Source: an uncultured Clostridia bacterium (GTDB lineage Bacteria; Bacillota; Clostridia; Christensenellales; Borkfalkiaceae). Taken from it: 64,000 bases of DNA. The stretch's first letter is position 1; every line of letters begins with the position of its first letter. The notes beneath the pieces were generated by a model. That model was not told where the DNA came from and did no database searches. It worked only from the letters and a program-made list of their open reading frames with translations. Positions 1 to 64,000 of the stretch are shown here, piece after piece. Location of the stretch: contig CANRKK010000006.1 of assembly GCA_947631195.1 (NCBI GenBank), positions 1 to 64,000 on the forward strand, written 5' to 3'. A program made the position numbers and the translations under genes.

Positions 1-55
1 GCAGCAAAACAGCGCACTGTGCTGTTTTGAGAAATCTGCGCTCGTCCCCCCGTGG
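1..55. repeat. Dispersed repeat, family G, copy 1
   Basis: This segment is nearly identical to 15029-15083. It holds a perfect hairpin (CAAAACAGC, loop, GCTGTTTTG) and then a shared tail reading gcgctcgtccccccgtgg. It lies upstream of ppdK and contains no gene. Its function is unknown. Confidence 0.75.
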
Positions 56-143
56 CTGCTCTTGGCTGTTTGAAACGGCACAATAAATTACCTCGTGCTC
101 CGCGACTTTTCTTTTATTTTTTATCCCAAGGCGCGTTAAACGC

Positions 144-172
144 TTGCCAAATTTTATAGATTATATTAAAAT
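144..172 (+). promoter_or_regulatory. Likely sigma-A promoter of ppdK
   Basis: TTGCCA at 144-149 and TAAAAT at 167-172 are separated by 17 bases. A leader of about 40 bases follows, with a strong ribosome binding site (ggagga, 204-209) before the ATG at 218. Confidence 0.6.
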
Positions 173-217
173 AGTTCAGATAATAAATAAAGTAATTTCT
201 TATGGAGGAATTTTTAC

Positions 218-2908
218 ATGGCAAAAAAGTATTGCTACCTCTTTACCGAAGGTAATGCAAACATGCGCGAACTTTTGGGCGGCAAGGGCGCAAATCTTGC
301 GGAAATGACCAATATCGGGCTCCCCGTACCGCAGGGTTTTACCATCAGCACAGAAGCGTGCACACAGTATTATGAGGACGGAAAGAAGATAAACGACGGC
401 ATCAAAAAGGAAATCCTCGAATATATCGACAAAATGGAAAAAATCACGGGCAAAAAGTTCGGCGACAAGGAAAACCCCTTGCTCGTTTCGGTGCGCTCGG
501 GCGCGCGCGCTTCTATGCCCGGCATGATGGACACCATCTTGAACCTCGGCTTAAACGAGGAAGTGGTGGAAGTCCTCGCCCAAAAATCGGGCAATCCCCG
601 CTGGGCTTACGACTGCTACCGCAGATTTATACAGATGTTCTCCGACGTCGTTATGGAAGTAGGTAAAAAATACTTTGAAAAGCTCATCGACGACATGAAG
701 GAAAAGAAGGGCGTAACGCAGGACGTCGAACTCGACGCAGACGATCTTAAAGCCCTTGCAAACCAGTTCAAGGCCGAGTACAAAAAGCAGATCGGTTCGG
801 ACTTCCCCACCGACCCCAAGGACCAGCTGTTCGAGGCTATAAAAGCCGTGTTCCGTTCGTGGGACAACCCCCGCGCAAACGTGTACAGAATGGACCACGA
901 TATCCCCTATTCGTGGGGCACTGCCGTTAACGTTCAGATGATGGCGTTCGGCAACATGGGCGACAACTGCGGCACGGGCGTTGCGTTCACGCGTAACCCC
1001 GCCACGGGCGAAAAGGGCCTCATGGGCGAATTCCTCACCAACGCACAGGGCGAGGACGTAGTTGCGGGCGTAAGGACCCCCATGCCCATTGAGGAGATGA
1101 AAAAGGTATTCCCCGCCGTTTACGACCAGTTCCAGGAAGTTTGCAAAATTCTCGAAAACCACTATCACGACATGCAGGATATGGAGTTCACCGTAGAGAA
1201 CGAAAAGCTCTACATGCTCCAGACCCGTAACGGCAAGCGCACTGCCGCAGCCGCAATAAAGATCGCCTGCGACCTTATAGACGAGGGCATGATAACCGAA
1301 AAGGAAGCCCTCATGCAGATCGACGCAAAATCGCTCGACATGCTTCTCCATCCCCAGTTTGACCCCAAGGCTCTCGCCGAGGCAAACAAGAGCAACATAG
1401 TTGGCAAGGGCATAGCCGCCTCTCCCGGCGCGGCTGCGGGCACGATAGTGTTCACCGCCGAGGACGCCGTAAAGGAGGGCAAAAAGGGCAAAAAGGTCGT
1501 GCTTGTCCGCCTTGAAACTTCCCCCGAAGATATCGAGGGCATGAAGTACTCGCAGGGCATTTTGACGGTTCGCGGCGGCCAGACCTCCCACGCGGCGGTA
1601 GTTGCGCGCGGCATGGGCACCTGCTGCGTATCGGGCTGCGGCGACATAAAGATGGACGAGGAAAACAAGCAGTTCACCCTCGGCGGCAAGCTGTACAAGG
1701 AGGGCGACGTTCTCTCCCTCGACGGCTCTACGGGCAATATCTACAACTGCCTCATTCCCACCGTTCCCGCAGATCCCAATTCGGGCTACTTCGGCAGGAT
1801 AATGAGTTTGGCCGACAAGTACAAGGCCCTTCAAGTAAGGACCAACGCCGACACCCCCGCCGACGCAAGGCAGGCAATGGCGTTCGGCGCGCAGGGCATA
1901 GGCCTTTGCCGCACCGAGCACATGTTCTTCGACCCCGCAAGGATCGGCGCCTTCCGCGAGATGATCTGCGCCGACACCGTTGAGGAGAGGGAGGCCGCGC
2001 TCGCCAAGATAGAGCCGATGCAGCAGCAGGACTTCGAGGGCCTTATGGAAGCTCTCGAGGGCCAGCCCGTAACCATTCGTTTCCTCGATCCTCCCCTTCA
2101 CGAGTTTGTACCCACCGCCGAAGAGGATATAGCCGCGCTCGCAAAGGCGCAAAACAAGACGGTTGCACAGATCAAGCAGATAATTTCCGACCTGCACGAG
2201 TTCAACCCCATGATGGGCCACAGGGGCTGCCGTCTCTGCGTAACCTATCCCGAAATCGCGGTTATGCAGACCAACGCCGTTATAAAGGCCGCCATCAACG
2301 TACAAAAGAAGCACCCGAGCTGGAACGTGGTTCCCGAAATCATGATTCCCCTCACGGGCGAAGTAAAGGAAATGGCGTTCGTAAAGAAGATCGTGGTTAA
2401 AACGGCCGACGAAGTTATAAAGGCTTCGGGCGTTGACCTCAAGTACGAAGTGGGCACCATGATCGAGATCCCCCGCGCCGCGCTCACCGCGGACGACATC
2501 GCCAAGGAGGCCGAGTTCTTCTGCTTCGGCACCAACGACTTGACGCAGATGACCTTCGGTTTCTCGCGCGACGACGCAGGCAAGTTCCTGCCCGCATACT
2601 ATGCAAACAAGATTTACGAAAGCGATCCTTTCTCCCGTTTGGACACGACGGGCGTGGGCAAGCTCATGGATATGGCCGTTAAGCTCGGCAAGGGCGCGCG
2701 CAAAGATCTGCACGTCGGCATCTGCGGCGAACACGGCGGCGATCCTTCGTCCATCGAATTCTGCCACAATATAGGTTTGAACTATGTTTCCTGCTCGCCC
2801 TACAGAGTGCCCATCGCAAGGCTCGCCGCGGCGCAGGCAAACATAAAAAATCCCCGCGACTTAGTAGAAAACATCAAGAGCAAATTCAACAAAATCTTTA
2901 AAAAGTAA
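218..2908 (+). CDS. ppdK: Pyruvate, phosphate dikinase
   Basis: This cytosolic enzyme interconverts PEP + AMP + PPi with pyruvate + ATP + Pi. The product is 896 residues, close to the usual 870-900. The N-terminal ATP-grasp part opens with GGKGANLAEM. The swivelling phosphohistidine domain carries GGQTSHAAVVAR, with the phosphorylated His at residue 458. The C-terminal PEP-binding barrel carries GICGEHGGDP, with the catalytic Cys at 836. The ATG is preceded by ggagga at good spacing. It stands alone between its own promoter and terminator. With the Pfp at the end of the window it suggests pyrophosphate-linked glycolysis. A 738-codon open frame on the opposite strand is a composition artefact. 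Confidence 0.98.
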   Translation: MAKKYCYLFTEGNANMRELLGGKGANLAEMTNIGLPVPQGFTISTEACTQYYEDGKKINDGIKKEILEYIDKMEKITGKKFGDKENPLLVSVRSGARASMPGMMDTILNLGLNEEVVEVLAQKSGNPRWAYDCYRRFIQMFSDVVMEVGKKYFEKLIDDMKEKKGVTQDVELDADDLKALANQFKAEYKKQIGSDFPTDPKDQLFEAIKAVFRSWDNPRANVYRMDHDIPYSWGTAVNVQMMAFGNMGDNCGTGVAFTRNPATGEKGLMGEFLTNAQGEDVVAGVRTPMPIEEMKKVFPAVYDQFQEVCKILENHYHDMQDMEFTVENEKLYMLQTRNGKRTAAAAIKIACDLIDEGMITEKEALMQIDAKSLDMLLHPQFDPKALAEANKSNIVGKGIAASPGAAAGTIVFTAEDAVKEGKKGKKVVLVRLETSPEDIEGMKYSQGILTVRGGQTSHAAVVARGMGTCCVSGCGDIKMDEENKQFTLGGKLYKEGDVLSLDGSTGNIYNCLIPTVPADPNSGYFGRIMSLADKYKALQVRTNADTPADARQAMAFGAQGIGLCRTEHMFFDPARIGAFREMICADTVEEREAALAKIEPMQQQDFEGLMEALEGQPVTIRFLDPPLHEFVPTAEEDIAALAKAQNKTVAQIKQIISDLHEFNPMMGHRGCRLCVTYPEIAVMQTNAVIKAAINVQKKHPSWNVVPEIMIPLTGEVKEMAFVKKIVVKTADEVIKASGVDLKYEVGTMIEIPRAALTADDIAKEAEFFCFGTNDLTQMTFGFSRDDAGKFLPAYYANKIYESDPFSRLDTTGVGKLMDMAVKLGKGARKDLHVGICGEHGGDPSSIEFCHNIGLNYVSCSPYRVPIARLAAAQANIKNPRDLVENIKSKFNKIFKK

Positions 2909-2922
2909 AAGGCCACGGCCGT

Positions 2923-2954
2923 CGGGCCCGCTCCTGCAGGAGCGGGCCCGTTTT
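2923..2954 (+). terminator. Intrinsic terminator of ppdK
   Basis: A 12-bp perfect GC-rich stem (CGGGCCCGCTCC / GGAGCGGGCCCG) with a tgca loop is followed by TTTT, 14 bases after the ppdK stop codon. Confidence 0.9.
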
Positions 2955-2992
2955 GCATACTTTGAGTTTTATGTTTTATGAGTTTTTATTTT

Positions 2993-3111
2993 TTGGGCGG
3001 CCCGAGCGTTACACCCTCAACCCGCGTTAGCCATACATTCCGCTGAGCGCTACAAAACCGTTTCAACAGGGTTCACAAAAATCCCAAGCAAGCCGTGCCT
3101 GGGATTTTTCG
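2993..3111. repeat. Dispersed repeat, family A, copy 1, with terminator hairpin
   Basis: The core ccatacattccgctgagcgc recurs at 39.6, 46.9 and 55.4 kb. This copy ends in an AT-flanked stem (3077-3109, aaaaatcccaagca / tgcctgggattttt) that would work as a terminator on both strands. Copy 3 carries the same hairpin. Confidence 0.75.
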
Positions 3112-3133
3112 TATTATTTTAAAATAATTGTAC

Positions 3134-3195
3134 CCCAAACCGTGCCCTCTTCCGTGACAACGGGGGAGGGTGTCACGAAGTGACGGGTGGGAGAG
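3134..3195. repeat. Dispersed repeat, family B, copy 1
   Basis: It shares gtgccctcttccgtg and gggggaggg with copies at 15.4, 35.0, 39.6 and 62.0 kb. The inner hairpin here is GTCAC-gaa-GTGAC (3172-3184). Other copies have GCCCT-gaa-AGGGC in the same place. Confidence 0.8.
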
Positions 3196-3222
3196 GAACG
3201 GAGTAAGTTGCGCTACAATTAT

Positions 3223-3281
3223 TTTAAAACGTCGCTGCGCGACAGATTCTTCGTCGGGCTACGCCCGACTCAGAATGACAG
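3223..3281. repeat. Dispersed repeat, family C, copy 1
   Basis: It contains the hairpin GTCGGGC-tac-GCCCGAC flanked by gattctt and actcagaatgaca. The same unit occurs inverted at 44384-44436 and 62028-62090. I recall this sequence as common in gut Clostridia, but cannot check that here. Confidence 0.75.
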
Positions 3282-3533
3282 GGGGGAGGGAGAGTCCCTC
3301 GCGCAGAATGACAGAGGAGGGGAAAACACTCCCCCGCGCACAATAATAGAGGGAGGGCACGCTCATGCAAAACTGCGGAGCAACGGCCTTGCATAGCTTG
3401 TGTCTGCCCGCCGCCAACGGCATAAACCCTCCGTCCGTAGGTGTATAAATATACCTTAGAATGGTGCATAAAATACTATATAAAGACATAATATTTTTAA
3501 TAAAATAGTTATAATACAGTTTAACGGAATATT

Positions 3534-3890
3534 ATGGATAAAAAGGTCATTGTGGCGCGAATAGAGTATCTCATGAAAGAGAAAGGCATCACGGCGTATC
3601 AGCTTAAAGAGAACGCGGATATATCAACTACTATTTATCAATGGAAAAAGAACGCGCAGCGCGACAAAACGCGCACCCCGTCGCTTAAATCGATAGAAAA
3701 GATATGTTCCTTTCTGGGCGTTTCGCTCGCCTATTTTTTCAGTTTCGACCCCGTCGAGCAGGCCGAATATATGAACAGTGAAATTTATAAAAATTTAAGC
3801 TGCCTTAATGCGGAGCAGAAAAAGTTGGTTTTGGAAATAATAGATCAATTCAAAGCTGTTAATAATCAAAATAAACATACGGAGCAATAA
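3534..3890 (+). CDS. XRE-family helix-turn-helix regulator
   Basis: This 118-residue protein has an N-terminal HTH_3-type DNA-binding domain (about residues 5-70; ITAYQLKENADISTTIYQWKK fits helices 2 and 3). A short helical tail of about 40 residues follows, perhaps for dimerisation. The -10-like TATAAT at 3510-3515 lies 18 bases upstream, and the binding site is weak (cggaat). Its stop codon touches the ATG of the next gene, so the two are almost certainly co-transcribed, and it may regulate its own operon. The target is not visible from sequence. Confidence 0.85.
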   Translation: MDKKVIVARIEYLMKEKGITAYQLKENADISTTIYQWKKNAQRDKTRTPSLKSIEKICSFLGVSLAYFFSFDPVEQAEYMNSEIYKNLSCLNAEQKKLVLEIIDQFKAVNNQNKHTEQ

Positions 3891-5162
3891 ATGGAAGAAC
3901 AGAAAGAAGGCTTAACCGTAGGCGAAGTTTGCAAGGTCATATTTTCTCAAAAATGGCTGGCGCTTGTGATAGTCGTCATAATAACCCTTGCGGGAACTCT
4001 CGGCCTGTATCTGGGCTACAACGCCGTACAGACGGAATACGTGCGCATATTTACGGTGAGTTTTCCAGACAGCGGCGCGTCGGGCACGGTTTTCCCCGAC
4101 AACTCGCCCTTTGACTACCGCGACATAGTCTCCCGCGAAAATCTTGTCGCGGCAAAGGGGAGCAACGGGGAATTTGACGGCATAGACATAGGCAAGATGT
4201 ATTCCGAGCGGGACATAACGATAGCGCGCTCGGCAAACACGATAGCGGGCGACCAAATCGAAACGTCCTACACCATAAACGTAAAGGCGAAGTATTTTTC
4301 AAACAAAAACACGGCGTCCGACTTCATAGACGAGCTGGTAAATATGCCCGTGAGATATCTTTTGAATTTAGCGGCCGACCAGCAGGCGTATCTTTTGAAC
4401 TACGACGACTCCGACTTCTACGAGGATAAAATCAGCCTGCTGCAAAAGCAGATAGAGTTTCTAATCGCGGGCGCGGAAAAACTTGTGGCCGCAACGGGCA
4501 ACAACTCCTCCAACATAGGCCTTTTAAACAGGCTCCAGCTCTACAACGCCGAAGTCGGCGCGGCGGCGGGCGAGCTGCACAACAATCTGTACGTCCACAG
4601 CGTGGCGGAGGTCTGCGGGGAATACTCCAACCTCGTCAAGTCGCTGGACGCGTCCATACAGTCCAAAACGCGCGAGGCGGAGATTCTCTACGGCAAACTC
4701 GGCGAGGGGGACGCGGTGCAGAGCCTTTTACGGCCCTCCGAGCGCGTGGAGCAGCTTGCCGCCGAAATAAGCGAGCTCGAGGCGCGCAGATCGCTCTACA
4801 ACGAATACCTCCTCAAATATCCCACGGGGAGCGAACCTCCCGCGGCGGGCAGCGAAGAATTTGCCGCCAAACTCACAAGTTTAAAGGCGGTGATCGGCGC
4901 GGTGACCGACGAATACGAAACCAACCTTGCCGAATACTACCGCGTCTATTCCATAGTGGCCTACGACGGCGCGCTCATATCGGGCGGCTATATAAACCTT
5001 GCGCTGTGCCTTTTGATAAGTTTGGCGGCGGGTTTGGCCGTGGCGGCGGCAGCGTCCTTTTTCGCGGGCATAAAAAAGAACCGCAGGGCCGCAAAAACGG
5101 GCGGCGACGGGCGGCAGACCGAACCTCCCGCAGCCGTCGGCGGGGACAGTAAAAATCAATAA
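3891..5162 (+). CDS. Wzz/CpsC-like chain-length or tyrosine-kinase-modulator membrane protein
   Basis: The 423-residue product has a short cytoplasmic start, a membrane helix at about 22-44, a large external region with predicted coiled coils (around YEDKISLLQKQIEFL and RVEQLAAEISELEARRS), a second membrane helix at about 367-394, and a basic, Pro/Gly-rich tail. That layout is typical of Wzz/CpsC polysaccharide co-polymerases. The proline-rich motif usual near their second helix is missing, and no polysaccharide genes lie nearby. The call rests on architecture, not on a catalytic motif. It begins directly after the regulator's stop codon, with ggag upstream. Confidence 0.6.
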   Translation: MEEQKEGLTVGEVCKVIFSQKWLALVIVVIITLAGTLGLYLGYNAVQTEYVRIFTVSFPDSGASGTVFPDNSPFDYRDIVSRENLVAAKGSNGEFDGIDIGKMYSERDITIARSANTIAGDQIETSYTINVKAKYFSNKNTASDFIDELVNMPVRYLLNLAADQQAYLLNYDDSDFYEDKISLLQKQIEFLIAGAEKLVAATGNNSSNIGLLNRLQLYNAEVGAAAGELHNNLYVHSVAEVCGEYSNLVKSLDASIQSKTREAEILYGKLGEGDAVQSLLRPSERVEQLAAEISELEARRSLYNEYLLKYPTGSEPPAAGSEEFAAKLTSLKAVIGAVTDEYETNLAEYYRVYSIVAYDGALISGGYINLALCLLISLAAGLAVAAAASFFAGIKKNRRAAKTGGDGRQTEPPAAVGGDSKNQ

Positions 5163-5177
5163 AGGCTCTTCATAATT

Positions 5178-5211
5178 GCCTCTCCGCGCATTGCGGAGGG
5201 GCGTATTTTAT
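5178..5211 (+). terminator. Intrinsic terminator of the XRE/Wzz-like operon
   Basis: The stem gcctctccgc / gcggaggggc has a 5-base loop and one G-T pair. It is followed by gtattttat and lies 15 bases after the stop codon. Confidence 0.75.
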
Positions 5212-5241
5212 TTGACAAACCAAACGCCGTTATAATATAAT
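5212..5241 (+). promoter_or_regulatory. Sigma-A promoter of the alr-pheA operon
   Basis: Consensus TTGACA (5212-5217) and TATAAT (5236-5241) are 18 bases apart. Transcription would start near 5248. This rules out the longest open frame's TTG at 5241 as the start of alr. Confidence 0.8.
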
Positions 5242-5303
5242 TGCTATACGGCGGGTCGGGCCGTGCGCGTAACAGCGCGGCGGCCGCGGGCATATATTTT
5301 AGT

Positions 5304-6275
5304 ATGCAAAAAACTCTCGCCGTGGTCGACTTAAAAAATTTGGAATACAACGCGCGGTACGTGCGCGGAATTTTGGGGAACAGGCTGTTTTACGCCGTGG
5401 TAAAGGCCAACGCCTACGGGCACGGCGCGGCCATGGCGGCGCAGACGATAGAGCATATAGCCGACGGTTTTTGCGTGGCTATAGTGGACGAGGGCGCGGC
5501 GCTGCGGCTCGCGGGCATAACGAAGCCCATACTCGTGTTCACCCCGCCGCTGGGCGCGGACGACGTGCTCAGGGCAAAGCTCTACAACCTCACTTTAACG
5601 GTAAACTCAACATATACCGCCCGTTTGGCCCGCGGACTGCCCTGTTTTATCAAGGTGAACACCGGCATGAACAGGCTGGGCTGCAACCTTCCGGAGCTGA
5701 AAGAAGTGCTTGACGCGGTGGCGGAAGAGGACCTGCAGGGAGTATATTCCCACCTGTACGCGCCGCACATCGAGGCCGCGCGGGAGGAACAGCTTGTCCT
5801 TTTCAACCGCGCGGAGGAGCTTGTAAAGTCCAAAAAACCCAATACAGTTGCGCATTTGGCGGCGAGCGGCGGCCTTTTGGCGGGCGAAAAATTCATAAAG
5901 GACGGCGCGCGGGCGGGCATACTTTTATACGGATATCCGCCCGAGGGTTTCAAAGCCGGCGTAAAGCCCGTTTTAAGCGTCTATGCCCGCAGGGTGCAAA
6001 CCACTTCCGTGTGCGGGCGCGGCGCGGGCTATTGCGTGGCGGAAAAGCAATACGGCAGGCTTTCCACCTACCGCTTGGGATATGCCGACGGCTTTTTGCG
6101 CGCCTCGGCTTTGGGCGTGGGCAACCTGTGCATGGACTCCTTCGTCCGCGAGGGCGGGGAGGAACTTTTGCCCGTGCTCACCGACGCGGCCCGTCTTGCC
6201 GCAAAAAACGGCACTATATGCTACGAAACGCTCTGCGCGGCCACGCGGCGGGCGGAGATAGTGTACCGCCAATAA
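5304..6275 (+). CDS. alr: Alanine racemase
   Basis: This PLP enzyme makes D-alanine for peptidoglycan. FYAVVKANAYGHG places the PLP lysine at residue 34. The C-terminal beta domain shows AGYC (position of the catalytic Tyr), RLGYADGF, and NLCMD, where most have GRVCMD. At 323 residues it is shorter than the usual 360-390; the loss is mostly in the C-terminal domain. I chose the ATG at 5304 because the upstream frame starts inside the promoter and because MQKTLAVVDLKNL aligns with family N-termini. No ribosome binding site is evident. It is the first gene of a six-gene operon. Confidence 0.9.
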   Translation: MQKTLAVVDLKNLEYNARYVRGILGNRLFYAVVKANAYGHGAAMAAQTIEHIADGFCVAIVDEGAALRLAGITKPILVFTPPLGADDVLRAKLYNLTLTVNSTYTARLARGLPCFIKVNTGMNRLGCNLPELKEVLDAVAEEDLQGVYSHLYAPHIEAAREEQLVLFNRAEELVKSKKPNTVAHLAASGGLLAGEKFIKDGARAGILLYGYPPEGFKAGVKPVLSVYARRVQTTSVCGRGAGYCVAEKQYGRLSTYRLGYADGFLRASALGVGNLCMDSFVREGGEELLPVLTDAARLAAKNGTICYETLCAATRRAEIVYRQ

Positions 6276-6301
6276 ATTAAGTTTTTAAGGGGGAAATAAT
6301 T

Positions 6302-6904
6302 ATGGAAAACAAAGGAGAAAGGGGCAAGGCGTTCCTGTATGAACTGCGCGACCTGTTTTCGGGCGCGGCCTTTCCCTTGATGCTGCAGGCGATAATCAGC
6401 GTCACCTTTATAGGCATGACCACTTCGCTCATCGGCAGCGACCTCGTTCTCACTATCATATTGCTCGTGATAGGGGAGCTGTTTATTGCCGCGGCCTATA
6501 TAATTTTCGGCAGGCAGAGCGGCGTAACCTCGGTGCGGCGCATTTTGAACCACGCAAAAAAGTTGGAGATAGGCTCCACGGACAAGCAGGCCGTTTACGG
6601 CACGGGCGAATACTCGGCCTGCAAGGGCTTTGTGATGGGGTTTATCAGCTGCATACCCTATATTATTTTCCAGATTATCCAGTGCGCCGCGCCCAACAGC
6701 GTGTGCGACTTTGTGCTGAATTACGTGTTTGCGTGGGCGGCGATTCCCCTGTCCCTCGCTCATCTTTCCCCGTGGCTTAATCTTTTGACGGTGCTCTATC
6801 CCGTCGTCGTTCACGGCGTGGCGTACATTGTTTTTGCCCACAAGGAGTGGAACAAACTGCAGGACATGCAGGAAAAGCAGCGGGCGGCGGAAGGCAAAAA
6901 ATGA
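6302..6904 (+). CDS. Four-helix membrane protein of unknown function
   Basis: I do not recognise this 200-residue protein. It has a charged N-terminus, four likely membrane helices (about 20-40, 45-68, 105-125 and 145-180), and a charged helical tail. The binding site agggggaa is good. Its last four bases overlap the start of rsmD (ATGA), so it is translationally coupled to it. Position alone gives no function. Confidence 0.75.
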   Translation: MENKGERGKAFLYELRDLFSGAAFPLMLQAIISVTFIGMTTSLIGSDLVLTIILLVIGELFIAAAYIIFGRQSGVTSVRRILNHAKKLEIGSTDKQAVYGTGEYSACKGFVMGFISCIPYIIFQIIQCAAPNSVCDFVLNYVFAWAAIPLSLAHLSPWLNLLTVLYPVVVHGVAYIVFAHKEWNKLQDMQEKQRAAEGKK

Positions 6905-7449
6905 GGATAATATCGGGCAAATACCGCTCGCTCGTCCTTTCGGAATTCAAGGGGCGGGATATCCGTCCCACGGCCGACAGGGTAAAGGAGAGCCTGTTCA
7001 ACATAATATCTCCGCGGGTGGCGGGCGCGCGTGTGCTGGACCTGTTTTGCGGCAGCGGCGGGCTCGGGCTGGAGTGTATCTCCCGCGGCGCGCAGTGGGT
7101 GCATTTCAACGACGTTTCCCCAGACAGCCTCGCCGTCTTAAAAAAGAACCTTGCAAAGCTCAAGGGGGAGACCAACTACGCCGTAACGAATTGCGACTAT
7201 TCAGTCTGTCTCGGCACGCTTTGCGATAAGTTCGATTTGATTTTTTTGGACCCGCCGTACAGGTCTGATGCGGGCGTCGGGGCGCTTAACGCCATATCTC
7301 CCCGCAAACTTTTGGCGGAAGGCGGCATAGCCGTTTTGGAGCGCGACCGTCCGTTTTCGGGCGAGGCGCGGGGGCTTGAACTCTTTGACGAGAGAAAATA
7401 CGGCATAACGTATTTGAGTTTTTTTAAGGAAGCCGACATACAACAATGA
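6901..7449 (+). CDS. rsmD: 16S rRNA (guanine-N2)-methyltransferase RsmD
   Basis: RsmD methylates G966 of 16S rRNA using S-adenosylmethionine. The 182-residue product begins MRIISGKYRS, the usual family start. It shows the SAM loop LDLFCGSGGLGLE and the catalytic motif DPPY in FDLIFLDPPY. An in-frame upstream start inside the previous gene was rejected because ATG 6901 overlaps its stop in the common ATGA way and matches the family N-terminus. The rsmD-coaD pairing is frequent in bacteria and supports both calls. Confidence 0.95.
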   Translation: MRIISGKYRSLVLSEFKGRDIRPTADRVKESLFNIISPRVAGARVLDLFCGSGGLGLECISRGAQWVHFNDVSPDSLAVLKKNLAKLKGETNYAVTNCDYSVCLGTLCDKFDLIFLDPPYRSDAGVGALNAISPRKLLAEGGIAVLERDRPFSGEARGLELFDERKYGITYLSFFKEADIQQ

Positions 7450-7931
7450 AAAAGTGCGTATTTGCGGGCACGTTCGACCCGCCCACAACGGGGCACAGGG
7501 AAGTGATAGACAAGTGTCTTAAAATCTTTGACGAAGTGGTGGTTGCCGTCATGGTCAACGCCCGTAAATCTCCCCTTTTAACGGAGGAGGAGAGGGCGCA
7601 GCTACTCAAAAAACTCTATGCAAACGAGCCCCGCGTGCGCGTTGAAATTTTCGGCGGCGCGGCGGTGGACCTCCTCAAAAAGGAGAACACCCCCTTCTAT
7701 GTGCGGGGAGTAAGGAACACGGTGGACTTCGAGTATGAAAACGCCGACCGCTTTGCCAACGAAAAACTTATGGAAGATATAGTGACTATATACATTCCCG
7801 CCAAACAAAACAGCGTCCACATAAGCTCCACGCTCGTAAAAAATTCGGTAAAATTCCAAAAGGATTTTGCGGACTACATGCCCGCGGAGATACGCGGCCT
7901 GTTTTTAGAGATGATACAAAACAAAAACTGA
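7446..7931 (+). CDS. coaD: Phosphopantetheine adenylyltransferase
   Basis: CoaD carries out the fourth step of coenzyme A synthesis: 4'-phosphopantetheine + ATP gives dephospho-CoA + PPi. The 161-residue product is the normal length. The nucleotidyltransferase motif is AGTFDPPTTGH, RGVRNTVDFEYE forms the substrate loop, and HISSTLVKN is the late family signature. It overlaps rsmD by four bases (ATGA). Confidence 0.97.
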   Translation: MKKCVFAGTFDPPTTGHREVIDKCLKIFDEVVVAVMVNARKSPLLTEEERAQLLKKLYANEPRVRVEIFGGAAVDLLKKENTPFYVRGVRNTVDFEYENADRFANEKLMEDIVTIYIPAKQNSVHISSTLVKNSVKFQKDFADYMPAEIRGLFLEMIQNKN

Positions 7932-7946
7932 CATACGGAGAGCAAG

Positions 7947-8969
7947 ATGTTTGAAAAGCAGATAAAGATACCCGACCCCGAAGAAATAATCGCGGCCTTG
8001 CCCATGCCCGACGACCTGAAAGAGATCAAGGCCTCGCGCGACAGGCTCGTGACAGACGTGATAACGGGCAACAGCGACAAGCTGATAGTTATAGTCGGCC
8101 CCTGTTCGGCGCACGAGCAGGCCCCCGTTTTGGACTACGTGGAGCGGCTCGGCAAGCTCAACGAAAAGGTAAAGGACAAGCTCGTATTGGTGCCGAGGAT
8201 CTACACCAACAAGCCCCGCACCAAGGGCGTTGGCTACAAGGGCATGTTTTCCCAGCCCGACCCCAACAAAAAGGAAGATATTTTAAAGGGCATCTTCGCC
8301 ATCAGGGAGCTGAATATAAAGGCCATAGAGGCAAGCGGACTTGCCGCCGCCGACGAGATGCTCTACCCCGCCAACATACACTACGTTGAAGATTTGCTCA
8401 GCTATATAGCCGTGGGCGCGCGTTCCAGCGAAAACCAGCTTCACCGCCTCGTTTCCAGCGGAATAGACGTACCCGTGGGCGTAAAAAACCCCACCAGCGG
8501 CTCCATTTTGGTGCTGCTGAACAGCATTTTCGCGGCGCAGAGCGGGCAGGTTTTCAAGCTCAACGGCTGGCAGGTCAAAACGGACGGCAACCCCTTGGCG
8601 CACGCAATTTTGCGCGGCGCGTCCGACGGCTACGGCAACGACATTCCCAACTTCCACTACGAGACGGTGATGCAGGTCGCCGAAGGCTACGCAAAGTCGG
8701 GGCTTTCAAATCCCGCGATAATAATCGACGCAAACCACTCCAACAGCGGCAAAAAATTCAAACAGCAGATAAGGATATGCGAGGAGGTAATGCAAAACCG
8801 CCTCTACGACGGGGACTTCAAAAAGATAGTAAAGGGATTTATGATAGAGAGCTTTTTGGAGGAGGGCAACCAGCAGGAGGACATAGTTTACGGCAAGTCC
8901 ATAACCGACCCCTGCCTCGGCTGGTGTGACACCGAACGCCTTATCTTGGACATTGCGGAGAAGGTGTGA
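7947..8969 (+). CDS. aroF: 3-deoxy-7-phosphoheptulonate synthase, AroG/AroF type
   Basis: This is the first step of the shikimate pathway, condensing PEP with erythrose 4-phosphate. The product is 340 residues of the class I-alpha type: VGPCSAHE, VPRIYTNKPRTKGVGYKG, KNPTSG and DANHSNS are the expected PEP, phosphate and metal-site motifs. E. coli enzymes read GPCSIH where this one has GPCSAH. The ggag site before the ATG is good. It lies one base upstream of pheA, so this is a phenylalanine-pathway pair. The symbol is generic; which amino acid inhibits it cannot be read off. Confidence 0.93.
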   Translation: MFEKQIKIPDPEEIIAALPMPDDLKEIKASRDRLVTDVITGNSDKLIVIVGPCSAHEQAPVLDYVERLGKLNEKVKDKLVLVPRIYTNKPRTKGVGYKGMFSQPDPNKKEDILKGIFAIRELNIKAIEASGLAAADEMLYPANIHYVEDLLSYIAVGARSSENQLHRLVSSGIDVPVGVKNPTSGSILVLLNSIFAAQSGQVFKLNGWQVKTDGNPLAHAILRGASDGYGNDIPNFHYETVMQVAEGYAKSGLSNPAIIIDANHSNSGKKFKQQIRICEEVMQNRLYDGDFKKIVKGFMIESFLEEGNQQEDIVYGKSITDPCLGWCDTERLILDIAEKV

Positions 8970-8970
8970 C

Positions 8971-9759
8971 ATGATAGGCTATCTCGGCCCGCAGGGGAGC
9001 TATTCCCGGCTCGCCGCCGAAACTTTCGGCAAGGGGGGCGGATTAAAGGAGTATATCAACTTTTCCGAACTTTTCGACGGTTTGGTTAAGGGAGAATGTG
9101 AATATATCGCCGTGCCGATAGAAAATTCCATAAACGGCGGCGTGTTGCAAAATATAGACCTGATGCAAAAGACGGAGGGCATAATAGCCGTGGAGGAGTG
9201 CGCCGTGCAGATAGACCACCGCCTCGCCACGCTGAAGGGCGCCGATATCGGGGGCATAAAGCGCATATATTCCCACAGACAGGCCCTCGAACAGTGCGCC
9301 GAATACATCGCCCGCAACTTTCCCGGGGCCGAACTCGTGGCCTGCACGTCTACAACGGCGGGGGCCGCCCTCATAAAGGATAGAACGGAGGCGGGCATAG
9401 TGGGCGCGCACGTGCGCTGCGAGGGGCTTGAACTCTCGGCGGAAAACATCGCCGACTTCAAACCCAACTTCACCCGTTTTTTATTGGTGCAAAGGGGGGA
9501 CGCGTCCTCCGTCAAAAGCTCCGAAAAGATATTTTTTTCGGCCACGTGCAGGCATAAGCCGGGCGAACTTCTGGACCTGCTTATTCTTATCCGCGGGCTG
9601 AACATGACTAAGATCGAGTCCCGTCCCGTCAAGGGCAAGCCGGGCGAATACAGATTTTTTATCGAGGTGGAGGGCGACGTCTCCGACGGGAACGCAAGGC
9701 GCATACTCGGCGAGGTGAAAAAAGCCGCCAACTCCTTCAAAATTTTGGGTTGCTACTGA
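8971..9759 (+). CDS. pheA: Prephenate dehydratase
   Basis: PheA converts prephenate to phenylpyruvate in phenylalanine synthesis. The 262-residue product is a stand-alone enzyme without a chorismate mutase domain. YLGPQGSYS opens the catalytic domain, and NFTRFLLV holds the catalytic TRF motif. A C-terminal ACT domain follows, with ESRP, the phenylalanine-binding motif, so feedback inhibition is likely. I chose the ATG at 8971, one base after the aroF stop, because MIGYLGPQG matches the family; the longer frame begins inside aroF. Its last seven bases overlap the end of the convergent ylbJ. Confidence 0.95.
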   Translation: MIGYLGPQGSYSRLAAETFGKGGGLKEYINFSELFDGLVKGECEYIAVPIENSINGGVLQNIDLMQKTEGIIAVEECAVQIDHRLATLKGADIGGIKRIYSHRQALEQCAEYIARNFPGAELVACTSTTAGAALIKDRTEAGIVGAHVRCEGLELSAENIADFKPNFTRFLLVQRGDASSVKSSEKIFFSATCRHKPGELLDLLILIRGLNMTKIESRPVKGKPGEYRFFIEVEGDVSDGNARRILGEVKKAANSFKILGCY

Positions 9760-10697
9760 ACGGCGAGCAGCAACGCGAAGCACAGCGCCGCCTGAATGAA
9801 TTTAAAGGCGATAAATTTTATAGGTTTTACGCCCGTCTTTATAAGGTACGCAAGCTGCTGCGCAAGTATGGAAATCCCGCCGAACGTGATCATAAATCCC
9901 GCCAGCGCGCCCTTTACGGGAGAGGGGGAGGCGGCTAAATATCTGCACCCCGTGGTGACTTCTGCAAGCCCTAAACAGCACGCTTTGGCGGCGCTTTCCT
10001 CCATGAACAGCCCGAAGAACTTTTCGAGAGGCAGCAGGATATAAAAGTCCTGCAAAAACTTCGCCACGACGTAAAAGAACGCGATAAACCCGCCCGCCAC
10101 GGCAACCGAAACTATCGCGCCGTAGAAGCTGTCATACAGAATATTGCCCGCTGATTTTATCCGTTTTGGCGGAACGTGTTGAGTTTTTTTGCAAAATCTG
10201 CAGTATATCAGGCTGAAAATAAGCACGGCAAGCACGTGCGCCGCAAAGATCTTTACGCCCAAAAGTTTGTCCCCGAACATTTTGTATCCCACGCTGCCTA
10301 TTATAAACAGCGGCCCCGACGTGGAGCAGAGCGGCGCAATTTTTTTACAGTCCTCCTTTGTCAGCGCGCCGTTTTCATAAAATTCGGCAACCATGCGGCT
10401 GCCCGCGGGATAGCCCGAGCAGACGGAGAGCAAAAAGCACACCGCCGCGTTTTTTGGCAGGTTTAGGGCGTTCATCGCCCGCTTAAGGGGCAGCGAGGCC
10501 CTGTCCGCGATGCCCGTCTTTATAAATACGAGAGAGAGCACGACGAACGGAAACAGCGAGGGCAGCACGCACTCCGCCCACAGGACAAACCCCTCAAGGC
10601 AGGCCGCGGCGTATCTTTCGGGATAGATTATCAGGGCGGCGCCGAACAGGGTGATACACAGGCACAAGATTACATATTTTAAGCGTTTTATCGTCAT
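9753..10697 (-). CDS. ylbJ: YlbJ-like sporulation integral membrane protein
   Basis: This hydrophobic protein of about 314 residues has at least seven likely membrane helices. It contains SGYPAGSR and PLCSTSGPLFIIGSVG, the two conserved pore-type motifs of the YlbJ/nucleoside-recognition family. In Bacillus YlbJ is needed for spore formation. I placed the start at 10697 (MTIKRLKYV) because the longer frame runs into the divergent patatin gene. There is no clear ribosome binding site; a TATAAA-like box lies only six bases upstream. It converges with and overlaps pheA by seven bases. Confidence 0.8.
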   Translation of the reverse strand: MTIKRLKYVILCLCITLFGAALIIYPERYAAACLEGFVLWAECVLPSLFPFVVLSLVFIKTGIADRASLPLKRAMNALNLPKNAAVCFLLSVCSGYPAGSRMVAEFYENGALTKEDCKKIAPLCSTSGPLFIIGSVGYKMFGDKLLGVKIFAAHVLAVLIFSLIYCRFCKKTQHVPPKRIKSAGNILYDSFYGAIVSVAVAGGFIAFFYVVAKFLQDFYILLPLEKFFGLFMEESAAKACCLGLAEVTTGCRYLAASPSPVKGALAGFMITFGGISILAQQLAYLIKTGVKPIKFIAFKFIQAALCFALLLAVQ

Positions 10698-10728
10698 ACT
10701 TTTTTTATATTTATGAGGTGTGGATATT

Positions 10729-11520
10729 ATGAGTAAAACTTTGGGACTGGCCCTCGGCTGCGGCGGGTCCCGCGGAATGGCGCACGTGGGGATAATGGTT
10801 GCCCTCGAGGAGGAGGGGATAAAACCCGACTTCATCACGGGCTGTTCCATAGGCGCCGTGGTGGGGGGATGCTATGCCGCGGGCATGAGCGCGCGCGAAA
10901 TCCGCGACATAACGCTCAACTTAAAATCGCGGGACATAGTGGACTTCGGGCCGGGCTTTTTGTCCAGAATGGCCCTCCTGCGCACAAAAAAATTGGAAGA
11001 GATCTTTGAATCCTATATCGGCGATTTGAAGATCGAGGACATGAAAATACCCTTCAAGTGCGTGGCGACCGACCTTATCTCGGGCAAGCTCCACGTGTTC
11101 GGCAGCGGCAACGCGGCCCTCGCCATAAGGTCGTCCTGCACCATACCGGGCGTGTTTAAACCGGTGGAGTTCGAGGACAAACTTTTAGTGGACGGCGGGT
11201 GTCTCTGCCGCGTGCCCACCAAACTCGTAAAGGAGATGGGCGCCGACGTGGTTGTGGCGGTGGATATCCTCGCCAACATAAACCAACCCGTGGAGGGGAT
11301 AGGCAGCCTGATAACGCTGATGCTCCGCGTGTACGATTTGATGGACGCCCAGCAAACGGCCATGCGCAAGCGTTTGGAGGGGGACATAGCCGACATTTTG
11401 CTCGAGCCCGACATAAAGGACCTCAGCCAATACGCCATAAAGGATTTGGACAAGACGTACGGGATAGGCTATAAACTCGGCAAGGAATACGCGCCCAAAA
11501 TAGCCGCCCTATTGCAATAA
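10729..11520 (+). CDS. Patatin-like phospholipase (RssA type)
   Basis: The 263-residue product has the patatin fold signatures: the oxyanion loop GCGGSRGMAHVG, the nucleophile elbow GCSIG with Ser40, and the DGG motif (VDGGCLCRVP) that supplies the catalytic Asp. Such proteins hydrolyse acyl esters, often of phospholipids; the natural substrate is unknown. The ATG at 10729 was preferred over a GTG at 10720 because gaggtg lies eight bases before it and would overlap that GTG. rarA follows after 23 bases. Confidence 0.9.
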   Translation: MSKTLGLALGCGGSRGMAHVGIMVALEEEGIKPDFITGCSIGAVVGGCYAAGMSAREIRDITLNLKSRDIVDFGPGFLSRMALLRTKKLEEIFESYIGDLKIEDMKIPFKCVATDLISGKLHVFGSGNAALAIRSSCTIPGVFKPVEFEDKLLVDGGCLCRVPTKLVKEMGADVVVAVDILANINQPVEGIGSLITLMLRVYDLMDAQQTAMRKRLEGDIADILLEPDIKDLSQYAIKDLDKTYGIGYKLGKEYAPKIAALLQ

Positions 11521-11543
11521 ACTCAACACATATCGGCAAAACC

Positions 11544-12857
11544 ATGGATTTATTTGATTTTAACGGCAACGAAAACGGGGCAAAGCCCCTTGCCGAGCGC
11601 ATGCGCGCGAACAATCTTAACGACTTTATCGGCCAAAAGCACATCGTTGCGGAGGGCAGCCTCTTGCGCCGCGCCATTTCGCTCGACAGGTTGGGCAGCT
11701 GCATCTTTTGGGGTCCTCCCGGCACGGGCAAAACCACGCTTGCAAACATAATAGCCCAAACCACCCACGGCGAATTTATAAAGCTGAACGCCGTGCAGGC
11801 GGGCGTGGCCGACGTAAAGCGCGCCGTGGAAACGGCCCGCGACGCCCTCAAAATGTACGGCAAGCGTACATATCTGATGCTCGACGAGTGCCACCGCTTC
11901 AACAAGACGCAGTCCGACAGCCTCCTGCCCGCGATAGAGCAGGGCACGATAATTTTTATCGGCTCCACCACCGAAAACCCCTATGCTTCGATGACGCCCG
12001 CCATAGTTTCAAGGTGCCGCGTATTTGAGTTCAAACCCCTTTCAACGGAGGATATTGCGGGGGCAATCAAAAAGGCCCTCGCCGACAAAAAGCGTGGGCT
12101 GGGCGAATACAGGGCCGAGGTGGACGAGGCCGCGATAGACCATATCGCGCGGGTTGCGGGCGGCGATCTGCGCTCCGCGTACAACGCGCTGGAGCTGGCG
12201 GTTTTGACCACGCCCCCCAAAGAGGACGGCTCCGTTCACGTCACCCTTTCCGACGCCGAGCAGTCCATCCAGCGCAAGGCGCTCTCCTACAACGAGGACG
12301 CGTTCTACGACTATCTGTCCGCCTTTTGCAAGTCCCTCCGCGGGAGCGATTCCAACGCCGCGCTCTACTATGCCATGCGCCTTATAGAGGGCGGGTGCGA
12401 CCCCATGGTTGTTGCCCGCCGCCTCGTCATCCATTCCTCCGAGGACGTGGGAATGGCCGACCCCAACGCGCTGGTTGTGGCCGCTTCGGCAATGTACGTC
12501 CTCGAAAAAACGGGCTACCCCGAGGGCTTGATTCCCCTTTCGAACGCCATAATATACGTATGCGAGGCGCCCAAGAGCAACACCGTTGTGCTTGCAAAGG
12601 ACGCGGCTCAGAGCGACGCGATAAACGTCAGGGACGACGAGGGCGTGCCCGCGTACCTGCGCGACAACACTTTCGGGGACAGGGAAACCAAGGCGCAGAG
12701 CAAAAAATACAAATATCCCCACAACTATGCGGGCGGCTGGGTTGACCAGCAATATCTGCCCGACAAGTTGAAGGACAGGATATACTACACGCCCTCCGAC
12801 TACGGCTTTGAAAAGACGGTGAAGGAAATACGCCGCTCCAAGGGCAAACTGAAATAG
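11544..12857 (+). CDS. rarA: Replication-associated recombination protein A (RarA/MgsA)
   Basis: This clamp-loader-like AAA+ ATPase acts at stalled replication forks. The product is 437 residues. Walker A is WGPPGTGKTT, the Walker B region reads LDECHRFNK (most have DEVHRFNK), and sensor 1 is GSTTENP. The C-terminal tetramerisation domain follows, with LPDKLKDRIYYTPSDYGFE near the end. No Shine-Dalgarno sequence is visible before the ATG, so it may depend on read-through from the patatin gene 23 bases upstream. Confidence 0.95.
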   Translation: MDLFDFNGNENGAKPLAERMRANNLNDFIGQKHIVAEGSLLRRAISLDRLGSCIFWGPPGTGKTTLANIIAQTTHGEFIKLNAVQAGVADVKRAVETARDALKMYGKRTYLMLDECHRFNKTQSDSLLPAIEQGTIIFIGSTTENPYASMTPAIVSRCRVFEFKPLSTEDIAGAIKKALADKKRGLGEYRAEVDEAAIDHIARVAGGDLRSAYNALELAVLTTPPKEDGSVHVTLSDAEQSIQRKALSYNEDAFYDYLSAFCKSLRGSDSNAALYYAMRLIEGGCDPMVVARRLVIHSSEDVGMADPNALVVAASAMYVLEKTGYPEGLIPLSNAIIYVCEAPKSNTVVLAKDAAQSDAINVRDDEGVPAYLRDNTFGDRETKAQSKKYKYPHNYAGGWVDQQYLPDKLKDRIYYTPSDYGFEKTVKEIRRSKGKLK

Positions 12858-12877
12858 AATCTTAAAAAGAGCGCAAG

Positions 12878-12909
12878 GCGCCCGCCACCCAAGGCAGGGC
12901 GCTTTTTTT
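12878..12909 (+). terminator. Intrinsic terminator of rarA
   Basis: The stem gcgcccgcc / ggc(a)gggcgc has one bulged A and a six-base loop. Seven Ts follow, 20 bases after the rarA stop. Confidence 0.85.
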
Positions 12910-13081
12910 GTCGCCTCAAACAAAAAATTTTGCGCGCAAGCCCGTTCTAACCTTGGGACAAGGCAAGTATAATATAGTAATTTTATGGGAACGTGTTGCG
13001 TTTTTTACATATAAACCGCAATTCCGCCAAATAAAAACATAAATTTCAAAGCCATATAAAGTATTATCGGAGACGACCCCT

Positions 13082-13846
13082 TTGTTCAAGGTATTCAAAC
13101 TCAAATCTATCACAGCCACGCTTTTAACCCTCGGACTCATAGCCGCAATGTGCCTGTCCGTGCGCTACACAAACGCCTACGCCGTTTACTTTAACCTCAC
13201 GCCCCGCCTCGTGCCCATCTACAGCGTGGAGCGGGAGGACAAATACATATCCGTTTCGTTCGACTGCGCTTGGGGCACCGAGCACACCGACGACATACTC
13301 GCCGCCTTAAAGGCCTCGAACGTGCGCGCCACCTTCTTTATGGTGGAGTTCTGGAGCAAGAAATATCCCGACTACGTCAAAAAGATAGACGCCGCAGGCT
13401 GCGAAATAGGCACGCACTCGTCCACGCACAGCTATATGTCTAAACTCAACGCCGAGGAAATAAAAATGGAACTCTCCTCCTCGTCTGAGGCCATAAAGGA
13501 GGTCACGGGCAAGGATGTGGAACTCTTCCGCGCGCCCTTCGGCGACTACGACGACGAGCTCATACGCACCGCCTCGGAACAGGGCTACTTCACAATCCAG
13601 TGGGACGTGGACAGTTTGGATTGGAAGGACCTCTCCGCCGCCGACATAGCCATGAGGGTTATAAACGGCGTAAAGAGCGGCTCCATAATACTCATGCACA
13701 ACAACGGCCTGCACACCGCCGAAGCTCTCCCCGTCATTTTGGAAACGTTGAAAAACAGGGGCTACACCTTCGTGCCCATAGGGGAGCTAATCTACCGCCA
13801 AAACTACACGGTAGACGGCACGGGCAGGCAGCAGCCCGCACAATAA
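13082..13846 (+). CDS. Polysaccharide deacetylase, PdaB-like
   Basis: The 254-residue product starts with a signal anchor (about 8-30) and then a NodB-type deacetylase domain. SFDCAWG gives the metal and catalytic Asp, HSSTH the two metal His residues, and RAPFGDYD the substrate-side motif; LMHN near the end supplies the last catalytic His. SFD-AWG is typical of the sporulation PdaB group, which acts on cell-wall sugars outside the membrane. The start appears to be TTG at 13082, eight bases after cggaga; no ATG fits. A TATAAT lies at 12968-12973. Confidence 0.85.
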   Translation: MFKVFKLKSITATLLTLGLIAAMCLSVRYTNAYAVYFNLTPRLVPIYSVEREDKYISVSFDCAWGTEHTDDILAALKASNVRATFFMVEFWSKKYPDYVKKIDAAGCEIGTHSSTHSYMSKLNAEEIKMELSSSSEAIKEVTGKDVELFRAPFGDYDDELIRTASEQGYFTIQWDVDSLDWKDLSAADIAMRVINGVKSGSIILMHNNGLHTAEALPVILETLKNRGYTFVPIGELIYRQNYTVDGTGRQQPAQ

Positions 13847-13889
13847 CCCAAAACACCGTTATAAAGAAATACATTTATTGGAGGCATAT

Positions 13890-14564
13890 ATGAATTACAA
13901 CACGGAAAAGAACAACAGGGTGTACCTTTTCGGGGAAATAGTCTCCGGGGCAAAATTCTCGCACGAGGTTTACGGCGAGGGCTTCTACGAATTTTACGTA
14001 AAGGTGATAAGGCTTTCGGGTCAGGCCGACATATTGCCGGTGACCGTCTCCGAAAGGATAATGACCCCCGACATGGCGCCGGGCGGCACGATCTGCGCCC
14101 TCGGGCAGTTCCGCAGCTACAACAAACTGGAAAACGGCAAATCCCGCCTGATGCTCACGGTGTTCGTGCGCGAACTTCTCGACACCCAGCCGGGCAAAAA
14201 CCCCAATTCCATAGTGCTTTCGGGCTATATCTGCAAGCCGCCCGTCTACCGCACCACGCCCTTCAACAGGGAGATTGCCGACCTTCTGATAGCCGTCAAC
14301 CGCAGCTACAACAAGTCCGACTACATTCCCGCGATAGCGTGGGGGAGGAACGCCCGCTTCGTTCGCAACTTATCGGTGGGCGACAAGGTCGCGCTCTCGG
14401 GCAGGATCCAGAGCCGCGAATACCAAAAAAAGCAGCCCGACGAAAGTTTTGTGACGATGACCGCCTACGAGGTGTCCATTTCCAAGCTCGCCGCCTTCGA
14501 CGACGACTCGGAGTTTGATATTGACTCGGAGTTTGATTTGTATTCTGCCGCCCGCGCGGAGTAA
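13890..14564 (+). CDS. SSB-like protein with two OB-fold halves
   Basis: The 224-residue product looks like two OB folds in a row. The first half (about 8-100) begins NNRVYLFGEIVSG; the second (about 108-200) has NSIVLSGYICKPPVYRTT and later VGDKVALSGRIQSREYQKK, both close to Ssb. The tail is acidic (DDDSEFDIDSEFD) but does not end in the usual DDDIPF-like tip. It is therefore a paralogue rather than the main Ssb. The ATG at 13890 follows ggagg; a TTG at 13878 overlaps that site and was rejected. Single-stranded DNA binding is an inference. Confidence 0.75.
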   Translation: MNYNTEKNNRVYLFGEIVSGAKFSHEVYGEGFYEFYVKVIRLSGQADILPVTVSERIMTPDMAPGGTICALGQFRSYNKLENGKSRLMLTVFVRELLDTQPGKNPNSIVLSGYICKPPVYRTTPFNREIADLLIAVNRSYNKSDYIPAIAWGRNARFVRNLSVGDKVALSGRIQSREYQKKQPDESFVTMTAYEVSISKLAAFDDDSEFDIDSEFDLYSAARAE

Positions 14565-14566
14565 GG

Positions 14567-14699
14567 CTCCCGCCAACGGGTGATAAACTTCGCAATACTG
14601 CGTCGCGTTTGCGCACTCCTCGGTCACGTACTTCTGTGTACGCTCCCGTCGTCGCTTACGCACGCTCCTTGTCTTGCTCGTTTCTGACCCGTTGCAGCT
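14567..14699. repeat. Structured repeat, family D, copy 1
   Basis: Outer arms CAACGGGT (14574-14581) and ACCCGTTG (14687-14694) enclose about 105 bases. Inside is a second hairpin, CGTAC-ttctgt-GTACG (14627-14642). Copies at 47.0 and 55.0 kb keep this arm sequence; other copies have different but still complementary arms. Confidence 0.8.
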
Positions 14700-14879
14700 C
14701 CCGCAAGCGGATTATAAGCGGCGCATAACATTGTTGCGCTGCGGCAACTTTCAGTAAGGCTAAAGCCTTCGGTACGACACGTACGTCTATGTACGCTCCT
14801 TCAAGTTTTCCTCGCGCGCCTCGTTCTGCTTGCTTCTAACCGCTTTTAACTTCGTAACTTCAGCTCCCGCAATTCTAAA
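14700..14879. repeat. Structured repeat, family D, copy 2
   Basis: Outer arms are AAGCGG(a)TTA (14705-14714) and TAACCGCTT (14837-14845). Inner hairpins are AAGGCTaaAGCCTT and CGTAC-gtctat-GTACG. It directly follows copy 1 and has different outer arms. Confidence 0.75.
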
Positions 14880-15028
14880 TTATGTACACCGCCCATTAAG
14901 CCGTGTCATTTCGAACGATATGAGACCCGCTGAAAGCGGGCGATTGAGTGAGAGTTCTCACACGGCGTAAGGACAACGCCGTGTTCGGTCACCGTTCGCG
15001 CCTTGCACTATGCGCGCACTCATCTCGC

Positions 15029-15083
15029 GCGGCAAAACAGCGCACTGTGCTGTTTTGAAAATTCCGCGCTCGTCCCCCCGTGG
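15029..15083. repeat. Dispersed repeat, family G, copy 2
   Basis: It repeats bases 1-55 of the window with only a few changes and keeps the hairpin CAAAACAGC / GCTGTTTTG. The gattggtcgaggttggata that follows it here recurs at 47.3 and 47.6 kb. Confidence 0.75.
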
Positions 15084-15154
15084 ATTGGTCGAGGTTGGAT
15101 AGGACGGCTTCCCTCTTGGCTCCACGTAGTAAGCGGGAGAGGCACCGTTTCCCC

Positions 15155-15215
15155 TCCCCTTGGCTCCCCGTAGTAAGGGGAGCTGTCGAGCAAAGCGAGA
15201 CTGAGGGGATTGTCA
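15155..15215. repeat. Dispersed repeat, family E, copy 1
   Basis: The pattern is cttggctcccc, gtagtaaggggagctgtc, a small hairpin with arms GTC/GAC, then ctgaggggattgtc. Other copies are at 34.7, 47.7, 55.3 and 55.6 kb. Confidence 0.75.
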
Positions 15216-15274
15216 ATTCCCGTTTGATAAGCGATAATGTAAGTTAAGCGGTATGGTAATTAAGATACTTGGCT

Positions 15275-15289
15275 GCAGCGACACGCTGC
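15275..15289. repeat. Palindromic repeat, family H, copy 1
   Basis: GCAGCG-aca-CGCTGC, after taagatacttg. The same context at 46.8 and 55.4 kb carries GCAACGT-c-ACGTTGC, and at 47.8 kb CGGCG-aca-CGCCG. Confidence 0.6.
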
Positions 15290-15370
15290 TTTTGTCCCGC
15301 CCACCCCCCCCAATAATGTTAAAAAAGTGGGGAAACGCGATACCGCAATTCTAAAAATAATTCCAACGCA

Positions 15371-15546
15371 ACCGTGCCCTCTTCCGTCACATATACACAG
15401 GGCTCCCAAAAATTGCAGCATAGCGCAATTTTTGGGAAGAGGAGCCGCAACATGGCAACTTTGCCGTTTACGCGAAGTGTAAATCGGCTTAAAGCCAATG
15501 TTTGCGGCGACGAGGGGCAGGGTGTCACGAAGTGACGGGTGGGAGC
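15371..15546. repeat. Family B repeat split by an inserted hairpin element
   Basis: The two ends of a family B copy (15371-15390 and about 15513-15546) are separated by about 120 bases found nowhere else in the window. The insert starts with a 12-bp perfect hairpin, CCCAAAAATTGC (15405-15416) and GCAATTTTTGGG (15425-15436), inside outer arms GGCTC/GAGCC. A second inverted repeat (gccgtttac / gtaaatcggc) lies further in. Confidence 0.65.
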
Positions 15547-15567
15547 AACGCGCCAATCCCCAAAATT

Positions 15568-15596
15568 CGTCCGCTGAAAATGCGGGCGCGTTTTTT
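15568..15596 (+). terminator. Terminator-like hairpin before the MATE gene
   Basis: CGTCCGC, a seven-base loop and GCGGGCG are followed within two bases by TTTTTT. The nearest upstream plus-strand gene ends 1 kb away, so it may insulate the next promoter. Confidence 0.6.
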
Positions 15597-15598
15597 AT

Positions 15599-15627
15599 TT
15601 GACTTAATCTTTTTGGCATACTATAAT
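15599..15627 (+). promoter_or_regulatory. Sigma-A promoter of the MATE gene; transcript probably leaderless
   Basis: TTGACT (15599-15604) and TATAAT (15622-15627) have a 17-base spacer. Only eight bases separate the -10 box from the ATG at 15636, so transcription should begin one to three bases before, or at, the start codon. Confidence 0.8.
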
Positions 15628-15635
15628 ACTTTGGT

Positions 15636-17021
15636 ATGCAAAAGTCAAAGACGGTAGATTTAACAAGCGGCGGGGTATGGCTCACGCTTTTCAAATACAC
15701 CCTGCCGTTATTCGGGTGCGCGATGGTCCAGCAGCTCTATTCGATGGTGGACCTTTTGGTCGTGGGCAATTTTTCCGCTGGCGGCGCGCTGTCTGTGGAC
15801 GCGGTTGGCAACGCCACCAACGTAATAAACATCTTGCTGGCCTTTGCCATAGGCGCAAACGGCGGCTGTTCGGTAATAGTCGCCAAGCACTTCGGCGAAA
15901 AAAGCAACTTAAAGGTGCGCGAAACGGTGAACACTTCGGCCCTGTCCTTTTCGGTAATGTGCGCCGTGATAATGACCCTCGGCCTCGCCCTCGCGCCGCA
16001 GTTTTTAACGGCCCTCAGCGTGCACGGCAGCTACTATAACGACTGCCTCATGTACCTGTATATCTACACGGGCTCGCTGCCGTTTATATTTTTATACAAC
16101 GTCGGCTGCGGCATATGTTCGGCCCTCGGCGATTCCCAGACGCCCTTCATATTTTTGGTTATATCCTCGCTCTTGAACGTTGCGCTGGACTTTTTGTTCG
16201 TGTGCGCCTTTCATTGGGACGTAGCGGGCGCGGCGTGGGCAACCTTTATATCGCAGGTCATATCGGGCATACTCACGGCGGTAGTGGTGGCGCGCAAACT
16301 CTCCGCCATTCGGCCCGAAAGCAAACCGCGGCTCTTCAACGTGGAAATTTTTAAGGATTTGACCGCAACGTCTATTCCAATAATCTTGCAGCAGTCCTTT
16401 GTGTCCGTCGGCAATTTTTTTGTGATGCGCCGCATAAACGAGCTGGGGGAGGACGCCACAACGGGCTTTACCACGGCCTTTAAGCTGGTTACAATCTCCA
16501 ACACGGGCGTAATAAACATGACTAACGGCCTTGCCAACTTTGCCTCCCAAAACAAGGCGGCGCAAAACTACGGCCGCATAAGGCAGGGCTATCTTGCCGT
16601 GCTGACTTTCGGGCTTGTCGTCTCGGCGGTGTTTTTAACGCTGTTCATCGCCCTGCCCGAACCTTTCACCCGCCTGTTCGTGGATAAAACAAAACTCACC
16701 CCCGCGGCGCTGGAGTACTCAAAGCAGTTTTTGGTGATAGTTTCGGCCTTTCTGCCCGCCGTCACCATAAAGATAGTTTCCGACGGCGTCGTGCGCGGCT
16801 GCGGCGGCAACATAGGCTTTGCCGTAAGCACCTTTACCGACCTAATTCTGCGCGTTGCGCTCGTGTACATACTCACCTCGGCGGGCTGGGGCTTTGCGGG
16901 CGTCTGCTGGGCGTGGGCGATAGGCTGGTCGGTGAGCATGTGCCTCGCCGTGGCGTTCTACATAAGGATAAAGTGCTTGCGGGGAGTAAAACTTTTCCCC
17001 CGCGCCGCCCGTAAGGGCTGA
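15636..17021 (+). CDS. MATE-family efflux transporter
   Basis: The 461-residue inner-membrane protein has about twelve hydrophobic segments in two similar halves. LTLFKYTLPLFGCAMVQQLYSMVDLLVVGNF at the start is the usual MATE opening, and GCGGNIGFAVSTFTDLILR lies in the second half. Such proteins export drugs or metabolites in exchange for Na+ or H+; the substrate is not predictable. There is no ribosome binding site, in line with a leaderless message. It has its own promoter. Confidence 0.92.
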   Translation: MQKSKTVDLTSGGVWLTLFKYTLPLFGCAMVQQLYSMVDLLVVGNFSAGGALSVDAVGNATNVINILLAFAIGANGGCSVIVAKHFGEKSNLKVRETVNTSALSFSVMCAVIMTLGLALAPQFLTALSVHGSYYNDCLMYLYIYTGSLPFIFLYNVGCGICSALGDSQTPFIFLVISSLLNVALDFLFVCAFHWDVAGAAWATFISQVISGILTAVVVARKLSAIRPESKPRLFNVEIFKDLTATSIPIILQQSFVSVGNFFVMRRINELGEDATTGFTTAFKLVTISNTGVINMTNGLANFASQNKAAQNYGRIRQGYLAVLTFGLVVSAVFLTLFIALPEPFTRLFVDKTKLTPAALEYSKQFLVIVSAFLPAVTIKIVSDGVVRGCGGNIGFAVSTFTDLILRVALVYILTSAGWGFAGVCWAWAIGWSVSMCLAVAFYIRIKCLRGVKLFPRAARKG

Positions 17022-17028
17022 CGGCCGC

Positions 17029-17057
17029 TTGACTTTATCCGCCGTCGGATATATACT
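17029..17057 (+). promoter_or_regulatory. Sigma-A promoter of lgt-apbE
   Basis: TTGACT (17029-17034) and TATACT (17052-17057) are 17 bases apart, eight bases after the MATE stop codon. The longest lgt frame would start at the TTG of the -35 box, which cannot be translated from this promoter. Confidence 0.7.
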
Positions 17058-17082
17058 TATAAAAAAACAATTGGAGAGCGAT

Positions 17083-17967
17083 ATGCATCCCGGAGCACTT
17101 ATATATTTCACGTCAGACCACAGTTCGGGCGCGCCCGGAATCTATCCCTACGGCCTATGTATGGCGTTGGGCATAATATTGTGCTTTGTTTTTCTGCTGT
17201 TTACCATGTGGAAAATGAAGTTTAACGAGAGCGCGACCGATAAAATTTTGATAATAGGCGTATTCGGCACGGGCTTCGGCATTTTTGCCGCCATGCTGTT
17301 CCAGTCCATGTACAATTTTATCGCCAACCCCGAAGCGGGCTTCCACCTCGGCGGCATGACCTTTTACGGCGGACTGATAGGCGGAGTGGTAAGTTTTTTG
17401 GCCGTATATTGGCTGTATATCTACGTCGTTGCCCCCCGCACCAAGATCAAATTTCTGCAGAACAACATGAACGCCACCCTGACCGACGCCCTGCCGTTTA
17501 TCCCAATCGGAATCTGTATAGCGCACGCGTTCGGCAGGCTCGGTTGCTTTTTCGGCGGCTGCTGCTACGGGCTTCCGTCCGATCAATTCAACACGTGGGG
17601 GCTGCCCTGCGCCGCGCCGTTGCCCGGAGTAAACGTAATCCCCACGCAGCTCTACGAAATGTTCTTTCTGCTGTTGCTTGCGGCCGTCATGTCCCTGTTA
17701 TACTTTAAATTCAGGCTGTACTACAACTTCAGCGTGTACAGCATAGCCTACGGCATATGGCGCTTTTTGATAGAGTTTATCCGCGACGACGCCCGCGGCG
17801 AGTTTTTGGGCGCCGCCCTCACGCCCTCGCAAAAATGGGCGATAGTGATGGTGGTTTTGGGAGTGGGATATATATTCTTGCAAAAGTACGTGCTATCTAA
17901 GCACATGAAGCACCCCGAGGCCGCCCCCGCGGAAGAGCCCAAACAGCAAGAACAGACGGCCGTATGA
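17083..17967 (+). CDS. lgt: Prolipoprotein diacylglyceryl transferase (Lgt-like)
   Basis: Lgt transfers diacylglycerol from phosphatidylglycerol to the lipobox cysteine of prolipoproteins in the membrane. The 294-residue product has seven hydrophobic segments. HAFGRLGCFFGGCCYG is a variant of the Lgt signature, with Cys residues where E. coli has GRxGNF; IPTQLYE and EFIRDDARG are family motifs. I chose ATG 17083, preceded by ggagag and downstream of the promoter. The tail is Ala/Pro/Glu-rich. It overlaps the next gene, which encodes a lipoprotein substrate, by four bases. A dedicated paralogue is possible if another lgt exists. Confidence 0.88.
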   Translation: MHPGALIYFTSDHSSGAPGIYPYGLCMALGIILCFVFLLFTMWKMKFNESATDKILIIGVFGTGFGIFAAMLFQSMYNFIANPEAGFHLGGMTFYGGLIGGVVSFLAVYWLYIYVVAPRTKIKFLQNNMNATLTDALPFIPIGICIAHAFGRLGCFFGGCCYGLPSDQFNTWGLPCAAPLPGVNVIPTQLYEMFFLLLLAAVMSLLYFKFRLYYNFSVYSIAYGIWRFLIEFIRDDARGEFLGAALTPSQKWAIVMVVLGVGYIFLQKYVLSKHMKHPEAAPAEEPKQQEQTAV

Positions 17968-19133
17968 AAAAGTCCGCGCCGCTTTTGATAGGTTTTATAT
18001 TGTCCGCCATGCTTTTTAGCGGCTGTTCGCCCCGACGGGAGTACACGGTAATGGAGGAGGGATTCTACTTTATGAATTCCCCCTCGCTTTTGACCGTGTA
18101 CGACTATTTTTATATAAACAGAGTGGAGGACGGCGGGCGCACCTCAAAGTTTCAACAAATGGCGGAGGAGGTAAACGGACTGTTGAGCGGCCTCGATTCG
18201 GCCCTCTCAACCTCCTACCAAACCTCGGACATCTCCCGCTTCAACGCCGCCGCGGCGGGCGCAACTGTGGAGATAGGGGAAGATACCTATAACGTTCTTT
18301 CAATCGCAAAGAGCGTTTACTCTCTTACGGAGGGCTACTACAACCCCGCCGTGTATTACAGCGTGCAGGCCTACGGCTTCAACGGCGCAGAGCCTCCCGA
18401 AAGCGCCGCAGACCTCCCCTCGGAGGAAGAAATCTCGATATATGTTGAGTTATCCGAACATTTCGGCGACCTTAAACTGACGGCGGCGGAGGGCAAGTAC
18501 TATGCGGAAAAGCCCGCCTATACCGCGGAATTCAACGGCGAAACGCTGTCTCTGAAGTTGGATTTGGGGGGCATAGGCAAGGGATACGCCGCCGACAAGG
18601 CGGACAGGCTGTTTGAAAAATACGGCTACGAATACGGCAAATTCAACTTTGCTTCGAGCTCGGTTGCGTTTAAACGTCACCCGTTGGAGGACAACGCTTT
18701 CACCCTCGCGCTCGTCAATCCCCGCAGACAGATTGAAAACGGCACATACGTGGGCCGCGCCGACTTTTTCAGGGTGGCAGTGTCTGACGTCGCCGTGTCG
18801 TCTGGCGGCGACTACGAAAACTACTACGAACTTGCGGGCGAAAACGGCCCCGTGCGCTATTGCCACATATTCAACCCGTTTACGGGCAAGCCGATAGAAA
18901 GCGGCATAATGTCCGCCACGGTCATAGGCGGTTCGGCGGCCGAAAACGACGCTTTGACCACGGCAATTATGGCAATGGGGCCCCAAAAAGCCGTTGAATT
19001 CATAAATTCAAAACTCGCCTCAAAACAGGTGGTTTTCACCTGCGACACGGGCGGTTACAAATATTATACAAATATCCCGGAGGGATTTTATCAGGTGGTA
19101 AACGACAGTTTTACCCGCCTTGAAATAACTTGA
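17964..19133 (+). CDS. apbE: FAD:protein FMN transferase, lipoprotein
   Basis: ApbE moves FMN from FAD onto a Thr or Ser of target proteins outside the membrane. The 389-residue product has a lipoprotein signal with lipobox LFSGC. LDLGGIGKGYAAD is the core family motif, and the late Mg-site motif reads ENDALTTAI. The likely targets are encoded 4-5 kb away: RnfG and RnfD both carry [S/T]GA[S/T] acceptor sites. Translation is coupled to lgt (ATGA overlap). Confidence 0.95.
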   Translation: MKKSAPLLIGFILSAMLFSGCSPRREYTVMEEGFYFMNSPSLLTVYDYFYINRVEDGGRTSKFQQMAEEVNGLLSGLDSALSTSYQTSDISRFNAAAAGATVEIGEDTYNVLSIAKSVYSLTEGYYNPAVYYSVQAYGFNGAEPPESAADLPSEEEISIYVELSEHFGDLKLTAAEGKYYAEKPAYTAEFNGETLSLKLDLGGIGKGYAADKADRLFEKYGYEYGKFNFASSSVAFKRHPLEDNAFTLALVNPRRQIENGTYVGRADFFRVAVSDVAVSSGGDYENYYELAGENGPVRYCHIFNPFTGKPIESGIMSATVIGGSAAENDALTTAIMAMGPQKAVEFINSKLASKQVVFTCDTGGYKYYTNIPEGFYQVVNDSFTRLEIT

Positions 19134-19134
19134 C

Positions 19135-19593
19135 ATGTCCTTAAAAAAAGTGCAACAAGTGAAAGCGGACAGGGGCTTTAAAATCTTCGACCTCATCGTC
19201 TACGGGGCGATAGCCCTGCTCGTTGCGGCGCTCTTTATCGCCGTGTTCGCCTCCCGCGATACCTCCCCCGTAGAGGGAATAAGGGTGTATGCGGGCGGCA
19301 CGGCCGTGTTTGAGTACGACTTTGAAAAGGGAAGCTATACCGTGCTCGGCGAAAGCGTCACCGTAACCGACGGGGAAGTTTTAACGGTGAAGATAGATAC
19401 AGCAGGCGGCTGCAACGTGCTGGAGATAAACAAGGCAGAACGCACGGCAAAGATGGCGGAGGCGGACTGCCGCGGACAGGACTGCGTGCACACGCCCGCG
19501 ATAAAGGACAATTCGGGGATAATCTACTGTTCGCCGCACGGCATAAAAATAGTCCCCTTCGGACACGAAGAGGACGACACGGTACTGATGTAA
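19135..19593 (+). CDS. NusG domain II-containing membrane protein
   Basis: The 152-residue product has one N-terminal membrane helix (about 20-42) and an outside beta-rich domain of the NusG-II type, ending with a conserved Cys-containing stretch (CRGQDCVHTP and IYCSPHGIKIV). It is not the transcription factor NusG. Proteins like this commonly sit with apbE, Gx transporters and rnf genes, as here, so a role in flavin or redox-complex maturation is an inference. It starts one base after the apbE stop and has no clear binding site. Confidence 0.85.
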   Translation: MSLKKVQQVKADRGFKIFDLIVYGAIALLVAALFIAVFASRDTSPVEGIRVYAGGTAVFEYDFEKGSYTVLGESVTVTDGEVLTVKIDTAGGCNVLEINKAERTAKMAEADCRGQDCVHTPAIKDNSGIIYCSPHGIKIVPFGHEEDDTVLM

Positions 19594-19622
19594 AGGGAGC
19601 GCAAAACCCGCGCTCCCTTTTA
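19593..19622. terminator. Terminator between convergent operons
   Basis: AAGGGAGCG / CGCTCCCTT, followed by TT on the plus strand. It overlaps the stop codon of the NusG-II gene and can serve the convergent minus-strand gene too. Confidence 0.8.
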
Positions 19623-19628
19623 AAATTC

Positions 19629-21059
19629 TCAATACATTCTGCGTTTTTTGTTTTTGCGGTGGGCTACAATCAGCGCCACAACCACGGCAACTATCAATAT
19701 GAGGGGCACGAGTATCAGCGCGGAGTAAATTAAAACGGTCATCAGAATACTGTTCTTGTATTGCCGCGACCATTCGGGCTTTTCCGCAGTGCACAGCGTG
19801 AATGTAAGCTCGCCGTCGGGCAAGCCGTCAAGCGCAAGGCTATAGCCCGTCTCCGTCTTTTCAAAGCCGTTTATGCCGCTCTCCGTGATATAGTAGGGGG
19901 TGTTTATCTCTATTTTCAACTCCCCGAACTCTTTCCACGTCTTTGCGGGGGACAAAAGATAGGTGTATTGATAAACGGACGGCTCCCAGTCGCGGTTTAT
20001 GAGGGGATACATCGGCGCGGTCACGCTGTTTACAACTCTCTCCCCGGGCGCAAAGGTTATTTCATACTCGTACCACCGCATCAGGCTCTCGTACATCGAT
20101 CTGAAATACTTCGTAAAGCTCGTCAGCCGGAATTCGGAGTGCATATAGTTTTGGTTGAGGCACGCCACGCTCGCGTTGTACCAGTCGGTCTCCGAAACGG
20201 GCCCGTTCTCGTCCCAACCCTCCATTGCAAGCTCCTTAAAGGTGAGAGTGCGGGTAGTTTTCAGCGTTATCTGCGCGTCTATCTCCTTTTTCATGCCGCC
20301 GTCGTCATAAATTTTCCACTGCGGAACTTCCGGCTCGCCCGCAGCGTAAACTGTCAGGGTCTCGCCGCCGTTGACCCACGTTCCCGCAAAAAGCGCGTCG
20401 CCGCTCACTTTGCCGCCGTTCGCATTGAAAATAAACGTCGTATTTCCGCCCTTTTGCACTTCAAACGCGGCATAGGGCGCGGTGTAATTTTTGCCGTACA
20501 GCCCGCTCACCGAAAATTGGTATTCCGTCACCGCCATGTCGGGCGAAAAAATTTCGTCCTCGACGTAGTCGTCCGAGACAAGCGCCAAATCCTTATCCGC
20601 GTCGAATTGACCGCCGTTTGAATATGTGTAACGCACATTTGTTTCCGCCCCTTTCCCGTTTACGGTTATGCCGTACTTTAAGGAATCGTCGGGGGATTCG
20701 TCGCTGTCGTAAACGTAGTAGTCGGGCGTTTTGCCGAATGGGAACAGGAGTTTGGAGGTAACGGTGTATTCCGAGGGATTATAAAAGTTGTACTCGGCCG
20801 TCACCTTGCCGCCGTAGCCCAAAAATTCCTCCGCCGTCTCGTAGAAGTTGGATGGCAATTCGTTCAAATCAAATATGAGCCGCTCCTTTTCCACGATAAC
20901 GGGGCTCTCGCCGTCGGCCATCATCGCGCCCGTGGCGTCCACGCCGTAAAATTGGCTCTGCGCCGAGTTTGCATAGGCGGCGGAGGGAGCCGCGCCCAAA
21001 GCCCCGCCAAGGCAGGCAACGCATAGAACAGCGGCAAGCAACGTCTTGTTTTTTGTCAT
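19629..21059 (-). CDS. Secreted, C-terminally membrane-anchored protein of unknown function
   Basis: I do not recognise this 476-residue protein. It has a signal peptide (about 1-33, ending AAYANS), a large beta-rich, Tyr- and Asp-rich outside region, a membrane helix near the C-terminus (about 445-468) and a basic cytoplasmic tip (HRKNKKRRMY). YNFYNPSEYTVTSKLLFPFG looks like an Ig- or jelly-roll-type strand pattern. The start at 21059 follows gaggtg; the longer frame has no such site. It lies 102 bases after rnfB on the same strand, so it may end the rnf transcript, but nothing ties it to Rnf function. Confidence 0.75.
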   Translation of the reverse strand: MTKNKTLLAAVLCVACLGGALGAAPSAAYANSAQSQFYGVDATGAMMADGESPVIVEKERLIFDLNELPSNFYETAEEFLGYGGKVTAEYNFYNPSEYTVTSKLLFPFGKTPDYYVYDSDESPDDSLKYGITVNGKGAETNVRYTYSNGGQFDADKDLALVSDDYVEDEIFSPDMAVTEYQFSVSGLYGKNYTAPYAAFEVQKGGNTTFIFNANGGKVSGDALFAGTWVNGGETLTVYAAGEPEVPQWKIYDDGGMKKEIDAQITLKTTRTLTFKELAMEGWDENGPVSETDWYNASVACLNQNYMHSEFRLTSFTKYFRSMYESLMRWYEYEITFAPGERVVNSVTAPMYPLINRDWEPSVYQYTYLLSPAKTWKEFGELKIEINTPYYITESGINGFEKTETGYSLALDGLPDGELTFTLCTAEKPEWSRQYKNSILMTVLIYSALILVPLILIVAVVVALIVAHRKNKKRRMY

Positions 21060-21161
21060 ATTTTCACCTCGCGGTATGTTTGTATATATAAAACGATTGA
21101 AAGGGTTCTTTTGTCCCAAAAAGGCGGCGCGAATTTTCGCGCCGCCGCAATTTTTTATGTA

Positions 21162-22004
21162 TTATTCGGTCTTTGCCTTTGCAACGTCGCGGGTCAGAAT
21201 TATCTTTCTCGGGCACTTTGCAACGCAGGTCAGGCAGCCCGTGCACTTGGAGTAATCGAATACGGGCAGGTTGTCAACCATCGTAATAGCGCCGTGCGGG
21301 CAGTTCTTTGCGCACAGTCCGCAGCCGATGCAGCCCACCTTGCAGGAGGACATAACTTCCTTGCCCTTGCACTTTGAGGAGCACGCAACGTACACGGGCG
21401 CGGAGGCCGGTATGCGCTCTATTATGTGCTTGGGGCAGGCCGAAATGCACGCGCCGCAGCTTATGCACTTGTCGGGGTCGACGTGCGCCAGCTTGCCGTC
21501 CACCTCGATCGCGTTTTCGGGGCAGACGTTTTTGCAGTCCCCGCAGCCGAGGCAGGCATAGGAGCACAGCTTGTTGCCGCCCAAAAGGGAGGCGCACGCC
21601 GCGCAGGTGGGGTTGCCCATATACTCGAACTTTTCGCCGCAGTTTTCGGCGCCGCCGTGGCACTTTACTACGGCAACGGTGCGCTCCTCGTCCTTTAATT
21701 CAATCCCCAAAAGGGCGGCTATCTCGGCCTTCTTCTCCGGGGAAGTCACGTGGCAGTCCGCAAGGTCGCCCTGTCCCGAGGCAAGTTTGGCCGCAAAGCC
21801 CGAACACCCCGAGCAGCCGCAGCCGCCGCAGTTTGCGCCCGCAAGATTTTCAAGTATTTTGGTAACTTTTTCGTCCACGTCCACCTTAAAGACCTTGCCC
21901 ACAACCAAAATCAAAATACCTATCAGCAGCGCGGAGCCGGCAAATATGCCCGCAACTATGCCTACCGAAATCCACGTCTGTGAACTAATTGCAAGTAAAT
22001 TCAT
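21162..22004 (-). CDS. rnfB: Rnf electron transport complex subunit B
   Basis: RnfB takes electrons from ferredoxin and feeds the Rnf complex. The 280-residue product has an N-terminal membrane helix, a cluster motif NCGGCGCSGC, a Cys-rich middle part, and four CxxCxxCxxxCP ferredoxin motifs (CLGCGDCKNVCP, CISCGACISACP, CIGCGLCAKNCP, CTGCLTCVAKCP). That is the longer clostridial form; E. coli RsxB has two such motifs. ggaggcggag precedes the start. It is the last gene of rnfCDGEAB. Confidence 0.97.
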   Translation of the reverse strand: MNLLAISSQTWISVGIVAGIFAGSALLIGILILVVGKVFKVDVDEKVTKILENLAGANCGGCGCSGCSGFAAKLASGQGDLADCHVTSPEKKAEIAALLGIELKDEERTVAVVKCHGGAENCGEKFEYMGNPTCAACASLLGGNKLCSYACLGCGDCKNVCPENAIEVDGKLAHVDPDKCISCGACISACPKHIIERIPASAPVYVACSSKCKGKEVMSSCKVGCIGCGLCAKNCPHGAITMVDNLPVFDYSKCTGCLTCVAKCPRKIILTRDVAKAKTE

Positions 22005-22016
22005 ATCTCCGCCTCC

Positions 22017-22619
22017 TTATATCTGAATGTAGGTGAACACCATAAACGCCATACATATAAAACTTGCCGTAACCATGGCGGTGGGGAAGCCCGCAAGCGC
22101 CTTGGGCGTCTTATAGTAGTTCAGTTTTTCGCGCATGCCGCTCATTATTATCATAACCAGCGTAAAGCCGAGCCCCGCAAACAGCGCGTACAGAACCGCC
22201 CAGCCGATATTCATCGCGGCCCCGTTCAAGAATTGCGACATATCGCCTATGACGAGTTCGGTAACGCCAAGCACGGCGCAGTTGGTGGTTATAAGCGGCA
22301 GGTATATTCCCATCGTGTTGTAGAGCGAGGGGGAAATCTTTTTAATGACCTGTTCGAGCATCTGCACGAGGGAGGCGATTATAAAGATAAAGAATATAAT
22401 TTCCAAAAACTCTATGTGCAGAGGCACCATCACGTACTCGTACACGGGATACGTGACAAGGGTTGCCAGCGCCATAACTATGGTTACGGCCACGCCCATG
22501 CCGACCGCCGACTGAGTCTTTTTGGAAACGCCCAAAAACGGGCATATGCCGTATGTTTTAACTGTTATAAAGTTATTAGTAAGCACCGCGGCAAGCACAA
22601 TCGCAATAAACGTACCCAT
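22017..22619 (-). CDS. rnfA: Rnf electron transport complex subunit A
   Basis: This 200-residue membrane subunit has six likely helices. Cys residues in GICPFLG and TTNCAVLG pair with those of RnfE to hold an intramembrane [2Fe-2S] cluster in known Rnf and Nqr structures. Its ATG overlaps the rnfE stop by one base (TAATG), so translation is coupled. Confidence 0.97.
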   Translation of the reverse strand: MGTFIAIVLAAVLTNNFITVKTYGICPFLGVSKKTQSAVGMGVAVTIVMALATLVTYPVYEYVMVPLHIEFLEIIFFIFIIASLVQMLEQVIKKISPSLYNTMGIYLPLITTNCAVLGVTELVIGDMSQFLNGAAMNIGWAVLYALFAGLGFTLVMIIMSGMREKLNYYKTPKALAGFPTAMVTASFICMAFMVFTYIQI

Positions 22620-23269
22620 TATGCAGCCTCCTTATCCAAAAGATTTTCCCGCGCGAGCCTGTTTGCCTTGACCCGCTTTTTCTGTTCGAAGAGATTGATT
22701 ATATAGGTAAACAGCGCAATGCTCAGCCCGTAGATAATAAACGAGCCCGCGGGCGTTGCAAACATACCTATCGTAAAGTCCATTATGTGCAGCCCGAAAA
22801 CGGAACCGCTGCCCAAAAACTCGCACACGATACCCATAACGGTCAGCGCGCAGGTAAAGCCCAAGCCGTTTGCGATGCCGTCCACCGCCGATTCCAATAC
22901 GGTGTGCTTGTTTGCAAAGGCCTCCGCCCTGCCCAATATGATGCAGTTAACGACTATCAGCGCAAGGAAGCCGCCCAAACTGTCGTACAGGTCGGGCACG
23001 AACTTTTCCAAAAGCATCCTCGCAAAGGTGACGAGCGTAGCTATGACTACAATGTAGCAGGGGATGCGCACTTCGTTGGGGATCAGCTTTTTCAACGCCG
23101 AAATAATTATGTTGGAGAGGGTCAGAATAACCACAACCGTAAGTCCCATTCCCGCCGCGCTCGCGGCCGAGGAGATAAGTCCCAGCGTGGGGCAGGTGCC
23201 CAAGACGAGCATCAGCGTGGGGTTCTGGAAGATCAACCCGTCCAAGGTAATTCTCTTATACTTATTCAT
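22619..23269 (-). CDS. rnfE: Rnf electron transport complex subunit E
   Basis: The 216-residue membrane subunit is a paralogue of RnfA. LGTCPTLG and VNCIILGRAEAFA carry its two cluster Cys residues. Six helices and a basic tail (EQKKRVKANRLARE) are visible. It starts with a TAATG overlap on the rnfG stop. Confidence 0.97.
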   Translation of the reverse strand: MNKYKRITLDGLIFQNPTLMLVLGTCPTLGLISSAASAAGMGLTVVVILTLSNIIISALKKLIPNEVRIPCYIVVIATLVTFARMLLEKFVPDLYDSLGGFLALIVVNCIILGRAEAFANKHTVLESAVDGIANGLGFTCALTVMGIVCEFLGSGSVFGLHIMDFTIGMFATPAGSFIIYGLSIALFTYIINLFEQKKRVKANRLARENLLDKEAA

Positions 23270-23868
23270 TAATCATTACCTCCCGCAACATAGCTCTTCA
23301 CAAATTCCATAGCCCCGTTCACGGCGTTGGATATGGCGCGCATAGAGTAGGAGGCGCCCGTCTGCACGTAGTCGCCGCCCGGTTCCTTCGTCCCGTGCTT
23401 ATATCCGCCCATAAGTTCTTCGTCGGGGTCGGCCTTTTGCGCCAGCGAGTCCAAAGCCCCCTGCGACACCTTGCTTATATAGGATTCTCCGTTGGCCTTG
23501 TTTACTGAAATTTTGTTTACGCCCGCAACCGCGCCGTTTTCCATTTTAACAACGACCCAGCACTCCACGACGCCGCCGAAGCCCTCTTTGCCGGAGGCGA
23601 GCACCAAATAGTTGCCGTCGTCCTCGACCTTGTACAGCTCCAATATGTCGGAGTATTCAAAGGAGGTCTCTTTTTCGGAGATATCTATCTGCGTGGTTTC
23701 AACCGATTTGCCGTAGATTTTTTGTATTGCCCTGTCAAATCTTTCCTCGTCGCTCACCTGCAAAAATCCGTACATCACGGTGAGGAACACGCCGCACACC
23801 AGCAATATTCCCATCAGGGTCGCGACGCACTTGAAAGCAGTGCTCTTAAAAAACTGTTTAACAGTCAT
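23269..23868 (-). CDS. rnfG: Rnf electron transport complex subunit G, FMN-carrying
   Basis: RnfG is anchored by one N-terminal helix (about 13-36) and carries covalent FMN outside. The 199-residue product has the acceptor motif TGAS at residues 170-173, in QTGASYS. The modified residue is the last of the four, so here Ser173, where the common form has Thr. The [S/T]GA[S/T]-x-[S/T] pattern still allows it. ApbE at 18 kb is the likely modifying enzyme. Confidence 0.95.
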   Translation of the reverse strand: MTVKQFFKSTAFKCVATLMGILLVCGVFLTVMYGFLQVSDEERFDRAIQKIYGKSVETTQIDISEKETSFEYSDILELYKVEDDGNYLVLASGKEGFGGVVECWVVVKMENGAVAGVNKISVNKANGESYISKVSQGALDSLAQKADPDEELMGGYKHGTKEPGGDYVQTGASYSMRAISNAVNGAMEFVKSYVAGGND

Positions 23869-24915
23869 TTATTTGCCCTCCTTTTGCTTTTTTTCCTTGA
23901 CATATCCGAAGGGCTTTCTTATGCAGTACTTGTCGATAAGCGGCACGAAGAGGTTCATCAGCAGTATTCCGAAGGACGCCACCTCTATCTTTGTGAAGTA
24001 CCTCAAAAGCGCCAAAAGCACTGCTCCGGCTATGTAGTAGACGAGCTGTCCGTAAACGCCCTTGGGGGAGGTCACGTAGTCGGTGAACATAAACACCGCG
24101 CCGAACAGCACGCCGCCTGAAAGTATGTGGGGCAAAAACAGCGTTATGTCGAAGCGGTAGGGCGCAAAGTAGAAGCCCGACAAAAGCACCGCGCACAGCC
24201 CGAACACGCCGATAAACAGCGCGGGCTGCCACCATTTGATAACTTGTCTTATGCACAGATATACATATCCGACAAGTATGGCCAGCTTGCACGTCTCGCC
24301 TATGCTGCCGTTTACGCCCGTGCCGAGGAACAGGTCGAGGGCGCTCAAAGCCGAAGCGTGCCCGTGGTCTGCGCCCAAAAGGTAGTCGGCAAGGTTGGTT
24401 GCGCCCGTCAGCGTTTCCCCGCCCGAAAGGGGCCCGTAGTTCGCCGCAACGTATGTGGTGAGGGAGAAACTTATAAACATAAACACTCTCGCGGCGGTTG
24501 CGGGGTTCACAAGGTTTTTGCCCGTGCCGCCGAAGAACATCTTAACCAAAGCAATGGCGAATATGCTGCCTATTATAACTTCGTACCACTTGACCGTTAC
24601 GGGCAGTATCAGCGCGAGTATAAGCCCCGTCACTACCGAGGTGAGGTCAAACTGTCTCCACCACGCCTTGCACACGTTCTTTGCGTTTTTGCACTTTTTC
24701 GCAAACCCGCCCTTGGCGATAAAGTAATATACGAATTCCGTCGCCACGCAGGAGAGCACGGCCACGAGCTCGATAATAAACGCCATATATCCGAAGAACA
24801 CTATGCCCGCAATCGCGGAGGGCAAAAGCGCAATGCACACGTCGCCCATAATCCCGCGGGTCGTCCGTCTCGATTTGACGTGGGGAGGGGTGGAAATAAC
24901 TACCGTGTTGTTCAT
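23869..24915 (-). CDS. rnfD: Rnf electron transport complex subunit D, FMN-carrying
   Basis: The 348-residue membrane subunit has about nine to ten helices. LTGATNL at 169-175 is the flavinylation site, with FMN expected on Thr173. GGTGKNLVNPATAARVF is a family motif next to it. It overlaps the end of rnfC by four bases and abuts rnfG. Confidence 0.96.
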   Translation of the reverse strand: MNNTVVISTPPHVKSRRTTRGIMGDVCIALLPSAIAGIVFFGYMAFIIELVAVLSCVATEFVYYFIAKGGFAKKCKNAKNVCKAWWRQFDLTSVVTGLILALILPVTVKWYEVIIGSIFAIALVKMFFGGTGKNLVNPATAARVFMFISFSLTTYVAANYGPLSGGETLTGATNLADYLLGADHGHASALSALDLFLGTGVNGSIGETCKLAILVGYVYLCIRQVIKWWQPALFIGVFGLCAVLLSGFYFAPYRFDITLFLPHILSGGVLFGAVFMFTDYVTSPKGVYGQLVYYIAGAVLLALLRYFTKIEVASFGILLMNLFVPLIDKYCIRKPFGYVKEKKQKEGK

Positions 24916-26228
24916 TTCTTTTGTCCTCCCGCCATAATTTTTCTCATCTCCGCCTTAGTCTTGCGGATGGCCTGTATAAGGGGCCGTTTTGCGGGGCAGG
25001 TGTATTCGCACGCGCCGCACTCTATGCAGCTCATCGTGCCGCCGTACTTCGCCGCCGCCTCAAAGTCGCCAGCGTTTGCATAAAAGGCCGTGTTCATCGG
25101 CATCAGGTGCATCGGGCACACGTCCGCGCACTTGCCGCAGTTGAGGCAGGGAGTGGGCTCCTCCGCCGCAGCCTCCTCGGGGGTCATCAAAAGCAGTCCC
25201 GAAGTGGTCTTGTGCGTATATACGTCGTAGTTTGCAAGCGCCATTCCCGTCATCGGCCCGCCCTGTATGACCTTTTTGGGCGGCAGACTCTCGCCCCCGC
25301 AGTAGTTGACTATGTCCTCGAGCTTGGTGCCGACCTTCACCCATATGTTTTTGGGGGTCTTTATTGCCCCGCCCGAAACGGTCAAAACCCTTTCATACAG
25401 CGGTTTGCCCAGCTCCACGGCCTCGCACACGGCGTATGCCGTAGCCACGTTTTCAACCACGACGCCGCTGTCCGCGGGGAGTTTGGGCGGCAGCCCTATC
25501 TTTCTGCCCGTGGTAACGTAAACAAGCTGTTTTTCGCCCCCCATCGGGTATTTCTTTTTGAGGATTACGACCTTTATGTCCTCGTACGGCTCAAACTTGG
25601 CTATGCAGTCGGGCTTGTTCGCCTCGATGCCTATGATTATGTTTTTCACGCCCAAAGCCGCCGCAATGTATCTTGCGCCGCGGACAATCTCGTCCGTCTT
25701 TTCCAACATCAGCCTGTGGTCGCAGGTCAGGTAGGGTTCGCACTCCGCCCCGTTTAAAACGAGGGTGTCCACGGGCGTTCTCGGCGAAACTTTAACCGCC
25801 GTGGGGAAGCCCGCGCCGCCAAGGCCCACGATGCCTGCGTCCTTTATCCTCGCCTTTATCTCCTCCGCCGTCGGCGAAGATAGAGGGGGCAGATATTCCG
25901 TGTCCGTTTTGCCGTTGTTTTTAATGAAAATAAACTTCTCGGCCGCGCCGCCCGCGCCCGTCAGCTCGCGGATTTCCTCAACGGTGCCGCAGATGCTCGA
26001 AAACACGTCGGACGATATCGGCCCGTCGGCTCGCGCAATCAGCCCGCCCCGCTTAACTTCCTGCCCAACCTCAACAACGGGCTGCGCAGGTCTGCCAAGC
26101 GATTGCGCCGTGGAAATAACCGCAACTTCGGGATCGGGCATATATTCAAGCGGGCATGCGCTTGAAAGCGCCTTTTTGTCGTGCGGGTGCACGCCGCCGA
26201 AGAAGTATTTTCCTCTTACTGCTTTCAC
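24912..26228 (-). CDS. rnfC: Rnf electron transport complex subunit C
   Basis: RnfC is the NADH-side subunit, related to NuoF. The 438-residue product has GLGGAGFPTAVK in the nucleotide/FMN-binding part, a SLBB-like segment, and two [4Fe-4S] motifs (CLNCGKCADVCP and CIECGACEYTCP). I placed the start at GTG 26228, five bases after GGAGG; the longer frame begins with a TTG on top of that GGAGG. It is the first gene of the rnf set and follows the Gx transporter gene by about 50 bases. Confidence 0.95.
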   Translation of the reverse strand: MKAVRGKYFFGGVHPHDKKALSSACPLEYMPDPEVAVISTAQSLGRPAQPVVEVGQEVKRGGLIARADGPISSDVFSSICGTVEEIRELTGAGGAAEKFIFIKNNGKTDTEYLPPLSSPTAEEIKARIKDAGIVGLGGAGFPTAVKVSPRTPVDTLVLNGAECEPYLTCDHRLMLEKTDEIVRGARYIAAALGVKNIIIGIEANKPDCIAKFEPYEDIKVVILKKKYPMGGEKQLVYVTTGRKIGLPPKLPADSGVVVENVATAYAVCEAVELGKPLYERVLTVSGGAIKTPKNIWVKVGTKLEDIVNYCGGESLPPKKVIQGGPMTGMALANYDVYTHKTTSGLLLMTPEEAAAEEPTPCLNCGKCADVCPMHLMPMNTAFYANAGDFEAAAKYGGTMSCIECGACEYTCPAKRPLIQAIRKTKAEMRKIMAGGQKK

Positions 26229-26281
26229 TTTAACCTCCAAAAAATTTTTGCTTATATAAACGGGAATATCCCGCGTTTGCC

Positions 26282-26818
26282 TCAGTCCGTGCGCGCGTAT
26301 ATCACCTTTTCAAACGCGCTTAGCGGCACGCCCTTGAACAAAAGCAGCGTCGCTCCGCCCACGACCGCCCCCGAAAGCACCCCGAGAAGCGCAAGGTAGG
26401 GCATATATCCGAACATCAGAACGCTGCCCGACAAAAACACGAACACGACGTTCTGCGTTACGTTGTGGGCAACCGCCGCCGCCACCGATACCGCCAAAAC
26501 GGACACCTTGGGCGCAAGATACAGCAAAACGGAGCTTACCGCCATTGATACCATTCCGCCCGTAAAGGAGTAGAGCAGCGCGGACAAATTCCCCGCAAAA
26601 ACCGCGCCCAAAAGAGTGCGCACGGCCACCACCAAAAACGCCTCGGCGGGGGAATACATAATCAGCGCCGCAAAGGAAAAAATATTTGCAAGCCCCGGTT
26701 TTGCGCCGGGTATTATCATTCCGGGGAACAGGCCCTCTATTATGAAAGTAACAAGGCTCAGCCCCGTCAAAATCGCAAGTACGGCTATCTTTTTTGCCGT
26801 GAAGCGGCTTTTGCTCAT
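26282..26818 (-). CDS. Gx transporter family membrane protein (heptaprenyl diphosphate synthase component I family)
   Basis: The 178-residue product has five to six membrane helices, with GMIIPGAKPGLANIFSFAALI and GGMVSMAVSSVLLYL as family-like segments. The name 'heptaprenyl diphosphate synthase component I' is historical; an ECF-like substrate-binding transporter is more likely. It often lies with rnf, apbE and NusG-II genes, and flavin supply is a reasonable guess. No ribosome binding site is seen; the -10 box ends nine bases before the ATG, so the message is probably leaderless. Confidence 0.8.
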   Translation of the reverse strand: MSKSRFTAKKIAVLAILTGLSLVTFIIEGLFPGMIIPGAKPGLANIFSFAALIMYSPAEAFLVVAVRTLLGAVFAGNLSALLYSFTGGMVSMAVSSVLLYLAPKVSVLAVSVAAAVAHNVTQNVVFVFLSGSVLMFGYMPYLALLGVLSGAVVGGATLLLFKGVPLSAFEKVIYARTD

Positions 26819-26827
26819 AGTGTCATA

Positions 26828-26856
26828 ATTATACTACTTTTAAAAGAAATAGTAAA
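26828..26856 (-). promoter_or_regulatory. Promoter of the Gx-rnf operon
   Basis: On the minus strand TTTACT and TATAAT are 17 bases apart; the rqcH promoter has the same boxes and spacing. With only nine bases from -10 to ATG, the leader is at most about three bases. Confidence 0.7.
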
Positions 26857-26945
26857 TAGTTATTTTGAAAATAAATACCAAATTATTAAAAATTTTTTCA
26901 GTTTTAAAATATTGTGCGGCCGATAAAAATTGAGCCCGTTTTCCC

Positions 26946-26974
26946 TTGATTTATTTTTTGAGTTCGGTTATAAT
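26946..26974 (+). promoter_or_regulatory. Promoter of the M18 aminopeptidase gene
   Basis: TTGATT and TATAAT with a 17-base spacer, 23 bases before the ATG. Confidence 0.75.
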
Positions 26975-26997
26975 TTGCGGTGAAAGGAGATTTTATC

Positions 26998-28368
26998 ATG
27001 GACTTAAAATACACACGCAAAAACGTTTACAAGGAGGCGGACGGCAAGGAGCTTGAAGCTATCTATGCCTATGCCGAGGGTTACAAGCAATTTTTAAATT
27101 GCGCCAAAACAGAGCGCGACGCGGCCCGCGTTGCCGAAAAACTCGCCATAGAAAAGGGTTACAAGCCCTTCTCGTTCGGCGAAAAATTGCAGGCGGGCGA
27201 CAGGCGCTATTTTATCAACAGGCACAAAAACGTGTTCCTCATCAACGTGGGCACGGAAAACGTGGAGGAGAACGGCATAAGGATAATGGTTGCGCACGTG
27301 GATTCCCCCCGTCTGGACTTAAAACCCAACCCCGTGTACGAGGATTCGGGGCTGTGCTATTTCAAAACGCACTACTACGGCGGCATCAAAAAGTATCAGT
27401 GGACCACCATTCCCCTCGCGCTGCACGGCGTGGTTATGCTCCCGGGCGGCAAGAGCGTGGAAGTCAACGTGGGCGAGGATGAAAGCGACCCAGTATTCTA
27501 TATAACGGACGTTCTGCCCCATCTCGGCGGGGAACAGGCCTCAAAGACAATGGCAAACGGAATATCGGGCGAAAGCCTCAACGCCGTGATAGGCGGGCTG
27601 CCCGCGGTGGGCGACGAGGAGGAAAAGGAGGCCGTAAAGTCGGCGATTTTGAAGCTCCTCAACAAGAAGTACGGGCTCACCGAAGTGGACTTCCAGTGTT
27701 CCGAACTCTGCCTCGTTCCCGCGGGGAAGGCGCGCGACGTGGGCTTTGACTCGTCGCTCATCATGTCCTACGGCCACGACGACAAAGTTTGCGCCTATCC
27801 CGAAATGACGGCCATATTCGACAGCCAGTCCAGCCCCCACACGATAATCTCGGTATTTGCCGACAAAGAGGAGGTGGGCTCCGACGGCACCACGGGCGCG
27901 CAGTGCCAAATTATCGGCGACGTCATCGACACAATCGCCCGCTCGCTCGGCGCCAACCCCATAGCCGTGCGCTACAATTCCAAGTGCATCTCGGCCGACG
28001 TAACCGCAGGTTTCGACCCCGAATTTGCCTCGGTGTACGAAAAGCGCAATTCAACCTATATCCACTGCGGCGCGGCGATATCCAAATATACGGGCGCGCG
28101 CGGCAAGTCGGGCTCCAACGACGCCAACGCCGAATTTATGGGCTGGATCCGCGACATTCTCGACGCGGACGGAGTATATTGGCAGACGGGCGAACTCGGC
28201 GCGATTGACGCGGGCGGCGGCGGCACGGTTGCAAAGTTTATTGCAAATCTCGGCATAGACACGGTGGACGTGGGCGTTCCCGTATTATCGATGCACGCTC
28301 CCTACGAACTGATATCCAAGGCCGACGTGTACGCGCTGTATAAGGCCTGCCTTGCGTTCTGTAAATAA
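26998..28368 (+). CDS. M18-family aspartyl-type aminopeptidase
   Basis: This cytosolic two-zinc peptidase removes N-terminal residues, usually acidic ones. The 456-residue product shows all metal and catalytic positions: AHVDSPRLD (His), GHDDKVCAYPE (bridging Asp), DKEEVGSDG (Glu pair), and a C-terminal MHAPYELISKAD (last His). ATG 26998 follows aaaggag; a GTG at 26980 overlaps that site. It is monocistronic, between its promoter and a bidirectional terminator. Confidence 0.95.
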   Translation: MDLKYTRKNVYKEADGKELEAIYAYAEGYKQFLNCAKTERDAARVAEKLAIEKGYKPFSFGEKLQAGDRRYFINRHKNVFLINVGTENVEENGIRIMVAHVDSPRLDLKPNPVYEDSGLCYFKTHYYGGIKKYQWTTIPLALHGVVMLPGGKSVEVNVGEDESDPVFYITDVLPHLGGEQASKTMANGISGESLNAVIGGLPAVGDEEEKEAVKSAILKLLNKKYGLTEVDFQCSELCLVPAGKARDVGFDSSLIMSYGHDDKVCAYPEMTAIFDSQSSPHTIISVFADKEEVGSDGTTGAQCQIIGDVIDTIARSLGANPIAVRYNSKCISADVTAGFDPEFASVYEKRNSTYIHCGAAISKYTGARGKSGSNDANAEFMGWIRDILDADGVYWQTGELGAIDAGGGGTVAKFIANLGIDTVDVGVPVLSMHAPYELISKADVYALYKACLAFCK

Positions 28369-28380
28369 AAATCCAAATAA

Positions 28381-28413
28381 AAAAGGCTTTGCGGAATTCC
28401 GCAAAGCCTTTTT
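28381..28413. terminator. Bidirectional terminator
   Basis: A near-perfect palindrome, AAAAGGCTTTGCGG / CCGCAAAGCCTTTTT, lies between the convergent M18 gene and the 407-residue gene. Runs of A and T on both sides allow it to work on both strands. Confidence 0.9.
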
Positions 28414-28421
28414 GCTTGCCG

Positions 28422-29645
28422 TCACACTCTCGGGGTAAAGCCGTATATGTCGGTCAGTTTTTGCCGCACGAACGTGCTGTATTTATAGCAGCCCGATTCA
28501 AATAGCACGAACACGTTGTTGTTTTTAACGCACAGCCCCTCGGCCATGGAGGGTATGGAGTATTCCCTTTTCAGCTTGCTGCCGTCGATAAAGTAGACGT
28601 TCACCGAGCTGTCGGTGTAGGGATTGCCGTGCTTTGTGGTAACGCCCTCGTACTCGAAGTTGTAGCCCGTAAGGCTCGCATAGGTCTTTCTGTTGGCGGA
28701 GGCGGTTATGTCCTCCCAGTTGTAGTAGTAGAGTTTGCTGTTTGCCAGCGCGTAGCTCGAGGAGAGCACCAGCTTGCCCTCGCTCGAGGTGGAGCCGGCG
28801 ATTCTCGCAAAGCCCTGCACGAGGTTGGGTACAGAGTATATGTTTTGCACTTTGGGCACGTAGTTTTCGTCGTCCACGCTGTCCGCGCTTATCAGCGTAA
28901 GCCCGTATTTGTTCGTCGAGCCCGTGCTGGAGGTATATTCGGTCACCATCGCGCACTGCCCGTAGCCGTTGCCCGTGGTGATGTGGTGCGCTTCGTCCGT
29001 TTGATAATTTTTGTCGCCGGGGCGGTAAAACTCGCCCACGTACAGCTTGTCGTTATAGGTGCTCGAGGTGCCGTCGTCGAAAAAGTAGCAGAACGACGCC
29101 CTGTTGTTTGCCTTGAAGGAGGCGGTAAACTGCACGACGTTTTCGCCGTCGCCCATCGCCGCGCGGGCAATTATTTCATCGGCTATGTTTTTGTATTCCG
29201 AGCCGCTTGCCGTCTTTGCGCAGTACACCGTGCCTTCGGAAACTACCCACAGCGTGCCGCCGCCGTCGTTTCTCTTGCAGTTGGTGGCGACGCCGCCCGC
29301 ATGCTCGGTATAGTCGCTGCCGTCAGTGTTTTTAAAGGTCACGTAGCCCACGTAGCCCGTCGTTCTTCCCACGACGTACAGCCTCGAGGGCCCGCTTTTC
29401 ATGTACGAACTTATAAAAAAGTAATCCTGCGTGGTTTTTCCGTTTTCGCCCTCGTATTCGCCCTCGTAGTTCGCAAGTCCCTGCGGCACCGCGCCCTCGT
29501 TCAGCCCGGGGATATGCGCCACCGCCTTAAAGTCCTTAAAATCGGGATAATCGTCCCCCCAGAACCATATGACGATAAAGGTCGCCAAAAAAACAATCAC
29601 GGTGAACACCGCTATCGCGGCAATAAAAAGTTTTTTGTGTTTCAT
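28422..29645 (-). CDS. Membrane-anchored extracellular protein, possible beta-propeller
   Basis: I do not recognise this 407-residue protein. A single N-terminal helix (about 6-29) anchors a large outside domain. It has repeated strand-rich units, such as PQGLANYEG, YFFISSYM, RLYVVGRTTGYVGYVTFKN and GGTLWVVSEGTVYCA, which suggest a beta-propeller. Such folds bind ligands or partner proteins; no catalytic motif is seen. The start at 29645 was chosen because the longer frame begins at the TTG of the -35 box. It has its own promoter and shares a terminator with the M18 gene. Confidence 0.7.
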   Translation of the reverse strand: MKHKKLFIAAIAVFTVIVFLATFIVIWFWGDDYPDFKDFKAVAHIPGLNEGAVPQGLANYEGEYEGENGKTTQDYFFISSYMKSGPSRLYVVGRTTGYVGYVTFKNTDGSDYTEHAGGVATNCKRNDGGGTLWVVSEGTVYCAKTASGSEYKNIADEIIARAAMGDGENVVQFTASFKANNRASFCYFFDDGTSSTYNDKLYVGEFYRPGDKNYQTDEAHHITTGNGYGQCAMVTEYTSSTGSTNKYGLTLISADSVDDENYVPKVQNIYSVPNLVQGFARIAGSTSSEGKLVLSSSYALANSKLYYYNWEDITASANRKTYASLTGYNFEYEGVTTKHGNPYTDSSVNVYFIDGSKLKREYSIPSMAEGLCVKNNNVFVLFESGCYKYSTFVRQKLTDIYGFTPRV

Positions 29646-29682
29646 CTCATTCTCCGTTGTCGGATTAAGTAACGCTACGATT

Positions 29683-29711
29683 ATTGTAGCAAATGAAAAC
29701 AAAAAAATCAA
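29683..29711 (-). promoter_or_regulatory. Promoter of the 407-residue surface protein gene
   Basis: On the minus strand TTGATT and TACAAT are 17 bases apart, with a leader of about 30 bases before the ATG at 29645. Confidence 0.7.
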
Positions 29712-29753
29712 GTTTATTTATCGTAAATAAGATATGTTAATAAAAAATCCCGC

Positions 29754-30113
29754 TCAGCCCGTTATCGCTTTTAAAATCAGTCCGAACACGAAAGTTGCCA
29801 GCGCGCCCAAAAACGCCAAAAAGATTTTAAAGGAGATGTCGCGCTGTTTCTGTTTTGCGGCGCGTTTCCACGCGAAGCCGTTTTCCTTCATGTGGATAAC
29901 GTACATTCTTTCGCCCTTTCTCTCGGAATATATCAGGTCGAAATATCCGTCCATGCGCAGCCCGTTCAATATAACGTCCAGCTCGTCGGTGTTCAGCCTG
30001 CGTTTTTGGGGCATCACGGCGAGTATGTCGAGGGGGGAGGCCAAACATTCCGCGGTGCCGTCGCACAGGCAATATACGGCGGACATAACTTCCGTTTCGT
30101 TTCTGCTCAGCAT
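29754..30113 (-). CDS. Membrane-anchored winged-helix-like protein, second of a pair
   Basis: The 119-residue product has a soluble N-terminal part (1-80) that looks like a winged helix: LNTDELDVILNGLRMDGYFDLIYSERKGERMYVIHM reads as recognition helix plus wing. A basic stretch and one C-terminal membrane helix (about 92-115) follow. The start at 30113 overlaps the previous gene's stop by seven bases; the longer frame lies inside that gene. It is a diverged paralogue of its upstream neighbour (ILNGLRMDGYFDLIYS against AVDGLAAEGYIDVKYS). Function unknown. Confidence 0.7.
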   Translation of the reverse strand: MLSRNETEVMSAVYCLCDGTAECLASPLDILAVMPQKRRLNTDELDVILNGLRMDGYFDLIYSERKGERMYVIHMKENGFAWKRAAKQKQRDISFKIFLAFLGALATFVFGLILKAITG

Positions 30114-30484
30114 AAGTTTATCAAAAGCCACACGGCCGAAACGACCGCGCTGCCCAGCGCTCCGCCCGCCAACGCCCCCCAAAATGCGGATATATGTTCG
30201 GTTTTTCCCCTTTCGGGCAGGGGTTCGGCGGCTTCGTTTTCAGCCTCCGCGCACTCCTCATAGGGCTTTATGAGGGCCGCGCAATACATATTCCCGCAGG
30301 AATATTTAACGTCTATATATCCCTCCGCGGCAAGGCCGTCCACCGCCCGTTTGAGGGCCGCCCCGTCGCGGGCGCAGCCCTCGGGGAAAGCCTCGAAAAA
30401 GTCCTCCTCCGACAAAACAAAATAGCGCCCGGGGTCTCCGAGCGCACATAGCTTTTCCAAAACAGCGCTGCTTATTCCGTCCAT
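30107..30484 (-). CDS. Membrane-anchored winged-helix-like protein, first of a pair
   Basis: The 125-residue product has the same plan as its downstream neighbour: a soluble N-terminal part with GALKRAVDGLAAEGYIDVKYSCGNMYCAAL-like helix and wing, an acidic linker, and a C-terminal membrane helix (about 98-122). No clear ribosome binding site is seen. It lies 37 bases after the small three-helix gene and may be in the rqcH transcript. A membrane-tethered DNA- or RNA-binding role is only an inference from the fold. Confidence 0.65.
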   Translation of the reverse strand: MDGISSAVLEKLCALGDPGRYFVLSEEDFFEAFPEGCARDGAALKRAVDGLAAEGYIDVKYSCGNMYCAALIKPYEECAEAENEAAEPLPERGKTEHISAFWGALAGGALGSAVVSAVWLLINLC

Positions 30485-30521
30485 ATAACTTATAATGGCA
30501 AAAAAGCGGCAAATTATACTT

Positions 30522-30806
30522 TTATCGGGTCACGGCCACGTATATCAGCCCGCCGCAGAACAGCGCGGCCGAAAGGGCAAGCAAAATATATGCCGCAACC
30601 GTGAGATACTTTAAGCCTTTGAAGTCGTTTTTCTTTTTTTGCGCGGACAAAAAGGCGAGCGCGCCCAGCTCCAGAAGAACGGATGTTATCAGCATGTACA
30701 CGCCTATCGCGGGAATAAAAGAGCACCCGAACGCCGCCGCCGCGCCGATAAGCGCGCCCAGCGCGATATAAAAATAAGTGCGGTTGTTGTTTTCGTCGCC
30801 GTTCAT
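30522..30806 (-). CDS. Small three-helix membrane protein
   Basis: This 94-residue protein has three likely membrane helices (about 10-30, 35-52 and 66-90) and no recognised motif. Its ATG overlaps the rqcH stop codon (ATGA), so it is translated together with rqcH. Function unknown. Confidence 0.7.
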   Translation of the reverse strand: MNGDENNNRTYFYIALGALIGAAAAFGCSFIPAIGVYMLITSVLLELGALAFLSAQKKKNDFKGLKYLTVAAYILLALSAALFCGGLIYVAVTR

Positions 30807-32473
30807 AAATTTTCCCTGTTTTCCCTTTGGTGCCCGTCGGGCTTCGCGAGGGCCGTCTTATATTCGCTGTAAATCACGAATCCCGCGTTGGAGGCGGGCG
30901 GTTTTTTGACGAACTTGCGCCGCGTGTAGTCCACGGGGACCTTTGTGCCGCCCCGTCCGCCCGAATAGTAGGCGCATATTTCCGCCGCCGCCGCAATCAC
31001 GCTGTCGGGCGGCTCCGTCCCGCCGCACACAATCACGACGTGCGCCGAGTGGTAGCCCTGCGTGTGCAGCCATATGTCGTTTGCCCCCGCAGCTTTAAGC
31101 AGCCTGTCGTTTTGTATGTTGTTTCTCCCCGCGAGCACCCTGTAGCCCTCTATCTCGAATTCGCGGAAGGGAGTGATTTTCGGCTTCTGTTTTTTGCCCC
31201 TGTTTTCCTCTTTCAGGAGTCCCAGACCCTTGAGTTCTTCCGCCGTCTCCTCGAGGTCTGAAAGTTGTTCGGCGGCGCATATGTGGGCCTCAATGCTCTT
31301 CAAATAGTCCAATTTTTCGTCGGCGTCGGCCTTTTGCGCGGTCACGCTCTCCTGCGTTCTCTTAAGTTTAGCGTACTTTTTGAAGTATCTTTGGGCGTTC
31401 TGCGCGGGGGTCAGCGTCTTGTCCAGCTCAATTTTTATTTTTCCGCCCTTTTCGTCGTAGTAATTCACCGCCTCAAAACTGTCCGCGCCCCGCGGTATCG
31501 CGTATATATATGCGGTTATAAGCTCCCCTTTCAGCCGTATTTCCTCCGCGCCGAGACATTCCGAAAGTTTGGAGTGTATTATCTGCAGCCTCTTTTCGGT
31601 CTTTTTTACTGCGGAGGCGAGCGCCGACTGCAGCCTCTTCTGCGCCGCCGTAAAGGTCTGTTTTTTGTAGAGGTAGTCGTAGTAGGCGGTCTGCGCCTCC
31701 AGAACGGTGGGATATTCCCGCCGCTCCCCGAAGGCGCATTTCACCTTGAAATCGTTGGGTTCGCCGTTCAAAAAAGTCACGCAAGGGTTCGATTGCCCCC
31801 CGCATATATAGCGGTTAACGTTTTTTGCCGAAATTTTTTCGCCGTAAGTTTCAACCATGTCGAGGGCGGTGGAATAGGCCACGCCCTTTACCGTGTTTGC
31901 TATAAAGGCCGCCATATCTCCCGCGGCGTATTTAAAAGCCTCTTCGAGCGCGGGCAAATCGTCGGGCGGGATTTTGTCCTGCGGCTCGGGCAAAAGGTAC
32001 TTCGCCCCGGGGAACAGCACCCGCTTCGTGTTTTCGCCTATCGCCGCCGTTTTCAGCGCGCCCAAAATTATTCCCTTTTGAACGAGCACGGCGTTGGAAT
32101 ACTTGCCCATCAGCTCCACGTACAGCCTCATCTTTAAGTTTTCGAATTCCGAAGTGCAGTCAAGGTCAACCGCAACCACCCGCTCGAACCCGTCCGCGCT
32201 TATCTTTTCTATCCCCGCGTTCGCAAGGTGCTTTCTCAGCAGCATGCAAAAGGCGGGCGCGGTCTGCGGCACGGGCCTGTCGTCCTCCGTAAGGCTCATT
32301 CTGCACGCGCGCGCCGAAAGGCAAATATCCAGTTTAACCGTGCCGCCTCGGGTGTATATAATAAACGTGAGGCTGTCGCGGTCGTATTGGACTATCTTTG
32401 AAATTTTCCCGCCGGCCAGCTTTTTATCGAGTTCCGCGGCGACGTAACCTATCGTAAAGGCGTCCTGAGGCAT
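30803..32473 (-). CDS. rqcH: Ribosome quality-control protein RqcH (NFACT family)
   Basis: RqcH binds split 50S subunits carrying a stalled peptidyl-tRNA and adds C-terminal alanine tails. The 556-residue product has the NFACT-N domain (residues 1-200), two helix-hairpin-helix motifs with coiled-coil arms (about 260-420), and the NFACT-R domain (KPPASNAGFVIYSEYKTALAKP at the end). In the conserved D97-R98 pair, essential in B. subtilis, this protein has Glu97-Arg98 (ADGFERVV). The start at 32473 follows gggag and suits the family; an upstream ATG at 32512 overlaps the -10 box. Older annotations call such proteins fibronectin-binding. Confidence 0.93.
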   Translation of the reverse strand: MPQDAFTIGYVAAELDKKLAGGKISKIVQYDRDSLTFIIYTRGGTVKLDICLSARACRMSLTEDDRPVPQTAPAFCMLLRKHLANAGIEKISADGFERVVAVDLDCTSEFENLKMRLYVELMGKYSNAVLVQKGIILGALKTAAIGENTKRVLFPGAKYLLPEPQDKIPPDDLPALEEAFKYAAGDMAAFIANTVKGVAYSTALDMVETYGEKISAKNVNRYICGGQSNPCVTFLNGEPNDFKVKCAFGERREYPTVLEAQTAYYDYLYKKQTFTAAQKRLQSALASAVKKTEKRLQIIHSKLSECLGAEEIRLKGELITAYIYAIPRGADSFEAVNYYDEKGGKIKIELDKTLTPAQNAQRYFKKYAKLKRTQESVTAQKADADEKLDYLKSIEAHICAAEQLSDLEETAEELKGLGLLKEENRGKKQKPKITPFREFEIEGYRVLAGRNNIQNDRLLKAAGANDIWLHTQGYHSAHVVIVCGGTEPPDSVIAAAAEICAYYSGGRGGTKVPVDYTRRKFVKKPPASNAGFVIYSEYKTALAKPDGHQRENRENL

Positions 32474-32510
32474 GGTTTTGCTCCCTGCGTTTGTTCGTGT
32501 TGCAAAAGCC

Positions 32511-32539
32511 ATTATATCCCAAAAAAAATAAAAAGTAAA
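32511..32539 (-). promoter_or_regulatory. Promoter of rqcH
   Basis: On the minus strand TTTACT and TATAAT are 17 bases apart, the same boxes as before the Gx-rnf operon. The leader is about 30 bases. Confidence 0.7.
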
Positions 32540-32561
32540 TAAATTACCCCCGAAAAATCGC

Positions 32562-32590
32562 TTTGCAAAACCAAAGTAATATGATAAAAT
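32562..32590 (+). promoter_or_regulatory. Possible promoter of tig-clpP
   Basis: TTTGCA and TAAAAT are 17 bases apart. A second, closer TATAAT lies at about 32609-32614 without a good -35 box. Confidence 0.5.
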
Positions 32591-32630
32591 AGCCTTTGTA
32601 CAAAATTATATAATATTTGAGGAGTTATTT

Positions 32631-33953
32631 ATGAATTACACGCAAGCTACCGGAGAAAAGAGCACGGTTAAGCTCACAATCACTTTCAGCGAGGAGGAGT
32701 GGCAGAACGCCATCGGCAAGGCCTACCTTAAAACCCGCGGCAAATACACCGTGCCCGGATTCAGAAAGGGCAAGGCGCCCAAACCCGTTCTCGAAAATTA
32801 CTACGGCAAGGGCGTATTCTTCGAGGAGGCGTTAAACGCCCTCTACAGCGAGCATTACTATACCATTCTCGAAAAGGAAAAGGACAACTTCACCGCCGTG
32901 GGCGAACCCGAACTCGGCGTAGAGTCCATGGAGGAGGGCAAGGGCGTAGTGCTTACGGCCGTCGTTCCCGTCAAGCCCGACATAAAAATCGAAAAATACA
33001 CCGGTTTAAAAATCCGCAAGTTTGAGTATAATGTTACCGATGAGGACGTGGACAAGGAGGCCAAAAAACTTGTCGCCTCCGAAGCTAAGCCCGTTGAGGT
33101 CGAAGACAGGGCCTGCAAGTTGGGCGATATAGTTAACATCGATTTTTCGGGCTCGGTCGACGGCGAAAAATTTGCGGGCGGCAGCGCGGAGGACTATGAC
33201 CTCGAGCTGGGCAGCGGCAGCTTTATCCCCGGTTTCGAGGACGCGATCGTCGGCATGAACAAGGGCGAGAGCAGGGACATAAACGTCACCTTCCCCGAAG
33301 ATTATCAGGCCGACAACCTGCGCGGCAAGGCCGCGGTGTTTGCGGTTAAGCTCAACAAGATCACCGAAAGACAATATCCCGAACTCACCGACGAATACGT
33401 AAAGGCGCACGCGGGCGCGGAGACGGTGGAGGCCTACAAGGCAAAGCTCCGCGACAGGCTCCAAAAGTCTGCCGAAAGCCGCGGCAGGGACGAGACGGAG
33501 GGCAGCATTTTGGCGGCAATCTCCAAGTACACCACGGCAGAAATCCCCGACGCAATGATAGAGAGCGAGATAGACAGGATAGTGCAGGACTTTTCCTACC
33601 GCCTCATGTATCAGGGCCTCAAGATGGAGGACTACCTCAAATATACGGGCGTTAAAATGGAGGAGTTCCGCGAGCAGTACAAGACCGAGGCGCACAGGCG
33701 CGTGCTCTGCCAGCTCATCGTGGACAAGATAGTAAGGGAGCAAAACTTTACCGCCGACCCCGCCGAAGTGGACGCAAAAATCGAAGAACAGGCCAAGTCC
33801 GTGGATAAAACGGCCGAAGAATACAAAAAGACCATGGACCCCAGACAGCTTGAATATATTTCAAACGACATAATAATCACCAAACTCTTTAACTATCTGC
33901 AGGAAAACAACGAGATGTATATCGGCGGGGACAAACCTGCGGACGGCGAGTAA
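32631..33953 (+). CDS. tig: Trigger factor, ribosome-associated chaperone and prolyl isomerase
   Basis: The 440-residue product has the ribosome-binding domain with the signature FRKGKAP (about residues 44-50), the FKBP-type isomerase domain (about 155-240, GDIVNIDFSGSVDGEKF), and the long helical C-terminal chaperone domain. ttgaggag precedes the ATG. It lies 12 bases upstream of clpP, the standard bacterial order tig-clpP-clpX-lon. Confidence 0.97.
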   Translation: MNYTQATGEKSTVKLTITFSEEEWQNAIGKAYLKTRGKYTVPGFRKGKAPKPVLENYYGKGVFFEEALNALYSEHYYTILEKEKDNFTAVGEPELGVESMEEGKGVVLTAVVPVKPDIKIEKYTGLKIRKFEYNVTDEDVDKEAKKLVASEAKPVEVEDRACKLGDIVNIDFSGSVDGEKFAGGSAEDYDLELGSGSFIPGFEDAIVGMNKGESRDINVTFPEDYQADNLRGKAAVFAVKLNKITERQYPELTDEYVKAHAGAETVEAYKAKLRDRLQKSAESRGRDETEGSILAAISKYTTAEIPDAMIESEIDRIVQDFSYRLMYQGLKMEDYLKYTGVKMEEFREQYKTEAHRRVLCQLIVDKIVREQNFTADPAEVDAKIEEQAKSVDKTAEEYKKTMDPRQLEYISNDIIITKLFNYLQENNEMYIGGDKPADGE

Positions 33954-33965
33954 AAGGAGGAGTAT

Positions 33966-34562
33966 ATGCAGGATATCAAAGGCGCTTTGGTGCCCTATAT
34001 AGTTGAACAGACCTCCCGCGGGGAGCGTTCCTACGACATCTATTCCCGTCTTTTGGAGGACAGAATAATCTTTTTGACGGGTGAGATAGACGACGCCGTG
34101 GCAAACACGGTAGTTGCCCAGCTTATCTACCTCGAGGCAAAGGATCCCTCCAAGGACATTTCCCTCTACATCAACAGCCCGGGCGGCTCCGTTTCGGCGG
34201 GCCTTGCCATCTACGACACCATGAACTACATCAAGTGCGACGTGTCCACCATCTGCATAGGCATGGCGGCGAGCATGGGCGCGTTCCTTCTGTCCAGCGG
34301 GCAAAAGGGCAAGCGTTTCGCCCTGCCCAACAGCGAAATCATGATTCACCAGCCTCTCGGCGGCGCGCAGGGTCAGGCCAGCGACATAAAAATCGCCGCA
34401 GACCACATACTTAAAACAAGGCAAAAGCTCAACGCAATCCTCTCGCAAAACAGCGGCAAGCCGTTGGAAGTGATCGAGCGCGACACCGACCGCGACAACT
34501 ATCTGTCCGCGCAGGAGGCGCTGGAGTATGGGCTTATCGACCGCGTATTCTATAAGAGGTAG
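33966..34562 (+). CDS. clpP: ATP-dependent Clp protease proteolytic subunit
   Basis: The 198-residue product is a normal-length serine peptidase. The catalytic triad is Ser103 in GMAASMG, His128 in MIHQPLGG and Asp177 in [11 protein letters not shown]. It forms a double heptamer and works with ClpX, encoded downstream. aaaggagg is a strong binding site. Unusually, 543 bases of repeat sequence separate it from clpX. Confidence 0.98.
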
Positions 34563-34717
34563 GCTCCCGCGGCGGCGTGTATAAGCGTCGTTCTGCTGTG
34601 TTGCGCTGCGGCAACTTTCAGTCACGTACGTCAAAGTACGCTCCTTCAAGTTTTCCTCGCGCGCCTTGCATAACTCGCTTCTACCCACCGCATAACTTCG
34701 TAATTGTAGCGCGCACA
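34563..34717. repeat. Structured repeat, family D, copy 3
   Basis: It shares gcgctgcggcaactttcag with copy 2, the inner hairpin in altered form (CGTACgtcaaaGTACG), and the tail tagcaacttcgtaa-like. The outer arms are weaker here. Confidence 0.6.
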
Positions 34718-34728
34718 CTCCCTTGGCT

Positions 34729-34776
34729 CCCTTTAGTAAGGGGAGCTGTCACCGATAGGTGACTGAGGGGATTGTC
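34729..34776. repeat. Dispersed repeat, family E, copy 2
   Basis: It ends in the hairpin GTCACC-gata-GGTGAC (34748-34763). In copies 1, 4 and 6 the same place has a GTCGAG...GAGAC-type hairpin. Confidence 0.75.
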
Positions 34777-34953
34777 AAATAATAGCAGCGTAGCTTGCTT
34801 CGTGTCATTTCGAGCGTGAGCGTAGCGGTAAGCGAGATAATCCCCTCGTGGATTGGTCGAGGTCGGGTGAAACGGACATATAACAAATAATTTTCCTTTT
34901 TTATTTTGTCCCGCCCACCCCCCCAATATTGTTAAAATAGTGGGGAAGCAATA

Positions 34954-35016
34954 CCCCAACCTTGCCCTCTTCCGTGTAACGGGGGAGGGTGCCCTGAAAG
35001 GGCGGGTGGGAGCAAC
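34954..35016. repeat. Dispersed repeat, family B, copy 3
   Basis: The inner hairpin is GCCCT-gaa-AGGGC (34991-35003) instead of GTCAC-gaa-GTGAC; flanks are the same as in copy 1. Confidence 0.75.
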
Positions 35017-35105
35017 ATTAATTGTAAACAACAACAAAACAAAAACCTCGGCGGCGCGGCGCCCGCAATGGCGCGAGATTTTTGTGAACATAAGGAATAT
35101 TTTAT

Positions 35106-36323
35106 ATGAAAGATCAGCAATTTTGTTCATTCTGCGGAAAAACCGAAGATTTGGTCAAAAGATTAATAAAGGGCAGAAACGGCGTATGCATATGCGACGA
35201 ATGTATAGAGATCTGCCGCGATATGGTAAAGGATTTGGACGTAGAGGACACTTCGCCCGTGCCTTTAAAGGCGCCCGCCGAAATCAAGGCCGAGCTCGAT
35301 AAATACATCGTCGGGCAAAACGAGGCCAAGCGCGTATTGTCGGTGGCTGTCTACAACCACTACAAGCGCATCAACAATCTCGGCAAGGACGACGGCGAGG
35401 TGGAGATCGAAAAGAGCAACATATTGCTTTTGGGCCCCACGGGCTGCGGAAAGACCCTGCTTGCCAGAACGCTTGCAAAAATTTTGAACGTGCCCTTTGC
35501 CGCTGCGGACGCCACCACGCTTACTGAGGCGGGCTACGTCGGCGAGGACGTTGAAAACATACTCTTAAAACTTATCCAGAACGCCGACTACGATATCTCC
35601 CGTGCCGAGCGCGGCATAATCTATATAGACGAAATAGACAAGATAGCGCGCAAGGGCGAAAACGTATCCATCACCCGCGACGTATCGGGCGAGGGCGTGC
35701 AGCAGGCGCTGTTGAAGATAATCGAAAGCACCATGGCCAACGTGCCCCCGCAGGGCGGCAGAAAGCACCCCCAGCAGGAGTGCCTCAGGATAGACACCAC
35801 CAATATACTCTTTATCTGCGGCGGGGCGTTCGTCGGGCTCGACAAGATAGTGCAAAAGCGGCGCGACAATTCCACTTTGGGCTTCGGCGGCAGCGTAAAG
35901 CAGACTGAGGACAACATCTACGAGATGCTCTCCGACGTAAAGCCGCAGGATTTGACGCAGTTCGGGCTCATTCCCGAATTTGTGGGCAGGGTCCCCATCG
36001 TCGTCAGCCTGCATCCACTCAACGAGGACGCCCTCGTAAGCATTTTGACCCAACCCAAAAACGCGATAATAAAGCAGTACCAAAAACTTATAGCTATGGA
36101 CGGGGTAAAGCTGACGGTGGAGGACTCCGCCGTGCGCGAGATAGCCAACACCGCCATCCGTTTAAAGACGGGCGCAAGGGGACTTAGAACTATTATCGAA
36201 AGTTTTATGACCTCGGTAATGTACAAGATCCCCTCCGAAAAGAACGTTGCCGAAGTGATTGTAACAAAAGAGTGCGTAACCGACAAGGCCGAGCCCAAAA
36301 TCATCTACAAGGAATCGGCCTGA
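35106..36323 (+). CDS. clpX: ATP-dependent Clp protease ATP-binding subunit ClpX
   Basis: ClpX unfolds substrates, including tmRNA-tagged proteins, and feeds them to ClpP. The 405-residue product has the N-terminal zinc finger (CSFCGK and CDECIE), Walker A GPTGCGKT, Walker B YIDEIDKI, and the substrate-gripping loop [11 protein letters not shown] region. The binding site (aagga) lies somewhat far from the ATG. It is followed by lon after 98 bases. How well it takes the unusual tag end CAA encoded at 43.9 kb is an open point. Confidence 0.98.
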
Positions 36324-36421
36324 CGCAAAAAACTCAACACATATCCGCAAAAACAGGCAAAAAAACAATCGCGCGCAATTTCTTATAAACGGGAAATTGC
36401 GCTTTATTCAAAGGAGATAAA

Positions 36422-38737
36422 ATGGCTAAAAGGACAATAAACGGGATACCTGTTTTGCCTCTCAGGGGCAGGGTAGTGTTCCCCGACGTGCCGTCCACCG
36501 TTGACGTGGGCAGGCTGATATCCCTCAACGCCGTAAAGAGGGCCACGGACGGGGATTCTCTCATTATGCTCGTTGCCCAGCGCGACGCCGAAAGCGAGGA
36601 AGTGACTTCCCTCTCCGACCTGTATGAAGTGGGCACCGTCTGCCGCATACGTCAGATTTCCCGCCTGCCGGGCGCCACGATAAGGCTGACGGCGGACGGG
36701 CTCTACCGCGCCGTGATAGTCCGCGGCTCCGTAGAGGGCGAAAGCATAGTGTGCGACGTTGCGGAACTTGCCTCCTCCAACCCCGGCGACGAGAGTCTGG
36801 CCGAGGCGTATTTCCGCACCGCAAGGGACATTATGAACGACATATGCCAGAGCGAATCGCGCATATCCAAGGAGGTTGCGGGCGCGCTCGGCCGCTGCTC
36901 CGACCCCGACGAGTATATAAACATAGCCGCGACCAACCTTAAAATAAGCGTCGGGCAAAAACAGGAACTTCTCGAAAAGGACCGCCTCATCGACAGGCTA
37001 AAGCTGTTCGACAAAATTTTGAACGACGAGCTTGAAATAATGCGGCTGGAACGCAAAATAAACGCCACGGTCCGCCAGAACATAGATAAAAACCAAAAGG
37101 AGTACTACCTCCGCGAACAGCTCCGCGCCATTCACACCGAACTCGGCGACGACGAGAGCGAAAAGGAGGAGTTGGAGCGCAGGATAAACGAAAAGGGCCT
37201 CCCCCCCGAAGTGAAGGAAAAGGCCCTCAAGGAGCTCTCCCGCATGGATAAAATGCAGACCTCCTCGCCCGACTACAACGTTTTGAGAATGTATCTCGAC
37301 TGGATTCTCGATCTGCCGTGGGCGGAAATGACGGAGGACAACAAGGACTTGGACGCGGCCGTCAAAATTCTGAACGAGGACCACTACGGGCTGGACAAAA
37401 TCAAGGAGCGCATAACCGAATATCTCGCCGTGCACAGTCTCACGGGCGGGCTTAACGCGCCCATACTCTGCTTTGTCGGCCCCCCGGGCGTGGGCAAAAC
37501 TTCGGTTGCCACCTCGATAGCGCGTTGCCTCGGCAGAAAATTCGTCAGAATGTCTCTGGGCGGCGTGCACGACGAGTCCGAAATCCGCGGCCACAGAAAA
37601 ACTTATATCGGCGCCATTCCGGGCAGGATAATCGCGGGCATAAAAAACGCGGGCACTTCCAATCCCGTGTTCCTTTTAGACGAGATAGACAAGCTCTCCT
37701 CCGATCTCCGCGGCGACCCCGCAAGCGCACTTTTGGAGGTCTTGGACCCCGCGCAGAATTCTACTTTCCGCGACAGATATCTCGAAGTGCCCTACGATTT
37801 GAGCAAGGTGCTGTTCATCACCACGGCCAACGGGCTGGACACCATTCCCCGTCCCCTTCTTGACAGAATGGAGATAATAGAAATCAACGGCTACACGCAG
37901 GAGGAGAAGAAGGAGATAGCCAAACGCTATTTAATATCCAAGCGCGAAAAGGCAAACGGCATAGAGGAGGGCAAGCTCGTCATCACGGACGACGCCGTGG
38001 ACGAGATAATAAACGGCTACACTATGGAGGCGGGCGTGCGCGATTTGGAGCGCAACATAGACTCCGTATGCCGCAAGGCCGCCGTCAAACTTGCCTCGGG
38101 CAAGGTTAAAAAGTTGCGCGTCACCGCCAAGACGGTGGAGAGCATGCTCGGCGCGCGCCGCTACGACAGGGACAACTTTATCCAAAAGGACGAAGTGGGC
38201 GCCGCGACGGGGCTGGCATGGACGGCCGTGGGCGGCACCACTCTGACGATAGAAGTTTCGGCAATGCACGGCAAGGGCGAAGTGCTCTTGACGGGCAAGC
38301 TGGGCGACGTCATGAAGGAGAGCGCGCGGGCTGCCATAAGCTACATCCGCTCCAACAGCGAGGAATACGGCATCGACCAAAGCGCCTTCGAAACGACCGA
38401 TATCCACATACACGTGCCCGAGGGCGCAACCCCCAAGGACGGTCCCAGCGCGGGCATAACGATGGCCACGGCCATACTTTCGGCGTTTACGGGCAAACCC
38501 GTCAAGAGCTCGGTTGCAATGACGGGCGAAATAACCCTGCGCGGCAAGGTCTTGCCGATAGGCGGCTTAAAGGAAAAGGCGCTGGCGGCCTACCGAGTCG
38601 GCGTAAAGGACGTTATAATCCCCGCCGAAAACAAAAAGGATCTGGAGGAAATCCCCAAATCCGTGCGCGACAAGCTCAACTTTATCCCCGTAACCGAAGT
38701 GGACGCGGTGTTCAAGAGCGCGATAATAGGTATTTGA
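36422..38737 (+). CDS. lon: ATP-dependent protease Lon
   Basis: Lon degrades misfolded and regulatory proteins. The 771-residue product has the N-terminal LAN domain (PLRGRVVFP), a coiled-coil segment, the AAA+ module (Walker A GPPGVGKT, Walker B FLLDEIDK), and the C-terminal protease domain with the Ser676-Lys719 dyad (DGPSAGIT and GGLKEKALAA). aaaggagat precedes the ATG. engB starts one base after its stop. Confidence 0.98.
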   Translation: MAKRTINGIPVLPLRGRVVFPDVPSTVDVGRLISLNAVKRATDGDSLIMLVAQRDAESEEVTSLSDLYEVGTVCRIRQISRLPGATIRLTADGLYRAVIVRGSVEGESIVCDVAELASSNPGDESLAEAYFRTARDIMNDICQSESRISKEVAGALGRCSDPDEYINIAATNLKISVGQKQELLEKDRLIDRLKLFDKILNDELEIMRLERKINATVRQNIDKNQKEYYLREQLRAIHTELGDDESEKEELERRINEKGLPPEVKEKALKELSRMDKMQTSSPDYNVLRMYLDWILDLPWAEMTEDNKDLDAAVKILNEDHYGLDKIKERITEYLAVHSLTGGLNAPILCFVGPPGVGKTSVATSIARCLGRKFVRMSLGGVHDESEIRGHRKTYIGAIPGRIIAGIKNAGTSNPVFLLDEIDKLSSDLRGDPASALLEVLDPAQNSTFRDRYLEVPYDLSKVLFITTANGLDTIPRPLLDRMEIIEINGYTQEEKKEIAKRYLISKREKANGIEEGKLVITDDAVDEIINGYTMEAGVRDLERNIDSVCRKAAVKLASGKVKKLRVTAKTVESMLGARRYDRDNFIQKDEVGAATGLAWTAVGGTTLTIEVSAMHGKGEVLLTGKLGDVMKESARAAISYIRSNSEEYGIDQSAFETTDIHIHVPEGATPKDGPSAGITMATAILSAFTGKPVKSSVAMTGEITLRGKVLPIGGLKEKALAAYRVGVKDVIIPAENKKDLEEIPKSVRDKLNFIPVTEVDAVFKSAIIGI

Positions 38738-38738
38738 C

Positions 38739-39329
38739 ATGCTCAAAATAAATGCAAAATTTATAACGAGCGCGGCCTCCAAGCAGCAATTTATTCAGCC
38801 CGTAAAGCCGATAATCGCGGTGTGCGGCAAGTCCAACGTGGGCAAATCGAGCTTTATCAACATGCTTGCGGGGCAAAAAAAACTTGCCAAGGTCTCCAAG
38901 GAGCCGGGCAGGACGCGGCTAATTAATTACTTCGACATGGGCGACTTTATCCTTGCCGACCTCCCGGGTTACGGCTACGCGCGCGTGTCGCAGGCCGAAA
39001 AATTGAAGTGGGCCAAACTTCTGGACGATTTTTTCGCCCGCAAGGAGGACATATCCCACGTTTTCAGCCTTGTGGATATCCGCCACGCCCCCACGGCGGA
39101 CGACGTGCAGATGTCCGAATTTTTAAACTACCGCATAATCCCGTTCACGGTCATAGCCACCAAGGCGGACAAACTCTCCCGCGCGCAGATTCACAAAAAT
39201 CTGATAGCCGCGGCCGCCGTCTTAAAGGTTGGCGCGGGCAACATAATCGTCACGTCGGCGGAGACGAGGGTGGGGTTGGAGGCTGTGCACAACAAAATCA
39301 TCTCTATACTCCCGTCAAGCGGATTATAA
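38739..39329 (+). CDS. engB: Ribosome biogenesis GTPase EngB/YsxC
   Basis: This essential GTPase assists 50S assembly. The 196-residue product has G1 GKSNVGKSS, G3 DLPGYG and G4 TKAD, and the typical EPGRTRLINYF switch region. The order lon-engB is the same as in Bacillus. Its end runs straight into a family D repeat. Confidence 0.97.
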   Translation: MLKINAKFITSAASKQQFIQPVKPIIAVCGKSNVGKSSFINMLAGQKKLAKVSKEPGRTRLINYFDMGDFILADLPGYGYARVSQAEKLKWAKLLDDFFARKEDISHVFSLVDIRHAPTADDVQMSEFLNYRIIPFTVIATKADKLSRAQIHKNLIAAAAVLKVGAGNIIVTSAETRVGLEAVHNKIISILPSSGL

Positions 39330-39478
39330 GCGTCGCAATACTGTGTCGCGTTTGCGCGCTCCTCGGTAAGGCTGCGCCTTCGGTACGACACGTACTTCTA
39401 TGTACGCTCCCTTCGTCGCTTACGCACGCTCCTTGTCTTGCTCGCTTCTAACCGCTTGCAGACTTCGTAATTACAGTT
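39308..39478. repeat. Structured repeat, family D, copy 4
   Basis: Outer arms are CAAGCGG(a)TTA (39316-39326) and TAACCGCTTG (39449-39458). Inner hairpins are AAGGCtgcGCCTT and CGTACttctatGTACG. The repeat overlaps the last codons of engB, so it supplies part of the C-terminus (PSSGL). Confidence 0.75.
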
Positions 39479-39536
39479 TTCCGTGGCTCCCTTTAGTAGG
39501 ACGAGCGCGGCTGCTCGGGGCAGGATAAGACGGCAC

Positions 39537-39597
39537 TCCAAACGTGCCCTCTTCCGTGTCAACGGGGGAGGGTGTCACGAAGTGACGGGTGGGAGAA
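39537..39597. repeat. Dispersed repeat, family B, copy 4
   Basis: The inner hairpin is GTCAC-gaa-GTGAC (39574-39586), as in copy 1. Confidence 0.75.
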
Positions 39598-39606
39598 GTA
39601 CCTTTA

Positions 39607-39689
39607 TTTTGGACTAATCAAGCGTCACAACCTCAAAAAGCGTTATCCATTCATTCCGCTGAGCGCTACAAACCGTTCCAACATACAAG
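39607..39689. repeat. Dispersed repeat, family A, copy 2
   Basis: The core reads cgttatccattcattccgct, then gagcgctaca, two to three changes from the other copies. It lies just beyond the apgM hairpin and lacks the aaaaatccc terminator arm. Confidence 0.65.
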
Positions 39690-39712
39690 CGGCGGGCCAT
39701 CCGGCCCGCCGC
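39689..39712 (-). terminator. Hairpin after apgM, probable terminator
   Basis: GCGGCGGGCC-atcc-GGCCCGCCGC lies six bases after the apgM stop. The same stem with another loop follows degV. On the minus strand no long T run follows, so it may act as an RNA-stabilising end instead. Confidence 0.6.
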
Positions 39713-39717
39713 TGATA

Positions 39718-40932
39718 TTATTTTTCACATTGCGTCGTCAGTCTGTCCATAAGCGCGTATCCGTCCGTGATATACGCGCCCGTCGCCGCCGCTTCGGCCT
39801 CGGTGTACCGCTTTGCGCCGTTCCCCAAATTTTTGACGTTCGAATACAAAAGATAGGGGATGGGGTCGGAAATATGCGTCTTGCAGGCGCAGGGAGTGGG
39901 GTGGTCGGGGCAAACGAGCATTGCAAACGGCGCGCCGCCCAGCCTCTTTAAAACGGTGCCCACAACCTTTTCGTCAATCTGTTCTATGGCGTACACTTTA
40001 TGCAGATAGTCGCCGTGGTGCCCGCATTCGTCGGGGGCCTCCATATGGATATAGACGTAGTCCAGCCCCCGTTCAAGCGCGTCGCAGGCAGCGTTTGCCT
40101 TGCCCTCAAAGTCGGTGTTATAGTCCCCCGTCGCGCCCGCAACCTCGATCCGCTCCATTCCCGCCGCCTGACCTATGCCCTTTACAAGGTCCACGGCCGA
40201 AATCACCCCGCCCTTCAGCGAGTGCAGATCTTCAAACTTGTCCATATGCGGCTTGGTGCCCTCGCCCCACAGCCAAATGCCGTTTGCGGGATTTTTCCCC
40301 GATGCAACGCGCTTTAAATTTATCGGATGATTTTTAAGCAGCGCATAGCTTTTTTTCATAAAACCGAGGTACGCGTCCGCGTCAGGCCCCTTCGGCAGGT
40401 AGTTTGTAACCGCGCGGCCGGAGATGTCGTGCGGCGGCGTCAGGTCGTGCCCCGTGCGCCCGCCCCTTGCAACAAGGCAGTGCCTGTACGATATCCCGGG
40501 GTAAAAGGCGTACGCCCCGCCGTCTAACTTCTGTTTCAAATAATTTATAAGCTCCCGCGCCTCGGCTGTGCTAATCTCTCCCGCCGAATAGTCGAGCATA
40601 ACTTTCTTTTCGTACGGCTCGTCGTCGGACAGCGTCACAAGGTTGCACCGCAGCGCGACGTCCGCGGGGCCGAGCTCTATCCCCATCGATATCGCCTCGA
40701 GGGGGGAGCGGCCCGTGTAGCACCGCCTCGGGTCAAAGCCCATCACGGACATGTTTGCCACGTCCGAGCCGGGTTTCATTCCGTCGGGCACGGTCTTGCA
40801 CAGCCCCACTTCGGACAGGGGCGCGATCTTGTCGAGGTTGGGCGTTTTCGCGGCCTCCAAACAGGTCTTGCCGCCGAGTTCGGGAATTTTCCAGTCGGCC
40901 ATTCCGTCGCCCAAAATAACGATATACTTCAT
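39718..40932 (-). CDS. apgM: Cofactor-independent phosphoglycerate mutase, archaeal type
   Basis: This metal enzyme interconverts 3- and 2-phosphoglycerate. The 404-residue product belongs to the ApgM branch of the alkaline-phosphatase superfamily, not to GpmI (about 510 residues). VILGDGMADW holds the first metal Asp; GSDVANMSVMGFDP carries the Ser nucleophile region; HMEAPDECGHHGD and CPDHPTPC supply the other metal ligands. Last gene of a five-gene minus-strand operon, four bases after ung. Confidence 0.93.
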   Translation of the reverse strand: MKYIVILGDGMADWKIPELGGKTCLEAAKTPNLDKIAPLSEVGLCKTVPDGMKPGSDVANMSVMGFDPRRCYTGRSPLEAISMGIELGPADVALRCNLVTLSDDEPYEKKVMLDYSAGEISTAEARELINYLKQKLDGGAYAFYPGISYRHCLVARGGRTGHDLTPPHDISGRAVTNYLPKGPDADAYLGFMKKSYALLKNHPINLKRVASGKNPANGIWLWGEGTKPHMDKFEDLHSLKGGVISAVDLVKGIGQAAGMERIEVAGATGDYNTDFEGKANAACDALERGLDYVYIHMEAPDECGHHGDYLHKVYAIEQIDEKVVGTVLKRLGGAPFAMLVCPDHPTPCACKTHISDPIPYLLYSNVKNLGNGAKRYTEAEAAATGAYITDGYALMDRLTTQCEK

Positions 40933-40936
40933 AATT

Positions 40937-41605
40937 TCAATTCAGATCCCAGTCAACGGGCGGCTTCCCGCGGGAAACAAGATATTCGTTGGTCTTTGAA
41001 AAGTGTTTGCACCCGAAAAACCCGTTGTATGCCGAAAGGGGGGAGGGGTGCGCGCACTGCAGCACGAGGTGTCTTTTTTGGTCAATGAGCGGGGCCTTGC
41101 TCCTTGCGTTCCCGCCCCATAAAATAAACACGGTGTGCTCCGTCTTTTCGGAAATCAGCTTTATAACGCTGTCCGTAAACCACGCCCAGCCGCACTTCGA
41201 GTGCGAGTTTGCGGCGTGTTCGCGCACCGTCAAAGTGGTGTTCAGCAGCAATACGCCCTCTTTCGCCCACTTTGTCAAATCCCCGCAGGGCGGCTCTTTT
41301 ATCCCCAAATCGCTCTCTATTTCCCTATATATATTTTGCAGGGAGGGCGGCAGGGGCACGCCGGGTTTAACCGAAAAGCACAGCCCGTGCGCCTGCCCCG
41401 GCTCGTGATAGGGGTCCTGCCCCAAAATAACCGCCTTAAGATTTCCAAGCGGGGTATAGCGGAAGCAGTTGTACAGGTCGTACATGTCGGGATATACGAC
41501 ATAGTGCGAGTATTCGTACTTCAAAAACTCGCGTATTTTAAGGTATCTATCATCAGAAAACAGGGGGGACAAAAGTTCGTCCCAGCCGCCGCCCAAAGGT
41601 TTCAT
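40937..41605 (-). CDS. ung: Uracil-DNA glycosylase
   Basis: Ung removes uracil from DNA. The 222-residue product has the water-activating loop GQDPYH, LLLNTTLTV, and the intercalation motif HPSPLSAYNGFFG with the catalytic His. It starts one base after the mtnN stop. Confidence 0.97.
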   Translation of the reverse strand: MKPLGGGWDELLSPLFSDDRYLKIREFLKYEYSHYVVYPDMYDLYNCFRYTPLGNLKAVILGQDPYHEPGQAHGLCFSVKPGVPLPPSLQNIYREIESDLGIKEPPCGDLTKWAKEGVLLLNTTLTVREHAANSHSKCGWAWFTDSVIKLISEKTEHTVFILWGGNARSKAPLIDQKRHLVLQCAHPSPLSAYNGFFGCKHFSKTNEYLVSRGKPPVDWDLN

Positions 41606-41606
41606 A

Positions 41607-42260
41607 TCACACCGATTCGATTATTTTTTTGAGATTTTTTTTGAGGGCGGCAAAGCAGACCGCAAGGTTTTTTACGTACTGTTCGGTTGTGGAGCCGCTG
41701 CCCGCGATGTCCGAAATTATCTTGAACGCGCGGCACTCAACGTTGGAGAGTATGCACACCTGCGCAATCGCGCCGAGCTCCATATCCCGTATATCCGCGT
41801 CGAGCAACTCGGTCAAAAGCAAAAAGTCGTCATAGTTGTCGTTAAACCTGTCCGCCGTGCCCACTTTTCTCAGTTCAAAGCCGTCCGTGGGGGTGAGGGG
41901 CAGATAATTGTCGTCAAAGCCGTCAAGCGTGCCCGTCTTGCCGCCGTTTAACTCCACAAGGTCAAAATCGTACTGCACTGCGGAAAATACGGCGTATATG
42001 CCGCCCACTTCAACGCCGCCGTGCAGCCCGCCCGCAACGCCCAAATTTACTATCTTCGTTGCGCCGAGGCAGTCTATCGCGTACTGAGCGCCGCTCGCCG
42101 CGTTCACTTTGCCCACCCCGCAGATAACGACGGTGATTTCCCTGCCGTAAACCTTGCACAAAACTATCCGCTTTTTGCCTGCGGAATAGTCCTTCTGTAT
42201 TTCCGCCGCTTCCAAAAGGGGAGCGGCCTCCTTTTCCATCGCAATTATAAAACAAGTCAT
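41607..42260 (-). CDS. mtnN: 5'-methylthioadenosine/S-adenosylhomocysteine nucleosidase
   Basis: MtnN cleaves adenine from MTA and SAH, by-products of S-adenosylmethionine use. The 217-residue product has IIAMEKEAAPL at the start (general acid region), NLGVAGGL, DMELGAIAQVC (ribose-binding Met-Glu) and the catalytic Asp in ISDIAGSGS. I chose ATG 42260, seven bases after ggagg; it overlaps the sfp stop by four bases. Confidence 0.92.
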   Translation of the reverse strand: MTCFIIAMEKEAAPLLEAAEIQKDYSAGKKRIVLCKVYGREITVVICGVGKVNAASGAQYAIDCLGATKIVNLGVAGGLHGGVEVGGIYAVFSAVQYDFDLVELNGGKTGTLDGFDDNYLPLTPTDGFELRKVGTADRFNDNYDDFLLLTELLDADIRDMELGAIAQVCILSNVECRAFKIISDIAGSGSTTEQYVKNLAVCFAALKKNLKKIIESV

Positions 42261-42730
42261 AACTTTTCCTCCGTGCACACTGCGCCCACGCCGCACCAAA
42301 AGACGTAGTGCCTTATTTTTACGGGCATAACTTGCCCGTCTAAAAATATTTTTCCGCCGAAAAACTCAACACGTCTCCACATTTTGGCAATTTCCAGACC
42401 GTACAGTTTAACGTACGCCTCCCGCGCGGTCCAGTGCAGCAAAAACCCGCGTTCGTCAAAAATTTCCGCCTGTTCGCGTTCGGGGAACCGCTTAATGACG
42501 CTATGCCTTATTTTTCCGCGGTAAAGCTCCAAATCGGCGCCTATGCCGCACGGGCTGACCGCCAATAGCCCCCTGTCGCCGCTGTGCGAGTAGGAAAAAC
42601 AGAGGGGGCTGCCCTCGATGTACGGTTTGCCGCTCTCTGTAGTCAAAATTTTATATTCCTTAAGCCGTTCGGCCAAAATCTGTTCCAGCTTCGCGCGCGG
42701 GTTGTTGTCCGTGAGGTAAACTTCAATCAT
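42257..42730 (-). CDS. 4'-phosphopantetheinyl transferase, Sfp superfamily
   Basis: These enzymes load phosphopantetheine from CoA onto carrier proteins. The 157-residue product is small for Sfp (about 220). GIGADLELYR (metal-binding Asp) and HWTAREAYVKLYG (W-x-x-[KR]-E-A-x-x-K) are the two family motifs. No polyketide or peptide synthetase lies nearby, so acyl carrier protein is a possible target. It overlaps both neighbours by four bases (ATGA). Confidence 0.85.
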   Translation of the reverse strand: MIEVYLTDNNPRAKLEQILAERLKEYKILTTESGKPYIEGSPLCFSYSHSGDRGLLAVSPCGIGADLELYRGKIRHSVIKRFPEREQAEIFDERGFLLHWTAREAYVKLYGLEIAKMWRRVEFFGGKIFLDGQVMPVKIRHYVFWCGVGAVCTEEKL

Positions 42731-43638
42731 AGCATCAGACTTTCCACGTATTCTATCTGTTCTTTGGTGGCAAGGTTTTTGGTGAACGCGCACGCGCTCC
42801 CCGCCGCCGTGGCATAGTTCAACGCCTTAAAATAGTTACCTGTATTCAGATATTCGTGTATAAATCCCGCTATCATCGTGTCGCCCGCGCCCACCGAATT
42901 TACAAGCTGCCCTCTCGCCGCCCGCACGTATATCGATTGGCTCGTTTCTGTTACCATCGCCGCGCCCGAGGAGCCCATGGAAACTATCACGTTCCTTGCG
43001 CCCAGTTTTTGCAGCTCCCTCGCGCAGGCGTAAATGCCCTCGAGGTCGGGCACCGTCGCCAGCCCGAAAATCTCGCACATCTCGTATATGTTCGGCTTTA
43101 TCAAAAAGGGCCTGTATTTCAGCGTTTCGGTCAAAAGTTTCCCGCAGGCGTCCACTACGAGGTTTATTCCGCTTATATTTTTTAATTTTTTGAATATGTC
43201 GGCATAGGTCGTCTCTCCGAGGGTGGAGGGCACGCTGCCGCACACAATCAGCCAGTCGCCCTCTTTCAGCAGGGCTTTCAGCCTCCTCACAAGTTTGTTG
43301 ACGTCGTTTTTGGTGATTTCCGCGCCCGACCCGTTTATGTCCGTCTCGGTGTTGCTTCTCACTTTAACGTTTATGCGGCTCTGCCCGCCGACCTCTATAA
43401 ATTCATAGTCGAGCCCGAGTTCGGTCACCTTGTCGCGGATATACTTGCCCGTAAATCCCGCCACAAAGCCCAGCGCCAACGTGCGGTCGCCCAGCTCCTT
43501 TAAAGCTAACGAAACGTTCAGCCCCTTGCCGCCCACGGCAAGCCTTTCGGAGGTGGTGCGGTTGACTATGCCGCTCTTTATGTTATTCACTTTTACGTAA
43601 TAATCCAGCGACGGATTAAAAGTAACCGTGTAAATCAT
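42727..43638 (-). CDS. PfkB-family 1-phosphofructokinase
   Basis: The 303-residue product begins IYTVTFNPSLDYYV, the start typical of FruK and LacC, with GGKGLNVS (sugar-binding) and GAGDTMIAGF (catalytic Asp, anion hole). It phosphorylates a hexose monophosphate, most likely fructose 1-phosphate; tagatose 6-phosphate cannot be excluded. No PTS gene or regulator is adjacent. No Shine-Dalgarno is seen and the -10 box ends eight bases before the ATG, so the message is probably leaderless. First gene of the operon. Confidence 0.88.
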   Translation of the reverse strand: MIYTVTFNPSLDYYVKVNNIKSGIVNRTTSERLAVGGKGLNVSLALKELGDRTLALGFVAGFTGKYIRDKVTELGLDYEFIEVGGQSRINVKVRSNTETDINGSGAEITKNDVNKLVRRLKALLKEGDWLIVCGSVPSTLGETTYADIFKKLKNISGINLVVDACGKLLTETLKYRPFLIKPNIYEMCEIFGLATVPDLEGIYACARELQKLGARNVIVSMGSSGAAMVTETSQSIYVRAARGQLVNSVGAGDTMIAGFIHEYLNTGNYFKALNYATAAGSACAFTKNLATKEQIEYVESLML

Positions 43639-43646
43639 ACATAACC

Positions 43647-43675
43647 AATTTATAACATTTGCATAAAAAAGTCAA
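43647..43675 (-). promoter_or_regulatory. Promoter of the pfkB-apgM operon
   Basis: On the minus strand TTGACT and TAAATT are 17 bases apart. The ATG lies eight bases after the -10 box. A TATAAA two bases further upstream would give a 15-base spacer. Confidence 0.55.
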
Positions 43676-43693
43676 TAAAAAACAAATAACCGC

Positions 43694-43723
43694 TTGATTT
43701 TTTTGACGGGTGCCATATATAAT
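43694..43723 (+). promoter_or_regulatory. Promoter of tmRNA
   Basis: TTGATT and TATAAT with an 18-base spacer. Transcription would begin near 43730, leaving about 23 bases to be removed before the mature 5' end at 43753. Confidence 0.7.
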
Positions 43724-43752
43724 ATATGTCGCACGGATTCAATCCCCGTTTC

Positions 43753-44139
43753 GGGCGAGTTTCAGATTCGATTGCGGGAGGAGAGGAAGAAAAGCATACC
43801 AAAGGCACGGCTTTGTAAAAACGGAACTTAAATTTAAACGCAGATAAAAAATCTGAAAAAGTTGTAGCTTTCCCCGCTGCTCGCGCGGTAGGCTGCGCTT
43901 GCGCCGCTTAACTTAAGCGGTCCGTTCCGCGCCGGATTCCGTTGACGGCGCGGGGCGTCATTCAAACGGATAGTTTTGCGCTTTCCCTGCCGTGAGGGCG
44001 CACTGCAAAATCAATACGGCATGCCGCGCAACGTTCCCTGTCTTTCGGGGACCTGCGCCAAGCATAAAGAAAGACTAAGTATGTAGAACCCTTTTTTAAT
44101 CCCCGTAAGACTCGGGTGCAAGTCCCGACTCGTCCACCA
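43753..44139 (+). ncRNA. ssrA: Transfer-messenger RNA (tmRNA)
   Basis: tmRNA frees ribosomes stalled on broken messages and tags the protein for degradation. The 387-base RNA has GGGCGAG (43753-43759) pairing with CTCGTCC (44129-44135) as the acceptor stem, with the G3-U70 pair that alanyl-tRNA synthetase needs. The T arm is TCGGG-tgcaagt-CCCGA, and CCA is encoded. Other landmarks: gattcgattgcggga near the 5' end, the first-pseudoknot region gcatacc...tttgtaaaaacgg, and agactaagtatgtag near the 3' end. The stop of the tag frame lies in a stem (CCGCTTAA / TTAAGCGG), as usual. Its partners ClpX, ClpP and Lon lie 5-10 kb upstream. Confidence 0.95.
43840..43911 (+). other. tmRNA tag reading frame
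   Basis: Read from resume codon GCA at 43840 to TAA at 43909, the tag has 23 residues, starting ADKKSEKVV, passing AFPAARAV and ending GCACAA. The other two frames hit stops within four to ten codons. The usual tag is about 10-15 residues and ends in ALAA. The resume position is inferred from spacing and the open frame. Confidence 0.75.
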
Positions 44140-44333
44140 AGCAGCCCAGCCGCAAACAGCGGCTGGGCTGCTTGGTGGATATACGGAGGGCCTTGAGTCC
44201 CGTCGCATCGAAGCCCGCAGGGCTTACTCGTCCACCAAGCAGCCCAGCCGCAAACAGCGGCTGGGCTGCTTGGCGGATATACGGAGGGCCTTGAGTCCCG
44301 TCGTACCGAAGCCCGTAGGGCTTACTCGTCCAC
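44131..44333. repeat. 98-bp tandem repeat starting inside the tmRNA 3' end
   Basis: Units 44131-44228 and 44229-44326 match at 94 of 98 positions, followed by a seven-base third start (cgtccac). Each begins with cgtccacca, the last bases of tmRNA, then a long hairpin, then a second small hairpin (agcccgcagggct or agcccgtagggct). Confidence 0.85.
44133..44179 (+). other. 21-bp hairpin overlapping the tmRNA 3' end
   Basis: Arms 44133-44153 and 44159-44179 are perfectly complementary, with loop aaaca. The 5' arm includes the last seven bases of mature tmRNA (TCCACCA), so this fold competes with the acceptor stem. No T run follows. The second tandem unit has one mismatch in the same stem. Confidence 0.8.
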
Positions 44334-44383
44334 ATTCCGCCGTTTTCTTGTCTTGCTTGCACCTCTGCGAGCAACCTCCTCCT

Positions 44384-44436
44384 TCTGTCATTCTGAGTCG
44401 GGCGCAGCCCGACGAAGAATCTGTCGCACAGCGACT
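44384..44436. repeat. Dispersed repeat, family C, copy 2
   Basis: Inverted relative to copy 1; hairpin GTCGGGC-gca-GCCCGAC. The stretch from 44437 to 44535 shows a short gccgtgtcatt segment of another family and otherwise nothing recognised. Confidence 0.75.
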
Positions 44437-44535
44437 TTAAAATAATACAAATACCAATTAAGCCGTGTCATTGCGCCGCCAACGCTCATTCAATTTGTTT
44501 ATTTGTTTTATTTTCGGCAACGGGCCGCATATGTA

Positions 44536-44564
44536 TTGATTAAAATAAAAAAACGTGGTACAAT
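44536..44564 (+). promoter_or_regulatory. Promoter of the 307-residue membrane protein gene
   Basis: TTGATT and TACAAT with a 17-base spacer. The start of transcription, near 44571, lies after the first GTG of the longest frame, which is therefore not the start codon. Confidence 0.7.
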
Positions 44565-44623
44565 AGGTGCGATCGCTATTTGTCGGACAATTCACAGCAA
44601 ATACAAACGGAACGGTACGCACG

Positions 44624-45547
44624 ATGGAAAAGCAAAAACAAACTTTCGCAAATTATTTTAAGGAGCGGGGCAAAAACGTATTTTTGGACGTCCTCCTGGG
44701 GCTGTACGCCCTGTTTTGCGCCGGCGCAATCATCTATTTTGCCGTGCTCGGCGGCGAGCACTTCCGCGACTGCCTCATAGGCCTCAGCTATCTGGCGGTA
44801 GTCCCCGTATTTTATCTTGCCGAGTACATTCTCAAAATCCGCGCCTCGCTCGTCTATATAATTTTCATCCTCGTGTACTGCGTCTTCTGTTTTTTGGGCG
44901 CAAGTTTCAACTTCTACACCACCATACCCTGTCTGGACGATATCCTGCATATGTGCTGGGGGCTGCTGTTCACTTCTCTCGGCTTTTGCGTCATAAAGGC
45001 CTTTTTGGGCGAGCCCAAAACGTGGGGGCAGTTCTTTGCCTATCTGATTTTCAGCGCGGGCTTTTGCATGATAGCCGCCATCGTTTGGGAAATTTATGAG
45101 TTCACCATGGACAACATTTTCCCCAACTTCGACATGCAGGAGGACGTGATAGTAAACAGCGTCCATTCCTTTATGCTTCATGAGCCTTACGACCACATGC
45201 ACACCCTGCGCATAGACGGCATAGCCTACACGCAGCTCTACGATGCCGACGGCAACCTGCTATACACCATACAGGGCGGCTATCTCGACACGGGGCGCAT
45301 AGACACCATGATGGATCTCATATGGTGCTTTATTCTCACGGCGGTATTTTGCGGCTGTCTCACTCTGGACAAAAAACTCGGCGGCAAGCTCTATCCCTAT
45401 CTCATCCCCGCGTACGTGGGCGACAAGGGCAAACAGCCCGAAACCGCCGAAACCGCCGAATCCGCCGAAACCGCCGAAACCGCCGAATCCGCCGAAACCG
45501 CCGAAACCCCCGAACAGCCCCTGCCAGACGATACAAAAAACGCATAA
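44624..45547 (+). CDS. Multi-pass membrane protein with repetitive Glu-Thr-Ala tail
   Basis: The 307-residue product has about seven membrane helices. LDDILHMCWGLL and AAIVWEIYEFTMDN resemble the DxxxH and WExxEF..D patterns of small uncharacterised membrane families such as DUF2238, but I cannot assign it firmly. The C-terminal 30 residues are built from repeated ETA/ESA triplets followed by a Pro-rich end. The ATG at 44624 has only a weak binding site (aacgg) and a leader of about 50 bases. It is monocistronic. Confidence 0.7.
   Translation: MEKQKQTFANYFKERGKNVFLDVLLGLYALFCAGAIIYFAVLGGEHFRDCLIGLSYLAVVPVFYLAEYILKIRASLVYIIFILVYCVFCFLGASFNFYTTIPCLDDILHMCWGLLFTSLGFCVIKAFLGEPKTWGQFFAYLIFSAGFCMIAAIVWEIYEFTMDNIFPNFDMQEDVIVNSVHSFMLHEPYDHMHTLRIDGIAYTQLYDADGNLLYTIQGGYLDTGRIDTMMDLIWCFILTAVFCGCLTLDKKLGGKLYPYLIPAYVGDKGKQPETAETAESAETAETAESAETAETPEQPLPDDTKNA
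45440..45515. repeat. 9-bp coding microsatellite
   Basis: About eight units of gaaaccgcc or gaatccgcc in the pattern AAB-AAB, so a 27-bp higher unit is also repeated. The frame is kept, giving ETA/ESA repeats. Unit loss or gain would not shift the frame. Confidence 0.9.
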
Positions 45548-45567
45548 ACAACCTTTATTTTTCGGTA

Positions 45568-45596
45568 TTGACAAACGGCGGATTGTGTTGTATAAT
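45568..45596 (+). promoter_or_regulatory. Consensus promoter of the LOG/PTP pair
   Basis: TTGACA and TATAAT, both perfect, with a 17-base spacer; about 33 bases of leader carry aagggg before the ATG. Confidence 0.85.
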
Positions 45597-45635
45597 GAAA
45601 GACCATCGGGAAAAATACAACAATAAGGGGAAAAC

Positions 45636-46220
45636 ATGAAAATTTGCATCTTCGGCGCGGCAAGCGCACACATCGAACAAAAATACATAGAAAGGGTAGA
45701 GGCTCTCGGCGAAGAACTCGCCCGCGGCGGCCATTCGCTGATATTCGGCTGCGGCGGCACGGGGTTGATGGGCGCGGCGGCGCGCGGTTTCAAGCGCGGC
45801 GGCGGCCACATTCACGGCGTGGTGCCCTCCTTTTTCCGTGACGAAAATATAGAGGAGCTCTATTCGCAGTGCGACGAGGTGAGCTATACCGACACTATGT
45901 CCACGCGTAAAAAGCTGATGGAGGACGAGGCCGACGCCTTTATCGTAGTTCCGGGCGGCATAGGCACTTTCGAAGAATTTTTCGAGGTGCTAACTTTAAA
46001 GCAGCTCGGCAGGCACGACAAGGCCATAGCCATCTACAACGTGGACGGCTACTACGACAATCTCGAAAAGTTTATGCGGGAGGTCACCGAGCGCAAGTTT
46101 ATCACCTCGGCGTGCTACGAACTCTACAGCTATTTCAACGACGCGGCCGAAATTATAGAATATCTCAGGACGTATAAGCCCTCGGGCACGTCCCTTTTCA
46201 ACAGGAAAATAGGAAATTGA
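45636..46220 (+). CDS. LOG family protein (nucleoside 5'-monophosphate phosphoribohydrolase type)
   Basis: The 194-residue product has the family motifs GCGGTGLMGA and PGGIGTFEEFFE. Plant and some bacterial members split cytokinin riboside monophosphates or other NMPs into base and ribose 5-phosphate. The in vivo substrate here is unknown. It is driven by the strongest-looking promoter of the window and overlaps the next gene by four bases. Confidence 0.93.
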   Translation: MKICIFGAASAHIEQKYIERVEALGEELARGGHSLIFGCGGTGLMGAAARGFKRGGGHIHGVVPSFFRDENIEELYSQCDEVSYTDTMSTRKKLMEDEADAFIVVPGGIGTFEEFFEVLTLKQLGRHDKAIAIYNVDGYYDNLEKFMREVTERKFITSACYELYSYFNDAAEIIEYLRTYKPSGTSLFNRKIGN

Positions 46221-46702
46221 TAAGCGTAAACTTTGTATGCCTCGGCAATATCTGCCGTTCACCCATGGCCGAACTGATATTCAAAGATATCGTAAACGAC
46301 GAGGGGCGCGCGCCCTTTTTCGTCATAGATTCCTCGGGTACGTCCGACTATGAAATAGGCAACCCGATATACCCGCCCGCAAAAAAAATACTCGAGCAAC
46401 ACGGAATATACGGCGAGCACACCGCCCGCCAACTCACGCTGAAAGACATAAAAAATAACGACTACGTTTTGGTGATGGACAGCGAAAACCTGGTGGACGT
46501 GTTGCGTTTGACAGGCGGCCGTTACGGCGACAAGATATTCAAGCTGTGTTCGTTCACGGACAACCCGCGCGACATAGCCGACCCGTGGTACACGCACGAT
46601 TTCAGGCAGGCATACAAGGACATCAAGGACGGCTGCAAGGCATTTTTCGCCTATTTGAAGAGGGAACGTCCCGGCGCAATCGGTTTCGCCGGTCAAAACT
46701 GA
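46217..46702 (+). CDS. Low-molecular-weight protein-tyrosine phosphatase
   Basis: The 161-residue product has the phosphate loop CLGNICRS (Cys8, Arg14) at its N-terminus and the general-acid motif DPWY near residue 121, as in LMW-PTPs. It may act on a bacterial tyrosine kinase such as those controlling polysaccharide export; the Wzz-like protein at 4 kb is a conceivable partner but is far away. The start is TTG, overlapping the previous stop (TTGA), with aggaaa upstream. Confidence 0.92.
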   Translation: MISVNFVCLGNICRSPMAELIFKDIVNDEGRAPFFVIDSSGTSDYEIGNPIYPPAKKILEQHGIYGEHTARQLTLKDIKNNDYVLVMDSENLVDVLRLTGGRYGDKIFKLCSFTDNPRDIADPWYTHDFRQAYKDIKDGCKAFFAYLKRERPGAIGFAGQN

Positions 46703-46841
46703 ATTCACGGATTCAATATGATAATTTTTTGGGCGACCCATGCAAACGCGTGGTTCTGCTTGCGCCGTGAATTATTTTAGAAATGTTCACAAAAATTTTC
46801 GTGCGGTTGCAACTTCGTAATTGCAGTATAAATACATGGAT

Positions 46842-46978
46842 GCAACGTCACGTTGCTTTTTGGGCGGCCCGAGCGTTACAACCTCAATAAGCGTTAGCCA
46901 TACATTCCGCTGAGCGCTACAACCCCGTTTTCAACAGGGTTCACAAAAATCCCAAGCAGACCGTGCTTGGGATTTTTT
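46842..46978. repeat. Family H palindrome plus family A copy 3 with terminator hairpin
   Basis: GCAACGT-c-ACGTTGC is followed by the family A unit and ends in aaaaatcccaagca / tgcttgggattttt (46945-46977), a good bidirectional terminator. It may end the LOG/PTP transcript, 240 bases after its last stop codon. Confidence 0.75.
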
Positions 46979-46979
46979 G

Positions 46980-47137
46980 CTCCCGCCAACGGGTGATAAA
47001 CTTCGCAATACTGTGTTGCGCTCCGCTTGTCTGCGGGTCACGTACGTCTATGTACGCTCCCCTTGTCAATGCTCGCGCGCCTTGTCTTGCTCGTTTCTGC
47101 CCCGTTGCTAACTTCGTAAAAACAGCTCCCGCAATAT
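46980..47137. repeat. Structured repeat, family D, copy 5
   Basis: Outer arms CAACGGG (46987-46993) and CCCGTTG (47101-47107); inner hairpin CGTAC-gtctat-GTACG (47041-47056). Confidence 0.8.
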
Positions 47138-47291
47138 AAAATATGTACACCGCAAGTTAAGCCGTGTCATTTTGCGCGAGGCGGCTTCGCCGCCGCTGCC
47201 CTGCCGAGGGTTCCCGCTTTGCGGGAAACGGCAGAACGTGAGCGAAGCGGTAAGCGAAATAATCCCCCCGTGGGTTGGTCGAGGTTGGATA
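47083..47291. repeat. 209-bp direct repeat, left copy
   Basis: It matches 47418-47626 with a constant offset of 335 bases, no gaps and one visible substitution (gaaacggc against gaagcggc). It spans the end of family D, ataaaatatgtacaccgc, and the nested hairpin around gccgaggg...gcgggaaacggcag. Confidence 0.9.
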
Positions 47292-47417
47292 GGACGGTAA
47301 CCCCAAAAAGTCGCTGCGCCTCAGAATGACAGGAGGGGGTGGTGCTCGCCCTCGCGCAGAATGACAGGGAGGCGCAGGGGAACCCTGCTTGCGCCGTTAA
47401 ATATTTTAAAAATTTGC

Positions 47418-47626
47418 TGTCTTGCTCGTTTCTGCCCCGTTGCTAACTTCGTAAAAACAGCTCCCGCAATATAAAATATGTACACCGCAAGTTAAGCCGT
47501 GTCATTTTGCGCGAGGCGGCTTCGCCGCCGCTGCCCTGCCGAGGGTTCCCGCTTTGCGGGAAGCGGCAGAACGTGAGCGAAGCGGTAAGCGAAATAATCC
47601 CCCCGTGGGTTGGTCGAGGTTGGATA
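47418..47626. repeat. 209-bp direct repeat, right copy
   Basis: Second copy of 47083-47291. Because it begins in the middle of a family D unit, the duplicated block is not itself a whole repeat element. Confidence 0.9.
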
Positions 47627-47650
47627 ACACGCCCCCGTGGCTCCAGCACG

Positions 47651-47711
47651 CCCCCCTTGGCTCCCTTTAGTAAGGGGAGCTGTCGAGCAACGCGAGACTG
47701 AGGGGATTGTC
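47651..47711. repeat. Dispersed repeat, family E, copy 4
   Basis: cttggctccctttagtaagg, ggagctgtc, hairpin GTCGAGcaacGCGAGAC, ctgaggggattgtc. Confidence 0.75.
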
Positions 47712-47848
47712 TTTCAAGGTTGACGTACGCAAATCGTCTGTTTATCGCCAACGCAATAAAGAAACCCGGCTCCGGCGACACGCCGTCAAGCGGAACGCTT
47801 GCAACGTCACGTTGCCAACTCCTACACATATTCAAATCCAACATAAAG

Positions 47849-47872
47849 CGGCGGGCCTTTCGGCCCGCCGCA
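47849..47872 (-). terminator. Hairpin after degV, probable terminator
   Basis: GCGGCGGGCC-tttc-GGCCCGCCGC, 16 bases after the degV stop. The stem is identical to that after apgM; a short cTTTAT follows on the minus strand. Confidence 0.65.
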
Positions 47873-47888
47873 AAATTTTAAAATCTTT

Positions 47889-48881
47889 TTAAACCTTGTG
47901 TTTGATAAGTTTTTTAAATCTGTCCAAAATGCCCTCTTTGGGCTTAACGCCCGTCTTGCGGTCGTTGCCGTAAAAGAACATCGCCACCGTGCCGGGGCCT
48001 ACGTGCGACCCCGTGCAAAGGTCGTACCACTCGATAATTATGTCCTTTGCGCCCTTTTGGCGGATCATGTCCGCCAGCGCGAGGGCGTCCTCCTCGCTGT
48101 CGGCGTGGCAGATGGCAACCGTCTGGTTTTCGGGCTCCACAACGTTCGCGGCAAAGTTATCGGCAAGCGCCAACAGCGCCTTTTTCCTGCCGTGCGCCTT
48201 GCTGTGCGAAACTATTTTTGCGTTCTCGCCGCCGTCCGCCTTTAAAACGGGCTTAATGTTCAGCAGCGTGCCCGCGATGGCCGTCGCCGCCGAAATCCTG
48301 CCGCTCCTTTTAAGATATTTCAGGTCCTCAACGGTGAGATAGCTGTTTATGTTGTATCTGTTTTGCTCGATCCACTCCGCGCTGGCCTCAACGCTCTCGC
48401 CCAAGTCCCTCAAATCGCACGCCTTCAAGACCTGCAAGCCCTCGCCCATGGACGCGTTTGCGGTGTCGGCCGCAAACACTTTCCTGCCGGGATAGGCCTT
48501 CATCAGCTGTGCGGCGGCCTCCTTTGCCTGGTTGTAGGTGCCGCTTATGCCCGAGGAAATGGTGGTAATCAGCACGTCCCTGCCCTTTTCGAGGGAGGGA
48601 ATAACCGCCTCTATAAATCTTTGGGTGGATATAAGCGAAGTTTTAATCTCCGCGCCCGCCCTCACATAGTCGTAAAACTTTTTGGCGATATCCTTGAATT
48701 CGCCTTCGGTGTAGCAGGTCTGTTCCTCCCCGTTGACCGTAAAGGAATAGGGAATAACGTGTATGTCGCGCTCCTTTACGATGTTATAGGGAATGTTTGC
48801 GCCCGAGTCGCAATATACGTCAAAACTTATCACTTTTTTCTCCTTTGCGGGATTTGTATTCCCGCCGGTTTCAACCGTCAT
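47889..48881 (-). CDS. DegV family fatty-acid-binding protein
   Basis: DegV proteins bind fatty acids and, in Gram-positives with FakA, present them for phosphorylation. The 330-residue product has DVYCDSGANIPYNI at the start of the fold, TTISSGISGTYNQA, and the late GPGTVAMFFYG. I chose the ATG at 48881, preceded by aagggg at 11 bases; the frame stays open to a GTG at 48935, next to a TATACT, so a longer form is possible. No fakA is nearby. Confidence 0.88.
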   Translation of the reverse strand: MTVETGGNTNPAKEKKVISFDVYCDSGANIPYNIVKERDIHVIPYSFTVNGEEQTCYTEGEFKDIAKKFYDYVRAGAEIKTSLISTQRFIEAVIPSLEKGRDVLITTISSGISGTYNQAKEAAAQLMKAYPGRKVFAADTANASMGEGLQVLKACDLRDLGESVEASAEWIEQNRYNINSYLTVEDLKYLKRSGRISAATAIAGTLLNIKPVLKADGGENAKIVSHSKAHGRKKALLALADNFAANVVEPENQTVAICHADSEEDALALADMIRQKGAKDIIIEWYDLCTGSHVGPGTVAMFFYGNDRKTGVKPKEGILDRFKKLIKHKV

Positions 48882-49071
48882 CAAATTTTCAGCCCCTTTG
48901 ATATTTTCAGGGCAAGTCATTGTCCCGATGTTCACTTACAGTATAAACCATAATTTTTTCAAGGTACACCCTTTTTTTCTCCACAATCGCAAACCGCGCC
49001 TATACTTTTGAATTTAACGACTCTACCGCCAAATTTTCACACTCTACTCACAGTAGAATGGCATATTTTGC

Positions 49072-49100
49072 TTGTATTTTTTCGGGGAGCGTGCTACAAT
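49072..49100 (+). promoter_or_regulatory. Promoter of the HTH membrane protein gene; probably leaderless
   Basis: TTGTAT and TACAAT with a 17-base spacer; the ATG at 49108 is only seven bases after the -10 box. Confidence 0.7.
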
Positions 49101-49107
49101 ATTCGGT

Positions 49108-49719
49108 ATGGACGAATTAAAGACCACCATTGCAAAAAATTTGGTTGAACTGCGCACGCAGGCCCACCTGACGCAGCTGCAACTTGCCGAAATGCTCAAC
49201 TATTCCGACAAGGCGGTGTCAAAATGGGAGAGGGGGGAAGCCATTCCCGACCTGCGCGTACTGATAAAACTCAGCGAGATTTACGGCATAACTTTGGACG
49301 CGCTCGTAAAGGGCACTTCGGTCGCGGCCGAAGCAAAGCCCAAAAAGCACATAGCGTCAAAGCGCGTGTTTATAGCTGCGCTCAGCGTTATCCTGGTGTG
49401 GTTTATAGCCACGGGCATATACGCCATGCTGTATTTCATTCCGCCCACTTCGGAGTATGCCTATCTCGTCTTTGTAGTTGCGCCCCTGCCCACGGGCATA
49501 GTTTTAACTGTGTTTTCCTCCCTGTGGGGCAACAGGGTCACGCACGCGCTGTCCTCCTCGCTCATACTGTGGGCGTGCGTGATAATAGTGCGGGTGTACG
49601 TGTGGGCTTTCGTGCCCGCGTACAGGCAGATATTCGTAATCTACATCGTTGCCGCGGTGTTTGAAATACTAATAGTAGTATGGTTCATCTACCGCTGGTA
49701 CGTTGCCAAAAAAAGATAA
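49108..49719 (+). CDS. XRE-type regulator with C-terminal membrane domain
   Basis: The 203-residue product has an HTH_3 domain (about 8-65; LTQLQLAEMLNYSDKAVSKWERGEAIPD is a textbook helix-turn-helix) and a C-terminal part with four membrane helices (about 90-200). Such proteins may sense a membrane signal and bind DNA. The long frame's earlier TTG lies in the -35 box and was rejected. There is no binding site, in line with a leaderless message. gltX follows after 12 bases. Confidence 0.85.
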   Translation: MDELKTTIAKNLVELRTQAHLTQLQLAEMLNYSDKAVSKWERGEAIPDLRVLIKLSEIYGITLDALVKGTSVAAEAKPKKHIASKRVFIAALSVILVWFIATGIYAMLYFIPPTSEYAYLVFVVAPLPTGIVLTVFSSLWGNRVTHALSSSLILWACVIIVRVYVWAFVPAYRQIFVIYIVAAVFEILIVVWFIYRWYVAKKR

Positions 49720-49731
49720 AAGGAAGAGAAT

Positions 49732-51375
49732 ATGGACTTAAAAAAATTAGCGGCCGCGCTCATTCCCGACGACGACCTTATCGACCCCGACAAATACGAA
49801 CAGATCTATCCCCCGCGCGACTTGCCGCAGGGCGCGCAGGTGACGCGGCTCGCCCCGTCGCCCACGGGCTTCATACATTTGGGCAACCTCTTTTCTGCGC
49901 TTGCCGACGAGCGGATGGCGCACACCACGGGCGGAGTTTTCTATCTGAGGATAGAGGACACCGACTTAAAGCGCAAGGTCGACGGCGCGGTGGAAAGCGT
50001 GATCCGCTCCCTTAAATACTTCGGCATACGTTTCGACGAGGGCGCGGAGATAGAGTCAAAACTCAACATATACGGGCCATACTACCAGCGGCAGCGCGCC
50101 CAAATCTACCGCGCGTACGCAAAGCGGCTGATAGAACAGGGGCTGGCTTATCCCTGTTTTTGCACCGAGGAGGAACTGAACAAGGTCCGCGAGGAGCAAA
50201 ACGCCCAAAAACTCATAACGGGCTACTACGGCAAGTACGCCAAGTGCCGCAACCTTTCGGAGGAGCAGATCTATGCAAACCTCGCGGCGGGCAAGCCCTT
50301 CGTTATCCGCTTCAAATCGCAGGGGGACGTGAACGTAAAACACCCCTTCAAGGACGCCATAAAGGGTGAAATAACCGTCACCGAAAACGATCAGGACATA
50401 GTTATAATAAAGTCCGACGGCATACCCACCTATCACTTTGCGCACGCTATCGACGACCACTTTATGCGCACCACGCTCGTCATACGCGGGGAGGAGTGGC
50501 TCTCCAGCCTGCCCATTCACCTCGAACTTTTTAAGGCGCTCGGCTTTAAGACCCCAGTGTACGCGCACACTTCCTCGCTCATGAAAACGGAGGGCGAAAC
50601 CCGCCGCAAGCTCTCAAAGCGCAAGGACCCCGAGCTTTCCCTCGACTACTACCGTTCGCAGGGCTACTATCCCGAGGCGGTGGTAAGATATCTTTTGACC
50701 ATTCTCAATTCCAACTACGAGGAGTGGGAGCGCAAAAACCCGCAGGCCGACTGGCGTGAATTCAAGTTCAAAATCGACAAGATGAGCCGCAGCGGCACGC
50801 TGTTCGATTTGGATAAACTTTCGGACATCTCCAAAACCCGCATATCGATGCTCTCCGCGGAGGAGTGCTGCGCCTTTTTGAAGGAGTGGGCGCTCGAATT
50901 CGGCTCCGAAACCGACAAACTTCATTTCCGCGACGAGGAATATATTATAAAGATACTCACGCTCATTATGGGCATAGGCGGCAAAAAGCGCCGCAAGGAC
51001 ATAGAGCGCGCCTCGCAGGGCGTGCGCCTCATGGATTATTTCTTCGACGACACGTTCAACCCGCAATATGCTTTCCGCTTCGACGATAAAACGGTCAACG
51101 CCGTTCTGGACGGGTTTGCGGCCGTCTACGACCCCGCCGACGACAACCAAACGTGGTTTGCAAAGGTAAAATCGCTTGCGCCGCAGGTGGGTTTTGCCGC
51201 CGAAATGGCCGAATACAAGGCAAATCCGGGGGCGTACAAGGGCAGCGTTTCGGACATAGCCGAAATTTTGCGCGTAGCGGTGACGGGCAGTCCGAACTCC
51301 CCCGACCTGTGCACGATAATGGGCATTTTGGGCAAAGAGCGCACCCTTTCGCGCCTTGCCGCCGCCAAGAGATAA
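49732..51375 (+). CDS. gltX: Glutamate--tRNA ligase
   Basis: A class I synthetase that charges tRNA-Glu. The 547-residue product has the HIGH-type motif PSPTGFIHLGN and the KMSKS-type motif RKLSKRKD. The Cys-rich tRNA-acceptor region (YPCFCTEEEL and KCRNLSEEQI) is present. The protein starts about 38 residues before the Rossmann strand, longer than most GltX (about 480), with an acidic N-terminal extension. Binding site aggaag. No T-box leader is visible. Confidence 0.95.
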   Translation: MDLKKLAAALIPDDDLIDPDKYEQIYPPRDLPQGAQVTRLAPSPTGFIHLGNLFSALADERMAHTTGGVFYLRIEDTDLKRKVDGAVESVIRSLKYFGIRFDEGAEIESKLNIYGPYYQRQRAQIYRAYAKRLIEQGLAYPCFCTEEELNKVREEQNAQKLITGYYGKYAKCRNLSEEQIYANLAAGKPFVIRFKSQGDVNVKHPFKDAIKGEITVTENDQDIVIIKSDGIPTYHFAHAIDDHFMRTTLVIRGEEWLSSLPIHLELFKALGFKTPVYAHTSSLMKTEGETRRKLSKRKDPELSLDYYRSQGYYPEAVVRYLLTILNSNYEEWERKNPQADWREFKFKIDKMSRSGTLFDLDKLSDISKTRISMLSAEECCAFLKEWALEFGSETDKLHFRDEEYIIKILTLIMGIGGKKRRKDIERASQGVRLMDYFFDDTFNPQYAFRFDDKTVNAVLDGFAAVYDPADDNQTWFAKVKSLAPQVGFAAEMAEYKANPGAYKGSVSDIAEILRVAVTGSPNSPDLCTIMGILGKERTLSRLAAAKR

Positions 51376-51403
51376 AAAATAATTTTTTACGGAGGAAAAA
51401 CGT

Positions 51404-52132
51404 ATGCCGATAGTTACGGCCATTCTTGTGGCGGCCTTTCTGTTCATCACGGGCAGCATGCTCGGCTGGGTTACCGAAGTGCTGTTCCGCCGCATCTTCA
51501 CCGCAAAAAAATGGATCAACCCGGGCTTTTTGACGGGTCCCTACCTGCCGCTGTACGGCTTCGGGATAGTGGGATTGTTCGCCATTTCCTTTTTGCCCAT
51601 ATACACGGGCTACGCGTGGCTGGACGCTATAATCATAATTTTGATAATGGGCGTCGTTATGACGCTTATCGAATATCTTGCGGGGCTGATCTTCATCAAG
51701 GGCATGAAGATAAAGCTGTGGGACTATTCCAACCGTTGGGGCAACATACAGGGCATAATCTGCCCGCTGTTTTCTCTGTTTTGGCTGTTGATAGGCGCGT
51801 TCTACTATTTTGTGGTCCGCCTGTACGTAATCGACGCCGTGATATGGTTTGTGGAGCACATAGAATTTTCGTTCATAGTGGGGCTGTTCCTCGGCGTATT
51901 TTTGGTGGACCTCGGCCATTCGCTCAACATCTCGGCAAAGATCCGTAGCTTCGCAAAGGAGCACGACATTGTGGTGCACTTTGAAAAATTGAAGGAGACG
52001 GTAAAGGATAAGGTGGAGCAGCTGGACAAAAAGAGGGCGAGCTTCGTGTTCCCCTTCAAATCCAACCGCAATTTAAACGAAAATCTTGCAAGTTACAAGG
52101 AAGAAAATTATCCGGAAAAACCGGCAAAATAA
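51404..52132 (+). CDS. Membrane protein of the 'putative ABC transporter permease' family (PF06541-like)
   Basis: The 242-residue product has six likely membrane helices and a charged cytoplasmic tail with a coiled-coil stretch. GWVTEVLFRR, NPGFLTGPYLPLYGFG, EYLAG and WDYSNRWGNIQGIICP are family motifs. Despite the name, the transport role is unproven. It has a strong binding site (ggagg) and precedes the fused ABC exporter by 32 bases. Confidence 0.85.
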   Translation: MPIVTAILVAAFLFITGSMLGWVTEVLFRRIFTAKKWINPGFLTGPYLPLYGFGIVGLFAISFLPIYTGYAWLDAIIIILIMGVVMTLIEYLAGLIFIKGMKIKLWDYSNRWGNIQGIICPLFSLFWLLIGAFYYFVVRLYVIDAVIWFVEHIEFSFIVGLFLGVFLVDLGHSLNISAKIRSFAKEHDIVVHFEKLKETVKDKVEQLDKKRASFVFPFKSNRNLNENLASYKEENYPEKPAK

Positions 52133-52164
52133 AAGCCGCAACCTGCTTGCGGCGGGAGGCATAG

Positions 52165-54972
52165 ATGCTTGAACTCTATAATATAACAAAGGACTACCCC
52201 GTTGCGGGGGGAGTTGTGCACGCCCTGCGCGGCGTTTCGATTCAGTTCCGCAAAAACGAATTCGTGTCCATACTCGGCGCGTCGGGCTGCGGAAAGACCA
52301 CTCTCCTAAACATAATAGGCGGGCTGGACAAATACACTTCGGGCGACCTTTTAATACAGGGCGTGTCCACAAAAAAATACGGCGACAGGGATTGGGATAC
52401 CTACCGCAACCACTCTATAGGCTTCATTTTCCAAAGCTATCACCTCATTCCCCACCAAACCATTCTGCAAAACGTGGAGCTTGCGCTGACGATATCGGGC
52501 GTAGACAAGGAGGAGAGGCGCCAAAGAGCTATAGCCGCCCTTGAAAAAGTGGGTCTGGCCGACAAGCTCAAAAACCGCCCCAACCAGCTTTCGGGCGGGC
52601 AGGCGCAGAGGGTTGCCATAGCCCGCGCGCTCATAAACGACCCCGAAATAGTGCTCGCAGACGAGCCCACGGGCGCGCTCGACTCAAAGACGAGCGTGCA
52701 GATAATGGAGCTTTTAAAGGAGATTTCCAAAGACAGGCTCGTGATTGTGGTCACCCACAATCCCGAACTTGCCGAAAAGTATTCAACCCGCATAATCCGT
52801 CTTTTGGACGGCGAAGTGACCGACGACAGCAACCCCTATTCTGCGCAGGTTACGCCCGCAACGGGGGCCGAAGAGGGCGGCGCGGAGCAAGAGCCCCCCA
52901 AAAAATCCAAGGGCAAAAAGAAAAAAACTTCAATGTCCATGGGCATGGCGTTCATGCTGTCCCTGCGCAACCTGATGTCCAAGGGCAAGCGCACGGCTAT
53001 GGTCTCCTTTGCGGGCAGCATAGGAATTATCGGCGTTTCGATGGTGCTTGCAATCTCCGCAGGCGTGCAAAACTACATAGCCTATATGGAGGACGACATG
53101 CTCTCGGGCTATCCGCTCACCGTCACGGAGCAGGCGATAGACTTCACCTCGCTCATGGACGCGGCCCAAAACTCCGGCCAAAAGGTGGATATAACCAAGC
53201 TGAAGGATAAGGTGTACGTCGATTCCCTCCTCGAAACGCTGATGAACTTCGACGGCGCGATGACGACTAACGACATCACGGCGGAATACCGCGACTACGT
53301 TGCGGCGATGCCCGCCGAGTACTCCAACGCGGTACAGTTCGGCTACGACTTCGACATGTCCAACTATATATTTACCGATTTCAGGGTTTCCGACGGCGAC
53401 ATAGACCCCGCCATAGACACCAGCGGCAGATATTCCGTAACGGGCATACGCAGCATGTACACCAATATTTTGGGCGAGGTGGAGGACTACAAGCAGTATT
53501 CGCCGATGATATCCACGGTCACCTCCTTCCGCGAAATTCCAAACAACTATAACTATATTCTCTCCCAGTACGACATTCTCGCCTCCGACCTCGGCAAAAC
53601 CGAAAAGCTCACCCAAAGCGAGCTGCAGTCGATGTTTTGCGACAAGGAAAGCCTCATTATGGTGGTGGACGACAGCGAATTCTCCGATCTCAACTTCGGG
53701 CAGTTCGGCTATCTCACCGAGGAGGAGTTTTTGAATCTCGCGTTCAAGGCCGCGCAGGACGAGAGCTACGACGAGGGCATAATACACGACATTCTGGAAA
53801 ACGGCAAGGACTTCGGCTTCTTTATAGGCGACGACGCGCAGCAGTTCGCGTGGTATCCCGCAAACACGATATTCACCAAAAGAGCGGTCCCCATGCAAAT
53901 TCCTAACGGCGTCGGCAGCACTTTGAACTGGGAGTTCGACTATAATTCCAATGCGGAAAACTTCCCCGAGGAGGGCAAGGTGCCCTTAAAAGTGCGCGCC
54001 ATTCTGCAAAAAAAGAAGGGGATTTCCTACGGCTGTCTTTCTTCGGGGCTGTACTATACTAAGGCGCTCACCGAACACACCATACGGGACGGCATGAACA
54101 GCAACGTCGTCCAATATCTTAAGGACAACAACAAGGAAGCCCTCGACGTAGTGCTGTATCTCAACGACTTCACCTACTACGACAACGGCGAATATAAGCG
54201 CATGACCGCAAGCCTTTTAAGCCAAAAGGGCATATCCTATCTTACGAAGAGCGGCAGCATGATGTCAATGATGATGGGCGGCGCCGGCACGGACGGCAAC
54301 CCGCTGGAAGTCACGCTCAACATGCTCGCGGGCAGCGATTTGCCCACTTCCTTCAACATCTATCCCCTCGACTTCGACACCAAGGATCTGGTAACCGACT
54401 ATCTCGACGCATGGAACAACGCCTGCAAGGAGGACGGCACGGGCGTTCTCACCTACGTAAACGCGGCGGGCGAGGAGGTAACCGTTTCAAACCTCGGCGA
54501 AGCGCAAAAAATAACCTATTCTGACACGGTCGGGCTGATAATTTTCATGGTCAACACTATGATACAGATTATAACCATAGCCCTCGTAGCGTTCACCGCT
54601 CTCTCGCTCGTCGTGTCGACGGTAATGGTGGGCATAATAACCTACGTGTCCGTCGTCGAGCGCGTAAAGGAAATAGGCATACTCCGCGCGGTCGGCGCAA
54701 GGAAAAAGGACATCAAGCGGCTGTTCAACGCCGAAACGTTTATAATAGGGCTGGCGGCGGGTCTGGTCGGCATAGGCGTCACCTATCTTTTGTCGCTCGT
54801 GCTCAACCTGATTCTCGGATCGTTGTTCGGAGTGCCCAACATAGCCGCGCTCCCGTTCTGGCAGGCGCTCGTCATGATAGGCGTAAGCGTCGTGCTTACG
54901 TTGATATCGGGGCTTATACCTGCGTCGGCGGCGGCGAAGAAGGATCCCGTCGTTGCCCTCCGCACAGAGTAA
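52165..54972 (+). CDS. Fused ABC exporter: ATPase plus FtsX/MacB-type permease
   Basis: The 935-residue product joins an ATPase (1-225; Walker A GASGCGKT at 38-45, signature LSGGQAQRV, Walker [12 protein letters not shown]) by a Lys-rich linker to a MacB-type permease. One membrane helix (about 275-300) is followed by an outside domain of nearly 480 residues and three C-terminal helices ending in the family tip [11 protein letters not shown]. Such proteins export peptides, lipoproteins or antimicrobials, or act as mechanotransmitters. The very large outside domain suggests a specific partner. No two-component system is nearby. Confidence 0.9.
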
Positions 54973-54973
54973 A

Positions 54974-55107
54974 AGCTCCCGCCAACGGGTGATAAACTTC
55001 GCAATACTGTGTTGCGCTCCGTTTGCCTGCGGGTCACGTACGTCTGTGTACGCTCCCCTTGTCAATGCTCGCGCTCCTTGTCTTGCTCGTTTCTGACCCG
55101 TTGCAAT
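54974..55107. repeat. Structured repeat, family D, copy 6
   Basis: Outer arms CAACGGGT (54983-54990) and ACCCGTTG (55096-55103); inner hairpin CGTAC-gtctgt-GTACG. Confidence 0.8.
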
Positions 55108-55276
55108 GCAATCGCGGATATGCGTCGCATAACTTTGTTGCCTTTACGTTTTTGCTCGGTAAGGCTAACGCCTTCGGTACGACATTTACGTTTAAGTAAA
55201 CTCCTTCGGGTTTTCCTCGCGCAGCCTTGCATAACTCGCTTCTACCCGCCGCTAACTTTGTAATTTCAGCGCCCGC
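55108..55276. repeat. Structured repeat, family D, copy 7
   Basis: The inner hairpin is changed on both sides: TTTAC-gtttaa-GTAAA (55185-55200) replaces CGTAC...GTACG. The other inner hairpin is AAGGC-taac-GCCTT. Outer arms are weak (gcgg / ccgc). Confidence 0.75.
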
Positions 55277-55282
55277 CCCAAC

Positions 55283-55340
55283 CCCCTTGGCTCCCTTTAG
55301 TAAGGGGAGCTGTCACCGATAGGTGACTGAGGGGATTGTT
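55283..55340. repeat. Dispersed repeat, family E, copy 5
   Basis: Carries the GTCACC-gata-GGTGAC version of the hairpin, as in copy 2. Confidence 0.75.
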
Positions 55341-55397
55341 TCAAGTTTGAATTGTGCAATTGTTCGTCTACGGCCATCGCAATAAAGATACTCGGAT

Positions 55398-55490
55398 GCA
55401 ACGTCACGTTGCTTGGGCGGCCCGTGCGTTGCAGCCTCAACTTTCGTTAGCCATACATTCCGCTGAACGCTACAAAACCGTTTCAACCAG
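55398..55490. repeat. Family H palindrome plus family A copy 4
   Basis: GCAACGT-c-ACGTTGC (55398-55412), then the family A core with gctgaacgc for gctgagcgc. The aaaaatccc terminator arm is absent; a GC hairpin takes its place. Confidence 0.7.
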
Positions 55491-55572
55491 CAAGCGGGCG
55501 CGCCGTTCGGCGCGCCCGCAATTCTAAATAATTCCAACGCAACTTACTCCGTGATATTCCGCGCGAACGTCA

Positions 55573-55633
55573 CCCCCCTTGGCTCCCTTTAGTAAGGGGA
55601 GCTGTCGAGCAACGCGAGACTGAGGGGATTGTC
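55573..55633. repeat. Dispersed repeat, family E, copy 6
   Basis: Same version as copy 4 (GTCGAGcaacGCGAGAC). Confidence 0.75.
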
Positions 55634-55648
55634 AATTTTCACCCCACT

Positions 55649-55676
55649 AAAAAAGCGGACGGCAAAAGCCGTCCGC
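55649..55676 (-). terminator. Intrinsic terminator of the DeoR gene
   Basis: On the minus strand GCGGACGGC-tttt-GCCGTCCGC is followed by TTTTTT, 15 bases after the stop. Confidence 0.9.
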
Positions 55677-55691
55677 AATGTTTTGTCCTTT

Positions 55692-56450
55692 TTACATAAC
55701 CACGATGTTGTTTTCTTCAAAAATCTTTTTGTACTCTTTGGGGAAGTGGTCGTCGGTGATAAGCACGTCCACGTCCTCGATATGCGCAAACGTATAGGGA
55801 TTGATTTTGCCTATCTTGGAGCTGTCAAGCATCATATACACCTGTCTTGCCTTTTTGAACACGTTTTTCAAAAGGTCGCTCTCAATCTGGCTGTTGCACG
55901 AAAATCCCTGTTCGGGCGTAAACGCCGTGGCAGAAACTATTGCAATTTCAAAATTGGTCAAATCAAAATAATCCTTGGAGGCGGGGGAGGAGGTGGAAAG
56001 ATTGTCCTTCATAAGCTGCCCGCCCACAACGGTGATATTTATATTTTTCTTCTGCGCAAGCTCCATTGCAACGGCAATGCCGTTGGTAAACACGGTGCAC
56101 TTCAAATCGGGCATCTCCTTCGAAAGGTACATGGCCGTGGTGCCGCCGTCCAAAAATATGCAGGTGCCCTCGTCGATGAGCGCCGCCGCCTTCTGCGCTA
56201 TCACAATCTTTGCGTCGGTGTTCATCGTGGTTTTTTTGGTATATGCCTCGCCCGAAACTTTCTGCACTTCCTTGACGGACATTGCGCCGCCGCGGATCCT
56301 TATAATTCTGCCGTCCTCTTCCAACTGGAACAAATCGCGCCTCAGCGTCATCTGCGAAACGTTGGGGAAAACTTCCTCCAGCTGCTCCAACGTCATCTTG
56401 CCGCGCTTGTCGAGTATTTCTGCTATTTCCTCTATTCTTTCCCGCTTCAT
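55692..56450 (-). CDS. DeoR-family transcriptional regulator
   Basis: The 252-residue product has an N-terminal winged-helix domain (about 5-58; MTLEQLEEVFPNVSQMTLRRDLFQLEEDG is the DeoR recognition segment, with RIRGGA after it) and a C-terminal sugar-phosphate sensor domain (FLDGGTTAMYLSKEM, TNGIAVAMEL, VVGG). Such regulators usually control a sugar kinase operon, but none is adjacent; it stands alone with its own promoter and terminator. The start at 56450 follows ggggag. The pfkB gene at 43 kb is a possible target. Confidence 0.93.
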   Translation of the reverse strand: MKRERIEEIAEILDKRGKMTLEQLEEVFPNVSQMTLRRDLFQLEEDGRIIRIRGGAMSVKEVQKVSGEAYTKKTTMNTDAKIVIAQKAAALIDEGTCIFLDGGTTAMYLSKEMPDLKCTVFTNGIAVAMELAQKKNINITVVGGQLMKDNLSTSSPASKDYFDLTNFEIAIVSATAFTPEQGFSCNSQIESDLLKNVFKKARQVYMMLDSSKIGKINPYTFAHIEDVDVLITDDHFPKEYKKIFEENNIVVM

Positions 56451-56500
56451 AATCGATCTCCCCTTGTTAAAAACTAACACAAAAATTTATTTACGTAATT

Positions 56501-56529
56501 ATTGTAAACTTTTAACATATAAAAGTCAA
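56501..56529 (-). promoter_or_regulatory. Promoter of the DeoR gene
   Basis: On the minus strand TTGACT and TACAAT are 17 bases apart. Confidence 0.75.
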
Positions 56530-56629
56530 GAAAATGGAGGGGCTTTCGTACAAAAAATAAAAAGTTATGTGAAATTTTTACAACCTGTCAAAAATTGCTT
56601 ACAGCCTTGCAAAAAGGCCCTTAAATAAA

Positions 56630-56658
56630 TTGCATTTAAACCAAATATTATATATAAT
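56630..56658 (+). promoter_or_regulatory. Promoter of cysE-cysS
   Basis: TTGCAT and TATAAT with a 17-base spacer, 20 bases before the cysE ATG. I saw no T-box or SAM riboswitch between it and the divergent DeoR gene. Confidence 0.75.
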
Positions 56659-56678
56659 ATAGTAACCGCAAACATATT

Positions 56679-57353
56679 ATGTTTTTCAAAAGACTCCGCA
56701 AGGATATAGCGGCGGCAAAGGCCAACGATCCCGCCGCCCGTTCCAAATTCGAAATATGGCTTACATATCCGGGCGTTCACGCGCTCTCGTGGCACCGTTT
56801 TGCCTCGAGGCTCTATAAAATGCATTTGAAGCTCCTTGCGCGAATGGTCAGCCAATGGGCGAGGTTCCGCACGGGGATAGAGATACACCCCGCCGCCAAA
56901 ATCGCCTCGGGCGTATTCATAGACCACGGCGCGGGAGTAGTGATAGGCGAAACGGCGGAAGTGGGCGAGGGCACCGTATTGTATCAGGGCTGCACTTTGG
57001 GCGGCACGGGCAAGGAGAGCGGCAAGCGCCACCCCACGGTTGGCAAAAACTGCGTGATTTCCGCGGGCGCCAAGGTGCTCGGCAACATAACGGTGGGCGA
57101 CTTTGCCAAGATAGGCGCGGGCGCGGTTGTGCTTAAGGACGTTCCCCCGCGCGCCACCGTAGTGGGCGTGCCCGCAAGGATAGTAAAAATAGACGGCGTC
57201 CGCACCGAGTCCGACCTCGAACAGGACAAGAGCGACCCCGTACTCAGGGAACTCTGCGCCCTGCGGGAGCGCACGTTCGCGCTTGAAGAAAAGTTAAACG
57301 GGCTTTTAAACGGGCCCGCCGAAATAAAAGAGGACAAAAATGAGAATATATAA
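56679..57353 (+). CDS. cysE: Serine O-acetyltransferase
   Basis: CysE makes O-acetylserine, the first step of cysteine synthesis. The 224-residue product has the helical N-terminal region (YPGVHALSWHRFASRLY) and a left-handed beta helix of hexapeptide repeats. IDHGAGVVIGETAEVG and TLGGTGKESGKRHPTVG hold the catalytic His and Asp. The C-terminus has a coiled-coil and acidic tail. No ribosome binding site is obvious. It overlaps cysS by 14 bases; this pair is common in Firmicutes and links cysteine making to its use. Confidence 0.96.
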   Translation: MFFKRLRKDIAAAKANDPAARSKFEIWLTYPGVHALSWHRFASRLYKMHLKLLARMVSQWARFRTGIEIHPAAKIASGVFIDHGAGVVIGETAEVGEGTVLYQGCTLGGTGKESGKRHPTVGKNCVISAGAKVLGNITVGDFAKIGAGAVVLKDVPPRATVVGVPARIVKIDGVRTESDLEQDKSDPVLRELCALRERTFALEEKLNGLLNGPAEIKEDKNENI

Positions 57354-58731
57354 TTCCCTCACCCGCCGCAAGGAGACGTTTGAGCCGTTGGAGGCGGGCA
57401 AAGTAAAGATGTACGCCTGCGGGATAACGGTCTCGGGCGAGGCCCACGTGGGGCACGGATATCAGGCGCTCATCTACGACATAATGCGCAAGTTTTTGCA
57501 AAAGCAGGGCTATGTAGTGACCTATGCGCGCAACTACACCGACGTGGACGACAAAATTATCGCCAAGAGCCGTGAAACAGGTATTCCCGCCGACAAGTAC
57601 GCCGCGATGATGATCGAAAAGATCAACTCGATTATGGCGGAGATGGACATCGACGACCCCACCGTATGGCTCAAAGCCACCGAAAATATCGGCAACATAA
57701 TAACCTTTATCCAAAAGCTCATCGAAAAAGGACATGCCTACGCCGCGGACAACGGCGACGTGTATTTTTCGGTGGAGAGCTTCAAACGCTACGGGTGTCT
57801 CTCCAACCGCTCGGTTGAGGATATGCTCGACGGCGTGCGCGTCGAAAACGACGAGAGCAAGCGTTCCCCCGCCGACTTCGCGCTGTGGAAGGCGGCCAAG
57901 GAGGGCGAAATTTGCTGGGATTCGCCGTGGGGCAAGGGCAGGCCGGGCTGGCACATCGAGTGCTCGGCGATGAACATGGCGGCGTTCGGCGACCAGATAG
58001 ATATCCACGGCGGAGGCAGGGATTTGGTTTTCCCCCACCACGAAAACGAGATAGCCCAGACGGAGAGCCTCACGGGCAAGCAGTTCGCAAAGTACTGGAC
58101 GCACAACGGGCTAATAAAAGTCAACGGGCAAAAGATGTCCAAGAGCCTCGGCAACTCTCTCCTTTTGGAGGATTTGCTCAAAAAATACACCAACGAGGCG
58201 ATAAAGTTCGCCCTGTTGCAGAACAACTACCGCAACGACATAAACATAACCGACGACCTCTTCCCCGAAGCCGAAAAGCACTTGACGGAATTTTATAAAA
58301 TTATAAAAGAGGTGGAGGAGAAGTTCGGCAAGGAGGGCGCAAACCCCGCGATAGACAAAAAGTTCGACGAGGACATGTCCGAGGATTTCAACACCGCCCT
58401 CGCCCTGTCGGAGCTGTACCCGCTGTTCAGGGAAATTTCCCGCAAGCTGGCGGCGGGCGACCCCTCGTGCGCGGCCGACGTCGCGCAGGTGCGCAGGACC
58501 TATTCCCTTCTTGGGATCTTCAAAAAGGAGGCGGCGGCGTATCTTTCCGAAGTTGCGGCAAAGTCCCCCGCGGAGGATATCCCGCAAAACGTAAAGGAGC
58601 TGGCCGAAAAGCGCTGGCAGGCAAAAAAGGCGCGGGACTGGGCTGCGGCCGACGGGCTGCGCGCCCAAATCGATTCCCTCGGCTACGTCGTCAAGGACGG
58701 CAAAGAAAGTTACGAAATAATAAAAAAATAA
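57340..58731 (+). CDS. cysS: Cysteine--tRNA ligase
   Basis: The 463-residue class I synthetase is the normal length. The zinc Cys lies in YACGITV, the HIGH motif is HVGHG, WHIECSAM and FPHHENEIAQ supply further zinc ligands, and the second motif is KMSKSLGN. Its start lies within the last 14 bases of cysE. Confidence 0.97.
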   Translation: MRIYNSLTRRKETFEPLEAGKVKMYACGITVSGEAHVGHGYQALIYDIMRKFLQKQGYVVTYARNYTDVDDKIIAKSRETGIPADKYAAMMIEKINSIMAEMDIDDPTVWLKATENIGNIITFIQKLIEKGHAYAADNGDVYFSVESFKRYGCLSNRSVEDMLDGVRVENDESKRSPADFALWKAAKEGEICWDSPWGKGRPGWHIECSAMNMAAFGDQIDIHGGGRDLVFPHHENEIAQTESLTGKQFAKYWTHNGLIKVNGQKMSKSLGNSLLLEDLLKKYTNEAIKFALLQNNYRNDINITDDLFPEAEKHLTEFYKIIKEVEEKFGKEGANPAIDKKFDEDMSEDFNTALALSELYPLFREISRKLAAGDPSCAADVAQVRRTYSLLGIFKKEAAAYLSEVAAKSPAEDIPQNVKELAEKRWQAKKARDWAAADGLRAQIDSLGYVVKDGKESYEIIKK

Positions 58732-58750
58732 TCATAAAAAAGGTAGATAT

Positions 58751-60553
58751 ATGAAGTTCACAAGCGAAACGTTGAGAGAGACCTATCTCAAATTTTTCCA
58801 AAGCAAGGGGCACGCAATAATCCCCTCGGCTTCGCTCATTCCCGAAAACGACCCCACCGTGCTGTTCACTACGGCGGGCATGCATCCTCTGGTGCCCTAT
58901 CTTTTGGGCGAAAAGCACCCCGCAGGCAACAGGCTCACCGACGTGCAGAAGTGCGTGCGCACGGGCGATATCGACGAGGTGGGCGATTCTTCGCACTGCA
59001 CGTTCTTCGAGATGCTCGGCAACTGGTCGCTGGGCGACTATTTCAAGGAGGAGATGATCCCGTGGTCGTTCGAGTTTTTAACTTCCCCCGAATATTTGGG
59101 AATCCCCGTCGAGGACATAGCCGTCACCTGTTTTGCGGGCGATGACGACTGCCCCCGCGACGAGGAGAGCGCGGCCCTTTGGGAGAAGTGCGGCATAAAG
59201 AAAAACCATATCTTCTTTTTACCCAAATCGGGCAACTGGTGGGGCCCCGCGGGCACGACCGGTCCCTGCGGTCCAGACACAGAAATGCACATAATCCGCA
59301 ACCACGCGGAGGCGGACAAGCTCGGCCCCTACGACTTCGACAAGGCCCCCGCGGGCACCTTCCTCGAAGTGTGGAACGACGTGTTCATGCAGTACAACAA
59401 GAACGCCGACGGCAAGTACGAGCCGTTGAAGCAGAAAAACGTCGATACAGGTATGGGTTTGGAGCGCACCCTCTGCATTTTGGGCGGCAAGGAGAGCGTT
59501 TACGAAACGGACGTGTTTGAGGAGGCCATAGCAAAGATAGAGGAGCTCACGGGCAAAAAATACGGCGAGGGCGGAGAGGTAACCCGCGCGTTCCGCGTAA
59601 TTCTGGACCACGTCCGCACCGCAACCTTTATGCTCGGCGATCCCAAGGGAGTAGTTCCCTCCAACACTGACCAGGGTTATATTTTAAGGAGAATCATCCG
59701 CCGCGCCGTCCGCTTCGGCAGAAACATAGGCCTGCCGCAGGGCAGTTTAAAGCAGGTTTCCTATACCATAATAAATAAATATAAGGACGTGTATCCCGAA
59801 CTTGACGCCAACAAGGCCAAGATAGAGGAAGAGCTCGAAAAGGAGGAACTCAAATTCTCCAAGACCCTCCAGCAGGGCATACGGGAGTTCGAAAAGGTCG
59901 CCGCAAACCTTCCCGCTGGGGGAATTATCGACGGCGTAACCGCATTCCATCTGTACGACACCTACGGCTTCCCCGTGGAGATAACGGGCGAAATGGCGCG
60001 GGAACTCGGCCTCGGAGTGGACGCGGAGGGCTATAACGCCGCCTTTGCGGAGCATCAGGAAAAGAGCCGCGCGGGCAGCGAGCAAAAGTTTGCCTGCGGC
60101 CTTGCCGACCACAAGGAGGAGACAACCAAACTTCACACAGCAACCCACCTGCTGCACGCCGCCTTAAAGATAGTTTGCTCACCCGAAGTGGAGCAAAAGG
60201 GCAGCAACATAACCGAGGAGAGGCTCCGCTTCGACTTCAACTTCGCCCGCAAACTCACGCCCGAAGAAGTTGCCGAGGTGGAGAGGCTCGTAAACGAACA
60301 GATATCCAAAAACGTTCCCGTAGTGATGAAGGAGATGAGCTTGGAGGAGGCCAAAAAGGAGGGCTTCACCGGGCTTTTCGAAAGCAAGTACGGCGAGCGC
60401 GTAAAAACGTACACGATAGGCGATTTTTCCAAGGAGATCTGCGGCGGCCCCCACGCGGCGACGACGGGCGAGCTGGGCAAATTCAAAATAGTCAAGCAGG
60501 AAAACGTTTCGGCTGGCATAAAAAGAATCAAGGCCGTGCTCGTAAGCGAATAA
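58751..60553 (+). CDS. alaS: Alanine--tRNA ligase, compact form
   Basis: It charges tRNA-Ala and tmRNA with alanine. The catalytic domain is complete (motif 2 region TFFEMLGNWSLGDYFK, motif 3 region DTGMGLERTL), as are the tRNA-recognition helices. The editing centre keeps HTATH and CGGPH (usual CGGTH). At 600 residues it is about 270 shorter than typical enzymes. Two parts are missing: the beta-barrel segment with TPFYAE-GGQ before HTATH, and the whole C-Ala domain after the editing site. The frame ends in a clean stop with no remnant downstream, so it looks natural. The MHPLVPYLLGE and RTGDIDEVGD segments resemble AlaRS of Patescibacteria as I remember them. Confidence 0.93.
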   Translation: MKFTSETLRETYLKFFQSKGHAIIPSASLIPENDPTVLFTTAGMHPLVPYLLGEKHPAGNRLTDVQKCVRTGDIDEVGDSSHCTFFEMLGNWSLGDYFKEEMIPWSFEFLTSPEYLGIPVEDIAVTCFAGDDDCPRDEESAALWEKCGIKKNHIFFLPKSGNWWGPAGTTGPCGPDTEMHIIRNHAEADKLGPYDFDKAPAGTFLEVWNDVFMQYNKNADGKYEPLKQKNVDTGMGLERTLCILGGKESVYETDVFEEAIAKIEELTGKKYGEGGEVTRAFRVILDHVRTATFMLGDPKGVVPSNTDQGYILRRIIRRAVRFGRNIGLPQGSLKQVSYTIINKYKDVYPELDANKAKIEEELEKEELKFSKTLQQGIREFEKVAANLPAGGIIDGVTAFHLYDTYGFPVEITGEMARELGLGVDAEGYNAAFAEHQEKSRAGSEQKFACGLADHKEETTKLHTATHLLHAALKIVCSPEVEQKGSNITEERLRFDFNFARKLTPEEVAEVERLVNEQISKNVPVVMKEMSLEEAKKEGFTGLFESKYGERVKTYTIGDFSKEICGGPHAATTGELGKFKIVKQENVSAGIKRIKAVLVSE

Positions 60554-60681
60554 TTTTTGACGGAAATGCCCATTAATTTGCTTAAAAAGCGCCAAAATCG
60601 GCGCAAAAACACACCTGTGGCGCGATAGATAAAATTAATTCAAAATTTATAAAAAACTTTTTAAACGCAACTCAAAACAGC

Positions 60682-60710
60682 TTGACAGATATTTTATAAA
60701 ATAATAAAAT
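60682..60710 (+). promoter_or_regulatory. Promoter of rplM-rpsI
   Basis: TTGACA and TAAAAT with a 17-base spacer. Confidence 0.75.
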
Positions 60711-60742
60711 AAGTTTACATTGCAACATTGAGATAGAAAAAA

Positions 60743-60757
60743 CCGCACATTTTGCGG
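60743..60757 (+). promoter_or_regulatory. Leader hairpin before rplM
   Basis: CCGCA-cattt-TGCGG lies about 12 bases upstream of the Shine-Dalgarno site in a leader of roughly 60 bases. An L13-type autoregulatory leader is known in Firmicutes; whether this is one needs a covariance-model search. Confidence 0.4.
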
Positions 60758-60776
60758 CAATTTCAAGGAGTGGAAA

Positions 60777-61208
60777 ATGAAAACCTACATGGCAAAGGCG
60801 GAGGCAGTTGAAAGAAAGTGGTACGTCGTCGACGCAAACGGCGTTCCTCTCGGCAGACTTGCTTCTAAGGTGGCTGCCATACTTCGCGGCAAAAACAAGC
60901 CTACGTTCACGCCCAACGTGGACACGGGCGACTATGTGATTGTCGTCAACAGCGATAAGGTAGTTCTTACCGGCAAAAAGCTCACCGATAAATACTATAG
61001 ATATCACACCGGCTACATCGGCGGCCTTAAAGAAATAGCTTATAAAAAGATGATTGCCGAAAAGAGCGACCTTGCCGTGTACGAAGCGGTAAAGGGCATG
61101 CTTCCCAAAAATTCGCTCGGCAGAGATATGATAACAAAGTTGAAAGTTTACAAGGGCGCGGAGCATCCTCATGCGGCGCAAAAGCCCGAGGAACTCAAAT
61201 TATTTTAA
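60777..61208 (+). CDS. rplM: 50S ribosomal protein L13
   Basis: The 143-residue product carries the L13 signatures [41 protein letters not shown] and MLPKNSLGR. aaggagtgg precedes the ATG. Co-transcribed with rpsI, the universal pair. Confidence 0.99.
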
Positions 61209-61228
61209 GGGGAGAGGTATAGTTTTAT

Positions 61229-61642
61229 ATGGCTAAAACTAATTTAAAGAAAAAACTGCAATTCTGGGGGACGGGCAGAAGAAAAAAGGCAATCGCCCGC
61301 GTTCGCCTTATCCCCGCAGGAACGGGAGTTATTCAGATAAACGACAGGGCTTTTGAGGACTATTTCCCTCAGTCCGTTTTGCAATACGTAGTAAAACAAC
61401 CTCTCGTCCTTTTGGGCGTAGAATCCAAGTACGACGTTTTGGTAAACGTCTACGGCGGCGGCTACACGGGTCAGGCAGGCGCTATCCGCTTGGGAATAGC
61501 AAGGGCGCTTTTGCAGGCGGAAGAAGGTTCCCGCCCCGCGCTCAAAAAGGAAGGTTTCTTAACCCGCGATCCCCGCGTAAAGGAGAGGAAGAAGTACGGC
61601 TTGAAGAAGGCTCGCCGCGCTCCCCAGTTCAGCAAACGTTAA
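61229..61642 (+). CDS. rpsI: 30S ribosomal protein S9
   Basis: The 137-residue product has [34 protein letters not shown] and the basic tail ending APQFSKR, which reaches the P-site tRNA in other bacteria. Confidence 0.99.
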
Positions 61643-61652
61643 ACAGAGAATC

Positions 61653-61683
61653 AAAAAGCACCTGCGGCGGCAGGTGCTTTTTT
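61653..61683 (+). terminator. Terminator of rplM-rpsI
   Basis: AAAAAGCACCTGC-ggcg-GCAGGTGCTTTTT with a T run, 10 bases after rpsI. Confidence 0.92.
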
Positions 61684-61698
61684 CTGTTTAACGTTTGC

Positions 61699-61960
61699 CA
61701 GCTACCGCCAACGGGTGATAAACTTCGCTTGGCTGTGTTTGGGTTGAAAGTTTTAGGCGAGCTAAAACTTTCAACCCAAAGCGTCGGGCAAAGCCCTCGC
61801 GTGCGTTTGCGCACTCCTCGGTTGCGTACGTCTATGTACACTCCTGTCGCAAAATCCGCAGGCGCCTCGTTCTGCTCGTATCTGCGCGCTTGCCAACTTC
61901 GTAAGAGCAATTTTCTGCTCGTATCTGCGCGCTTGCCAACTTCGTAAATGCAGCTCCCGC
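61699..61960. repeat. Structured repeat, family D, copy 8, expanded
   Basis: It starts like copies 1, 5 and 6 (ccaacgggtgataaacttcg), but gagctaaaactttcaaccca inside is preceded by its inverse (gggttgaaagttttaggcgag), a 20-bp inverted repeat unique to this copy. The end (gctcgtatctgcgcgcttgc, then caacttcgtaa) occurs twice in tandem, period about 40. Confidence 0.65.
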
Positions 61961-62020
61961 AAACCGTGCCCTCTTCCGTGCAACGGGGGAGGGTGCCCTG
62001 AAAGGGCGGGTGGGAGCAAC
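61961..62020. repeat. Dispersed repeat, family B, copy 5
   Basis: Inner hairpin GCCCT-gaa-AGGGC (61995-62007), as in copy 3. Confidence 0.75.
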
Positions 62021-62027
62021 CACCTTT

Positions 62028-62090
62028 TCTGTCATTCTAAGTCGGGCGCAGCCCGACGAAGAATCTGTCGCGCAGCGACCTTTAAAATAA
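62028..62090. repeat. Dispersed repeat, family C, copy 3
   Basis: Same orientation as copy 2; hairpin GTCGGGC-gca-GCCCGAC, then gaagaatctgtcgcgcagcg. Confidence 0.75.
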
Positions 62091-62158
62091 TATCAACACA
62101 AAACAAATTTTTACCCCAACCTGCAACAAAAAACTTATGTCCTGCGTTGCGCGTGCGG

Positions 62159-62187
62159 TTGCAAAATTTTTGCACATATGATAATAT
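62159..62187 (+). promoter_or_regulatory. Promoter of the 167-residue membrane protein gene
   Basis: TTGCAA and TAATAT with a 17-base spacer. A leader hairpin CCCGCA-aaag-TGCGGG (about 62195-62210) lies just before the strong aaaggagg site. Confidence 0.65.
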
Positions 62188-62234
62188 ATACCTGCCCGCA
62201 AAAGTGCGGGACTAATAAAAGGAGGATATAAAAA

Positions 62235-62738
62235 ATGAAAAAGTATTTAACACTCGGCAACATTCTCGTGTGCTGCGCGGCAGTGCTGGGCGTCATATCG
62301 TTTCTGATGATGTTTGCCCCCGCAATCTGCATCAAGGACACAGATACCGTTTTCACCGGTGCGCAGGTTACTTTCGGACATTCTGAAACGGTAAAGGCAT
62401 TACACGAAACATATGAAGTATTCAAGTTTTCGTTTATGAACTTTGTTACCTATCTTCTCACGCTCGTCGGAATAGTTTTTGCGGTGCTTTCCCTGTTCTT
62501 CAAGTGCAAGTACATAGCACCCGTCGCTGCGGTTTGTTTCCTCATCTCGGGAATCTTCTATTTCCTTGCGGTGCCCTACAGCATTGTAGCCGACGATTTT
62601 ACAAAGGTATATGCTTTTATAACTTTGGGAAATAACGTAAAGGAAGTTTTAACCCTTGCCGCAGGCGCGATAGTTTCGGGAATTTTCTCCATACTTTCCG
62701 CGGCTCTGTGCGTAGTACCCGTATTCGTCAAAAAGTAA
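62235..62738 (+). CDS. Small four-helix membrane protein
   Basis: I do not recognise this 167-residue protein. Four membrane helices are likely (about 8-30, 65-88, 94-115 and 135-163), with a short outside loop (CIKDTDTVFTGAQVTFGHSETVKALHET) after the first. The basic C-terminus ends FVKK. A strong binding site, its own promoter and a terminator make expression likely. The base use looks less GC-rich than its neighbours. Confidence 0.75.
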   Translation: MKKYLTLGNILVCCAAVLGVISFLMMFAPAICIKDTDTVFTGAQVTFGHSETVKALHETYEVFKFSFMNFVTYLLTLVGIVFAVLSLFFKCKYIAPVAAVCFLISGIFYFLAVPYSIVADDFTKVYAFITLGNNVKEVLTLAAGAIVSGIFSILSAALCVVPVFVKK

Positions 62739-62755
62739 ACATAAAAAGCCAAAAG

Positions 62756-62784
62756 CGGTCTGCCAAACGCGGCAGACTGTTTTT
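62756..62784 (+). terminator. Terminator of the 167-residue membrane protein gene
   Basis: CGGTCTGCC-aaacgc-GGCAGACTG followed by TTTTT. Confidence 0.9.
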
Positions 62785-62819
62785 GTGCGCCCGAAAATTA
62801 TAAAATTTTAAAATTGATA

Positions 62820-62848
62820 TTGCTTTTTAAAGCCCGTTGTGCTAAAAT
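62820..62848 (+). promoter_or_regulatory. Promoter of pfp
   Basis: TTGCTT and TAAAAT with a 17-base spacer, 58 bases before the ATG. Confidence 0.6.
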
Positions 62849-62906
62849 ATTATAGCTAAAACTTTAGCGCCAAATTCAATTGTAAAAATTTTAGGGGGAA
62901 ATCTCA

Positions 62907-64000
62907 ATGAAAAATGTAATTGTCGGACAGTCCGGCGGTCCCACAGCCGTAATAAACTCCAGCCTTTTGGGCGTATTCAAAACGGCAAAGGACAGGGGGG
63001 CGGACATTGTCTACGGAATGGTTCACGGCATCAAGGGCCTTTTGGACAGGGATATAGTCGATCTTTCCCAGCGTTTTAAAAACGACCTCGACAACGACCT
63101 TTTAAAGAGGACGCCTTCGTCTTTTTTGGGTTCCTGCCGCTACAAGCTGCCCGATATCGAGGGCAACGAAGCAACCTACGAAAAAATCTTTGCTATTCTG
63201 AACGAGCTTGAAATTTACGCCTTTTTCTATATCGGCGGCAACGACTCGATGGACACCATCAAAAAGCTCACCGACTACGGCCAGAAGATTAAAAGCCCCA
63301 TTCACTTTATGGGCGTTCCCAAAACAATAGATAACGACCTTGCCATCACCGACCACACGCCCGGCTACGGCAGCGCGGCAAAATACATAGCTTCCACCAC
63401 AAAGGAGATAATCCGCGACGGTCTGGTTTACGACTATCCCGTCGTGTCCGTAATAGAGGTAATGGGCCGCAACGCAGGCTGGCTCACCGCCGCAACCGCG
63501 CTCGCAAAGGGCGAGGACTGCGAGGGCGTGGACGCCATCTACCTGCCCGAAGTAGTGTTCGACGTGGATAAATTCCTCGAACACGTAGGCCAGCTCCTCA
63601 AAGAAGACCGCTCCGTCGTCATAGCCGTTTCCGAGGGCGTAAAGGTTGCCGACGGCAGATACGTTTGCGAACTTGCCGACCACGTAGACTACGTCGACGC
63701 ATTCGGCCACAAACAGCTCGCCGGCACCGCCCGCTATCTTGCAGGCGAAGTTGCCAAAAAGTACGGCGTAAAAACGCGCGCCATCGAGCTTTCCTCCCTG
63801 CAGCGTTGCGCCTCGCACATCCAGTCCCGCGTGGACGTAACCGAAGCCTACAACGTAGGCGGCGCGGCGGTCAAGGCCGCGTTCGAGGGCATGAACGGGC
63901 AGGTCATCACCTTAAAGAGAATTTCCGACGACCCCTACATGTGCATAACCGAGGCGGCCGACGTGCACTTTATCGCCAACGTCGAAAAGAAAGTGCCCCG
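62907..64000 (+). CDS. pfp: Phosphofructokinase, pyrophosphate-dependent type (3' end beyond the window)
   Basis: It converts fructose 6-phosphate to fructose 1,6-bisphosphate. The first 364 codons are present and the frame is open to the end of the window; family members have about 400-410 residues. GGNDSMD (Asp113 at the position that is Gly in ATP enzymes) and PKTIDND (Lys where ATP enzymes have Gly) both mark pyrophosphate as phosphoryl donor. GQSGGPTAVIN opens the protein. aggggga precedes the ATG. PpdK at the other end of the window can supply or use the pyrophosphate. Confidence 0.93.
   Translation, partial: MKNVIVGQSGGPTAVINSSLLGVFKTAKDRGADIVYGMVHGIKGLLDRDIVDLSQRFKNDLDNDLLKRTPSSFLGSCRYKLPDIEGNEATYEKIFAILNELEIYAFFYIGGNDSMDTIKKLTDYGQKIKSPIHFMGVPKTIDNDLAITDHTPGYGSAAKYIASTTKEIIRDGLVYDYPVVSVIEVMGRNAGWLTAATALAKGEDCEGVDAIYLPEVVFDVDKFLEHVGQLLKEDRSVVIAVSEGVKVADGRYVCELADHVDYVDAFGHKQLAGTARYLAGEVAKKYGVKTRAIELSSLQRCASHIQSRVDVTEAYNVGGAAVKAAFEGMNGQVITLKRISDDPYMCITEAADVHFIANVEKKVP

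Follow-up and report, generated by a model that had tools for sequence, protein, structure and literature searches.

Gene-end hairpin repeats that resemble ERIC sequences and may be recognised as single-stranded DNA

ERIC sequences are used in strain typing, and are the nearest of several described systems with which the repeats analysed here can be compared. Integron attC sites lie behind stop codons and are conserved in structure while their sequence is free; it is their antisense strand that folds, their outer R boxes read RYYYAAC / GTTRRRY, and their apex is variable. Class C group II introns insert behind T-runs in one orientation. ERIC was first described in 1990–1991 (cited in PMC2229807), and a passage of that December 2007 review has transposase-driven movement of such sequences as lacking experimental support. 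In its lines on distribution, a 2024 review gives the Enterobacteriaceae and Vibrionaceae as the groups in which ERIC occurs (PMC10969869).

Matching of a model to the window (the whole 64-kb stretch of DNA that was analysed) finds seven near-full copies, one partial copy and one interrupted copy of a repeat that we call family D; 58 near-full copies are present among the loci fetched from the window's own genome. The copies in the window are:

14566..14698, + strand: copy 1, outer arm class AACGGGT/ACCCGTT, starting 1 base past the stop of an SSB-family ORF (13878-14564)
14697..14857, + strand: copy 2, outer arm class AGCGGATTA/TAACCGCT, abutting copy 1, with side hairpin AAGGCTAAAGCCTT at 14756-14769
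34563..34703, + strand: copy 3, outer arm class GCGGCGTGTA/TACCCACCGC, abutting (zero gap) the stop codon of a Clp protease ORF (33966-34562), with a ClpX-like ORF (35106-36323) downstream
39308..39470, + strand (model match from 39310): copy 4, side hairpin AAGGCTGCGCCTT, its 5' end inside a GTPase ORF (38739-39329, MMR_HSR1) whose TAA is within the element
46979..47119, + strand: copy 5, adjoining the T-run of an intrinsic-terminator-like hairpin
47418..47454, + strand: partial unit, 3' arm and AACTTCGTAA tail only
54975..55106, + strand: copy 6, starting 2 bases past the stop of an ABC/FtsX ORF (52165-54972)
55108..55263, + strand: copy 7, in tandem with copy 6, apex TTTAC/GTAAA at 55185-55200, side hairpin AAGGCTAACGCCTT at 55161-55174
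61701..61904, + strand: interrupted copy, with a palindromic insert of some 60 bases (also found in loci L022 and L038) between its 5' part (61701-61739) and its 3' part (61802-61904)

An earlier note on this DNA had counted eight copies between 14567 and 55276, all of them lying only between genes. The count stands as seven near-full copies plus the partial unit (the interrupted copy is outside that range), but the repeats are not purely intergenic, since copy 4 overlaps the end of its ORF. The complementary outer arms quoted in that note are present, except that the 3' arm of copy 5 carries a single mismatch (CCCCGTTG), and the apex variant of copy 7 and the varying side hairpins are there as well.

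Each family D copy folds into a single rod of some 60 base pairs, roughly 130 bases long, with a conserved apex that reads TCAC-NTAC-loop-GTAN-GCTCC on the top strand and is kept across phyla. The proposal that paired changes in the arms reflect selection on a fold is borne out across genomes and not by the own-genome copies alone. A phylogeny-aware test on the latter gives two significant column pairs, with none significant among the 20 structure pairs, whereas 76 distinct rows, mostly from other genomes and collected with a model already containing 20 pairs, give 19 at E<0.05, and 15 of these coincide with structure pairs, of which there are 28. Column pair 21-116 is A-T, T-A, G-C or C-G in every row of the cross-genome alignment. 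The two arms of a copy also belong together: in 46 exact-apex copies of the own genome, a copy's own 3' arm pairs better than the arms of other copies do (0 of 2000 permutations), and the own-arm score was likewise reached by none of 2000 permutations in genomes G011 (17 copies) and G010 (10 copies) and in the cross-genome set (82 copies). With the seven copies of G006 it was reached in 71 of 2000.

The likeness to ERIC (IRU, RU-1) is extensive. Both are single long imperfect hairpins of similar length (127 for ERIC versus about 130 bases for family D) with the same stem order in predicted folds, and they have in common an identical apical 3x3 loop, TCA/CTC, in a CNTAC/GTANG stem, so that the shared central core is GGAGC-NTAC...GTAN-GTGA on the antisense strand. 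In the one ERIC that was folded, the antisense strand gives the more stable fold, as in family D. Two distinct E. coli ERIC sites, at ybhI and cusC, begin a few bases from a stop codon in the same orientation; this statement rests on two sites, as six further E. coli ERIC matches that were opened are all the ybhI site. The E. coli ERIC core is present in 5375 of 5426 genomes. Model R1, which was built from the own genome alone, matches two E. coli ERIC loci, L361 at E 0.0033 and L360 at E 0.018, both on the expected strand. The match covers only part of the model (positions 31-108), and the E-values are modest. The arm and apex-stem sequences differ from those of ERIC, and in family D host codons can make up the outer arm. 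ERIC's TA termini are absent (in the own genome 5 of 51 left flanks end in TA, and by eye no matching TA was seen at right ends), as is any visible TA duplication, and it is because of these missing TA-duplicating ends that we say "ERIC-like". Among the matches listed (80 of at least 109 loci) the carriers, going by record titles, are Clostridia and Alphaproteobacteria along with other groups, and not the Enterobacteriaceae or Vibrionaceae of ERIC. Family D appears to belong to a family that resembles ERIC and is spread over several unrelated bacterial groups. A literature text search with the apex sequence returned no related work, by title, among the matches listed, and a strict apex pattern had no matches in viral_contigs, which leaves a viral origin unsupported. 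Our main reading, to which we give a probability of roughly 0.55, is that these repeats belong to a superfamily of ERIC-like, non-autonomous mobile hairpins whose antisense single-stranded DNA form is recognised.

Family D copies begin at the upstream gene's stop codon or at a terminator T-run, and are oriented with that gene. In the own genome 25 of 51 left ends were classed at a stop codon and 13 after a T-run; in other genomes a same-strand ORF stop is found at the left end in 78 of 123 loci, compared with 23/123 and 20/123 in control windows and 27/123 for opposite-strand stops at the right end. At queA the last codons of the gene form one arm, and the other arm tracks them species by species (0 of 5000 permutations, 19 loci). 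Sites are often occupied across species, queA accounting for 9 of the 155 upstream ORF ends compared. Several copies fall within apparent operons, for example clpP-clpX in the window and at the ends of genes that we take to be rpsQ-like, secY-like and infA-like. Neither G035 nor G025 offered an empty site whose two flanks could both be aligned, and target duplication is hidden because the downstream flanks are mosaics of other repeats.

Such positions also suit a 3'-UTR RNA element, a rod at the stop codon that would affect ribosome release, RNase cleavage or 3' decay: the orientation is sense directly at stop codons, several copies sit inside apparent operons, and sites persist across species. 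Effects of this kind are reported for ERIC in Yersinia, involving RNase E, and for those E. coli REPs that lie no more than 15 nt from a stop codon (PMC2229807, PMC10969869, PMC12306157). However, the strand that folds better is the antisense strand relative to the gene, which has the lower energy in 76 of 77 copies with RNA parameters (77 of 77 with DNA parameters) and the lower z in 66 and 64 of 77, respectively. G·T pairs are scarce in family D stems, at 34 of 2117 cells, which is the same order as A·C (52 cells); in tRNA stems G·T is far more frequent (20 of 228 cells, with a single A·C). Furthermore, the 13 own copies past a terminator-like T-run are probably outside the transcript. Of the two possibilities raised in the earlier note, RNA or single-stranded DNA, a DNA hairpin thus fits better because the antisense strand folds better and G·T is rare, and we regard a 3'-UTR RNA as unlikely, although it is the rival to be taken most seriously.

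Certain mismatches in the rod are conserved, mostly pyrimidine-pyrimidine on the top strand and mostly G·A on the other. T·C is kept at columns 19-118 in 73 of 77 copies while the adjacent pairs vary, and at two adjacent positions of stem C exactly one is paired in 70 of 77 copies, neither in 7 and both in none. These fixed mismatches are the feature most clearly in need of selection, and they make it improbable that family D is a functionless palindrome whose arms are homogenised by fold-back template switching, a mechanism reported for quasipalindromes and RNA hairpins (PMC7202029, PMC8794818). Such a palindrome would account for arms that follow host codons and for the few wobble intermediates; by eye, arms differ block-wise, and the stems of copies L306, L308 and L352 extend into the gene. 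It would not account for the retained T·C, for a stem C mismatch that is never paired away, or for an apex conserved across phyla. Acting by itself, template switching would be expected to erase the fixed mismatches, and under selection by itself more G·T steps would be expected to remain. Arm complementarity may be maintained partly by template switching and not by base-by-base selection.

If family D is an ERIC-like mobile hairpin, the form recognised would be a single-stranded DNA hairpin from lagging-strand, transcription-exposed or transfer DNA, whose apex and G·A mismatches a putative protein would bind, with selection for recognition retaining the mismatches. New copies would arise at gene ends and through tandem duplication, and fold-back template switching during DNA synthesis would re-copy one arm from the other, so that the 3' arm would keep following the host gene end. 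More tentatively, and at clearly lower odds, ERIC could be the enterobacterial branch of a cross-phylum class of single-stranded DNA hairpins that settle at gene 3' ends via a putative recognition enzyme and have their outer 3' arm remade from the host's last codons, element and gene becoming one co-evolving hairpin. Points against the mobile-hairpin reading are the lack of significant covariation in own-genome copies alone, the missing TA ends, the modest and partial ERIC match, a cross-genome set gathered with a model that had pairs built in, the opposite expectations for template switching and selection described above, the persistent occupancy across species, which also fits a host function, and the outcome of the search for the encoded partner that the earlier note had envisaged. 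Searches for Y1 transposases and reverse transcriptases found no mobilising enzyme. The Y1 transposase (PF01797) was rejected as the mobiliser since it is absent from the own genome (G000), although present in 10 of 20 carriers; reverse transcriptase was rejected as RVT_1 does not track copy number, being absent from the many-copy genome G025 and present in G043, where R1 found no copies. In the loci read, no transposase or reverse transcriptase was noticed within an autonomous copy sharing the element's ends.

A structure-recognised recombination site like integron attC would share with family D the location behind stop codons, the antisense folding, the free stem sequence and the per-locus arms. 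By eye, though, the outer arms vary by class with no constant core such as GTT/AAC, the apex is the conserved part where that of attC is variable, no cassette arrays were noticed, and some copies are flanked by ribosomal-protein-like genes that both of the relatives compared possess. Identity with attC was rejected for want of the R-box core, and a site of this kind is very unlikely. Family D is like REPs in being a widespread multicopy palindrome downstream of genes. It differs in length (REPs measure 20-40 bp and carry a GTAG or CGTC tag, no such tag being seen by eye at family D ends) and in that its own genome has no Y1 (RAYT) transposase; CGTC-tagged REPs are likewise without a known transposase (PMC3733652). 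At Rfam gathering score the window has a tmRNA only, 15 carrier loci have two tRNAs and Atu_C8, all away from the element, and permissive scans of two stretches produced nothing but sub-threshold matches, none of them within a copy. A MITE derived from IS200/IS605 or from REP/RAYT, or else the remnant of a group II intron behind terminators, which the REP-like gene-end hairpins and the one-orientation insertion past T-runs would recall, is very unlikely as well, given the missing Y1 transposase, the sole tmRNA match and RVT_1 that does not follow copy number (a class C group II intron was rejected on the last two grounds).

The relatives in Clostridia and other groups, with arms that differ gene by gene and fixed G·A mismatches, amount to a natural mutant collection from which the recognised strand, positions and type of nucleic acid can be read. 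Through these natural variants the search for the enzyme and the test of DNA versus RNA become direct. Synonymous codons at a gene's end appear to be tied to DNA beyond the gene. Apparent microhomology between the element and an empty site was observed at one gene (L287:17045).

A profile made from four family D copies and iterated over the window and 68 fetched loci found 58 near-full-length copies among 86 non-redundant matches. The arms, apex and side hairpins quoted in the earlier note were all found in copies, and the range in which it had counted eight copies holds seven near-full ones and one 3'-arm-only unit; its statement that they lie only between genes does not strictly hold, since the copy at 39308 overlaps an ORF's end. 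One more copy lies outside that range:

61701-61904, + strand: interrupted family D copy

A palindromic insert of about 60 bases splits three copies at one position (window 61739-61802 and fetched loci L022 and L038). Window 47418-47454 and several loci of the same genome (L013, L017, L020) contain short tandem units, spaced by about 43 bases, that consist solely of a 3' arm and a tail (for example AACTTCGTAAGGGCAA).

The genome is a 2.34 Mb draft in which the window belongs to contig C6, and our alignment of 53 of the genome's copies is folded by RNAalifold into a single unbranched rod of 20 pairs, of which 12 have changed on both sides. By eye, five pairing classes can be told apart among the aligned outer arms, three and four in the two stems that follow, and one stem class has its sides swapped (GTTCTGC/GCATAAC versus GCATAAC/GTTCTGC). 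Arm and stem classes recombine between copies, and in a few (e.g. C65_3290 and C33_15808) the inner halves are mismatched.

The earlier note took such paired changes as a sign of selection on a fold, which would require covariation beyond phylogeny. Under a null drawn from 100 simulations, each scattering every column's substitutions randomly over a FastTree tree, this genome alone, with only about 4 substitutions per column, gives no proof of it: of 8646 column pairs, 2 have E<0.05, none of them among the 20 structure pairs, whose best E is 0.16. A search of 88 loci from other genomes with R1, the model built from this genome's copies, gave 108 matches, of which 69, all with at least 60 bits and full model length, were picked by hand; the 39 left out included partial and weaker matches and also strong ones, of which several come from G035 and G025 (both relatives), several carry the side hairpin and a handful, L075 and L134 among them, belong to neither group. 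A 150-base limit then removed one of the 69, nine own-genome copies were added, and the resulting 77 sequences (76 distinct) were re-aligned on sequence alone. Here significant covariation is found, in rows retrieved by a model that already carried 20 pairs: of 9180 column pairs, 19 have E<0.05, namely 15 of the 28 RNAalifold structure pairs, one more Watson-Crick rod pair (57-82) and three neighbours. Columns 21-116 are Watson-Crick in every row, with four pair types. Columns 39 and 100 show significant covariation that is not Watson-Crick (T·G in 37 rows versus C·T in 36).

An alignment-independent test compared each 5' arm (80 to 35 bases before the apex, the conserved TCAC-NTAC-loop-GTAN-GCTCC) with its own and other copies' 3' arms. 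The own-arm mean was reached by none of 2000 permutations in the window's genome (46 exact-apex copies), in genomes G011 (17) and G010 (10) or in a cross-genome set of 82, and by 71 of 2000 in G006 (7 copies); in the cross-genome set other loci's arms score like shuffled ones (12.5 versus 12.1). The own arm is strictly best in 1/46, 7/17, 6/10, 27/82 and, in G006, 3/7, because arm classes are common to several copies.

The mismatches in the rod are not decay, since the T·C at columns 19-118 is kept in 73 of 77 sequences and, at two adjacent positions of the next stem, exactly one is paired in 70, none in 7 and both in 0 of 77; the mismatched cells of that stem are T·C in 72 of 84. On the gene's strand the internal-loop positions are mostly pyrimidine-pyrimidine (one is A·C), and are therefore mostly G·A on the antisense strand, which folds with lower energy in 76/77 sequences under RNA parameters (mean z -5.7 versus -3.5, z lower in 66) and in 77/77 under DNA parameters (mean z -4.0 versus -2.6, z lower in 64). 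Of the 2117 pair cells, 1907 are Watson-Crick, 34 are G·T, 52 are A·C (read as G·T on the antisense strand) and 124 are of other kinds; in the acceptor and T stems of 19 tRNAs from the window and fetched loci, 206 are Watson-Crick, 20 are G·T, one is A·C and one is of another kind. Taken on either strand, the proportion of G·T is different from that in the tRNA stems (p 4e-8 and 8e-6), and the 52 A·C against 34 G·T lean weakly toward the antisense strand (p 0.066). We infer a hairpin that is judged under DNA rules, or copied anew as DNA, and not an RNA helix; effects in RNA are plausible, either as by-products or as what is selected for at some genes.

Among 51 own-genome copies with a left end (the end at the upstream gene), 25 are classed as lying at a same-strand stop codon, which is within 4 bases in 19 and 18 to 32 bases inside the element in 6 (one of the latter, C33_15808, on reading follows another copy). 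The rest begin after a T-run (13), after another copy (7) or elsewhere (6), and closer reading places some of these last six, too, behind a short gene, a terminator or another copy. Host genes in the window encode SSB-family, Clp protease, MMR_HSR1 GTPase and ABC/FtsX proteins. In other genomes a same-strand stop falls in the left-end window at 78 of 123 exact-apex loci with enough flank; windows some 200 bp off give 23 and 20 of 123, and 27 of 123 loci have an opposite-strand stop at the right end. The association is weak in G005 (1/10) and G006 (3/6).

The relative G035 gave 22 flank matches, from which 15 sites were compared; of these, by eye, 5 are occupied in both genomes and 10 have no full element in G035, two of these with possible remnants. 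Where both genomes have an element, its class usually differs, and an rpsQ-like site combines a nearly identical inner part with two different outer arms. In the comparison with G025, both genomes have the element at 4 of 6 distinct sites. At L287:17045-17185, compared with G025 and G035, the element lies in a coding sequence whose empty-site form, CCCAACGGC, resembles the 5' arm GCCAACGGG, which may hint that the element inserted by pairing.

The 155 distinct upstream gene ends include 25 clusters with ends from more than one record (pairs of records from one genome being possible), the largest being those of genes that we take, from their protein ends, to be queA (9), secY (4) and KduI-like (4). 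An element-profile match lies within 175 bases of 21 of 37 queA-like 3' ends: a family search contributed 13 of 28 (its best 30 loci, less two duplicates), a class search 2 of 3, and the earlier loci, which were chosen for carrying the element, 6 of 6; in L415 and L436 it covers the 3' half only, with a different apex. The outer 5' arm at queA is the gene's last codons and stop, and the 3' arm complements that species' codons (poorly in L414); some of the codon differences are synonymous (TGC/TGT, CTA/TTG).

Outer arms at queA (5' arm with 3' arm)
TGCCTATT with AATAGGCA
TGCTTGTT with AACAAGCA
TGTCTAAT with ATTAGACA
GCCTGTTT with AAACAGGC

In a permutation among 19 of the 21 loci (L252 and L259, where the unit begins elsewhere, were excluded) the own-arm score was reached 0 times in 5000, and the own 3' arm is strictly best in 10 and best or tied in 14. 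Since L091, L129, L140 and L258 have a common flank beyond the 3' arm (CAATCCTG or similar), the simplest reading of their sequences is one old insertion followed by joint change. A second queA-end-like stretch lies downstream in 5 of 11 loci checked, and in L140 a second R1 match starts at it, so a gene end can be captured by tandem duplication. Where queA ends in CTCTGA or CTCTAA and not TATAA (L422, L429), a C·T one base away seems, by eye, to replace the T·C. Downstream of queA in L415, L427 and L436 the same kind of outer arm carries another apex (GACTTCAATAACCAAAAGGTTTATTTCATCC in L415), which suggests a second apical module on the same scaffold.

Beyond the observed fold, covariation, fixed mismatches, strand, position and host-codon arms, the recognised form would be the antisense single-stranded DNA hairpin, bound by a putative protein, and fold-back template switching, which quasipalindromes and hairpins are reported to undergo (PMC7202029, PMC8794818), may repair the arms. 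Of the enzyme families searched, neither Y1 transposase nor reverse transcriptase fits.

The strict apex pattern occurs at at least 109 loci in the species-genome collection; the 80 listed are mostly from Clostridia, with others from gut Alphaproteobacteria, Mesorhizobium Root552, an Olavius symbiont, a Nitrospirales and an Acidobacteria bin (whose rods were read by eye). Twenty carrier genomes have it 1 to 49 times each and the reversed control 0 times. A looser pattern matches 13 of 398 genomes of the window's phylum, versus three with one control match each; its free apical pair is G-C, T-A or A-T, and the G247 match, which breaks this pair, may be chance. R1 recovers the Mesorhizobium (E 6e-4), Olavius (E 2e-4) and alphaproteobacterial L087 (E 1e-7) copies; L104, labelled Alphaproteobacteria, has a copy of the window's own-genus type and may be a mis-binned contig. 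In G006 (Clostridiales Family XIII; L331-L339) a longer element, bounded by the terminal inverted repeats GTTACTACTC...GAGTAGTAAC, encloses the apex and has the look of a MITE carrying the rod. Several G005 copies (L320-L330) have no 5' arm, begin near GCTCACGTAC and end almost constantly in CTTTTCGAACAC, as if 5'-truncated.

On the antisense strand the apex reads GGAGC-NTAC-loop-GTAN-GTGA, the centre of the E. coli enterobacterial repetitive intergenic consensus (ERIC), a sequence found in 5375 of 5426 E. coli genomes. R1, built from this genome only, scores 19.1 and 16.5 bits (E 0.0033 and 0.018; 92.7 kb searched) at two E. coli ERIC loci, on the predicted strand and stretch (model positions 31-108); matches at E 0.56 and 1.6 are likely chance. 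Side-by-side folds of one ERIC and one window copy have the stem order and the TCA/CTC loop in common, and the two distinct E. coli sites (ybhI, cusC) begin at most a few bases from the stop codon in the same orientation. Unlike ERIC, family D has no TA ends, so strict ERIC family membership fails; membership of an ERIC superfamily stands on core, fold, length and position. Titles and abstract openings on ERIC and ERIC-like repeats report no such element in Clostridia or Alphaproteobacteria; these leave out most subscription literature, so novelty is provisional.

Several family D copies have members of a second repeat family (CCCCTTGGCTCCCTTTAGTAAGGGGAGCTGTC...GACTGAGGGGATTGTC) close by (window 15154-15214, 34717-34777, 47651-47711, 55281-55341 and 55573-55633), and the second hairpin of this family has two versions, GAGCAA..GCGAGA and ACCGATAGGTGA. 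Two 98-base units in tandem (44128-44323), in each of which about 20 bp form a hairpin that is perfect or nearly so (CCACCAAGCAGCCCAGCCGC...), overlap the 3' end of a tmRNA match (43753-44139).
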